Assembly: GCF_016859285.1 (NCBI RefSeq)
Contig: NC_053418.1
Location: 6,990,521 to 7,054,520, forward strand
Direction of reading: 5' to 3'
DNA: 64,000 nt
Origin: Xiphias gladius
Taxonomy: Eukaryota > Chordata > Actinopteri > Istiophoriformes > Xiphiidae
Part shown: positions 1 through 64,000 of the stretch, piece after piece
Position numbering within the stretch: the stretch's first letter is position 1
Layout: every line of letters begins with the position of its first letter
Made by a program: the position numbers and the translations under genes
The notes under the pieces: model-generated
Seen by the model: the letters and a program-made list of their open reading frames with translations, nothing else
What the model was told of the DNA's origin: nothing
The model's database searches: none

Positions 1-157
1 GACACAGGAGACACAGAGACAGACTCTGAGATAAGCGTGGACAGAGATAAATCTGCAGTGTCAAGTGAGACAATAATAATGTTATATCAAGTACAAAAGT
101 GGATGGCAAGGTCTGTAAGTAATCTTATCTACCTCAGTTCCTTAAACCAGATCTTAC

Positions 158-3100
158 CCAGCCAAGATGCAGCCGATGTCTGAGATGAACCACTCCGGGG
201 AGTTGAATCCCAAAATCCCCACACCATGGTAACGCTCCAGTCCCAGCTAAAAATAGACAAAGGGTTGTTGTTGTTGTTGTTGTTGTTGTTTTTGTTTATA
301 AAAAAAAGAACATGCATCTTTAATGACACAGCAGCACATTGCCTCCATTACTTTTGACCCACATCTCGTTTCAAAAGCTACTCCGCCTCATGAGACGTGA
401 ACATGGCCGTGAAACAGGAGACGTAACACAAGCTGTGAATTTCACACGCCCGAGTGTTAGTTTTCAGCAGCCCGTTCTCTCTCCGAGGAGATTACAGTGG
501 GAGAGGGTGTAAATTGGGAAGTAGAAAACAGAGGTGCCCACTTATCCCCCGTTTCTTTGAATTGAAAAATCTTGGTGGACGAGTTTTTTTTATTCCGCGT
601 AAATAATACAATAGCTAAACCATTATTGAGAGAAAAAGGAACATCGGATAAACTAGCCCTGCTAAGAGCCTTCAATCTTCAAACCATTTTTTCTCAGCTG
701 CACTGTTTCTGTAATTACTGCTCTCTGACTTTGTAATGCAGTACAGTGAGTATAAAAAAAGGCTACAGTTCCTACATTTTTGACACGAAATTACCTTATA
801 TTAAAGCAAAAAGCAAGCACCGTAATCTCACTGTCAATGTTTCATTCAAATTCAATGTCCTGATGTGGAGACAACAGAAGTTATTGCCCAAATACTTCCT
901 GGTTGCACTATATTTCAAGCACACGGCAGTAGTCTTTAGTCTTTTGTACAATATATGCAGAACGAGTCAATTTGCAAACAAACCTTGAGAAAACTTTTAG
1001 CAGCCGCCCGACACTGCTCGTAGTATTGCCTCCATGTCAGGGTCACCCACTCGCCCTCTTTTTTGGAAACCAAGGCAGGAGAGTCCCCGTAGCTCTCCAC
1101 CGTCTCCAAGAACATCTGATGGATGGTGATGGGAGTCACCGAGGCCAGACCTGAGCCCTCCATCCTCAGCCTGACTGCCTTGTCTCTGCTGTCGCTCCAT
1201 AGCTGGTCAGCAGGGGCCAGAGTTGTTGCCGAATTGGCCGTCGACAGGGGAACTGTCTTGGGCTCTTCTGTTTTGGGACAACAGGGGCAGCCGCATTTAC
1301 CCGCCATTATTGACAAGCCGAATGCAGAAGACAACAACACGACACCAAGACGCGGCAAGCTCGCCCTTTAGAAGAAGAGTCAGGTGTAGGCGAGGAATGC
1401 AGGGACTAGCCCTGTGGGTGTGTTACACCCGCTGTCTCGGAGCAACATGATTTGCAGAGAACAGGGGAAGGCTGTGTTGTTACCTGATACAAAACAGGAA
1501 GCTCTGGAACATCCATGCCTACCTACCAATCAGGTTTGGTTAGGAGAAGTAACACGGTTTGAAGGCAAAGTAGAGTTGAGTTACTGGATTGATGCATAAA
1601 AGAACACAGACAAAATACTGCTGTGATCGTTTTCCAAAAATGCACATAGACCTTGCTAAAACTCCCTCCTGTTATTTGATTTTTTATTCTTTTTTTAACT
1701 GTATTTAATTGGTATTTAAAGTGTCTGTCAGTTTCCTAAAAAACTCGTAAAGCATGTTCCCAACACTTTACTCCTGATCATTTTATCTATTGTTAGAGTT
1801 GTTTGACCTCAGGTGCATTTTTCTCTTCACAGCGAGGCATGTGGCTGTAAGGATGTGAATTAAATTAAGTCTAATCTCTAAAAAAAAAACTTCACAGAGC
1901 TGCAACTGTTTTCAGAAAGGCAACCGATGAAATGTCAATTGATGCAGTTTTGCAAACAACTTCTGTTTTATTAAGCTGTTGGTGCATCATTTGACATTAC
2001 AGTAAATCATGTGATTCTTACTCAACGGCCTCTTTACTGCATCTAAAAAATCCCACAGGGCTTTTCAGATCGTTTTTTTTTTTGTTGTAAATAGCACACT
2101 CTTCTTCTGAACTATCTAACTAACTATCTGCTATCCGCTTTCCTGCCCTTTCTCCCCGGTATAATTCTATTTTGCCCAATTTCATTTATCTTGGTCGTAT
2201 TATCCACGCGCACACGATGCTCGCATGACACGCAGAAATACTTCCCTTTTAAACTCCTAGTGACATCGAGTGCAAAATAATTGTTAATTTGCTCCATCTT
2301 AACGCCGAACCCGTAGCTAAGAACGAGGGGGTGTTCTTTTCTCAAACCCATTTTAAAACCTTGCTTCGTCTAACAATCACTCCATTGAAGATTGTCTTTT
2401 GCTGTTATGTATTTTATTGTTGCAAAGAGCTTTGCAAATTTTTCATTTGTTACCTTGAAAATCCCGCTGATTTAATATACTTCATAAGTATTTTGCAAAC
2501 TTTACCCTTCAAGCACCTGCTAATAAATACACTGGCTTCCTTTGGGTTTTGACCTTTGTTTACAGGTTGCATTCTGTATGTTTCTACGTGTTCAGCTAAA
2601 AAGTTATGCTGCCTTCTCTGATTGTATCATTTGAATAGTTTTTAGACGCCTGAAGAGGTAAAACTATCCAGACTTTCACATTAGAAAACAAGTTAGAAAA
2701 AATAAACAGTAAATAAACAGTATTTGTGGAGCAGCAACATGTATTTTATTTATTTTTCTTATTTCTTGTCTCGTTAATCTCACAATCCCTCCAATTTTTC
2801 TTGCGACCCCTGGAGTCACAGTCGGAAATCACTGTGCTCTACAATGAAGCATTTCGATCTCAAATAGTTTTTCGTGTCAGATCAGCTCCTCTCTCCTCAC
2901 ATTACACTCAGACTCTTACCTGGCGAAAGTCCTTCAGTAGCTTCCTCCAGCTCGGGAGATCCGGGAGCTTTGGCCAGTGCCTCGGTGGCACTGGAAGGAT
3001 GAGTCTCCCGGCTCTCTGAAGCTGATGTTGGGCCGAGCTCGGCTGTGGGGATTTCTCCGTTGAGGATGAGAGTGGAGAGGGTCTTTAATTTTGTGGGGCC

Positions 3101-3366
3101 TGACAGAGTCTGTGCCCTTTGGGAAGGGGTGCTGTGAAAGCCATTTGGAGGTTATGAATGAGAACTGATATCTGGTATTGCATTAACATCATTTTTAGAT
3201 AGATAGTTTAAAATCAAGTCACCCTAAGTGGATCAAATCTTCATGAGAATCACCTTCAAACTGGTTAAAGTTTCAACGTGCGCATGCATCGTTTTACATA
3301 CCTCTCAGGATTACCACCCATGACTGCAGCACCGTTGCTCATAACCGAATCTCCTTGAACACTCAT
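158..3366 (-). CDS. acsbg2: Acyl-CoA synthetase bubblegum family member, 5' part (exons 1-4; gene continues past the left edge)
   Basis: Bubblegum-type acyl-CoA synthetases activate long and very long chain fatty acids with ATP and CoA. Four coding exons are read on the minus strand: 3302-3366, 2920-3116, 984-1267 and 158-246. Phases agree at each junction (65, 197, 284 and 89 nt), giving 211 full codons before the window ends in intron 4. The first exon begins MSVQGDSVMSNGAAVMGG and is followed by GTATGT. Exon 2 is a Ser/Pro/Glu-rich linker. Exon 3 carries the family's N-terminal region (TIHQMFLETVESYGD, WRQYYEQCRAAAKSFLK). Exon 4 gives LGLERYHGVGILGFNSPEWF, the family hallmark. The AMP-binding motif and the C-terminal half lie outside the window. 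An alternative acceptor at 3131 would add five residues. An in-frame ATG near 1305, within the sequence before the exon 3 acceptor, could start a shorter isoform. The choice of acsbg2 over acsbg1 rests on the exon 4 peptide and is moderate. Confidence 0.85.
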
Positions 3367-3503
3367 CTCGTATTTGCTAGAAACAGAGAAGACTATCTTC
3401 AACGGACGTGTAGTAAAATTAGCATTAAAACACTTTAGACGTCCTCCACCGAGGACACTCCACACAGATAAGATCACCGAGGATGAAACTGCACCGCTCT
3501 GCT

Positions 3504-3511
3504 TATTTATA
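3504..3511 (-). promoter_or_regulatory. TATA box of the acsbg2-like gene
   Basis: The minus strand reads GGTATAAATAAG here, about 138 nt upstream of the exon 1 ATG (3364-3366). A start near 3475 would leave a leader of roughly 110 nt. The call rests on motif and spacing only. Confidence 0.55.
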
Positions 3512-3519
3512 CCAGTCTG

Positions 3520-4825
3520 ACATTCACTTAAGTCATTGCAACAGGTCAGAGCCAATGACCACCAATGCCAGGAATCACGTACGGCAGTGGTCTAAATGTT
3601 GAAACTGTGAATATTGTGCCAGAAAGAGTTGGGACATCTGTAAGCACTATTTATACTCTTTGCCTGCAACTGCGAAAAAGCTTTCATCAAAAAAACCACA
3701 CTTTGAAGCAGAATACGCTGAATGTCTCTCATCACTAAAGTTAACAAAAGGCCCTAAGCAAGGTTTCAGATATTATATAAAATGTAAATATTGTCAACTC
3801 AACTACTGTCCTCGGATCCATTCTCTCGCGTCTGTGCCGCAGACGGTGAAATAATGGCATCCAGTGTTTACATTTTGGAACATTGAGAGCAATTCAAATA
3901 TTCACACACACAGTATGTCCTCAGTGAAGTCCCCTGTCAAAAGTAATAAACGAAGCAAAACTAATTAGTGACACATTGACTGACAAATGTAAAGCTACAT
4001 TTGTAATAAAATCGAAACAGATTAAGATCTGTCAAACCAGAAGAACCTCTGGCTGATCTCTGGTTGTTAAGAGAACTTTGGTCAAGATTTCTGTGGACCA
4101 AAGTTCATACGACTTACAAAACTACAGTGTGGTAATGTGAAGTGGCAACGGCAACGTTCCTTGCTCTGGATTATGCAAATTACACAGCGCACAAAAAGTA
4201 GATTTCAGTCTCATTATTGACTTGGATTTGTAAATTACCCAGAAAGGAGATGTGTCTTTTTGAAAAATAACCGTGCATTAAATTGGAAGTAGAAAAAAAA
4301 AAAAAAAAACAGGAGTTCAGGAGTCCCATAGGTCCCATAGGGAAAAACTGAAAATCCAGCGCAGTTACAGATGATTAGTCTCAGTATGTAAAGATGAGGT
4401 CCAGGAGAAGAGAAGTCATGTTTGCAGCTGTTTGTTTAGCTTTTAACTAGAGCCATTCACTGTGGCGCAGGGGCTTAAAGAAACACCGTCCCTGCTCATA
4501 CCATATGGGGCTTTATTCATCTCTCAGTCATGTGTCCGTCTAAAATATATTTACCATACAGAACATCCCCAAGGGCTGGTGAATTCGGTTTGCTTCTGTC
4601 AACATGGCAAAGACTCCAGCAGGGTGCACGGTGGTGTAGTTTAGTCAGTCTTAAAATCTTAAATTAAACTTGAAATAATTCATTGTGTTCTGCAAGTTAA
4701 AAAAAAGAGCTGTCACGTGTCAGTAAACGAAGATTTTCTATGTGTAACTTGGAGTGGAAGTCCTTCACACTTCACACACTTAAACATCAAAAGGCATTAA
4801 GTGGTAAATGTGAATGACAGCCTAC
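3520..4825. other. Intergenic or long 5' intron, no gene seen
   Basis: AT-rich sequence between the two putative first exons of the acsbg2-like gene. It contains poly-A runs and no open frame that resembles a protein family. If the upstream first exon at 4826-5060 is real, this stretch is intronic. Confidence 0.5.
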
Positions 4826-5060
4826 CTTGTCCGGTGACAGAGCGGAATGGCATCTAGTTGGCAGGAGCGGTCAGGCGCAGGACAGACCCGGATCCACCTT
4901 TACCCTTCGCGGGCACTCGACTGTTGCCCCCCTGAAGAAATCCAATCCTCTGAACACCTGCAGCTGGGGCCGTGACGGGCAGTTAAAAGAGCCACCAACA
5001 AAAGTGACCAAAGGTTGGGGCTCCTCAAGGTGAAGAAGACCAGGAACCTGACACACAGAC
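4826..5060 (-). other. Putative alternative first exon of the acsbg2-like gene
   Basis: On the minus strand a TATA box (5087-5095) is followed by about 200 nt of leader, then ATG at 4851-4853 and a good donor (CAAG|GTAGGC, exon end at 4826). The coding part is 28 nt (MPFRSVTGQ plus one base), ending in phase 1. That is the phase the acsbg2 exon 3 acceptor at 1267 requires, so a transcript skipping exons 1 and 2 would stay in frame. This is inference from splice signals and phase. It could also belong to an unrelated non-coding transcript. Confidence 0.35.
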
Positions 5061-5086
5061 AGTCTGCAGCTGCTGGAAACAGGCTG

Positions 5087-5095
5087 TATTTATAT
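5087..5095 (-). promoter_or_regulatory. TATA box of the putative upstream first exon
   Basis: The minus strand reads ATATAAATA followed by a GC-richer stretch, about 234 nt upstream of the ATG at 4853. The expected start is near 5060. Confidence 0.4.
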
Positions 5096-6057
5096 TCATT
5101 ATAGTAAGCTGGCAACCGTTAGCGCTGGAGACAATCCCAATCATTTAATGGTACAAAAGATAAGGATACTATAAAGCAATGCGAGTGGTTGTTTGTTATT
5201 GAGACTTTCCGTGTAATGAGGACTGTCATTATCAGATATGCATGACCAGGCCTGTCAGAAGAAATAATGATAAAACTAGATAAGTTCTCTCAGGTTTATG
5301 TGGATACATGAGACTTTGACCCATAAAAAAAAACGTATTCAACAGCTGAACAAAACTTGTGCAACTCCGGCTTTTTAAATCAGACAGACATATCTGGAGT
5401 GAAAAGTCAAGAGGCTGGCAATCCACGCTAACATACCCAAAATATCGGGAGTTTTTTTCTGATCATTGTGTTGGTGACACCTCCACAGGGTCTCAGTTTT
5501 CTTAAAAACTCTCCTCTCTACCTGTGTCTGTCTTTTTGGGATTTGTTTGAAGTGCATAAGGGAGATCAGTGAGGAACAGTGATTTTTTATTTTATACCTG
5601 CAATCATTTTGCCAGTGCGCTTCATAGAAGCAGTTTAAAATCTTCAAAAATCCGACTATTCTCTGTACTCGCTTCGGTGTCATTAACACGGGCCTTGTCC
5701 CCTCCTTCCGTCTGACCCGAGTGTACCTCACAGCCATGTCTGTCTGACAGCCCTGTACGAGGAAGTGGACATTGTTTTGTAAGTAAATATAGAGGAAAGT
5801 TCAGCCCTCCGCTCTCGAATGACACAGTAACCTTGCTCTCAGGCACTAGGGTCACTGAATCACACCACCCAGTCACACCACGTCCCTTCCGACTCCGACC
5901 CTCACTGCTAATATCGGGGCACATGGTGTATTTGTGGAGGTTGTGAATGATTAGTGAGGGGATTCATCAGTGCCAGCACTACATGCAAGAAAATTTTAAA
6001 AGCTGCCGTAGGTAATGAATATTACATTGTGTGCCGTAAAACTGGGTTCCCAGTGTG

Positions 6058-6581
6058 TACCACTCTCTGATAAGGCACCATTTATAAAGGGTTTATACGC
6101 TGAAATTAATGGATTTATTAGTGGTTAATACACCATTTACCAATATTTATATCTACTAAAATGTATAGATCAATTATAATCCATTAATAAGGAATAACTT
6201 TTGGGTTAAAAATCCTCTCCAGCATGACACTTCTGCCTTTCCAGCTCTTCAGTTGATTAGGTTTTCGTCAAGTTTTGCACATATATCACCAGCTAGTCAA
6301 CCCACAGAATAAAAGTTAATAAAGAGTGATACCATACTAAGTCTGCAGCTGATAAAAGGATTTTGGTCCAGATGGCCTGCAACACTTTTCCCTCATGAAT
6401 CAAAGAGCTAAAAAGATCATACTGGGGGGAGGATTTTCCACAACCTGGCAACCTAAAAGTTGTTCTTATCAATGGCTTATCACAAATCTATAAAGCATTA
6501 GTAAATGATGTATTAACCATTAATAGAGCCTTTAATTATAGCTTAAAACCCCTGTATAAATGTTTCTTTATCAGAGTGGTA
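6058..6581. mobile_element. Non-autonomous DNA element (MITE-like), copy 1
   Basis: The left end reads TACCACTCTCTGATAAGG and the right end, inverted, reads TACCACTCTGATAAA, followed on both sides by ATTTATA-type sequence. The interior is AT-rich with no ORF. A related copy with matching ends and a shared interior (around 'attttggtcca' and 'tctggcaac') lies at 19183-19573. Internal fragments also occur at about 48840-48960 and 50376-50496. Confidence 0.65.
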
Positions 6582-7289
6582 GCTTAATATTTTAGATTGC
6601 ATGTTACTGAAGTAAATACAGTAAATACTGAAGTAAATCAGAAACAAATATAGCAACTTTTTGTGCTTAGTAATTTTTTCCAAAATTCTCAGATATTCTG
6701 TAGAGCATTTATTTTGAAAAAAAAAATACATTTACTAACATAAGCGTGTTACTGCTGTAAATAAATAATAACAATTAAAAAAAGAGGTGTATTTTCACAT
6801 TCACCTATTTTCAAAGCTCACACTTGCTTCCCATGTGGGAATTCCTCCTTTTTCTCTACACGTGATAATTTGATCTGAAAATGTAATGCAACACGAGCAT
6901 GAAGAGAAGATGTCAGATCTGTTTTTTCTGAAAAGAAACCCACTGACCTTGATATTATCTGACTACTGATGTCTGGTTTCAACTTCTCATTGTATTTTGT
7001 AACTCGTACAAGTAGTAGTTGAAGAAAAAAAGAACTGAGTTGGGTTTTCCGCTTTCCATTTGAGCCACAGTGTCTTTATTTGCAGCCATATCAAACATAA
7101 TGTCTTTACTCTTCATTTTTACAACTGATTTTTACATTTGTTAAGATCAACATATTTACATTTCAAATTTTGTGTTCAGGGAGTGGGACGAGAGTACAAA
7201 CCTCTGGATTAACTGCACCCATCATATATATATCGTGTTACACTCATCGCATTAAACACGTGAAAGTAGCCTTAGCTGAGAGACCAATT

Positions 7290-7291
<2 letters not shown>

Positions 7292-7322
<31 letters not shown>
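7292..7322. repeat. (CA)n microsatellite in the hint2 3' UTR
   Basis: About 15 CA units lie 7 nt beyond the hint2 stop codon, so the mRNA would carry a (UG)n tract at the start of its 3' UTR. Confidence 0.9.
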
Positions 7323-7324
<2 letters not shown>

Positions 7325-7329
7325 CACCA

Positions 7330-10954
<3,625 letters not shown>

Positions 10955-11782
10955 AGCTACCTAGCCGACTATTACAGTTTTCCGCACTAAAGATTTCGGG
11001 GTTTATCTCGATTTTTTTTTCACACAGGCCTCCGCAGTCTAAAGACCTTGATCTCGAACCAAAACTCTGCACCCAACGCACCAAGTTGACGTTGCCTTCA
11101 CGTACCCACCCGTAACGTTTACTCAGCCGGTCCCGAATCGAATCGTGAATGCGACGTGTCTCCGTTTACAAGTAGTCTTGCTGAGAAATGACACACCGTT
11201 AGAGAAGTACGGAGTTCTAGTTTGATCAGGAATCGATTTATACAGGGGTAATTTAATTAACAATGTTGGGATCAGACGTAAAAATGCGCCTCGGGTGCGA
11301 AACTCAAATACTGTGCAATTTACTGTCCAAAAAGTTGCCTTTTCCCCCCAATCAGTAGTTACACCTGACTTCAGTGTTCAATGTCAACACATATTAAGCC
11401 CGGCAGTGTGCATTTAGCCTCTCCAAATCTTATTACCGTCATGATAATATTTGAACATTTCAAACTTACGACATTTTGAGTGTCTCCAAAGGGAGCATTT
11501 TTTTTTTTTTTTTTACGGCTGCAAGAGTCGTTCAAGAGTGCTAACGGTCACCGATGCTAAACACGGGGCTATCATTAGTAAATCATATAATATGGACTTA
11601 AACTGAAATCAACTAGAATACTTAGTTTAACTTTTATCAGTACCTATATAGGGGAAGCTCTTTAAAGAAATAAAATACGGTTGAATATATTTTTATTGTC
11701 CCGTTCCGGACAGTAGGGGCGCTGTTGTGGCAGACCGCTAGTTCTTGTGTCAGGTCAACGCAACAGAAGAAGAGGCAGAAAC
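10955..11782. promoter_or_regulatory. Shared intergenic promoter region of hint2 and mrps30
   Basis: 829 bp separate the hint2 ATG (-) from the mrps30 ATG (+). CpG dinucleotides cluster near both starts (about 10870-11160 and 11700-11790), and no TATA box is evident. This arrangement is typical of divergent housekeeping promoters. The middle (about 11170-11690) is AT-rich with a poly-T run. Confidence 0.5.
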
Positions 11783-14700
11783 ATGGCGGCCCGCACACGG
11801 CTGCCCTTGCTGTTACCCAAAAAGCTGCCTCTGCTCAGACACCAAAAGCTCGTTCACACCGAGGCTGCGGCCAAGGAGCCCGCGTACCCCCCCATCGTCC
11901 CATCTCTCACGGCTAAAAGCAAATCAGCCCGGCTGCGGCAGGTTGAGGAGCAGGTGAAAAAGATATGTGCCTCCCCGGTGGAGGAGAAGCTGTCCCTCAT
12001 CACTCGGATCCAGCGGGAGAAATTCGTGGTTTGCCCGCAGACGTTCGCCCGGAACGCAGACAGATGGTACCAGCACTTCACCAAGACCGCGTATATCCCG
12101 GGACTGCCCGAGAAATTTACGCTGGGCCCGGAGAAGACCGCCGGGGAGGAGGGCTCGCCGTCGGCCGCAGCTAAAACTGCAGTGCCGGGGATTGAAGATG
12201 ATGCGTTCGCGGACATCCGCTCCTTGGTCACCCGTGTGATTTTACAGGAGCACTGGCAAATAAAGAAACGCAAACCTTTCCTGTACCGAGAACAGGAGAT
12301 GAGATTCGGACCTGTTCTGAGAAACCTGGTGACCGGACTCACCTACAGTCTGGCCAGATACAACCCACTACTCCTCCTCTCCAGTCTAGGTATGGATGAT
12401 CAGTGGTGGAAGAAGTACTCACATCCTCTACCGAAGTAAAAATAGCAATACCACATTGAAGAAATACTCAGTTACAAGTAAAAGTCCTGCATTCAGAATG
12501 CTGCTTGAGTAAAAGTACAAAAGTATCAGCATCAGAAATGATTACTCGATTAGTCAGTTGGGAGAAAAAGTAATTAGCAACTATTTTTGGAATTGATTAA
12601 GCAGAAATGCCAAAAAAATAGCTATTTTAAGCCTCTCAAATATGAATCTTCTGTTTTGTTTCACAGTAAACTTCATCTTTTTCCATTTTGGACAGTTGGT
12701 CAGACAAAACAAGACATTTGAAGATATTATCTTTGACTCTGAGAACTTGAAATGAGTTCTGAAATGAACATTTTTCACTGGTTACTGTTAAGGCTAAACA
12801 ATTAATCCATTCATTGAGAAAATAATGAAAAATAATTGTTACCTTCAGCCCTAACATATACTTAAAGTACCAAAAGTATAAATACTTACTATGCAGAATG
12901 GCCGGCTCAGAATGACATATATTACCGTATTACAACTATTTATGCATTAATGTTGCAGCAGGTAAATGTGGGGCGAATTTCAGTCACTTTATATCTTTCC
13001 CCAGCAATCGGTCAAGTCTTATCTTTCCTAGAGTCGCAATGATTAGTTCAGGGTTAATAAATTAACCGTGAACTATTTTGATAGTCAAATAATTGTTCTG
13101 GTAATTTTTAATTTTTTTTTTTTAAAGCAAGAATGTAAAACCTTTGCTGGTTTCAGCTTCTCAAATGTGAGGATTTGATGCTTTTTTCTGTTTTTATATC
13201 ACAGTGAACTGAATATTTTTTGGTTTTGGACTGTTGGTCGGACAAAAAAAAGACAAAGACCTTTGCAGACATAACCTTGGACTCTGAGAGCATAGGACGG
13301 ACATTTTTGACTCTGTACTGACAATTCAATGAGATAATATTTGGCAGATTCATTTATTATGAAAATAGAAGTTAGTCAGCCCCCAACATACACTTAAAAA
13401 TTGGCCCATTTCAGACTGTTATATATGATGTTTATTTTCTTTATCAGATATTAATCCCCAAGTAAACTTTTATTGGAGAAGAGGACAGAGAATCATCCCA
13501 AAGGGGCACCGGAGAGGCCGACTAGAGCCAACCAGGTTCCAGATTGACGACCACCCGTACTGTCAGATTAGGATCACTCAACAACTGCCGCAGGTACTGA
13601 CAGTTTTCACACCGTGGAGTTTGTGTATTAAAAAGATATAGAGCAACACATGAAAATATCCCATGGCATTTTCATTTTAAAGCTTTGAGAGGAAAGTCCT
13701 TATTGGGCCTGTGGGTGTTGCGTAGTGTTTTATATACTATGTATTCATACATGACAAACCTACCGAACTGGAGAAAATCAGTGCATGCTGTTGAAGGCCA
13801 TAAATCATTTAGACAGAAAGACACTAAAAGATGCTATAAAATAACTAATAACTTTCTGTCGTTTTAAATTTCTCCTAGTTTACCCCGCTGGAGGCCTCCT
13901 ATGCAGCTGAAGTTCCAGAGATCACATTAGCTCCCAACGTGATGCCTCTGTTCAGGCGACAGTATGCCAACAATATCTTCACAGGTAACAAAGCCACAAG
14001 ACACCAGTCACATCCACTGTGTCTGACTTCATCTTGGTTACGCGATTTTTGGAGTAACCGAAAGAAGAGTAGAAAATGTTTTGTGCATATTCTTTTATGA
14101 AAGACACCGCATTCTAATCAGCTTCTACGTGTTGACCATCCTGGGCCTCGTGTCCCGAAAAGCATCTTAAGGCTTATACGCCCTTAACAACCGTCTTACG
14201 CACCTTCGTAAGTTTAAGAGATATCTCCCAAAAGCATCGTAACCGAAGACACTCTCAGAAAGGATCGTAGATTAACAGGTGGCTCCTAAACCCTCGTAGG
14301 AGGCTAAGAGCATCTTAAGAAGCCCCGGAACCTGCAGAAGGAACCAAAAAACGACATCATTTATGTAAGATTTTGTTGTTTTTGTGCATTTTAAGTCTAT
14401 ACCTTCATCATGAACGTTGACGTTTGTGACATTTGATGTAGAACGAGCGATAATGGTAAAATTAAATATTTAAAAAAAAAATAATTAAACTAAGACATAC
14501 TTATACATACATTATACTAAGACATTTACCGACACTTTACTTTAAAGTGTATTCATCATCATCTTCAGCTGCACAGACGGTTGACCTTAAGAAGCTCTTT
14601 TGCTCCGTAGAAACTTAAGAGCACTCTCAGAAATGCTCTTAAAAAAACCCTCTTAACCTCTAAGCCCCATTGTTATCAGGGTCCCGGGGGGGTAAACACG

Positions 14701-16797
14701 AGCGTGGTCTGTGCCGGTAAGTTGAATTTCTCATTATTCAGCTACCTCTTCCTGTCAATAGGGGGCGCCAGCAGGCAACTCTCAGGATCTGCGCAGTCAG
14801 ACTAAGCTGCCGTCATTTTCTCCAAGTCACCGTCTGTGAGGTGGTCGTCTTTCCTGTTTTTTGTAGATAGCACCACTGGAAACAAGCAGTGGTTTGGAGT
14901 TTTGCTCTTGGAGTTTCCGCTGGTCTAACACAGTGTAATAATACAAACAGCTGCAGCCTCAGGCTTTTTACAAGCAGGAACCATCAAATGTTGGCATTTT
15001 TCCTTAAAATGGACAGAAACAATTTAGGAATTTTAAAATAGCTGCTGATTATTTTTCGTTTTTATCTAACATACACTTAACATACTCATGCAGATTAGTC
15101 CATTTCAGAGTGTTATATATTATAATGTTAATTTTTGTAATGGATTAACTGACTAATTGTATCAACTCCGGGCTAATTTCAATTACTTTATATGCAGTAC
15201 TGATGGATATCTTATAAATTTCCCCCGAGGGATCAATCAAGTCTTATAAAAATTAATTTTATTTTATTTATTATATTTTGTTGATTTCTTAATGATATGG
15301 CTCTGCAAAGTAACTAGTAACTGAAATTATCAAAAAGGGTTGCAGTTATTTTCTGATATCTAATGTCTTGTTTTGTTCAAGTCACAGTATAAAACCCAAA
15401 GATACTCAGTTCACTGTAATGTAAAACAAGAAAAATAAGCAAATTCTAACATTTGAGAAACTGAAACCTTCAAATATTTTGCATTTTTGTTTAAAACTAA
15501 TTGCTACTTAATTTACTTTTGATCGATTAATCAACAGATCGATTTGTCGACTAACAGAAAAATGAGGGCTAACTATTTTAATAATAGTATAAAGTGTTTT
15601 TTTGGGGGGGGTAGCAAAAATGGCAAATATTTGATGGTTCCAGCCTCTTTTTTTGTGAGGATTTGAAGCTTTTCTTTGTCGTTTTTATGAAAGTAAGCTA
15701 AGTATATTTTGGTTTTGAACTGTTTCTGGGCTGAGAGATTTCATTTAGTATCAAAGATTTAGTATCAATCAGAGATGGAGAATACTGAAAGATGTCTGTG
15801 TAACGAAAAAGTAATTCGTATCACCCTGGAAAAAAGTACGGCGCTGATGCTGATCCATCCTCTTGGTCTCGTTAACAGGTTCTAAGCTACCAGACCCAGC
15901 ACGCTACGGTCACACTCAGTTCCACCTGGTTCCTGACAGATACCACAGAGACCGGATGGCTCGGCAGCAACAGTCTGACCAGGTGGAGGTCTTCCTCAGA
16001 GCCAATGGCCTCGCCAGCCTCTTCGCCTGGACAGGAGCTCAGGCCATGTACCAGGGTGAGTCCGTTGGCTCAGAAAAGAGACATCAGATGCATCCCGTAC
16101 TACAGCACAGTTGATTTTACAGCTTATGATACAATATTGTGTCATAATATCTTTAAAGTCATCATCAGGAACCAAGTAGAGGTGTTAGGAAACAACAGCT
16201 AACGAATACCAGGTTTTTGCTTTAAACAGGCAATGCACTTTTGTCCTTTTTATATATTCAAGGTATCAGTCATTCTCCTGGTTTCTAAACATTTTATTTA
16301 AAAATCTTTAGTTATCAAACCTTATTGTCGCAGTGCCTGCTAGAAACATACTGATGTCACACCACCTAGATTTATAATACAGTTTTAATACCACATTTTG
16401 TGTGGTATTAAAAGGGTCTTAAAATTAACTACAGAAACCCTGATATATTTTAACCATGTTAGAGTCGTTTAAAGTGGACCCTTACTTAAGAGAGAAGAAA
16501 TAGAAAATCCTAATTCCCTCCCTCTGTGACTCTGTAGGTTTCTGGAACCACGAGGATGTCACCAGGCCTTTCGTGTCGCAGGCTGTGATCACCGACGGCC
16601 GTTTCTTCTCCTTCTTCTGCTACCAGCTCAACACAGTGGCCCTCTCCATGGAGACAGATGCCGACAACCCCAGGAAAAACCTTTTGTGGGGCACTGAGAG
16701 CCTGCCCCTGTACGAGAGAGTGCAGGACGGAGAGGTGGTGGGCCTGAATGACGGTGTCCTCAAGCTGTTGGTGCAGTTCCTCATCAACCAGCCGTAG
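11783..16797 (+). CDS. mrps30: Mitochondrial ribosomal protein S30 (mL65)
   Basis: A structural protein of the vertebrate mitochondrial ribosome, also called PDCD9 or mL65. Five exons are read on the plus strand: 11783-12389, 13448-13593, 13879-13984, 15879-16055 and 16538-16797 (TAG). The phases agree at all junctions, giving 431 residues against 439 in human. The start lies in a good context (GAAACATGG) and begins a basic leader ([15 protein letters not shown]) consistent with mitochondrial import. Recognisable family blocks are [69 protein letters not shown] and [12 protein letters not shown]. Intron 1 holds copies of two dispersed repeat families. One copy begins 11 nt after the exon 1 donor, so the first reading frame runs on into the repeat before stopping at 12439. 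Confidence 0.96.
12401..13400. repeat. Dispersed teleost repeats in mrps30 intron 1
   Basis: 12401-12540 carries the 'agtggtggaagaagta...aaaagtcctgcattca' family, and its tail reappears near 12850-12920. 12541-12850 and 13030-13400 carry the 'attaatcgatta / cagtttggaccgttggtcagacaaaacaagacattt' family. Both are recognised by their wording and by further copies in this window. Confidence 0.7.
14130..14700. repeat. Dispersed repeat with inverted arms in mrps30 intron 3
   Basis: The left part repeats 'aaagcatcttaag / gtaag / ctaagagcatcttaag' motifs. The right part carries their complement ('cttaagagcactctcagaaatgctctt'). This gives a loosely palindromic structure with no ORF. I do not know its family name. 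Confidence 0.45.
15120..15790. repeat. Tandem pair of 'cgattaatcg' family repeats in mrps30 intron 3
   Basis: Two adjacent degraded copies (about 15290-15570 and 15600-15780) share 'acccaaagatattcagttcactgta', 'cacatttgagaagctg' and 'gatcgattaatc' wording with copies at 31598, 39590, 40700 and 58370. Confidence 0.6.
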
Positions 16798-17077
16798 ACT
16801 TCTTCAGGTGTCTCTCCTCTCTTGTGATTCTTTGCCTCTGTTTGTTCTCCACGGCGCTGGAAGATGCAGGAAATGAAGAGAGAGCTTTTAAAGAGCCAAC
16901 ATGGCAGACATGGGGAAGCTTTGTCAGATTGTATAAAATGTAATGTTTGAAAGAGCAGAAAATCAGAGTTAATCTTTGTTAAACAGGTTTGTGATTTTTC
17001 AAAACTGAACAAAGTACTGAAAAATACTAAACACACATACCTGGTTATTATTATTGTGCAGACTGTATTTATGCCAA

Positions 17078-17083
17078 AATAAA
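17078..17083 (+). terminator. Poly(A) signal of mrps30
   Basis: AATAAA lies 281 nt after the mrps30 stop codon in an otherwise plain 3' UTR. Confidence 0.6.
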
Positions 17084-17109
17084 ATCGTGCTTTATAAATG
17101 GACAGTCTT

Positions 17110-19048
17110 ATGTGTTTATCAGTGTTTATTACTAAAATTTGAACATTTATAAGACATATTTCACCTAAACGTGTGAGACTCATGATGAGCAGACAAAATC
17201 AAAGCCGCAGAACCAGAGAGATGATGTTTTTTTGTACCATACTAGTTGTCAAAACCTAGTGCTGACACTAAATCTTTTCAAGTTGCTTCAACCTGAAATG
17301 TAAGTTCCCCTGCTGCCTCAAAAATGTGACTTAAGTGAACTTTGGTTCGATCATTTTGTTCAAAGTTTTTCCATGAGTTTTGAAAATGTACAACTGAGTT
17401 AACTGAACTTGACCAAAACTAAAAGATATTAAGTTGAATCGACAATGGTTCAGCCACAATGGTAATCATTGCAGACAGATTTGCTTTGCATTTTCATTTT
17501 CTTAGCTTGAAGAGTCAGTTCTTCATATATGAAGAACTTTCAGCTGCAGCTGTGGAAGCCATTTTGTACCAGTGACAGTGCAGAGACTGTATGTGAGGCT
17601 GCTCCCAGTGACTGTTAATTTATAAGTGTGTGCTGGTAGGGACTGAAATCGATAGTAGCCTCCACTGCGGCTCATTGTTTTCATTATTATGAGTAAGACC
17701 CATACCTGTAACATTAAACACGTAGGCAACATAGTCACTCGCTCCTTTTATGAGTGGAGAGAACTTTTAGCAGCTCATTTGCTCAACTCAACATTTCAAG
17801 TCAAAAGACTAAAAGTCAGAAGAACTCATGTTTTTGACTTCTAAAGTGGTCTGAAAATAAAAACTCGAATTTTTAAGTTTAATTAACCCGAGGTTAACAA
17901 AATGTATATTGACATTAAGTAAATGCGAAAAGATTCCTGCATGACCTTTTACAGTGTAAATGCAACTCGAACAGCAACAGTTCAGTCGGAGGTTCAGGAA
18001 AATTCACTTCTTTGTAACACAAAAGGCTTACCACAACTTTTTCACATATGCAGTAGTTATCCCTCAACGTCTGTAAACATGTTAAAATCACAGAAGTTGC
18101 CCTTTAAGTGAGCTCTGTCTCCAGATGGGTATCTATGTCAGCTAACACCGGTTCGTCCACAGAAGTGTGTAAAATGCAAGTCATCGTCTTTTGTGGGCAG
18201 TTGCTGAAACAAACACAAAAATAGTGATTTGTATAGTTTTAATCTGCTTGTTGACATAAACAGTGGCACACTTTCAACACTGACAATTAAAGACACACAA
18301 CTGAAGTCACGATAGGGGGAGATATGACCTTTCCGACCATCTTCCCATACACTGACATGAAAAAGACACACAAACATCTGCCTATTTGATGAACTATCTT
18401 GATACACATGTTGTTAAGGTATTACGCAGCAGCGTCGGCACAGTGTTAGGCACACATTACTGTAAGGACAAACTCTGTGACAAAAAGTCGTTGCAAGCAC
18501 AGTGTGACTGGTTAGTTGATTGCTTTTTGAGAGTGTAAGGCACCGCTCACAAACCATAACGCATAAATAACAGAAGTGACTGTGAGCTGTGGTTGATCTT
18601 GAATTGAATACATAACGCTCCTCTGCCTTGACAGAGAAATGGCAGAGGCAGAGCGAGGTGTGAAATCAACCACAGGATTTAGTTTCTCAACAGGAAGTGA
18701 AAGTACATATGCAAGGCTCAGTGGTAAAAAAAACAAAGTAGGTAAAGGCTTTGCTCTTTCAACCATCGTCACACAACTGTCCATTAAAAATAAAAACCAT
18801 ATCGTCCTGTGAAATAGTAAGTAGTATAGTAAAATAGTAAAAAAAGGAAACTGTGTACAAATAAAAACAATGATTATAAAGTGGTGGTTATTGCATTTTG
18901 TTTAGTTAAAATATTATACTTCTAATAGAGGACATATTCACAAAATAATTGTTTCAATATTGCTTTTAAGCTCTAACATTCACATTTGAAAGTAAGCAAA
19001 ACAGTTTTAAAGAGGCTTGAATCTGCTGGACCGCAGCCTTGAGAGTCT
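17110..19048. other. Intergenic region between mrps30 and emb (convergent 3' ends)
   Basis: No convincing gene is seen. It would hold the 3' UTR of emb on its right side. A pyrimidine-rich acceptor and short frame at 18138-18203 (-) were examined and not used. Confidence 0.5.
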
Positions 19049-22000
19049 TTAAACTTTGCGCTGTCTCATTGAAGAACCGGCCTCTGGTCCATTATTTTCT
19101 CCCTGTGCCCTGATGAAGGCATCAAGATTCATGTCATTAAAAAAACCACAAGTATATGCGTCAAACTTTTAAGATATATCAGTGCCTTTCTCTGATAAGG
19201 CACCATTTATAAGGGTTTATAAGCTGTTATTGGTGGCTTTATTAAGGGTTATTTATTATCAGATTATCGCGCATCGGTTATAATTCGTTAATAAGCTGTT
19301 TGTGACTGGATTTTGGTCCACATGTGCTGCAGCACTTTTCCAGAAGATAAGTGGTCAAACAGTCCACCGGAGAGGTCTCCCTATTGAATTAAAGAGCTAA
19401 AGAGACAAGCAAAATGCTGTGATGAAGGAGAATTTTCCACAATCTGGCAACCCAAAAACTGTTTTTATTGATTGCTCCAAAATAATCCATAAAATAATAG
19501 TAAATGAATTATTACGCTATTAATTACAGCTTATAAACCTCTATAAATGCCACTTTATCAGAAAATGGTGGCAAAAATCTTTAGAGAAATCAGCACCAGT
19601 CTCATAGTACTCACAGTGTGTTTGTTTGGTCAGCATTTGTCCCATTTCCTGAGAATAACGCAGATAATTTCAAGTTAAAACACAACACACTGTACAATAC
19701 AGTACATGCTGACATAACCAAGAGCAACCGTGTGATGTCCTACTACCTGCTGCACATTTTTTCCTGGACTGACTCCTCTCGTAGAGCAGGATGGCGGCGA
19801 CCAGGACGACCACTTCGACCAGGATGGCTATGAAGGGCTTCAGAGGCTCCAAGAAGGAGATGACCTTCAGCAGTGGTGGAGGAAGTATTCAGATTCTTTT
19901 GCTCGAGTAGCAGTGCAAGTACAACAATGTAAAAAAAATTATCCGTGACGGGTTAAAGTCCCGCATTCAAAGCCTTACGAAAACAGAGGTACAGAACTAT
20001 TGTCAGCAAAATGTAATTAAAGCATAAAAAGTAAAATACGCCCTGTAAATGATTTATCATCATGTCTGACATTGTTAGACTGTTAACACTGATGCACTAA
20101 TGTAAAAGTAGCCTTTTATTGTTGTAGCTGGTTGAGGTCAAGATAGTTTTAATGACTTTATATATAATTAGGTAGTGTAGTTTTGTGGTTTCCAGCCGGG
20201 GGGGTCAGGCCCCTCCAAAGGGTCATAAGATAAATGTGAGGTGTCGTGAAATGTTTAATGGGGCAGGAAAGAATCCAGTACCCAGAGCCAAGTATAACTA
20301 CCTCAGAATTATACTTAAGCACAACACTTAATTAAATGTACTGAGCTACATTCCACAACTGACCCTCAGCTCCATTTGGCTCATCGTGGTGCTGATGTTG
20401 TACACCGCTTCGCAGTAATACAAGCCGGAGTCGGCCTCTGTCACGTTGTGCACCACCAGCTTGGTCTTCCTGTTGTCATCTTTGCTTTTGATTTCATACC
20501 GGCCAGGCTCCGCAGCAGCAACATTAATCTGCGCCTACAGGACAAAAGAAGGCGTCCCGCAGTTTATTACTTGCCCCCCCGTCAATCCACTGGGTCAGGT
20601 CATGTGTGCATTTCAGTGCCATGCTTTTCTCATCAGGTGGTTGCTGTATCTTTTGTAACGGGCAATGAGCATCCTCTCAGGGTTATGATGAAGAAAATAC
20701 TTTTCAAATTTACCAATCCTACGCAGGTGGGAAAGAAATGCAGCTCATGAATGTAGTGGAAATGTATTGATGATCTGGATTTTAAAAAAGGCGATTTCCC
20801 CAGGATTCTTTCGTATGACAAAATGATGAATATACACGTTGTATCTTACTCAGTATTTTGCCAATTTTAGATCCCTAAATTGAAACAAACTGGCAGTCCT
20901 GTTTATTCCATTGACCAATTACATCTCACCCAACACCACATTAAAAAAGCCTCTCAGCAAGCAGTGCACTCACTTCTTCTGTCCTATTTGCTTTGTACCA
21001 TTTCCAGGAGTCGGGCTTTGGTTTGGTTTCCTCCATTTTACAGAAAATCACAGCAGAATCCCCCACATAGCTGACCACTGGCTTATCTCGCACCTCACCA
21101 ATCTGTGGACCTGGTGGAAAATGGGGAGAAGAGCGAGATATAATGGTGAGAAAATGGCACCGTATAGCCTCCATCCTGCACCCTTTGAGCATGTGAGTGT
21201 AAATATTGATATCCATTTAAGCAGCAAGGACTTGATGAGCTGATGGCAAGACAAATGCTGGCTGAGGATGTGAAACGTGATGCGGGTGGTCACGAATATA
21301 ACTCATGAAAGGATGTGATACCTACCTTTCAAAATAAAATCTTTTTTCGCTTCATTTCCAAACACGCACGAGTAATTTCCGAGGTTTTTTTCGCTGTCAA
21401 TCCTGAACCTGTCAAGCAAAAATACATGAGAGGTTTTATACCAAAACATATCATATTTAATTGAGGATTAATGTTACATAAAAGTTATTATGTATGTCTG
21501 TATGAAGTGCACGATTCTTTCATCCAAACTTGACTGTTCTACAATTAAATGTGATCAAATTATTTATAATTTAACAGAAAACTTTTTTTTTTACGTTCAC
21601 GTAAAGTAAATTAAGACTTTATTTTTATTTAAATAATGTGAATTAAAATCAAACTGCCAGAAAAAAGGGCTTTACAAACTGCAGCTATTGACTGGCAGTG
21701 CAGGCCAATAAAAACTAGTTTTGAGACATCCCACTCCTTTTAGATTCAACAGTGGAGATAAAAGTTCTCAGGCTGCATAGGGGAAACTGAACATTGAAAA
21801 AACATTTAATTTGTATAACAATAAGAATACATAAATGTTATTAAATATTTTATTAATCAGGATGTACACATGCATGTATTTGAATTATCAGACACAGTAC
21901 ACAGTGGATAGGGCCATATAACTATAAAGACCAAGAAAAAAGTGAGGTAAACCTGCATTTTCTGAAGATAATGGATAAAATAATGTCCACAGGAAGCACT

Positions 22001-24251
22001 TACACTCGTCTGAGATTATACTGCTCATTCTCCAACTGCACTGTGAGACGGCTGTTCTTGATCTCATCCCCATCTTTTCTCCAGTAACCACTTATGTTTG
22101 GAAATCTGTTCAGACTACCGGTCCAGTTACACTCAAGCGCTAGATCGACAGGGTTCAGCAGTTCAACTTTCTCAGTCTGACTTTCATCTGTGTGGAGAGT
22201 TGTAGAGGGGTTTCAAACACAGAGGTAAAGTAGGACATCTGTCCGTTTAGAAAAGTGGGATCATATTTGAGTGAACAGCACTCATCTTGAGCTGACAAAA
22301 CACCTACCTCTGCCATAATACTACGTTTTATAGCAAAAAAAAAAAAGTAGACATAATTATCTGCTGTAACTATAAAATTCCTCAGCAATATTATACTGAC
22401 GAATTAAATGTAACATATACTCGATGGACTGATGCTTAAAAACAGTTACCTTTAAGGACAGAACTTTTTACTTCTGTTGGTAGGGGACTGAGGGGAACTA
22501 CTGGCGGAGGCGTTGGGCCAGTTGTCTCTGACAGGATGAGAAATAAATTTATAAACACACCCAAACTTGACATATCTTTATGTACGCATGATAAAATCGT
22601 AACGCTAGCATGTAAAACAAGCTATATTTTCTTTAAAAAAAAACCAAACAAAACAAGAATGTGAACTAAGCAAAAGATATTTGGGCTGGGTGTTTACTTC
22701 GGTTTTACTAAGTTGTTAGTCAGGAATTACCAGGTGGTTGCTAGGATATTATTGGTCTTTGCTATGTAGTTGTTAAGGCTCTAAAAGTGGTAATCAGGTT
22801 TTGCTAGGTGGTTGCTAGGGCATTCATGGTGTTTACTAAGGAGTTGCTATGGGTCTTATAATGATAACTAGGGTGTTTGCATATCTAGAAGTGCTTTGTT
22901 ATACATTCTTGTAGATGTTTTGCCTTCGGTTCAGGCTTCGTCAAGGTGTTGCTACCTTTTTGCTAGAGTTGTGTGAAGTGGTTCCCAGGGGCCTCAGAGT
23001 GAGGGGAATAGTGGAACTAAGTTATGAGGGCCCCGGCGTGGGCCAGGCCTTCACAAATCCTGAGGATATGTTGATTCAGTTATTTGTACACACGTAATGG
23101 ATGTATTAAAGGGTAAGGGGGCCACTTAGGCTGCATATGTACAGGGGCCGAAACTTTTGTGCAATGCCACTGGTGGTTATTAGGTAGTTATTTGAGTGAT
23201 AGCTAGAGAGTTGCTAGGTTTCTGCCAGAGTGTTCTGAGTAGTTGCTCGGTGGTTATTAAGGTGTTACTAGAAGGTTTCCATGGTATTTGTGGTGCTAAC
23301 TAGGATACTATGGGGTTGTAAGGGTATTATAAAGTGGTTCTTCTGTGATTGTTCAGGGTGGTTTTCAGGGTGTTGTTAGGTTGCACTAGGTGGTTGCTGT
23401 GGTGATTCTGTGTTCTTGATATGTATTGATAATCATTATGTAGCATTCTTACAAAGGTAAGAAAACAAGCTAAAACACACAAAAACTAAAATAAATAAAT
23501 ACATAAATATCTCAACAAGATCAAAAGCAGAAAAAGCACAAAATAAGATCTCAAAATGTCCTCCTCCTGATACAAATTGCAGTGGTTTTATTAAACAGTT
23601 TCTTGAAGCCTGTGGAAATGAACCTAGTCACAATAAATCCACAGTATATGGGTTTATTTACAGAATTAGAGTTATATAAAAACACAAAAACTACTCTTAA
23701 GATATTAAATGTAAAGTGTACAACCCCAGCCAATGTACAGGTAAAAACATATGAATTAACTGCACTATCTGCTATCTGACAGCTATATAAAAAACTTTTA
23801 AAATTTTAATTTTTTTTGTCTTTCCTTCGGATACCAGTAATAATTCTCTCTTCTAGTTGTTCAGTTTTGTACATAAAAGCTGCTGGTCCTTAAATAAGTA
23901 ACTGCTCTTGGTTTAAATGGAGAGTTTTAGTGTCCTGTGATGATGCTAATGCTGTCTCAGAAGATTTTCGGGGCCAAAAAAAATGAAAAAATAAAAACAA
24001 TAAATGCGGACTACCGGCAACTTTAAACCAAAATATGTATTACGTGATGGTGTAGAAATCCTATGATATTTTCTTCTACTCTTCACAAGGTTACAGAACA
24101 TTTAGTGGAAAATAAAGAAGCAGAACAGAGCCGTAACACAACCACATACAGTCAAAATGAAACCCAAATATCATTTACTTGTATTGATGTGTTTGCAGGA
24201 GACGAGAAGCAGGAAGATCTGAAAAAACAGCTGCTTTGAAGAGGCTGACAT
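19049..24251 (-). CDS. emb: Embigin, two-Ig membrane glycoprotein
   Basis: Embigin is a basigin-family chaperone that escorts monocarboxylate transporters to the plasma membrane. Nine exons are read on the minus strand: 24179-24251, 22450-22527, 22004-22187, 21326-21408, 20974-21110, 20364-20534, 19747-19864, 19615-19648 and 19049-19109 (TAA). All phases agree, giving 312 residues against 327 in human. Residues 1 to about 19 form a signal peptide (QLFFQIFLLLVSC). A Pro/Thr linker follows. Ig1 has Cys in LECNW and YSCVF; Ig2 has VIFCK and LYYCEA. The transmembrane exon reads EPLKPFIAILVEVVVLVAAI, with the intramembrane Glu (Glu259) typical of the family. A short basic tail ends MRQRKV. The tail needs a 34-nt micro-exon (19615-19648), which restores the phase between exons 7 and 9. 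The assignment to embigin over basigin or neuroplastin rests on the PLKPF segment and on neighbouring mrps30. Confidence 0.9.
19183..19573. mobile_element. Non-autonomous DNA element (MITE-like), copy 2, in emb intron 8
   Basis: The ends are imperfect inverted repeats: 'tgcctttctctgataaggcacc' at the left and, inverted, 'tgccaccattttctgataaagtggc' at the right. The interior matches the copy at 6058-6581 ('ggattttggtccacatg', 'ttttccacaatctggcaaccc'). It separates the last two emb exons and carries no ORF. Confidence 0.65.
19868..20355. repeat. Dispersed 'agtggtggaagaagta' repeat in emb intron 6, with an inserted second repeat
   Basis: 19868-20160 carries the family start and 20290-20355 its end ('acttaattaaatgtactgagctacattccac'). 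Between them lies a piece of another repeat ('ccagccgggggggtcaggcccctcc'), also seen near 26120 and 29660. The family start abuts emb exon 7. Confidence 0.65.
22690..23420. repeat. Degenerate minisatellite in emb intron 1
   Basis: Many diverged repeats of a unit like 'ggtggttgctagggtgtt' (for example 'aggtggttgctagg', 'ctaggtggttgctaggg', 'ggttgcactaggtggttgctg'). The period is irregular, roughly 20-30 bp. Confidence 0.7.
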
Positions 24252-24259
24252 GATTATTA

Positions 24260-27215
24260 TCCCTCTGTCCGTCCCTCTGCGAGCACTTTTCTCCCTCTAC
24301 ACTTTGCCTACTGCATCGTCCACCACCCTGCCCATCCTCCCTCCCTCCCTCAAGTGACGCAGCCATGATATCACCCTGCAGCCTATGGTTGGCTGACTTC
24401 ATCCATTATTCAATCCAACAGGGTTCATAGCTTGGTGCTGTGCTGCAGTGTGCCCTTTCCTGCAGGGTTGTGCATGGACAGAAGATGCTCAACTAAAAAC
24501 CCCACGTGTTTTAAAGCAAAATGTTGCTTTCTGTGATAAAAAAAATACTGAATTCATGCTAGCCTGAGTACTGCTATGTTGGTACTGTGGAGCTTTCTGC
24601 AAGGTGCCTTATCTTGTTATATGAGAAGCTGAAGGTCACATGATCTTCCTGTCCTCATGAAAACAAACAAAAGAGGAAATTAACTTAATAATAAAGTGTT
24701 GATTCACCTTTTCATACAAATTTGCTTTTTGAGTATATTCTGAAACCAGAAATTGTTTTAAGTAAATTTTAGATTATGTACCCCACTATTATAAAAGCAG
24801 AAATTACACAACAGATTTCAACAGAAGTAATATCACTAAAGTAATTTCTTTACTTGAGTAAATCAGTTAAGACAGTTTCCCCTTGACTAAGATATTCCAG
24901 TTCTCTTTACACCCGTGGAAACAACCTGCCTGTCGAATATCTCAGATAACAGAGTTGAACACCCACATGTAGGTTAAAAGTGTAAAATGTACCATTGATA
25001 TGCACAAGTTTCACAATATCAAGGTTATTTGTAATCATTTTCTTCACCAGACATATCGTTTTTGTGCCCCTCTCCATTCTTTCGACATTTTGTTTCTTAA
25101 TTCCAGTCTGTCGACTATTTCCTTTTCATCCCTTCTTCCTCATGTTTCATCGTAAATAGTCTCTATAACAAATAATCTTGACCTCATGTAAAAGTAAGGG
25201 TGTTGAACTAAACCCCCCCTTATATTCTGCAAGGTTTGGCTGTTGTTGTCACTGTGTGGGGCATATTGGTAGCTATTATAATTATACTACTATGCCAGCT
25301 CTCAGTCTGTAATCTCACCATCAGGCCGATCCCAAAGCAGCAACATTAACTTCTGGGGCATAATACAGTGAACTGTAACCTTAAATTCTTGCAGGAAAGT
25401 CAGCAAGTGGAACTCTTTGGGAAAGTTTCACGGTCGACTGAGGAGCAGCCAGAGACCAATAAAGTCCACGTCTAAATAAGGAACTGATAACATGGGCTCT
25501 GCAGGCAGGTCAAGAGAGGAGAACCAGGGGCAATCCTAAGAGTGGCCTCCTGCTGCCATCCTGAGGGGGGCAGCCAAAATAACACATAGAAAAATGGAAG
25601 AATGATAACGTTGTGGGAAAATTCTGAGTGGGTGGTGGTTTTTAATCATATTACATATTATTCAGGATCAGTGGTGGAAATATAACTAAGTACTATACTT
25701 AGTACTTAGTATAGTACTATAGTAGTATACATTTTTGAGGTACTTTTACTATTTCCATTTTATGCTACTTCATACTTCTACAGTTCAGAGGGAAATATAC
25801 TGTTTACGCCACTTTATCTGACAGCTATTGCTACAAGTTAGTTCTCAAATTAACATTTTACATAAAATATATAAGCTTATATTGTTTCTTTCAGTGTTGT
25901 CTTTTTGTGTATGTCTTTTTGTGACTGAACGGAATATTTTTTTTTTTTAAACGTGAAAAAAAAAACTATACTATCCGTTCTTTGTGAAGTCAGCAAATTA
26001 CATTACAAGGAAAACGGTGTCTGTCTTAAATCATTAGCTCAGAAATGGTGAGTGTGACATCCCCGCTAAACTTCATTGTCACTTCCGACAAAAAAAGTCA
26101 CCAGAATAATCTTAAAATCTTATAAAGCAGCGATTCCCATCCTGAGGGTCCCGACATAAACCTGAGGGGGTCACAAGATGATTCAATGGGTAAGAAAGAA
26201 AAAATATATTTCTGATTGTCATGTGACCACTTACAAGGAAAGCAGTGTCCACTCCGGGTGTCTTGTCACATTTCAAATGTCTATGAGTTGTCAACAGGTT
26301 GCACTTTTTTTAGCCAGTTTAAAATGAAAACAGATTTGTGCTGCAGAACTTCGACTTTTCTTCTTCCCTCTTCCATTAATCATCTCACGACCCCTCCGAT
26401 TTACATGGTGACCCTTTCACCTCTGGACTAAAGTACTGATCTGTATATAAAGGAGTTAATATTCCCTCACCCGACCAGCTACAACAATACAATGCTGCTT
26501 ACACACTGATGCATCAATATTAATTTTAAATCGATGACTTTCACTTGTAATGGAGTGTTTTCACATCGTGGTATTGGTACTTTCGTTTAAGTAAAGGATA
26601 TGAATACTTCTTCCACCCCTGTCTGTGATCAAAATTTCCATCCACCTCTTTCTCTGCTCAGGTTTATTATTTGACAAAAGGTCTGATCGCTTCCGATAAT
26701 TATTCTAAGCGTATAGTGGAGGTAGCCCCCACTGCCTCAGTTTCCTTCACCAAATGCAAATTTTCTTTCAGAGTAGTTTGTTTACAATGCTCCGCTTGAA
26801 TTAAAGGCAAACGAAGCTTTGTGTGCAGACTCATAGTTTAAATAGAAAAAATTCTGTGTAATACTTTTACACGAGGACTGTGATACGTTTCACCTTGACG
26901 CCACCGTGTATCGTAGCTCTCCTGTTTGGCAAAAGTCAGAGAAACATCGGTAAATTCACAGCTCTACGAAACAACAATTGCAGCAATTACCCCTTGTCCG
27001 TTTACTGAAATGTACTTTTTCATTTCTTTAAAAACTGTTTACAAAATTTAAGTGTTAAGTACAATGTCAGTATACAGCTTGTTGAGCCAAATAATGCTTT
27101 TAAGTTTAAGAATATAACAACGTGTTACAGTAAGAGCAGCAGTATTCCAGGTACACTGTTAAAAGACATTTATAGTTTCTCTTCTGAGAAATATGAATAA
27201 TACCCAGCGGCTGTT
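24260..27215. other. Intergenic region between emb and malt1, largely repeat-derived
   Basis: The emb promoter should lie at the left end. 25671-26620 reads as one 'agtggtgg...' family element: 'tatgctacttcatacttctacagttcagaggg' in the middle and an inverted start, 'gaatacttcttccacccctg', at the right. A second repeat ('cccatcctgagggtcccgac', about 25990-26430) is inserted in it. No gene is seen. Confidence 0.55.
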
Positions 27216-30200
27216 TCACTGCTGCTGAAGCTGCAGGCTGTTGATGAACACAGTCTGCAGCTCGGTGATGTCGTCACTGGCTTCTATAGGGATGCTGAAC
27301 CTGCCCGGCGAGCTTGAGAGCCCACCGGCTGAGTTGTACATCGGCTCATAGTGACACTGGCTGAGATTTTCATAGCAGGAATCCCCACAGCCTCCCACTG
27401 CACCCTGAAGACACTCGTAGACGTCCAGGTAGTGTTGCTGCGGGGACAGGCGGCTGTAGTCCTGGGCCTGGTGCAGCCCGTGATGGAGTTGGAGGCGGTG
27501 TTCAGGCCCGGGGCTGTGACAGGGGCTGTGGGACGGGCTGTGGGGCATCAGGCAGGTCTGCAGGCAGCTATTCCTCCGCATGGCCCGGTGCAGGTCCAGT
27601 CGGGCGATCAGTGGCTTTCCAATATTGATGCTTTTGGTCCAGTGGACAGGATCATCGTCCATTGCTGGGAAGGTGCCCTGAAGGCACACGGTGAAGACCA
27701 GCTCCTCCTGTTGCACATGGAGTTAGAGGAGAAATAAAAGAATTCGTAAAGACAATGGAATCCTTCTTTTTGTTTTTATGACCCAGAATCTCTTGTTTTG
27801 ACATGAATATAACCAAATACTTTTTTAGGACGGACACATGAAAAATAGATATTCTATGTTAAGTGAATACAAAGGACAGAGTAAGAAGTTGATTATTGCT
27901 GTGTCACTTTGTAAAAATTTGCTTTGTTTTTTTAAAGTAAAGTAAGCCGTTTGCGTGGCTCTAGTGATGCCGGTCTCTCTGTCAGACTAAAATAACTCAA
28001 CAACTACTGAAAACATTGCTGTGAAATTCATGTTGCCCAGAGGGTGAATCTTAGAGACTTTGGTGTTAACCCTGACTTTTCATCTAGCACCATCCAGCGG
28101 GTCAAAGTTTGCCTTTATGCACTGAAATATCTCTACATCTCCTAGACGGAAGAGCACAAAATTTGGCTCACACGTTTAAGCTCCCCTCAGAATGAATTCT
28201 CCAGTGATGTTGTTCAAAAACAAACACCTGAGAAACCTATAAACAAAACTGGTCATAAGGATAAACACGAAGCTTGTTTTCTTTTTAAAGAGATTAGGGT
28301 TTTATACAGTATTATATGCCAAAGTGGCTTGTTGCGTTTTTACCCTGAGCTTCTGCAGTGAGCTGAGTCTGGTGTAGAGACAGTGCTGCGGCAGGCTGCT
28401 GGACAGGAGGTGGATCCCCGTCTCCTCTGGAGTCTCTCTGTTCATCGCTTTAGGATCCACGTCAAGGTCCTGCAATAAGGAAAGGAAGCAGGTAGCAGTG
28501 TGCAGTATGCACACACACACACACACAAACATCCACTCTCAAAATAACTTTAGTGGCATTTACAGTACATGCATTTTGTGGCTTTGCTTTGTTTATAACT
28601 TAACTGAAAAAGTGAATTTGAATGAAATTCTGATTAATTATCCAATTTTCCTACAAGGTTCCTGTTAGACTCGTAAGAAAGATGAGAAATTCCATGCTCT
28701 CTCTTGACCCCATAAAAAGGCCTTATTTAACATCTCAATCACACCAAGTCCAAAGCATCCCACAGGTACGGTCTGTCGCAAGGGTTTAATAACCAGCGTT
28801 CGTGACAACATACTGACCTCTGAGAAGTCAGTGACATGAGCTTGGCAGACGGACATGTCCTGGGGTTTCTTAACGATGTGAGTGTAAATGACCAGCACAT
28901 TGGAGAACTCGGCAGCGAAGCCCAACTTGATCTGAGCCCCGCAGTCGAAGTTGAGACTCATACTCTCAGGAAGCTCTGGAATCACGTAAAGAAAAACAAA
29001 AAACAAACAAACAAACATTTCAAGCAAGTGCTACACTGCACATTTGATGGGTTTCAAAATATGCAGCTAGTTTTCATGCTACATTTCCAAGTCCTCTTGT
29101 AGTGTCATTTTATTTTTAAAAGAAAAATATCTGCCCATTTACTTTAATTGTTGAAAAAGAAGCACAAAAGTTCTCTATTTTCTTTTTTGGGTAACACTTT
29201 ATTTTAAGTCCCCCTATTTGGCATTTATAAGTGGTATACAAACATTTAATAAATGGTTTATAACACACTAATGTAGTTGTATGCAGCTATAAAGACATTT
29301 TAAGTGTTTATTAATGATATTATTACAACAGCATTTTACTATATTGTCATTTATTAGTATACTGTTATGTAATCCCCTTTGCGCCTCCACTTATGGGTGC
29401 TTATAACTACATGATAGTGAGATACAAACTATTTATTAAATGTTTATATAGTGCTTAGAAATGCGAAACGGGGGGACTTAAAATAAAGTGGAGCTTTATT
29501 GGAGCAGGAGCTTGTGACTAAGTAGAACATTGTAAATTACAACATCTGTCATAAATCATTAGCTCAGAAATGGTGAGTCAGAAATTCCTACTAAATTTCC
29601 TTCACAAAATGTGAAAAAGGAGAAAATGTCTCTGAATCTTAAAATCTTTTTTAAGTTTTTGAGATTTCCAGCCTGAGGGTTGAGATCCCTCAAGGGTCCC
29701 AAGATAAATCTGGGTCTTGTGAAACACTGGATACTTTCACCACTTCAGGTCACTAAAAATCCTTGACCTGCACCAATCTGAGATGGAACCATTATCTGGT
29801 TGAACTGACCATTACTCATGTCAATACTAAGGCCACGACCAGTGATTTTACGGGGTCACAAGCCAAACTGCTTGGGAACCACTGTTACAAAGTGTCTGAA
29901 AAGCACCCCTGAAAGTGTTGTTGTGATATTTCCAACTACCAGGTTGGAATAACCACAAAAACTACCAGAATCAATGTTATCTTCGCCCCAGTAAAACCTA
30001 TTGGCTTTTGTCTTTGCATAAGCAAATATTTATTAGCTGATAGAAGAGGAAGACGCGATAATTCGGTGTTCGGTTTTTTCTCACTCCTCCAACCTGCTGT
30101 CTGGTCATCAACGACCAAGATGCTAACAACAGTGCGACTGCCTCCGTGTGTGCAATGGTTGTGTAATTTGAGAGAGCATTGTGTGCTTGGTCAACATTAA

Positions 30201-33200
30201 CCAGAGTCAACATTTGAATGAGGGTGCAGTACTGAGCCGCAGGCAGCAAATAGGGGCTTCCCAGCGCTGTGATAACAAATGGTAAATATTTCAAAAATGA
30301 AGCAGGGAGTTTGTGTCTCAAACTCACCGTGAGCCTTTGCCCACTGGCGGCTTTGAGCATGAGCAAGATCAGCGGTGTCGGCGGGCAGGATAGGATCGGT
30401 CAGAGCTCTCCTCTCTGACAGGCTACTGCGGATCTCCAGCGCCTGCTTCCCCTTCGTAGCATCAAACTGACCCATGTCTGGAAACAAGAAATTATACATC
30501 ACATGTCAGCATTCCAACTAAGGCCCGACTTGACTTTAACACCTCCCAAAATATCCCAAAATCCATTAAATGAGTTGAAAGTGGGTCCAAGCATTTGCAA
30601 CACTGCAGGGAGGCGGCGAGCACTTTGACGAGCATTTCATTTAATATTTTAATTTTTCCACCCTGAGCTAATGTTTAAGACATATCTTGTTCATTATTTA
30701 ATAGTAAGTGCATCTTAGAGCAACCTTAAGCCACTTTCCTTCATCTACCCTGCATTGAAAGGGAAACTCCATTAGCCCCACAAGCAAGCTAATTATGACA
30801 TTAATAATGCCAAAATTAATTCACTTTCTTACCCTCTCATTGAAAATAAACACATCCTGTGGGCAACACAGTAACTGTAAAAAAAATCTAATTTCACAAC
30901 CAAACACAGCATAATGGTCTTTTAATTAAAAAAAAAAAAAAAATCATAGTTCTTCACGTTAACCTGTTAATCGTCACAAATTCATTTTTATATGTAAGTT
31001 CTACCTAAGATGCATTTTAATAGCTCTTAGTGATGAACAACTTGTGATTTCACACACAAAAACTACTGTAAATAATCTTACCTTTGCATATATGACACAT
31101 ATTCCGATTGAACCATAATATTCATTATTTACGACAGTGCTTCTTGCAGGGCTGCATATGATGTTGTTATATAATGAGTTTCTGTTCCCGTCTCACCCTC
31201 AGCCACTCTGTCCAGCACCACGGTGATCTTCTCATCGTCCAGCAGTCGCTTCTTCAAAAACTTGACAAACACACCGTTAGTGAAGCCACTGGAGCTCAGC
31301 TCAAAGGCCTCGGCATCTTGGCACCTGCACAGCCAAACCAAGGACACAACATTTGATGTTCTAGAAAGGAAAAAGTGTGTGAATTTAGTTCTGTGTGATA
31401 AACGGCGTTCCAAACTTACGTAGCGTATCCAAAGACAATGTTGGCTGTAACCCTCAGGACGATGTTCGGAGTGCTGTCATCGTGGATATTCCTGGAAAAT
31501 GAATAAATCTATAAACCTTCCGGGATCCAGACCAAGGTGATGAATCCCTAACAGCTCTATGATGGAGAGAAAATAATTCCTTAAAGGACCTGTCGTGCCA
31601 TGCTGCAACGAATGACTATTTTGACAAATGCACGTTACAATTTCCCACAACCCAACAACCCAAGGTCACAAATGTCTTGTCAAATGTTTTTTCTGGCCAA
31701 CAGTCCGAAACCCAAAAATATTCAGTTTACTATCATGAATGAAAAGATCAAAACATTTGAGAAGGTGGAACCAGCTAATATTTGGCAGTTTTCCTGAAAA
31801 AATGATCAAAAGGATTGTTCAGTTATCAAATACTTGCTGATTGACTAATTGACTAATTGAATCAACTAATCATTGCAGCTGTAATGCACATAAGATCAAA
31901 GGTGTGCCCTTGTAGCCAAACGCGTAAGGTGCATACAACATAGCAACAACATCCCTGGTTCGCTTGTGGCCGGGGACCTTTAGGTTTCGATTTTTACCCT
32001 TCTGGTTGCATTCGTAATATTAATATTTAGTAATATTTTGGGAGTTCTGTGGATCTGACCCTTACACTCCCTACCCATACTTGCTCTTGACATTGGTGAT
32101 ATACAAATATAAGTTTGTATATCATGTAAATTCATTACATTTGAACTGTCTTCAGCTCGTCAGTCATTCTGTAGAACACTTTGAATTGCACTAACCTGTG
32201 CAAAAGGTGATAAACAAACAATGTTTGATTGATTGAAATTTAATAACCTAAAGAGACTGACCCACCGACTCCAGGACTCACCTCTTCCTGCACATGTCCA
32301 GCAGAAAAACATTGAGGCCCGTCTCCTTCTCCTGCATCAGTTTAAGGATGCTCTGCACACATAGACAGTTGGCTGACCGGTACGGGTTTGGCGCGTCCAC
32401 GGGCACCATGAAGCTGTTGCCGTAGTTCTCATATCCATGACCAGCGTAGTAGAGCAGACCTAAAGAGGGAAGTGTTCACTTCAGCGCAGTAGCTTGGCTA
32501 TAGAAGACCAAATTCTGGCTTTCAAGAGTCTATGAAAACCCAAATGAGGTCTGAGGCAGTCCTCTGCGATAGGAAATACTTACAGCTGCTAGTTTACACA
32601 AACTACTCCTTTGACTGGGGTCGATTTGGTATCAACATTTCAAAAACTTTGCATTAATGAATATTTTCTCCTTACATCAAGGGACTACAATCCAGAAATT
32701 TAGAGTCAACACTGATGTACACTATACAGTACATAGACTCTTCATTTAAAAGTTTAAAATGGTAAAGTTTTGGGGTTAAATGCGTTTTCACTGCCTCCGT
32801 AATCCAAGTCTAATGCAAACTTGTTTACAGTTTTAATGTCAATGTAAACTTATGCCTCCATACCATTGAACAGGAAAGGGCAGAACACCTATTCATAATT
32901 GTGTTTAAAGAGAATAAATGTGAAAATGTTTTTAAATGACAAAGTTTTCATATATTCATCTTTTGTGAGGATAAGTAAAGGCTTTATTATTCAGTTTTAC
33001 TTGCCTTCACCCACCGCGTTTTGACTGGGCAACAGTTAGTGTATTGTAATCGAACCCAAGTTTATCCCCTAAAACAAAATTTGTGTAGGTTTATGGGCTG
33101 GAACTACGACCATAGCGGGGACCACCCAGAGGTATGTTAAGTCCCAACATACCATAGACTCCCTTGTGAAGCAGCAACAGGAACTCATCAACAGCGTTTC

Positions 33201-36200
33201 TCATCTCTGACTCCGTGAGGTCCAGCAGCGAAACCACCTTGAAGTTTAGCTGCCGCAGGAGGTTGGTGAGGTCGTACACGTCCACCATGGGAGCTTTGAG
33301 CTGCGGGTGGTTCTGGTAGGACAGATTGCCGATCAGCAGGGCCACTTTGTCAGTCGCTGGGGGGTTGACATGGGAGCGGGAGAAAAACTCAAAAAAACTC
33401 GTGCATGATACTGTGCATCAATGAAGCATCTTTTAGAACTGAAAGGGGAATTGGAAACATAAAATAATTCTCAAGAAGGCAGTGTTTACTGCGATAGCTA
33501 TCAAGTCCAGTCTGCTGCGAGGAGTACAAAGTGTCCTTGACAATACTGTGGCTTTAACACAATGATCTCCAATCACCGTACCGTGTATTTTGAGGTTCTC
33601 TCCGATGTAGAATACATACTGTACATACGAATATAATAGAAAATAAAAATAAAAGTATCACTAAAAAAAAACAAAAACAAAAAACACCACAGTTACCACA
33701 GACTTTCTGGTTGCAAACTCTTTCACTGTCTATTTAACAGAGTCTGCTAAAGTCAGTTCACTGGCTGAACTACAAGTACAGGAGGAGGACAAAATAAATG
33801 AGACTACAGGCCACTACTGATGTCAATATCTGACAGTTTGAAAACTCAATAAATATATATTGGCACATAACATAACAGAAACAAATATCTTTTGACAAGG
33901 AGCCATAACATGTGTTATTAAAGAATTGTGACCAAGATATGTACTGAGCCGGATGACGGAACAAAATAGTGCTTCACATTACAATACGAGAGTTGTCCTG
34001 CAGAAGATCTGGTGGGGCTCAAGGATGTTGTTTTTTATTGAAGCTGCCAGAGGTATTAGTTCAACTCTACACAAACTTTTAAAGCAGTCTGTGTTGGCGA
34101 GGATTTATTTAGGTTTTTCTCCTTCCCACATTGACCCATCTCGACATGGATTCAGTCTATTAAATGTGTGTTGATCGTTGTCTTTTTGTATCCTTTTGTC
34201 TTGCTTTGACTCTATATCCTACTTTTCATGACGTACTGCTTCATATGTTACAAGTGAGGAAGAAATTCAAAAACACAGCTGACGTGTGGCTCACAGGAAC
34301 CCATGCATCAGCTATGTTCATTTCTAAAATATGTAGAAAAAACACACAGTCGATAGCACAGGGATCGATTCATAATTCACTTACACTTAAAGAGGCGTGT
34401 TGAAAGACACTCACCATAAAGTTGTCCTGGAATACTATTCAGGAAAAGTTCACTGGAACCTGAAATAAACACACAATAAAGGATCATATAGCAAGCAAAA
34501 TAGAATATAGCGTTTGAATAGAAAGTATGTATAAATATTTGAAGAGTACAGTTACACTTACTTCCTCCGATGGCGTAAACATCATCTAGGAATCAAAAAT
34601 ATAAATACATCACCATCACATAAGATTTTTCAGTTGTTTTTAGAAAAATGTTCTACTGATTCGTGAAAAAATGATCAAAAGGAAGGCAAGCCTCACAGCA
34701 ACAGCAGTAGAGATGTCGAATCAATTTATCATAATTCAATTTACAGATTAAGACAGGCATTATTCTATGTTTTTCTCATCTTCAACAAATCCTGTGAAAG
34801 GCCAGCAGTCAGATAGTCCATCTCTCTGTATTTTTTCACTACTTCCCTACCCTGCGTGCGCTAGCCTCAAATTCATTGGTTCCCACGAATCACATTAATA
34901 GTTAGGTCATTCATACGTGGTTTCTTTTTTGAAAAAGGCTCCGTAATTTCCTAAAACAGCTGGGCGCTGTAGTTTCTAGCAAACGTTACACAAACAGGAG
35001 AAATTTGGGCTTTTCTTGGAGACGATTTTCAGCTGCATATTAATACACATTTTGTGGTCTAGTGAGTATTTACAGCAGTACCAGGATGGCATAGGTGGGG
35101 TTGAAGCAAAATAAACCGTGTTTATTATAACAAATAAACAACAATTCAGTTCAGAGGAATAAGCTATATGTGGCTTTGATACACAGATAATACTATAGGA
35201 TTAGCTTAGCAAGATCAATTCAGTGTTGGTTTTGGTCCTTTCATGGGATTTGTTGACAGAAAGACAAATATAGACTACTACCCTCCTGAAAACAATTATA
35301 CTAGTCAAATCAAAATGTATGCAAGTGGAACCTGGAGATGAAACCCTGTGAACCTTGCGCTGGGTAGTGTTAACATAATAATAATAATCTGGGTCCTGAC
35401 CCACATGCAGTTACAGGAACTATTTGGGGTTTTGAGCAAAGTTATGATTAACAGTTGCATGCAGCTAATTGCCATTTAATAAGCCGTGTATCAGGCCTTT
35501 CAACTCTACCTTCAGAGAACTCCATTGCCCCTGAAATCTGGACAGATATCCTTGGTGCTTTCAGTCAAGAACAGAGCAAATAATCACTCAGACATAATGA
35601 CAACAGAGCTGGTTTTACTGGGCTGTAATTATAGCGTCAAAAAATGTACCGAAGTGTGACATACCTACGACAACATCAACTTCATTGGTCCACATTCTCT
35701 CAGTGCTGCTGCTGATCTCACAGCGATACCTGCCGTGGTGATCCTGCATCACGTGAGGGATCTGAAAAGCACGGACACTGTTTATGGCGCCTTGTTCCCT
35801 AGAAAAAGATCTAGATCTTTGATTAGTGAGCAAGGGTGACTGTCAACAATTACGTGAACTGCAAAAGTAAACTCCAATGTCTGGGAGCAAAACAGATACC
35901 AGTTCATGCGTTTTAACTTCTGACAACTATAAGCAGAGAAAACAGTTTCCAAACAAGAAAGAATTTTTGTAACAGTAACATCTAATTCATTCACCATGAA
36001 TTTCCTCTTTGTGCCGTTGAGGATCGGGACTCCATTTCTGTGCCACTGGTATCGAGGGATTGGCCGTCCCACGGCTCCACACTCCAGCTGAAGGGTTTCC
36101 CCGACATGTAGCCGCAGGAACTGAGGCTGGATCACCAACTTCAGCCGACCGTCTAGGGAATGGTAACTCTGCCCTGGTGCTGGGGGGCAGACGTGACATC

Positions 36201-37707
36201 ATTAGGTCATTATCTACTGCATCCAGTTAGAAGATTTCTGCTTCAGCTGGTGTTGGGAAAGGTACTAGAGTCACGGGTCCAATTACATGTCTAGTCCCGC
36301 AACTGATGCTGACACCTCAAGAATATGTAAAAAAACAACAAAAGCAGTTCAAGTGTAAAGAGAAAAAATGAAAATACATGTACAGACAGAGAACATGAAG
36401 AAGGAAACAGCTGTGACAAATGAGACTCTAATGCCTGCAATATCTTACCACATGACGTGACATTCAGGACGTCCACCTGAGCCCATTGGCTGAATTCAAA
36501 AGTATCTCCACAGTTGACCCTACAAATGTAAAAGCCGGCGTCCTTCAGGTGGACTGGACTTATCACCAGGTCTGGGGAGAAGCTGTTTGACACCTGAGGT
36601 TGTGGAAATGTGAATCATATTTACCAATAAGCAAATCTCATTTCCTTATCCCCGCTTCTTATTCACTCTCGGCTACTAGTACTACTACTCTACTACTCTT
36701 TTCAGAAGTTGTCTTGTATCCCAGTGTATCTCATCGAACACATGAGCAGCGATGTAGGGTTTTAGTGTCCCAGCATGAATGCCAAAATGCAGTTTCAGAG
36801 GTTTTGCCAAGCTGCGAAGAAAACATTATTCAGGGCCGAGCAATCCACACGTGCAAATTTTGTGCATGAAAATGTTCAAATTCAAAGATACAGAATGCTA
36901 CTGTTCCCTTTAGAAATTTTCGATGGCAGGGTTTAAGGAAAATTGTTTCAGATGCTAGTGGAGAAGGGGAACAGTGATTAGATGACTGTGTCCAGTTTGC
37001 TTTCAGTGGCTCGACATTTATGTTTAACGTAAAATGCAGCAGATTCGAAGGTTATAATGTGAGTATTTTTGTGATTTTTAAAATTACGAGCCTGTTTAGA
37101 CGCCCGGCTCCCTCACTGCGGGAAGAAAGGATGGATGATAGTCAGAACTATTTTGTCAAGATTTAATCTGCTAAACTACAGAAGAGAAGAGTTTATGTAT
37201 TTAATCCACCTTTTGACACTGCAGGTAAGTTTAAGTGCAGGTAAAGATTTTTATCTAAGCTTCTAACAGGGCCACGAAAACCCAGAAAGGGACGATAAAG
37301 TTCATAAAGCTGTAGTATTATAGACACAGCAAAGAGTCATGAGTAGGCATTTGCTTTGTTTTTGGGTATCTGAGCCAGGAAGATGGAGTATCAGTGACGA
37401 AGATTTCAAGCCTAAACCTGTGAATTTGGCACACCAATAGCAGGAATATCACTCCCTTCTTTTTTTTTCTCCTGTAAATTTCCTTCAAGTGCTGTGGCCA
37501 GACCCTACTGTTTTAGCGAATAAATTTCAGGGATACTGGTGAACAGTCACAAACGTTTCTGACAAAATATTTAACAAAAGAACAAAGGTATGAAGAAAGA
37601 AGAGGATGTGACGCAAAATAACTAATAATCACTCATAATCTCAGCATAAACAAAAAAAGAAACTAAAACACAACAGACACAAAGAGGTCTTAACACAAAC
37701 AACTTAC

Positions 37708-37762
<55 letters not shown>

Positions 37763-40143
37763 TGTATGCGTGTGTGTGTTTGGTTGTATCAGGGAGGGTC
37801 ATACTCGCCTCTTCCTTACTCTTGAACCACTGGTACTGTACTGGAGATTTGCCCATCGCGTGGCAGCTGAGGCGCAGATTGTGGCCAGATATAAGAGCCA
37901 CTGACTGGGGCTGAATGAGAATCTGCAGGGCTGAACATTCAGGAGACTTGCACTGTTAATTCCCACTTTGTCTTATATCGGTACACTGATTTTAGATGGG
38001 TAATACCCACAGCAAAGACAGACAGCTTCTGTGTAAAGCCTACATTTATTGTTTCATATTAAAATGAATGTGTATCTGGGATTGGCTCCAGCCCCAATGT
38101 GACCTTCAAAAGGATAAGACATGCAGCTAATGGATGGATCGATAGATATTAAAGTCACCCAAGTGGGTTAAGACGAAGTTTTAGTTTCCCAAAAGTGTTT
38201 AAAAGCAATACTGTCATTACCACCCCACCAGTAATACAATTCTGCAGTTTAAACATAATCATATGTGTCCTCTTTCAAAAAACGCAAACTGATTGAACAC
38301 TGACAGGCTTGTACACTGCTGCACTGGCGGCAAACCTGCCAAAACCATTTCTACTATATCAGCAACTCAATACCAAATTTTGAAATGTAATCACTACTGA
38401 ATACTTAGTGTTGAAATTTAAATGCCACTGAACTTTTTCGCACTTAAAACATTTGACTTTGAAAAACCTCCTTTCTGAATTTATGTGGTGTGAATTTCAC
38501 TTTTTGAAATTCCCAAATTGTGCAATTTCAAAAACTTTATTCTTAATACATACAGTTAGGTATGTGAGTATTTGGACAGTGACTCACTGTTCAAACTTTT
38601 CCTCTGTAAACCACCACCATCAAGCCATATATGGACCCATGGGTTCCAGACATCAGGCACGTTTTGTTTGCAAAGGATTTTCAGTATAAAAAAGTATAAA
38701 AAATAATCCTTATAGTTATTTAAGTTTGTCCAATTACTTTTGAGCCTCTGAAAATGAGGGACTATGTACAAACATGGCTGTAGATCCTAAACAGTCGATG
38801 TGATATTTTTGTTAAACCCCCTTTAATTAAAGCTGAAATCTACACTTCAATCACATCTTGATGGCTTTGTGTCAAACCCATTGTGGTGGCGTACAGAGAC
38901 AGAATTACAAAAATTGTCTGACTGTCCAAAATACTTACGGACCTAACTTTGCGCCTGGTCAAATTCAGACGCTAAAATTCAGGGTACAAAATTCAGTTCT
39001 GAACGTCAGGTACACCAAGGGAAAGCAATCAAGCCTGAAGGGAATCGGTCCGACCTCTGAGCTGGCAAAAACTGTCCAGACTGGCAAAGATTTCAGTGCA
39101 ATAAATTCAGTGGTGTTCATAGTATTCAGTTGCTGATAAAATTCCATGAAGACTGTGATGTGAATCATAAATTCCCCTTTAAGCTTAAAAACACAACACA
39201 GAGAACAAAGATCAAACTCCGTTGGACGCCAGACAACATACTAACAGGCCCGGGGGCGGTTCCACTGTACCTGACGTTTTCAGGCACTGCACGGCCTCTG
39301 AGTTGCCCAGAGTTTGGAGGTAGTCCATCAAGTGACCCGTGGTGCAGCCTCGCTCTCCCATCAGCCTCAGCAGCATGCGGCTCGGGCTGCCCTCCACCTC
39401 CAGCACCTTCAGAGAGCACATCTCCATGTCGTTGGAGCTGGGGAACGACAGCACGTCATATGCCAGAGGTATGAGTCAAAAAACAACTCAGCTTGTCAGT
39501 AGCTCTAAATATTAATTACACAAAGTGAAAAAGACTTCACTGTTCTCTTCTTTGTCATGTAGGACAGTAAAATGAACACCTGTTCAGGTGGACTGTTAAT
39601 CAGATGTGACAAAAAAAAAAGACATTTGAAGACATTTCCCACTATTTTCTGACATTTTAAAGACAAAACCATTAACCAGTAAATCGCAGAAAAATATTTG
39701 GCAGATTCATTCAGAATGAAAGTGATCATTAGGTGCAGCCCTAGTTTCATTTACTTGGAGTTATACATTTATTTGTTTCAGAGCCTCTATGCATAGGTGA
39801 GTATGTGGAAAGTATTCTCCGTACTATTAATATTATTAGCCTGTTGTTAAATAACACAAAACACCTCTCTGTATTATTTAGGACAGCACCGCCGACTACA
39901 GTATCACAACTGCAGCCCATTACGGTGACTGTCTGCAGGATACGGTCGGACCCATTTGTCAACCCACCTGACTTTAACCCGCCTCTCGTTGCCGACTATC
40001 TCTCCGAGTTTTCGCCATCCTTTGCTGCTGGACTTGTCCAACACCTCGCAGAGCTTCCTCACGACCGGCTCCTTCAACAGGTTGATCTTTGTGGACCGGT
40101 CCAAAGAATCCGACATGGCAGCCAGCGAGAAAAAGTCTAGCAT
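27216..40143 (-). CDS. malt1: MALT1 paracaspase
   Basis: MALT1 is the protease and scaffold of the CARD-BCL10-MALT1 complex that drives NF-kB signalling downstream of immune receptors. Sixteen exons are read on the minus strand: 39968-40143, 39271-39437, 37809-37930, 36449-36593, 35995-36173, 35665-35761, 34562-34585, 34415-34459, 33153-33356, 32282-32459, 31420-31491, 31197-31324, 30328-30477, 28818-28975, 28344-28469 and 27216-27707 (TGA). All phases agree, giving 820 residues (human 824). Domains in order are: death domain (about 15-110), Ig1 (VQYQWFK ... CRVN), Ig2 (PRYQWHRNG ... YRCEI), paracaspase with catalytic His394 (YYAGHGYE) and Cys443 (LLDMCRKR), then Ig3 (ALEIRSSLSERRALTDP, GAQIKLGFAAEFSNV). 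The His-Cys spacing of 49 equals the human spacing. A C-terminal PIEASD motif fits a TRAF6 site. Either ATG at 40143 or ATG at 40116 (nine codons later) could start translation. Intron 3 appears to use a GC donor. Confidence 0.96.
27273..27290 (-). other. Candidate TRAF6-binding motif in the MALT1 C-terminus
   Basis: Residues 797-802 read PIEASD, fitting the TRAF6 consensus P-x-E-x-x-(acidic/aromatic). They sit where human MALT1 has its C-terminal TRAF6 motif (PVETTD). Conservation of place and pattern is seen; binding is inferred. Confidence 0.6.
27960..28160 (+). repeat. Unit of the 'ggatggattgccatgaaatt' dispersed repeat in malt1 intron 15
   Basis: Shares 'aactcaacaactactg', 'gtgaaattcatgttgcccagagggtgaatc', 'gactttggtg' and 'tgaaatatct' with copies at 43060, 57440 and 61330. 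Confidence 0.6.
29195..29490. mobile_element. Short inverted-repeat element (MITE) with perfect 20-bp ends, in malt1 intron 13
   Basis: 29195-29214 reads CACTTTATTTTAAGTCCCCC, and 29471-29490 is its exact reverse complement. The 256-bp interior is AT-rich with no ORF. The perfect ends suggest a younger insertion than the other elements here. Confidence 0.8.
29530..29735. repeat. Dispersed 'cagcctgagggttgagacccc' repeat in malt1 intron 13
   Basis: Shares 'aaatcattagctcagaaatggtgagt' and 'aagatcccaagataaatctg'-type wording with the copy near 26030-26180. It lies directly beside the MITE at 29195-29490. Confidence 0.5.
31598..31885. repeat. 'cgattaatcg' family dispersed repeat in malt1 intron 10
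   Basis: Begins 'tgctgcaacgaatgactattttgac', continues 'acaaatgtcttgtcaaatg', 'aacagtccgaaacccaaaaatattcagtttac' and 'acatttgagaaggtggaacc', and ends in repeated 'ttgactaattgac'. Same family as copies in mrps30 introns and at 40700 and 58370. Confidence 0.7.
34562..34585 (-). other. malt1: 24-nt micro-exon of malt1 (exon 7)
   Basis: Flanked by an acceptor (TTGATTCCTAG) and a strong donor (GTAAGT), it encodes DDVYAIGG plus one base. Both neighbouring junctions are phase 1, so exon 6 joined directly to exon 8 keeps the frame. It sits between Ig2 and the paracaspase domain, where mammalian MALT1 has its alternatively spliced 33-nt exon 7. Confidence 0.7.
37708..37762. repeat. (TG)n microsatellite in malt1 intron 3
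   Basis: About 27 TG units on the plus strand, so CA repeats on the malt1 sense strand, lying about 46 nt inside intron 3. The repeat made a long frame appear to run on past exon 3. Confidence 0.9.
37803..37808 (-). other. malt1: Probable GC-type splice donor of malt1 exon 3
   Basis: The exon ends GAAGAG and the intron begins GCGAGT. Only this site gives phase 0, which exon 4 (starting GTGTCAAAC) requires. The nearby GT sites (AAGA|GTAAGG and GCGA|GTATGA) would leave the wrong phase. Confidence 0.55.
39590..39745. repeat. Fragment of the 'cgattaatcg' family in malt1 intron 1
   Basis: Carries 'agacatttgaagacatttcccactattttctgacatttta' and 'gcagattcattcagaatgaaagtgatc', matching the family's consensus wording. 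Confidence 0.55.
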
Positions 40144-40215
40144 CTAGCGCGTTTCTGTCAGACCGGAGAGACTCGTATTACCATCGGGCGATAATTCACT
40201 TCAAGACAAAACACA

Positions 40216-40247
<32 letters not shown>

Positions 40248-42640
40248 TCTACTTCCTGGAAAAAATGATTGAAGTGATACAGACACACCTACTGCTCTGT
40301 CTTGGTTTTCCCCCCCACACGACTGCGGGCAGCCTCTGACAAAGATTATATATGCATCAAGATAAGAGCCTGTAGGGAAAACGTTTGGCTAACATGTTGC
40401 CCAAAAAGAACCTAAAGTCAAGAGCTTAAAGATCACTTTTTACCACTAAACCTTTGCTACCCTGTAGTAATTACACACTATTCAAATGAGCTACCTGACT
40501 CATAGGGAAATAAGCCCAGAGCTGTGGTAGAACTGAGGCCTATGCCACTTTTTAGTCGTATTTTGCTTGCCGAGCTACATACGACCTGATTAACCTTTGA
40601 AGAGGCCCCAGCGCAAAAAATTGTTGCTGAGCCACTATTGGCTCCTACTATGCATTGCAGTTTTCATTACTTCCCGTGGCCACCCAGAAACCAAGCAATA
40701 CTCCAGGGCTAAAATGATTAATCAATTAGTCGACTGACAAAAAATGTATTGGCAATAATTGATTAATTGTTTAAGAGTAAGTTATTTTTTTTCCCTAAAA
40801 ATGGTAAAAATCCACTTGTTCCAGCTACTCAAACGTGACTATTTGCTAGTTTTCCCAGTTTTTTATGAGAGTAAACTCAGAATCTTTGGGTCTTTGGGTT
40901 TGGCAATTAAAATATGTTAACTTGGGCCTTGGGGAGTAAAGATGGACATTTTTGAGTATTTTCTGACATTTTATACACTGAAAAATCAGTCGATTATTAT
41001 AGAAAATAACTGTCAGATGTATCGATAATGAAAGTAACTGCTGATTCCTTACGGTACTCCTATGTCTGAAAAATACTTCCTTGCCTGAGATTTTCTTTCA
41101 CTTGACAAACAGAAAAAAATAGAAGCAATGTGATAAAGCATAACAGTTAATGTCTTAAAACTAGATATCCCTCTTCAAGACCAGGGGCACAAGATGCAGG
41201 AACCGTCATAGTTGATACCGTACTTAAGACGAGCAAATTTCAAACAAATATGCGATTAATCAAATTATGTAGCCCTAAATGATATGGCATGAACCTGGGG
41301 CTTTTGGGGCCCATAGAAAGTTGCAATTGGCAGTTGTATGTAGTGTTTCAACTCAATGATTAAACCTTAAAAGTGCTTTGTATTTGTATTTGTAATTGCA
41401 TTTCAGACTTGTGCATTTGATTATTTTTCAGTTACTACCTACTGTGTTAATTAAAATTTTTAACAAACCACTAGTTTGTCCATTAACTGCTAATGCTAGC
41501 TAGTTAACTAGGCTAGATTCCGATAACCGTTATTTGTTTCTTTGTGTCTTTTAGATAATTTTTGACAATTTTACATTAAATGTTTTTTTTTAAATGTGTT
41601 TTTTTAAATATATATATACATATATGACCAGATATAAAACAAATACTGTTGCCATGGATTCAGTGAGCGACACTGTGGGCTACAACTGGAGCCCCAATTT
41701 TTTAGCCCGAATTTGTTTACATTTTGGAAAATTAAGTAAGCCGAACTCATTATTAACATTTCATGTTTGCTATGTACCATTGGATGTACTGACAACTTTC
41801 CCTGACACTTTGATACTGGGCAAAACTTAAAAACGTGATTATTCTCAGGTCAATTCTGCATTAATAAGGAGTGTTTTGGGTTTTTTTTCGATTTTCAAGT
41901 GGGTTTATGTATGTTTATCTGGATAGACATCTGAGATAGTGATATCGTCAGAAACTGTAAGTCCCATTGAATCTAAAAATCTGTGTATCATGTCTGTGTT
42001 CACATTTGACTGAGTTATGACTCCACTTGACACAAATTGCAGTGGAAAACTGCTCAGTGTGGAAACATTGAATCGGGTCAAATTGAGGCATCTTGCTCTT
42101 TCTGGCCGTGTTCAGGTCGACAGGGTCGTGGAGAGAAACAAATCCCTCCTCTCCATCACGACACCACAGTTATGATGTAAGGACTCTTCTTCATATCGTA
42201 TCGTATCGTATTATACCTGAGACGCCCCAAATGCCAGGTATGAGTTGTTCTCTGTTTTTTCCTGTCCCAGGATAATTCTGAAGGGTAGCAAGATGACTAA
42301 CACAATATGAAGGCAGAAAACACATACTTGTGCTACAGCAAATTATGTTTATTTTGTCCGTGCTTCTTGTGACGTTTTCACACACACCGAGCGGAATTGA
42401 AGGTAGGGCCGTCATTGACAGAGCTCCGCCCCAGGCCACACACAAACACTCCAGACGGAGGTGTTCCTTCTAACACCTGATTGGTTGATAAATGAAAACA
42501 CAAACCTCAGAGGGAACTGCTCAGCTTCAGTGTTTGTTGGTTTGTGTGTCTGTGTGCTCTAGTTAAATATGTATTGTTTATTAGTACACAGGTCATGTGC
42601 TTCACCCAACTCAACTGCTAATGTCGTCCCCCACGCTGAT
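40144..42640. other. Intergenic region between malt1 and the prlr pseudogene
   Basis: The malt1 promoter should lie at the left end. The first 70 bp are CpG-containing and no TATA box is evident. 40700-41045 is a 'cgattaatcg' family repeat. 42180-42210 holds a short 'cgtat' run. No gene is seen. Confidence 0.5.
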
Positions 42641-42649
42641 GGTTCTTCT

Positions 42650-45515
42650 AAGCTGTAGAATCCACCAGAGCTTTTGTGCTGGGCCCCGAGTGCAAGCACT
42701 CCCTTACCGCCCCCTGGCAACGGCACCCCTCGGGCAGACAGGCTAAATCCAGCCCTGGTAGACAGGCGAGTGAAAAACTACCATCTCTCTTGTCGGCTGA
42801 CTGAGCACAAATCTTTGTTCCTGTGCAAGTTACCCTGCAGACTTCAAACACTGTGTGACCTTTACGCGCCCATGCCTGAGGGCAAAATGCCAATACTGAT
42901 AGTTTGGTACTTTTTCACTGATAGATGATATTCAATAACTTTCAGTCTGACCATTTTCATGTTAAAAAAAAAGAGGATTCTGTCTTTTTGTACAGAATTT
43001 TATTCTTGTCAAGTTTTCGAAGACTTTGCACTTGTAGAGGAAATTGTCATTTACAGCTGTTCCTGGGATTGATTGCCATGAAATTTTGTACAGACATTAA
43101 TGGTGCCCAGAAGGTGAATCACAATGACTATGGTGATCCACTGACTGTTCCTCCAGCACCACCACCTGTTAGAAGTTTTCACATACCCAGTGAAATATCA
43201 ATAACAAAAAGACACAAAATTACTACAAAGAAATACAAAATGATCACAAAGAGACACAAAAGGACTAGAAAAAGAGACAAAAAAATTACCACAAAGAGAC
43301 ACAAGAGAGACACGAAATGACCACAGAAACGAAAACAACTACAGGGAGACACAAAACGACCACTGTGACACAAAATGACCACGGAGACCAAAACAACCAC
43401 AAAGAGAAACGAAAAGACCACAAACAGACATAAAACGGCTGCGTCATTTGTAGCTGTTTTGTATTTCTTTCAATCTGGGTGTCTTGCTCCTATGTAGGAG
43501 AGGTGGGGGGCCTTTTACATCTTTGTCCCCATTGTCTCATAATCCGTCCATGGTATAAAGCCACCATTAGTTGAGCCCTGTGCTTGTTTATTAAGAACTA
43601 ACAGGTATTTACTGCCCACAGCACAGTTATACAATGTTGTAAGCATATGCAAGCAAAATGCCGTCAGCAGTGTTCACCCATATCCTGGTCAGTAAAGGTC
43701 TTGTTTTGTCTACGTACAGAATGGAGGGAAGGCGCGGCAGGGAGGAACTCCTGTTTCTTTGACAAGGAGCACACCTCCATCTGGGTCGATTACTACCTGA
43801 CAGTGGTGGCCTCCAATGCCCTTGGGAACGCCACTTCAGACCCCTTTAAGATGGACGTAATGGAAATCGGTGAGTTGTTGCTCCCAAAGCTAAAGGATTT
43901 AGATGAGATGAATGAATCCAACCTCAGGAGAGAGACACCGAGAATGTTCTGATTCCTGTTCACTGACACAGATGGGCCCCTGTTTCTAATAGGTGCACTA
44001 AAAACAAAAAAAAACAAAATTAAAAATATAAACATCAACGTAATTCCATCTGTATTTACAGAAAACAAAAATGCACAATAATACAGATGGTAAAGCAACC
44101 TTCTGCATACATACAATAAGCTCTGAGCTGCTTGTAGAGTTTTTTTTGGGGCTATGACAAATACGTAGCATATGATTCCTGTGGGTTTGGCTCTGCACTG
44201 TACTACTTACTGTACAATCAATATAAAAAGCAGTGACCTCCCTTTGACTTCATGGATTGTTGCTTTACAACACTGAAACACAGTGGTTATCATTAGGATT
44301 TTGTGGCACTGATTAACTGTGAGTCTAAGAGACTTATTTATTCAAAATAAAAAATAAAATAAATGATTAATAATAATGAAGACTAGCTTAATCTGCTTAG
44401 CTCAACAGTGTTTTTGTGTCAGTGCCACACTTTGAACTATTGACTACTACTCGATCTGTGTATTAATTGGAGTAGAAGTTAACACAGCAGAAAACTACCG
44501 GTATTGACTGAGCTAATGGTTGGCACAGTTTTATTGGCCGTGCAGCTTTCTTGAGCTTAGTAAAGAAGGGAAAAGTACTACCTGAAAGACACGAGGCACA
44601 ATGAAAACCTGCAAAGAATGAGACTGAACTGGTTTGTGCCCAGTGTAAAACTTGTGTACAGTCTCGGACAGTACTTGGATCAAATTTCACGCCATTCGCT
44701 TGGTCATACAGGCAGTTGCATATGCGATCTACTTGCACTGTATTTACAATACATTTGGAGCAGGGTCTTATGCCATGTGAGGAAATAGTAACTCCACTGC
44801 ATCAGATTTTGTCTCAGGAATCTAAACTTGCTCTGTATCAAAATATTTTAAACCATTTCCTGCGATAGCGGGGCCTCCTCTAACCACCCCACACGCTGCC
44901 ATGTGTGAGACTAAGCCCAGTAACAAGCAGGTTACTGTGCATAGCACTTGGTTACTGTGATTACTCCCATCAAAACACTCATTTACAACTGTAGTGTGAC
45001 CTAAATTTAATCTGAACTGGGGTAAAAGGTAAATATAGACTGGTTGTTTTCTCTCTGTAATCGCATTTCAGCTACAAAACCCCATTTCAGCCTGTACACT
45101 GTCAGTCCTCCGGTGATGTACACGGATGGCTCCTGGAGCAACTATTCCAACATGAAAATCCCCAGTGGTAAGTCTCAGATGTTATTTGCTCGATCTTTGG
45201 CTTTTACAAGGAGGTGGCAGGTTAAAGTACTAATACCTTAATTATTGAAAAATTATTCTTTTTTTAAGTATGTAGTTTATAGCACGTATCTCCTGCAAAA
45301 AAGATACAGGGTTAGAGGTTAAGGTAAAGGTATAACTTTTCATATAAAGTCAAGACGATAAGGACATTCTGACTCATGAATCACTTCCTTTTGTTTCTCA
45401 TTGTGAAGCAGTGTTTTCTGCCTCCTGCTCCTGGACCTGATAGCAATCTACCGAAAGGCGATGAGAGGTGACAGTGTTGTCATCCTCCAGAAAGAAAATG
45501 TTTGTGACTGAAGAC
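42650..45515 (+). pseudogene. Broken partial duplicate of the prolactin receptor gene
   Basis: Colinear with the intact prlr about 12.5 kb to the right. 42650-42900 matches intron sequence at 55530-55720. 43720-43869 is a copy of the third coding exon ([20 protein letters not shown] readable), but 20 nt are missing after its first 11 bases, so the frame breaks. Intron sequence continues to match closely to about 44830. The exon for the second fibronectin domain's first half is absent. 45073-45168 is a shortened copy of the WSXWS exon, here reading WSNYS. The transmembrane exon is missing except its last bases. The box-1 exon copy near 45409 has lost its acceptor (CAT for CAG) and runs into a fragment of the last exon ('gtcatcctccagaaagaaaa'). 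It cannot make a receptor. Confidence 0.88.
43060..43440 (+). repeat. Dispersed repeat unit followed by a degenerate tandem array
   Basis: 43060-43200 matches the 'gattgccatgaaattttgtacagac' family. 43200-43440 is an imperfect array of roughly 20-bp units like 'aaaatgaccacaaagagacac'. Confidence 0.7.
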
Positions 45516-46007
45516 ATGAATAAAGGCAGTGGCTATGCATATCAAAATTGCAAAAAAAACGGCCAGATGGAAGTGGGTCATATTTTGCTGAAAACCAAAC
45601 ACAATGAGATTTATAGCTGTTTGATGGCATGCATTCCACCACCCCTGCACCATAAACCAAGCAAGTTAAGCGCGTAATGTTCTGCTTTTTGGTGACTGTT
45701 TGAGAGACATTGAGTGAGCTCTTTTTCTGAGGTTATATTTTTGTGGTGTTGCTGGACTGTGTTATACTGTAAGGAGTTATTTTGTCCATCTGTGTAGCTG
45801 CTTACATTATATGTTACGAAAAAGCTACAGGTTTCACATCCTTATTTTGGTGTTCATGCTGAGAGGAACTGAGAGCAGATCAGAAGTAAGATGGAAATAA
45901 TATCAAACATAACAGTTACACATGTAGACACATAGAGTAAATTTTCTTAATCTATATTAATCACTAAGATAAGTAGTAGTAATCAATTATTAGTTGCAGC
46001 CCTATTT

Positions 46008-48420
46008 GGAACGGAATTTAGGAAAAATTCACTGGAACCTGAAATTGCAGTGTCACAGTGAAAACACCACAGAGGATAAGGCAGCCAGGCCTGTGTAAGG
46101 AAAACATGTGTTCAAGAAAGTGTGTATAAATCCCCTCACATTTATGAAAGAACATTTACAAAAACCCCTCCCAGTTTTTGTGCGTTACTACCGGGCGTGT
46201 AATTTTACAGTGATGGTGGTCTGGCAGACTTGATATAACCTGAGCTGGCTTGAAATTGAGGCATAGTAAGAAAGCAGCATTATAAATTACTCCATTGTTC
46301 GCCTTATTATTTACATTCAGGGACCCCTTTTAGACAGGCTGCAGTATAAATTTGGTGTACCTTATGGTAAGTTCTTTCCTTACTTGCAAGTCAGAAATGT
46401 TGTTAAGCAGCCTCTTGTTCGGTTTGACACATTATCACATTCTGGTTTGTAGATCCCTTTAAAGATCTCACCTTCTCAAGTCATCTCGGGGAGGCCGGGA
46501 GTAAGGAAACTGGTTCTGAGATTTCTGATGAGCTGTGGGTTGAGGGGATAGAGAGGATCAAAGAGTGTCTCATTAAAGCTACTGTAAACCTAAGCTAGTA
46601 CAGTTTAAGGTGAACCCAGTGCAACGGTATGGCTCAGTGATGGGTTTTTGGCTAGAACGGTCCAGCGCTACATCCCCGAATGAGTGACTGAGCAAGGGAG
46701 TGAGTGACTGATAGAATTGCGTGCGTGATGAAGTTACACCATTGGTCGGCCAGCTGAGTGTTGGAGTGTTGGAGTGGGCAATTGTTCTTTCAAAATGAAC
46801 TGGCGTGAACAGTTACTATTATTTCATTTAGCGCCTTTGTTGCTAGAGCTACCGACTTTTCAGATCACTTTAGCAACTTTGTTTCAAAAAAGGCGCCCAG
46901 TGACAAAGTTTGCAACTTTTTGAACAAACCTTGGCTACTTGCTGTAGATGAGAGTCGGCGGCATTGCACCGCAAGCACGAGGTCGGGCTTTCCATCTGCA
47001 GGCACACCTCTCTATGAGTCTCATTCAGTTGACCCCACTTCAGCTTCACAGACGTGAATGAGCTTCCAACTTTCTCTGTGAGTGATCATTTTACAGGTAA
47101 ATATAGCTGAAATCACAGCACCGCCATTGTATTTAACTTACGTGTATGGTGATGTTGTCAGACGACGACGACACAGTTATAAAATCAGGATCTTAGCAGT
47201 GCAGAGCGGCGGCTTGGAAGCGGCTTGGAAGTGACTGCTGGCTCACATGTAGTCTCAATGGGCCGCATTTCAGTCACTACTTCAGACCTGTTCCGTTGTC
47301 TGACAACAGAAACCAGTAGCACCAGTGGCTGGTGCCAGCCGCCCCAGACACAGAAAAACAGGCAAATGAAAAAGCTTTATTGGGAATTCAGGTGTATTAA
47401 AATACCGTGTATGTGAGCACAGGGAGTAGGAGACAATCAAACTGATAAAGGGCTGAAACCAGCTGACACTAGGCAGATTGCAAATATGGCGTGATGACGT
47501 CATGAATATGCTGATGAGTGTATTACCTCATCAAGCAACATTTGGCGACTTCTCGAGCCGGCTTTAGCTAATTTCCATTGAAAGTAGTTGTTTACAGTGG
47601 TTCCACAGCAGTTGTCAACTACTTCCTAAATTTCGCACTTGACCATACGCAGTCCAGCCATACACTAGGTTTTGACCTTGTCTTGTTACCAGTTTTTGGA
47701 GCGGAGGTCCCTGGCACAGAGGAATAAACTATATCAGGCCTTGGCTACACAGGCAATACTTGTAAATGGGATTATTGAAATGTTGGTTTCGTTCTATTCT
47801 TACTGAAAAATATGGAATATTGCCAGCCTTATGCTTTGCCTTTGAAATGTCTTGAAAGTAATGGCTTTAGTCAAATCAAAATTCATGCATTTGAAACCTG
47901 GAAATCACACCCTGCGAGCCATCTGCTGGTTCGTGTTTATATAATAACAGTCTGGATCATGACCCACATGTAGTTACAGGAACGACTCAGAGTTTTGAAA
48001 TAAGTAATGGGTACCTTTCTATTGAGACATCCTTTTAAAATATTGTACTGTTAAACCCCCTAATTTGCCTTGTTTCTTATGTGACTTTGATGCTGTAACA
48101 CTGCAATTTCCCATTGTGATTAATAAAGTACTCTATCTACTACATCTATGTAAACAAATAGGTATTCCACGATCTCATAGGAGTTTTACAGTAATCACAT
48201 AGGAATAATAAAAAAAAAAAAAATAACTTACAGTGTTGGGTGCCGATGACAGTTGTTTAAACAACAATATTACTGTGATTCTATATATATTTTGAATAAT
48301 TTTTTCCTACCTGACTGTAAACCGTTCACCACCGCCGAGCTCTCCTTCATTTCCTAGACCTGGCAACAGGTTACTTCAAGGGAAAAGGCACACTTCCTGG
48401 AAGAAAACTGATAACAGACG
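46008..48420 (-). pseudogene. Remnants of a second malt1 copy
   Basis: Three pieces lie in malt1 order and orientation. 46018-46047 ('aggaaaaattcactggaacctgaaat') matches malt1 exon 8 and its acceptor at 34440-34467. 47872-48005 matches malt1 intron 6 at 35296-35440 (shared 'agtcaaatcaaaat', 'aacctgga', 'catgacccacatg', 'agttacaggaac'). 48308-48420 matches the exon 1 donor end and upstream flank of malt1 ('acctgact.taa', then 'cacttcctggaa...acagac.cac' as at 40248-40290). Exons 2-5 and all exons after 8 are gone. The exon 1 and intron 6 matches are diverged and were judged by eye. Confidence 0.72.
46050..47870. other. Non-coding stretch inside the malt1 remnant
   Basis: No intact gene is seen. 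The 46850-46940 and 47530-47600 pieces resemble each other ('ttgctagagctaccgacttttcag' type). An 11-bp unit 'gcggcttggaa' is directly repeated near 47211-47231. Confidence 0.4.
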
Positions 48421-48959
48421 CACTTAGTGTACTGCCAAAGATTTTTTTTTTTTTTTTACGCGTCAAGATGAGCCACTGTAGACGAACATGTAGACATTTT
48501 TGTGATTCAAAACTTAACTGAATGATAATTGTCAAGTTGGCCAAAAGGCTCGGGGCTGAAGGATTCGGGGTTTAAGAGTTTCACTCTTATAGCTTTTAGT
48601 TTTTCAGATATCCATCATGTTTCATCATGTTTCGCTAAACCCCCATAGAAAACCATTTAAAAAATTCATTAGAAAAAATTCACTTCAAATTCGATGTTAC
48701 TATCTCCTTAAACATATTTAAACATTTTGGTTTTGGGATTAAGTTTCTAGCTGCAAGCGTGTAGGACTAGTAGGTCGTCAAAAAAAAGGGACGGAATTAA
48801 ATAGTTAAGAAAGAAAAATAAAAAGTGAAGATGACAAGCAGTTTATAAATGGATTTTGGTCCAGATGTCCTGCAGGAGGATTTTCCTCAATCTGGCAACC
48901 CAGAAGTTATTCTTCTGAATGCATTATAACTGATCTATGAGGCTTTAATATAGCTGCCG

Positions 48960-49426
48960 ATGGTAGCTGGATGCCAACTACCGTTATTTATTCTTGTTAT
49001 GTCCCTCGGTCTTTCTATTTGCTCGCAGTTGGAGGGACGACACCTGCCAGTGTTTCCGCGGCGACACGCTGTTTGCAACGTTGCCAATGGAACAGCACCG
49101 AGGGAACGTACGGAAACGAAATCCCGCCGAAGTGAGACATCTCGCCCCGGCCGCACTCTTTGGCTGTTCTCAGGTGGGCAAGCCGGGACGACAGCAAACC
49201 CCTCCCCCCACCCCGCGACGCGGAGGACACCTCGGTTCCTCCTATCGTCGCCGTACCTGCGGTGTCAGACCCGCCGGTCGCCGGCTGTGAGGTGGTCGTC
49301 TGGCGCAGTGTGGCGCATGGCTGAGGGCGGCTGCCCTTTTCCGCCCGTGGTCGTGTCGGCGCCCGCCGGACCTAGTTCAGACACCGGGGAGCGAAGGTCG
49401 GAACCCGTCCTGACTTGGTGTGTGAG
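48960..49426 (+). other. GC-rich, CpG-dense putative first exon of prlr, copy A
   Basis: The stretch to 49426 is rich in CpG against an AT-rich background and ends in a strong donor (GTGTGAG|GTGAGTGG). Position and strand suit a 5' non-coding exon and promoter of prlr. A 156-codon frame runs through it, but its composition is that of a CpG island and no family is recognised. Confidence 0.45.
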
Positions 49427-50495
49427 GTGAGTGGACACAAGAGGTGGTTAATGTGTGTGTTCTCGTAGGTAGGTCTGCAGGGAGAAGACACAACATGAAC
49501 ACCTAGCTGTAATGCAACAAATGTAACAATGTGCATTTATGCAGGTTTACTACCCTTAAGATGATTAGAGTAAGATGTTCAGTTGCTATTGAAAGGGCCG
49601 TTTAACCGTGTTGTAACCTAAGTTTGTGTGGCCATATGATGACATATTGGATTGTTGTGCAGTGCTTTTCTATCATTCTGTCAACCAGGGGGAAACTGGA
49701 GTCAGTATTTTTTTTATTTATTTGTGAAATGTTTAAATTGTTAATGGGGATTATTATAGGCTTCTCTTGCTGTTCGTTTCTAATCGATTAAAACCGAAAG
49801 ATTTTACACCGAGAAGGGCAGTTTATAGAGAGGGTGATGAAGATTTCACAATCTCTGTGGTACTGCCCAAGCAATAATGAAGTAACACACTGAATGGTAC
49901 ACCATGGACAAATACTAACATAACAGTAGAGTATTTCAGTATGTATCTTCCCAGTCATCCAGATGTTTTTTTGTTTTTTTTTTCTTTTTTTTTACGCGTC
50001 AAGATGAGCCACTGTAGACGAACATGTAGACATTTTTGTGATTCAAAACTTAACTGAATGATAATTGTCAAGTTGGCCAAAAGGCTCGGGGCTGAAGGAT
50101 TCGGGGTTTAAGAGTTTCACTCTTATAGCTTTTAGTTTTTCAGATATCCATCATGTTTCATCATGTTTCGCTCAATCCCCATAGAAAACCATTTAAAAAA
50201 TTCATTAGAAAAAATTCACTTCAAATTCGATGTTACTATCTCCTTAAACATACTTAAACATTTTGGTTTTGGGATTATGTTTCTAGCTGCAAGCGTGTAG
50301 GACTAGTAGGTCGTCAAAAAAAAGGGACGGAATTAAATAGTTAAGAAAGAAAAATAAAGAGTGAAGATGACAAGCAGTTTATAAATGGATTTTGGTCCAG
50401 ATGTCCTGCAGGAGGATTTTCCTCAATCTGGTAACCTAAAAGTTATTCTTCTGAATGCATTATAACTGATCTATGAGGCTTTAATATAGCTGCCG

Positions 50496-50962
50496 ATGGT
50501 AGCTGGATGCCAACTACCGTTATTTATTCTTGTTATGTCCCTCGGTCTTTCTATTTGCTCGCAGTTGGAGGGACGACACCTGCCAGTGTTTCCGCGGCGA
50601 CACGCTGTTTGCAACGTTGCCAATGGAACAGCACCGAGGGAACGTACGGAAACGAAATCCCGCCGAAGTGAGACATCTCGCCCCGGCCGCACTCTTTGGC
50701 TGTTCTCAGGTGGGCAAGCCGGGACGACAGCAAACCCCTCCCCCCACCCCGCGACGCGGAGGACACCTCGGTTCCTCCTATCGTCGCCGTACCTGCGGTG
50801 TCAGACCCGCCGGTCGCCGGCTGTGAGGTGGTCGTCTGGCGCAGTGTGGCGCATGGCTGAGGGCGGCTGCCCTTTTCCGCCCGTGGTCGTGTCGGCGCCC
50901 GCCGGACCTAGTTCAGACACCGGGGAGCGAAGGTCGGAACCCGTCCTGAATTGGTGTGTGAG
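50496..50962 (+). other. GC-rich, CpG-dense putative first exon of prlr, copy B
   Basis: Same as copy A, 1,536 bp downstream, with the same donor. The GC-rich core differs at very few positions, so both copies could serve as alternative first exons. Confidence 0.45.
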
Positions 50963-51519
50963 GTGAGTGGACACAAGAGGTGGTTAATGTGTGTGTTCTC
51001 GTAGGTAGGTCTGCAGGGAGAAGACACAACATGAACACCTAGCTGTAATGCAACAAATGTAACAATGTGCATTATGCAGGTTTACTACCCTTAAGATGAT
51101 TAGAGTATGATGTTCAGTTGCTATTGAAAGGGCCGTTTAACCGTGTTGTAACCTAAGTTTGTGTGGCCATATGATGACATATTGGATTGTTGTGCAGTGC
51201 TTTTCTATCATTCTGTCAACCAGGGGGAAACTGGAGTCAGTATTTTTTTTTATTTATTTGTGAAATGTTTAAATTGTTAATGGGGATTATTATAGGCTTC
51301 TCTTGCTGTGTTTTTCTAATCGATTAAAACCGAAAGATTTTACACCGAGAAGGGCAGTTTATAGAGAGGGTGATGAAGATTTCACAATCTCTGTGGTACT
51401 GCCCAAGCAATAATGAAGTAACACACTGAATGATACACCATGGACAAATACTAACATAACAGTAGAGTATTTCAGTATGTATCTTCCCAGTCATCCAGAT
51501 GTTTTTTTGTTTTTTTTCT

Positions 51520-52917
51520 GTTTTGGGAGAAATCATGATAATGTAGGATTTGAAGTACAGCTTGTTGTCTGTCATTTCTGCCAAGAGATTTTATCGTAGC
51601 GACTCAGAGTAGAAGCACAATAGTACCGACTTCTTTTGGTTCTGATGTAGGACCAAATTAAAGATAATTATTTTTCTCAGTATTAATTATAATGTTTGTT
51701 CAGCTCCAGCCACTTAGTTGCGTCATTTAAAATAATGGCCGTAAGGTTTGGGACTCTGTTAGAATTAAAAAATGTAAATCTGCAAATAGAATGTTAACTA
51801 ATATTTAAGTTAATATAAAATAGTATTACCCCAGACACGCTGCGCAGTCTGAGTGTAACAGTGGGTATTTATCTTTAGGTATTATTTTGACATCTAGGCA
51901 TCCTTGTCTTATGTCAATATTGAGAAATAGCCCTCATCCAGATCCTGCCTTGCTCAAGTGATCCTGTTAAAACTTGTCGGAGCAGGTGGCGTCACTTGAA
52001 ACTGAGCTATCGTCACTGTGTTTACTGTGCGAGAACAAGAAAAAAAGTCGGTGAAAATGTGTAACTCCTTTGTGGCATCCTGCAATTTACAGGCTGGTAG
52101 CCCGTGAAGGAAGCTCTCCCACACCTCTTCAGGTGACTAACTGCACCAAGCATTTCAGCGATGTTACATGGCGACGAGCAGGGAGGCAGAAAAGGTTATT
52201 TTGGAGTCTGAACCAGGGAGCATAAATCTGCCGAGTGCTCGCTCCCAGCCAATCACTCAGGCTCCAGTAAATTTCCAAAGAGCCCAAAAACCTGCAGAAA
52301 ACCAGCACAGGACATTGAAGCAAATAAGCATGTTATAGCTGAGTGTGTTGTCATTCTGTTGCCTGTGTGTGTGTGTGCGCGTGTGTGTGTGTGTGATCTT
52401 TATCAGTGGAGCTGAATAAGAAGTACAAAAAAAAAAAATGGTCTAGCATCAGTTTGGATTATTTCACAGAGCAACATCAGTAAGTAAAATGTGTTTAACA
52501 AATCTGATTAAGTATTTATCCTTAGGAATCAACATGTATTAGTGGATTATATTCCTGAAATGAAGATCCAGATTTGTTAGTTACAGATTTAATAAAGTAC
52601 CACCAGGATAGAGCACAATCCACAGTTCACAGCTGTCACAGTTGTCTGGCTAATTCTGGTAAATCTAGTTTTTTCTGAAACCAGCTGCTCCAGCATTTGG
52701 GTGACGTTGCAGATTCCTTCGTTAATGAAAACTGATGAAAGGGCTGTCTGTTGCTGTCAGTCACATCAAAACATGGATGTAAATTTTCACATATTTTTAA
52801 CGGTATATCATGTTTCATCAGCATGTGATGACCGTAGTTGACCTCTATGTGTTGGCTACAACATGGACAAATAATTATTGTTTGTGTTTGTTGTTCTTTC
52901 ATATGCCCTTGTTTTAG
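51520..52917. other. Upstream region of the prlr start exon
   Basis: Mostly AT-rich intron-like sequence with a (TG)n tract at 52363-52394. An acceptor (CCTTGTTTTAG) at 52917 would open the exon that contains the prlr start codon, with 102 nt of leader before the ATG at 53020. Confidence 0.45.
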
Positions 52918-53019
52918 GTAAAAACAAGACACCACAGCCAAGCCACGGGATCATATCACCTCATTAACCGCATGCTGGTGACACTTTTTCGGGCCCACAA
53001 TGTGACAGTTTGTGCCAGG

Positions 53020-56000
53020 ATGAGGAGAGATCTTGGGCTGGCACTGCTCCTGCTGCTGTCTGCAGCTGTGGAGTCCGACAGTAAGTCCAAAGAGTTGAAG
53101 GACATTATCTTTGGCTAAATAGTAACATGATGTTTAAAGGCTGGGTTCACTCAAAATAGAAAAAAAAAAAAAAAAAAAAAACCCAAAACAAACAACAGAA
53201 AAATACCTCAAATGGAATATAGACATAGACATGCAGATAGTTTTGGTTTTTATTTATATAAGTTTTAGAATTTTCTTCGGTGCTAACAGCATTGAAAAAA
53301 TAACATTGAAAAACAACTTTTATTTGATCAATTCTTTCCTGTTTTCCCTATTAAACCCAATTAAATAATATGTATATAAATATAGTAGTGGACTAATATA
53401 GTGAAAGAAAAGGAAGAAAATAATTACATAAAAATCTTGTAAATCTTACAGGTGTTACAGGTTTTAACAACTTTTTTGTTAGTACAATTAGCTATAGATT
53501 AAATGTATCGTTTGATATAGACAGTAAGTTCAGAAAAATTGGGCATTTTTGCTTGTAAGTTTTGGTTTGTGAATATAAAACTTGGACAAAATAACAAACA
53601 AATTAATTAAATGAAACTGAGAGCAAGCCTTCCTGTCATAATCCCTACATTTTTCCAAAGTAATGTAAATAGAGGGTATATATGATCAGCAAGAAAACGT
53701 GACAGTTTAGTCCACAGTTGTTTTCTATTCAATTCAATTCTCTCTCCAGAAACACTTGTCTCTGATACTCTCAACTCACTCTTAACAGCTTTAATTTTCA
53801 CTTTCTACCAAAGAAATAAACTACATCCTAAAGCCCCTTTACGACCATTTTATTACAGTACGATGGCATTTTACATGTCGGTCTCATGTCTGAATAAGCA
53901 CTGGAGTACTTAAAATAAAAGTCACAAGGGCAGTCTTACTACATTAGACCTTGTAACATGTCCATGAATTCTTCAAAAGGGCACGAATCTGAATTGAATT
54001 TCACCAGATTAACATAAAGACTAAAATAGAACTTTCACTTGCCTCACGAAAGTTAGATGAGAAGATTGATTCCACTCTCACGTTACATCTTCTTCGTTTA
54101 ATCCATACAAAAAAAGGTGTAAAAACTAACATTCCCTGTTGGTCGTCTGGCAAAAGCTCAGAGCCAAGAAATGGTCGGTTTAACTGCAAATTTGTCGTTT
54201 TTTCACTTTGTGTTTTTGTAGAATTAAAATGTAGTTAAAATGGTGTTTCCCCCCCCTTCATGGTTGGTTGAGGGCTAATGTTAGGTTGTGGTTAGGTGGA
54301 GCAGAGATAACTGGTACGGGTTTGGGCAAGCTTGGGGTCAGGTCAAGCATCTAATAAAAGGACTGGTTGGGGTTAGGGATGAGGTTTTGTTTAGATTTAA
54401 GTTTAGGGGAAGTTGCGAGGATAATTTTAGATTGGATTGCACACATGAAAAATTAGACGCAAATTCGGAGGACTGGCGCTAGGATGGGACCGCGGAAGAG
54501 GAAAATATTAAAACTTTAACTAATCAATGGATTTTATGAATCTGCTTCATAAACATACAGAGACAAAGGGAAACAAGAGAGACTTGAGGGAAATAACAGA
54601 TTGAATTGCAAGGCTGAGCTACAGACACATGGTTGGTGCTTCCGTTTCATGCTAGCTAACGGACTGCTAATGGGTGTGCATCACTGTATTAAGTTTCTCG
54701 CTTAGGTATCCTCTCCTATGCTAAAAGAAAATAAAATCATTTTAACAAGCTGAAAACTGTTCACAGCTTCTCCTATGGATCATGCAGGCTATTCAGAAAA
54801 CAATGGAAGATAGAGGTCACTGTTGAATTTTTCAAGTGAAAGTTTTCAGTGCTGGGAGCACAAATTCATTTAGCCTTCACTGACCTGGGGTGGACAAAGA
54901 AACCTTAGAGTTTGCTTGCTTGTATCATGTGTTGCCAGGCATGTCTCCACCAGGGAAACCAGTCCTGCTCGGCTGCAGGTCCCCTGAGAAGGAGACGTTT
55001 ACCTGCTGGTGGGAGACGGGCTCTGACGGAGGGCTGCCGACTACGCACCACCTCTACTACGAGAGAGAAAGGTCTGTCCAAACACCAATTTTTTTTTTTG
55101 TTCTGTCTTCATGCCTCTGCGGCTGCAACAGCTGTGGCTGGAGACAATTTCGTTAAGTCTGGCACAAATGTCAATTTGGACTCAAGGATGAACTGATTAG
55201 AATTTGGTGGTCAAAGGGCAAGGTCACTGTGATCTCACAAAAAATGTTTTTGGCCATAACTCAAGAATACAAATGCTAATTATGACAAAATACACTTAAT
55301 ACCCTTTATTTAATTCCTTATTTAATTTAAGTCTTCACTACATATATTATATGAGTCTGGACAGACATGGATGTAAACTGCAACTTGACTGGTTGGCGGA
55401 AGCATAAAACCACGAGGTGGTAATTGTAGTTTAATGTAATATTCAATTCAAGATTATCTTGGGCATTTTGCCTTTATTCAACAGATCACAGTGGCGATAC
55501 AGGGAAGGTGAGGGAGAGAGAGAGAGAGAAGAGGAGAATGAGTGGAAAACTACCAGCTCCCTTGTTCACACACTTGTGCTCAGTCATTCGAGCACAAATC
55601 TTTGTTGCTGTGGAAGTGAACGTGCAGACTTCAAACACTTGACCTGTGTGATCCTCACTTGCCCTGGCCTGAGGGCAAAATGCCAATAGTGAGAGTTTAA
55701 GACTTTTTGAGGATAGCGAAAAGTCTAGACTACTTTGGTCTAGACTAAAACATCTCAACAGCTGCTGGATGGATTACCACAAATTTTTGCACAGTCTTGG
55801 GGCAGTCAACCTGTGCCTAAGTACAGCCTCACAGAGCCACTCATGGCTTATTAATAAGTAGCCTTATTAATTCATAAAGTTTGGTAAAATTTCTACTTTT
55901 TAAAAAAATTCAGTTTAAATGATTAGATACTAATGTATAGTTTGACAAAATTAAACACTTTAGGTTCACAAGATCTGAAAAATTTCAAAAATTGTATTTG

Positions 56001-59000
56001 ACATTTTATTTAGTTTCTTAGAAGATGACATTTGGGATCATGTTGCAGCGGTCAGTGAGGAGACCATGGGGGCATCACACCTGGCTCATATCAGATTATT
56101 ATTATAAAACCACTATCACTTGAGCCCTGTACCTGTTCATTGAGTGTTAACATGTATTTACTGCCCACAGCACAGTTATAGAGTGTTGTATGCGTATATA
56201 AGCAAAATGCCCTCAGCAGTGTTCACGCATATCCTGGTCGGTAAAGGTGTTGTTTTGTCTACGACCAGAATGGAGGGAACGCAAGAGTGTCCAGACTACC
56301 TCTCGGCAGGGAGGAACTCCTGCTTCTTTGACAAGGAGCACACCTCCATCTGGGTCGATTACTACCTGACAGTGGTGGCCTCCAATGCCCTTGGGAACGC
56401 CACTTCAGACCCCTTTAAGATGGACGTAATGGAAATCGGTGAGTTGTTGCTCCCAAAGCTAAAGGATTTAGATGAGATGAATGAATCCAACCTCAGGAGA
56501 GAGACACCGAGTATTTTCTGATTCCTGTTCACTGACACAGATGGGCCCCTGTTTCTAATAGGTGCACTGAAAACAAAAAAAAACAAAATTAAAAATATAA
56601 ACATCAACGTAATTCCATCTATATTTACAGAAAACAAAAATGCAGAATAATACAGATGGTAAAGCAACCTTCTGCATACTGACAATAAGCTCTGAGCTGC
56701 TTGTAGAGTTTTTTTTGGGGCTATGACAAATACGTAGCATATGATTCCTGTGGGTTTGGCTCTGCACTGTACTACTTACTGTACAATCAATATAAAAAGC
56801 AGTGACCTCCCTTTGACTTCATGGATTGTTGCTTTACAACACTGAAACACAGTGGTTATCATTAGGATTTTGTGGCACTGATTAACTGTGAGTCTAAGAG
56901 ACTTATTTATTCAAAATAAAAAACTAAATAAATGATTACTAATAATGAAGACTAGCTTAATCTTCTTAGCTCAACAGTGTTTTTGTGTCAGTGCCACACT
57001 TTGAACTATTGACTACTACTCGATCTGTGTATTCATTGGAGTAGAAGTTAACACAGCAGAAAACTATCTGTATTGACTGAGCTAATGATTAGCACAGTTT
57101 TATTGGCTGTGCAGCTTTCTTGAGCTTAGTAAAGAATGGAAAAGTACTGAGTGACAGAAAACCTGCACAGAATGAGATGGAATTGGTTTGTGCCCAGTGT
57201 AAAACTTGTGTACAGTCTTGGATCAAATTTCACACCTTTTGTTTCGTTATGCAGGCAGCTGCGTATGTGATCTCCATGCACTGTACTTACAATACATTTG
57301 GAGCAGAGTCTTGTGCCATGTGAGAAAATAGTAACTCCACTGCATCAGATTTTGTCCCAGGAATCTAAACTTACTCTTTATCAAATATTTTAAACATACC
57401 GAATTTTCTGTTTTTTGCGGCATCTTAAAGACAATGGCAATTTTAGTCTTTTGGTCAGTCCAGACTGAAATATCTCAACAACCATTGGATGGATTGACAA
57501 ACAGCGATTAATGATCGCCAGATATCAATCCTAATGACTGTGACCTTCTGACCTTTCCTGTAGCACCACCAACAGGTCAGCTTTCACTTATCCGCTGAAA
57601 TATCTCAGCAAATATTGGATGGATTGCTACAAACATTCATGTCTCTCATCAGGAGGAATTTTAACTTTGGTTATCCACTGACTTTTCAGGCCAGAATTTC
57701 AGTCGGTCCAGTGCTTTGGTTTATAATTAAATAACTGCAGCTGTACTTTGTTTATAGTGCCAATTAGCAAATTTAGCATGCGAATATGCTAAACAAAGAT
57801 GCTGAAACTGGTATACATTATCCCTGTAAACATCAGCATGTCAGTACTGTCATTATGAGCATATTAGCAAGCTTACATTAGCCTTTAGCTCAAAGCACTG
57901 CCGTGCCCATGTGCAGCCTCACAGAGGTGCCAGCGCGGCTGTGGACTGTTATTCTTGTTCTGTCTGTGCTCGACAGTGAAGCCCAACGCTCCTGAAAACG
58001 TCACTCTGCAGGTGATAGAGAGAGAGGACAATCCATATCTCCAGGTCAGATGGGAGCGTCCTCATAACACAGACACCAAGTCCGGCTGGGTCACCATTAA
58101 ATATGAACTAAGAGTCAAACAAGAGAACAGTGACGAGTGGAAGGTGGGTCCAAAACAAGTAGTAGTTCATTGGAGAAATGTGCTGCACATTGTGTTTGTT
58201 TTGAGCAGGAAAGAATAGCAAGAGCCTTTTAAAAAGGTTCAATCTGTGGTTTGCAGCTTTCACTGTCAAATGGACTGGCAGGACTTTTTGCAGAAACCAA
58301 CAAGACACAGTAACTAAATCCAAATTATTATTTTAAGTCATGTTGTTATAGTTTTGTTTTAGAGCTATACAGATTAGCTGATTTTTAAATTGAGTCAACC
58401 GACAAAAAAAATCTGCAATATTCCTCTATGATAGCAAACTGCATATCTTTCAATTTTGGACTGTTGGTCAGACAAAACTGTTCACTTGGAAGCATCACCT
58501 TGTGCTCTCAGAAGCTGTGGTGATAATTCTTTCGCCATTTTCTGACATTTTCTGGAACAAAAAATGTATCTAAAAAAGATTAATTGTCAGATTAATTGAT
58601 GATTAAAATAATTGAGTTGTATCGCTAGTGTATTCACATCAGTTATGTTCGTTAACAGCAACACAGGCCTATGTTTTAAGTTATAATCAGCTGACAAATT
58701 CCGTGTGACCGAACGCCCCCTCTGACTTTGTGTGAGCCATTTTTTGCACAGTGAAGGGTGAAACAGGCTGCGCCTACAGGACAGGGACTGCTGTAAATTC
58801 CTCTTAAAAGACAGTTTACAGCAGTCAACTGTACAGTATGTTACGTTGTAAACACACACTACCATACATGCTAAAAAAATCATGTATATACTGTGTATAT
58901 GTATCAAAGGTTACTAAAAGACATCATAAACGGGGAAATATGGTTTGTTGACATTTGTTAATGTGAGGTTACCTTCCTTTTGAAAAACACAAAACAAAAG

Positions 59001-61214
59001 AATTTAATTTTGTGTGTGAAAATCGCATAAAATTAATGCCAGGGACTGGCTGGTAACAAATTGGAGGTTATAAATGGAATCAATTACAGTATTAAAATAA
59101 AATTGCTCATCTATAAAAATGACAGGACTCAGGAGGGGACATAAAAATGTCTTAGTTCCCGGCAGGGGGATTCAAAGACAAGGCCCCTCTTAGCAAAGGC
59201 ACTTATGATCTCGGATCAGTCAGGAGGTCCCTGCCGGAGGATCTGAGGCTGCCATCTGGTAAATAAAATGTTAAAAGTTCACAAGTTCAGGGCCACACCT
59301 ATATGTGAAGATAATCAGTAAGACTTTGAAACAAACTGAAAAATTCTACTGGTAGCAAGTGATTTCAGGCTAAGATAGGGGTCTTGAAATTGCTTCTAAC
59401 GCCTTGTGGCTGCATTTTAGACCAGCTGCAACTGGGAGATAGATCTGGCTTTGGTATTGATTGCAGCAGTCCAAATAGGATGCTATTAAACAACCTAAGA
59501 CCTTTCTTCAAGTCAGGTTAACCATCAGGATGTTATGTAGCCAGCCAGTAGATGGCAAAGACGGTGTTGACTCCAGGACTGTCCTTGCTGTGACTCACTT
59601 CCATTCTACACACTAACAGCTTGTAGTATGTACTATCCAAACATTTTCTTAGTATACTGTTTTTGCAGGTAGTATATAATAAATCAGTATGTCATGTAAT
59701 CAGAACCATCTTTGCAACGACTGTTAGACCCAATTGTGTGGGTAAAAGGTGAAGGTTGGGTGATTTGTGTTTATTTTGTCCTTGCTCGCTCTTTAGGAGT
59801 ACGCGTCAGGTACACAAACCCAGTTCAACCTGTACAACATCAATCCTGGGGTAATGTACACTGTTCAGGTGCGCTGTAAATTAGACCATGGTTCATGGAG
59901 CGAGTGGAGCAACTCTACCTCCGGGAAAACCTCTAAATGTAAGTCTCAGAAGTTATTTGCTCCATCTTTGGCTTTTACAGCGGGGTGGCAACTGTTACAA
60001 GTACTAATAATCAAAAAAAACATCTTTCTTTATTTAGATCCTCAGAATGAGAGACCATTCTGGATATTGGTTTCCACCCTTTCTGCAGTTCCGTTTATAA
60101 CAGCAATGTGTATCTTGGTGATGAAGAGGAAATAGTACGTATCTTCTGCTAACAAAGATAAACAACTCTTTATATAAAGTCCGGATGATAAGGAAAATTT
60201 GACTCATGACTCACTTTCTTTGGTTCCTCAGTGTGAAGCGATGTCTTCTGCCCCCTGTTCCTGGTCCAAAAATAAGAGGAGTTGATGTTCAACTTCTTAA
60301 GGTAACACTGCATCTGCACTAGCATATCCAAAAACTTGTTTTAACCATGATAATCTACTGAATTACCCCTAACCTTCCAGAGGGGGCGATCTGAAGATGT
60401 CATCAATGCCCTGATTGTGAACCAGAGCTTTCCTCTTGTGGTGGCCTGGAAGGACCAGATTGAGGACTACCTAATCGTGTCTGATGAGGGACTTCTGCCA
60501 AACCCCTCCAATTCTCAAAAAAGGAAGAAAAGCTTGATTATTCCCTCTGGCTTCCACGTAGACTTGGAAATCCAATGTAAGGAGTTAACCCCAGGCCAGA
60601 GTGACCGGGAGAAGGCTGAGGAAAGAAAGAATGATATAGATAACTTTGTAAAAAGCAATATGTCCCCTTCAGGGGAGAGGTTATCTAACATGGAGCCACC
60701 CCAGCTGCCAATTCAGAAACAGCTGTGCCCAAGTGTAAACTTTTCGAACACAGAGGCAGCAGATCAGAGTCTGTCATGTCATGATGGTGCTGCAAAGAAC
60801 ACTGTCCAACCTCTGGCAAACAGCGGTTATGTGGATATTCAGAGACATCAGAACATACGGGAGGCGGATTTGAAAGAGGTGGACTATAGCAGAGTGATGG
60901 AGTCGAAAGGTGACAATATTCTCATCCTCCAGAAAGAAAACGTCCGAGGCTACATGGACAATCGTAGACAAGAAGAGAACATACCAGAGGACTACAGCAG
61001 GGTGAAGGAGGTGGACAGTGACAATAAGGTTCTCCTGCAAAGACAAAATATCTCAGTTGACTCTTCCTGTAGGGAGAAGGGTAACCACTACACAGACTGC
61101 ACCAATAAGAAGCCAATAAATCCTCATGTAACTGGACCCAGTAAAGTGGGAGTGTGCACAGAACTAATCGGTAGTGGATACGTAGATACTATCCCTGCAC
61201 CACCTTTAATTTAA
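53020..61214 (+). CDS. prlrb: Prolactin receptor (b-like paralog)
   Basis: A single-pass class I cytokine receptor that signals through JAK2 and STAT5 after binding prolactin. In fish it has a central role in osmoregulation. Eight coding exons are read on the plus strand: 53020-53080, 54939-55071, 56269-56438, 57977-58143, 59797-59938, 60038-60134, 60232-60301 and 60381-61214 (TAA). All phases agree, giving 557 residues. A signal peptide ([16 protein letters not shown]) is followed by paired cysteines (33/43 and 72/83), WSEWS (211-215), a transmembrane segment (about 232-253), box 1 (LLPPVPGP, 262-269), and a tail with DYSRV and SGYVD motifs. The last tyrosine (547) lies in a conserved-looking C-terminus, [13 protein letters not shown]. 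An in-frame upstream ATG (52972) would add 16 residues before the signal peptide and is less likely. The b-paralog label is a guess; prolactin receptor itself is clear. Confidence 0.93.
54240..54936. other. prlr intron 1, right part
   Basis: 53081-54938 is intron. Nothing coding is seen. It includes 'gttagggttgaggg'-like low-complexity sequence near 54265-54420 and a poly-A run at 53160-53180. Confidence 0.4.
57430..57960 (+). repeat. Repeat units of the 'ggatggattgacaaa' family in prlr intron 3
   Basis: Two successive diverged units of about 120-140 bp ('atatctcaacaaccattggatggattg', 'gaaatatctcagcaaatattggatggattg', 'agcaccaccaacaggtcag'). They are followed by a tail with 'catgcgaatatgctaaac' and 'catcagcatgtcagtactgtcattatgagc'. 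Confidence 0.7.
58370..58620. repeat. 'cgattaatcg' family dispersed repeat in prlr intron 4
   Basis: Contains 'caattttggactgttggtcagacaaaactg', 'tttctgacattttctgg' and 'attaattgatgattaaaataattg'. Confidence 0.65.
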
Positions 61215-61329
61215 AGTTTTGTTTCATATGCAATGTCCAAATACAAATGACAGATGTCCCTAGTGATTTACTAGTGATTTTGTGATTGAAGAAAAAGACT
61301 AGAGATATTCTATATTTTTGGTATCATTA

Positions 61330-61880
61330 TCGGATGGATAGCCATTACATTTGGCACAGGCATTCATGGTCAACAGAGGAAGAATCCTACTGACTTTGTT
61401 GATCCCCTGACCCTTTCTCTGCACCATGTGCTTAACGTGGTTCAGAATGTGATATCCTGACAGCTATTAAATGGATTGCAGTGATATTTAATACAGATAT
61501 TTTGGTTTTCTTGAGGATAAATTTTAACGAAATTGATGATCCTCTGACTTTCCCTCTAGCGCTACCAGTAGGTCAGATTTTCCACCTATTCAGTGAAATA
61601 GCTTGACATCTGCCTGATGGATGGGCACAAAATTTTGTTCTGATATGGTTCCAACCCGCAGATGAATCCTAGTTACTTTGGTAATCTCCTGACTTTTCCG
61701 CTATCGCCACCAGCAGGTTGACATTTTTCACTCCAAGTGAAATATCTCAACATATATGGGATGGATTACCATGACATTTGGTACAGACATTCATGTTCCC
61801 CACAGGATGAATCTGCATGATTTTGGTGATCCCTTGACTTTTCCTCTAGCCCCACAAAGAAATTTGACATTTGTGGTTTT
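61330..61880 (+). repeat. Array of about four 'ggatggattaccatgacatttgg' units in the prlr 3' region
   Basis: Diverged units start near 61330, 61450, 61590 and 61740. Each shows 'gatggattg/gccat', 'gtacagacattcatg', 'gatgaatc', 'tttggtgatccc' and 'cctctagcgccaccag' wording. If the gene ends at the AATAAA at 62574, these units lie in the 3' UTR. Confidence 0.75.
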
Positions 61881-62573
61881 GTGTCAAGTATCATCTGCTA
61901 AATGCATTGTTGTGAAATATGCGACATACATTCAAGATCCCTGGCAAATAAACTTAAGATTGTGAACATGATAAACATTATACCTGATAAATTTCAAGCT
62001 ATAGCAGGCTTTAGGTTCGTAGAATACTTGTTAGTAGGATTATATATTTAAAGAATAGTTGGCGATGAATAGATTACATAATGGTTTTGCAGTCTGTTGC
62101 TTTTGCCTCAGTTTAAGGTAAATTCTAGTAACTCTGTTTTATCTGGGATGTGTACACAAGAAAGAGACTGCACCGCTTCTTTCAAAGTCATCACACTCAC
62201 GCTACAACACAAAATTCCTGCCACTAAAATTTGAAATTAGGTGACATATTCTAATGTAAGCAGTAAGCACATCTGGATTAATAAAAATTGGTCTGTAAAA
62301 AATAAAGAGGAGTGCACATAAACATGTCAGTAGTCTACTCAACTAAACAATGTATTCATTTTGCAAGACAATGAAACTGGTATTAAAAGAATAACTTCCT
62401 GTAACTAGTTTGACATCAAGTTTCATTCCAAAAGGATATATCCTTTTTGAAAATATTCATTTTCTTAGTTATGTTATTTGAAGTGACGAAAGGTTTTATT
62501 TTGGAAAAAAAAATGGATTTAACTGAGGAGTTTAAATTATATTCCAGTTTTAGTTTGAGACAAATCATTCTGT

Positions 62574-62579
62574 AATAAA
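62574..62579 (+). terminator. Candidate poly(A) signal of prlr
   Basis: AATAAA, 1,360 nt after the stop codon. Other candidates are near 62280-62305 and 62929. Confidence 0.4.
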
Positions 62580-63106
62580 ACCTTTCAAGTGTAGAACCGA
62601 CACAGGCTACTTTACGTCACATTGTACAAGGGATTTAAAATGAAATCATCATCTTTTATATTCATTTAGAGAGAGGAGTAGTAGGAGTATTCAATTGTGT
62701 TGACAAAAATTACATCTAATGATTTGTGTTTGTTTCATAGAAACAAAGATAGCAGACATAGCATTTTAAAATGTTCGCGTTGTATGGTAAATTTTAAGCA
62801 CTGTATCTGGTCTTGAGTAGCACCAGTAAACATGACTTGTTTATGTCTCTGCTCTATTTGTGAACCAAAGTACTAAAAGTTATTTCACGGAAGATATTTC
62901 TTCTTATATTTTAAAATCTTTAATCCAAATAAACAAAATGTTTGAGTTAACTGTTCTAAATATAGCTTAATTGTTTTCCAAAACACTATATTCAGATCAA
63001 AATTCAATTATTTAGTTTGATACATATTGACAAATACTCATAGTTTTAATAAAAACAAACCGAATTCTTGTTAAATTTTCCTATTTTTCTTTTAACATTT
63101 ATTTAA

Positions 63107-63260
63107 ACAGATCCCAGGTGGTTAGATTTAATTATGTAACCTCTTTCTGTTACATTGGCGTTCCTCAGGGAAGTGTACTTGGTCCATTACTATTCCTCCT
63201 CTAGATTTATGACCCACTCAAAGTAAATGCTGCATTGTGTTCTTTATGCAATTGACACTT
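63107..63260 (+). mobile_element. Fragment of a non-LTR retrotransposon reverse transcriptase
   Basis: The plus strand encodes IGVPQGSVLGPLLF, the highly conserved motif of LINE reverse transcriptases, then a stop and a few degraded codons. Flanking similarity fades quickly, so only a short dead piece remains. Confidence 0.75.
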
Positions 63261-64000
63261 TACATTGATATTTAGTTTGGAGAAGAAAATGAAAGTAAAA
63301 CTCCACACTCTCCTCAAGTTTTTATTTCCTATTTAACGCTTTAAAACAGAACAATCTGACTGTTAATGTAAAAGTTATTTTTAATTCTCCATTCTCATCA
63401 GATATTTGTCTATGCTCCATATTATATTCAAGGATTTATAAAAGATCTCAATCAAAAAATATGTCTTAACCTACATCATCATATTGGTATAGGACGACCA
63501 GGTTCTTCATAGTAGAACTGTACCAAGACACAATTCAGCAAGACTTTGGCATGCCTTCAAGTCCACCTTCCATGAACCAAATCCCATACCAACTCCAAAT
63601 AACAAGATTCACTAAGGTTGTTTTTCTGCACTTGAGACATTTTTGTTTTACCACATCAGCAAATGCACCACCTTTTCACAACTGAAATGTTGATATTAGC
63701 AATTTCAATTTTAAAATGACAACTGCAATTTTTAAAGTCTTCATAGGTCATGATCATAAAATCATATAGATTTTGTCTAATTTACAATCTTCATCCCAGT
63801 CCTTTGAAATCTGAATTCTGACTTCATTAATTTTGCCCCTTTCAAATTTGGTCATTTATTGCTTTTTTTTTTTTTTTTTTTTTAAATGTGATTGTCACTT
63901 AGCACTTTAAATGAAAGTCATTGTCTTTTTCCTTTAAAAAAAAAAAAAAAAAATCATTTTGCAATTTTCTAGCAAGATAACTCTAGAACAAGATTTCAAC

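Follow-up and report, generated by a model that had tools for sequence, protein, structure and literature searches.

How did two adjacent copies of a two-gene unit come to keep a different gene each? The window analyzed here, a stretch of 64,000 nucleotides from Xiphias gladius that maps to C19 of the 691-Mb genome, contains malt1 (- strand) and prlr (+ strand) head to head, each of them twice. The first-pass annotation gave the order as intact malt1, broken prlr, broken malt1, and intact prlr, and held that after a tandem duplication each unit kept the opposite gene. The order holds, with malt1 recognized from several exons rather than from an exon chain stitched end to end (Table 1). Human MALT1 chains matched its p20 exon (4.8e-34) and a later caspase-domain exon (1.7e-14), one Ig exon scored above the Pfam cutoff and another below it, and the first coding exon was translated at 39967-40116; the end of the gene at 27216 is that of an open reading frame (ORF) taken to belong to malt1. 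The prlr of the second unit admits four splice models that stay open and disagree at two boundaries, and PRLR chains match its exons 3 and 4. The two prlr copies had been placed at 43720 and 56269, and exon 3 does start at these positions. When nine ORFs from the window were compared with Pfam, several had no match, including that at 48954-49430.

Table 1. Features of the malt1-prlr locus, in window coordinates; for matches between the units, the partner in unit 2 and the offset (bp) are given
Feature	Position	Partner in unit 2	Strand	Offset	Basis or remark
malt1, unit 1, apparently intact	27216-40116		-		caspase-domain exons, Ig exon, first-exon translation
prlr, unit 2, intact	53020-61214		+		eight coding exons, one open frame
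Broken prlr exon 3, unit 1	43720-43872		+		20 bp shorter than living exon, frame shifted
Broken prlr exon 5, later intron/exon pieces, last-exon piece, unit 1	45068-45501		+		alignment
Young core (prlr exon 3 and part of intron)	43735-44497		+		13/763 differ (1.7%)
Interval expected to hold the unit junction	45502-46006		.		505 bp without recognizable homology
malt1 small-exon edge with acceptor	34428-34466	46007-46045	-	11579	
malt1 intron	35152-35446	47717-48009	-	12565	
malt1 5' end, probable	40237-40299	48378-48434	-	8141	
prlr intron	42768-42924	55540-55716	+	12772	
prlr exon 3 and flanking intron	43554-44853	56103-57395	+	12549	91% overall
prlr exon 5 anchor	45068-45123	59806-59861	+	14738	
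prlr, exon 5 onward	45134-45437	59905-60267	+	14771	
prlr last-exon piece	45463-45501	60905-60943	+	15442	

Local alignment of 27000-46000 against 46001-64000, with E values up to 1, returned 20 matches on the plus strand and one on the minus strand. Eight of the 20 are collinear, and through them 34.4-45.5 kb pairs with 46.0-60.9 kb in the same order and orientation; the resulting diagonal includes the malt1 pieces at 46.0 and 47.9 kb. The probable malt1 5' end, the prlr intron, the stretch from prlr exon 5 onward, and the prlr last-exon piece are additions to the first-pass annotation. The other 13 rows (12 plus strand and one minus strand) were set aside: nine of the plus-strand rows link mutually repeating places near 28.0, 43.1, 57.5, and 61.5-61.8 kb, and the remaining three, like the lone minus-strand row, are isolated. 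The first-pass annotation had relied on equal offsets of 12.55 and 12.58 kb. These figures are correct, but the chain as a whole spans offsets from 8.1 to 15.4 kb, and the lower value lies between the very two points that were quoted; their agreement is a coincidence, insertions and deletions having cancelled out.

The pairing is specific to the two units. Genome searches with three weakly conserved anchors (the malt1 intron, the prlr intron, and the prlr exon 5 region), in a procedure that skips very common words, matched only the partner unit (two of two candidates scored in each case), which argues against a shared dispersed repeat. The prlr intron at 42768-42924 has two matches, itself included, and 45060-45510 matches only itself and 59905-60009, while 43700-44700 matches both units and, over 89 bp of exon, a second prlr on C20. 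Both marks of a tandem segmental duplication, collinear adjacent pairs in the same orientation and unit-specific pairing, were therefore found. Moreover, the copies interleave (malt1, prlr, malt1, prlr), an arrangement that separate tandem duplications of malt1 and prlr would not yield; either a joint duplication or a later move is required. As judged from the sequence, the locus is an old and decayed tandem duplication of malt1-prlr.

The malt1 of unit 2 is broken: what survives is an exon edge, a piece of intron, and probably the 5' end. Small anchors such as these were scored against first-order Markov resamplings. The exon edge at 46007-46045 scored 27, compared with a maximum of 19 among 200 resamplings (0/200). 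The intron remnant, previously placed at 35296 and 47872, is present as a core at 35302-35446 in unit 1 and 47868-48009 in unit 2 (77-79% identity; 112 of 141 sites alike), and a genome-wide search that skips very common words matched only these two places. For the piece at 48378-48434 (44/56 alike), one of 200 resamplings equaled the score; weak when taken by itself, it is accepted as a probable remnant of the malt1 5' end for its position in the chain. The annotation had asked whether the malt1 matches might be explained by a shared dispersed repeat. This proved true of 47703-47838, beside the core, which is a dispersed element present in both units and found at no fewer than 38 other places (40 scored of 277 candidates), but not of the core, for which no further copy was found. 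That all of the malt1 remnants are such a repeat, and that prlr alone was duplicated, has on this account almost negligible probability: the single genome partner of 47868-48009 lies within malt1, and the exon edge at 46007 matches as well.

The prlr of unit 1 is likewise present in pieces. Its intron remnant at 42768-42924 is alike at 129 of 156 sites with 55540-55716, and the last-exon piece at 45463-45501 scored 29, compared with a maximum of 15 in 60 resamplings (0/60). Exons 1, 2, and 4, when sought in unit 1, gave no match above resampled controls, and the membrane exon falls in alignment gaps. In dead exon 5, 33 bp are missing, a loss that translated alignment places in frame; the exon is still open (45068-45235), with WSEWS reading WSNYS, and the pieces 3' of it hold stops. 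The open exon may hint that the unit 1 prlr stayed coding for some time. In the same region, 68 residues align at 49%, in a stretch that runs beyond the end of the exon.

Outside prlr exon 3, three pooled blocks differ at 97 of 540 sites (18%): 29/141 in the malt1 intron core, 27/156 in the prlr intron, and 41/243 in the prlr stretch after exon 5, which comprises introns and part of exon 7. Because the measured blocks are those that can still be aligned, 18% is a lower bound. Left out of the pool were the dispersed-element part (29/121), exon 5 (25/100), the malt1 5' end (12/56), two 39-bp pieces (6/39 and 5/39), and both shoulders of exon 3. The malt1 and prlr blocks outside exon 3 are equally diverged (29/141 versus 68/399; Fisher P, 0.37), as expected from one event, and together with the interleaving of the copies this upholds the earlier claim of a single joint tandem duplication.

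The blocks are not all of the same age, however, a point overlooked previously: in the core of prlr exon 3, divergence is roughly one-tenth of that elsewhere (13/763 versus 97/540; P = 2e-26, a value to be taken as a guide, since the same data were used to fit the borders). A permutation test independent of the fitted borders found 11 differences in the 700-column window with the fewest, compared with a minimum of 20 in 5,000 permutations. The left shoulder of the core (26/181) differs to the same degree as the sequence outside (P = 0.30); the right shoulder (31/329) differs less (P = 0.0005, again with fitted borders) and may carry a trace of an older conversion. A sharp tract of high identity within a collinear older duplicate is the mark of interlocus gene conversion, and the core fits a conversion tract much later than the duplication. 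Conversion probably ran from the living prlr to the dead copy. In the living gene, exon 3 shares 64% of its residues with the prlr on C20, which is within the range of the other exons (70, 58, 45, 80, and 31% for exons 2, 4, 5, 7, and 8, respectively), so that a decayed donor is unlikely to have overwritten it. Furthermore, the left border of the tract coincides with the 20-bp deletion in dead exon 3, which points to a deletion that predates the conversion, in an exon by then already broken. Of the four outer ends of the 91% block, one has a simple-repeat array nearby (43204-43435) and another has multicopy matches (57461-57687).

The core might instead stem from a second recent duplication, or its likeness might have been kept by selection on a functional element. 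That it includes a coding exon speaks for such a reading, but the core sits at its collinear place between older anchors, its intron part is without a match in the C20 prlr (where the 89-bp match covers exon only), and a scan of 37,001 bases against Rfam yielded no match at the gathering score; we consider this explanation improbable. A more speculative thought, to which we attach still less credence, is that the dead prlr and the living receptor trade sequence in both directions, the former serving as a standing donor that could alter the hormone-binding exon of prlr in this lineage.

This leaves the manner in which the inner copies were broken. The best explanation, and one that we hold to be reasonably probable, is a single duplication with truncation at the breakpoints, followed by decay and later conversion. 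The head-to-head pair underwent one tandem duplication, as the collinear remnants show; the breakpoint on the left would have fallen within the 3' half of malt1, and that on the right at or close to the 3' end of prlr. The outer copies would have stayed whole and the two inner copies would have been cut at birth, subsequently decaying by deletion and insertion (the decay itself is observed); much later, about 0.76 kb spanning prlr exon 3 and a portion of the intron would have been copied from the living to the dead prlr by interlocus gene conversion. With malt1 and prlr in this orientation, breakpoints in the 3' part of each would by themselves give whole outer and cut inner copies. Consistent with this, the malt1 remnant of unit 2 ends at the small exon of 34.4 kb, and the part of malt1 beyond it (27.0-34.4 kb) had no collinear match in unit 2 by local alignment, only scattered translated hits in 40.1-56.0 kb (E of 0.007 or worse), and, in the junction interval, nothing that scored above controls (39 of 60 resamplings reached the score for 27000-34400). 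Three places in the genome match the p20 exon, and unit 2 is not among them. Since the 3' half of malt1 left no convincing trace in unit 2, a reciprocal loss of full copies need not be invoked; of the statement that each unit kept the opposite gene we retain that the opposite copies are now broken, a state that breakpoints could explain in place of full-copy losses.

Alternatively, the full malt1-prlr unit was duplicated, each unit then lost the opposite gene, and conversion came afterwards, a sequence of events that we regard as possible but doubtful. The joint duplication itself is established, large deletions did occur (the offset drops from 12565 to 8141 inside malt1), and a full-length malt1 copy that was deleted later would look the same as one cut at birth. 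The unit 1 prlr extends to some 270 bp short of the stop codon, so that it was nearly or fully complete and any cut in prlr was slight or absent. Against this, some 7 kb of the malt1 3' half is without a convincing trace while the 5' half is still represented by two or three remnants, and two independent losses are required, with a prior of one half that they be opposite ones. A point against truncation at birth is that the junction itself is not visible, lying in 505 bp devoid of recognizable homology: 45502-46006 gave nothing above resampled controls when compared with the prlr 3' end, the downstream DNA, and the malt1 3' half. Wider junction tests, whose scores have little power, came no closer than 11/100, and two further tests of the gap (6/100 and 4/100 resamplings) are suggestive only.

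The processes invoked here are of known kinds, and the locus is a tidy example of them. Divergent resolution, or reciprocal loss, of duplicated genes likewise ends with the opposite gene intact in each unit; unlike that scheme, a stage at which both units held both whole genes is only one reading here. A head-to-head pair can thus mimic textbook reciprocal loss, when duplication breakpoints alone give the same outcome. The human RCCX module comprises STK19-C4-CYP21-TNX, and its copies vary in number and are still 96-98% alike, apparently over CYP21 exons and introns (PMC8362596); unlike these, the malt1-prlr copies have decayed to patches, with the exception of one tract. A single tract of conversion can give a long-dead exon a recent look and so mislead dating; comparison of the locus among related species could also place the conversion in time relative to the duplication. 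A literature search joining malt1, prlr, and synteny found no paper.

Paralogues were also found elsewhere in the genome. Teleost prlr duplicates are termed prlra and prlrb (PMC11855606), and the present genome similarly has the second prlr on C20, for which six of the eight exons (2, 3, 4, 5, 7, and 8) were matched; unlike that pair, the broken copy at this locus was made locally, in tandem, from the C19 gene and is not the C20 prlr. Among tblastn hits within 50 kb, no malt1 exon lies beside the C20 gene. Two further malt1-like p20 exons occur on C6 and C8 (68% and 62% identity, respectively); these probably belong to other paracaspases, PCASP2 and PCASP3.

The surviving prlr had been said to use regulatory DNA of the second unit, and malt1 that of the first. 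By position this is so, and the claim extends no further than position. A comparison of the two intergenic regions, made with one copy of a 1.5-kb repeat, found no similarity above controls (35/40, 22/40, and 8/40 resamplings reached the scores). Upstream of prlr, 48442-51524 consists of two such copies, arranged head to tail and 98.8% alike. Each has a CpG-rich stretch (at 48990-49440, GC is 0.63 and CpG observed/expected is 1.04) with a donor-like GTGAGT after it. Within the 1.5-kb unit, positions 130-513 match dispersed elements; for the rest of it, only the two copies appeared among the matches listed (40 scored of 240 candidates). The repeat may reflect a recent doubling of the prlr promoter or of a first exon, or else be an assembly artifact.
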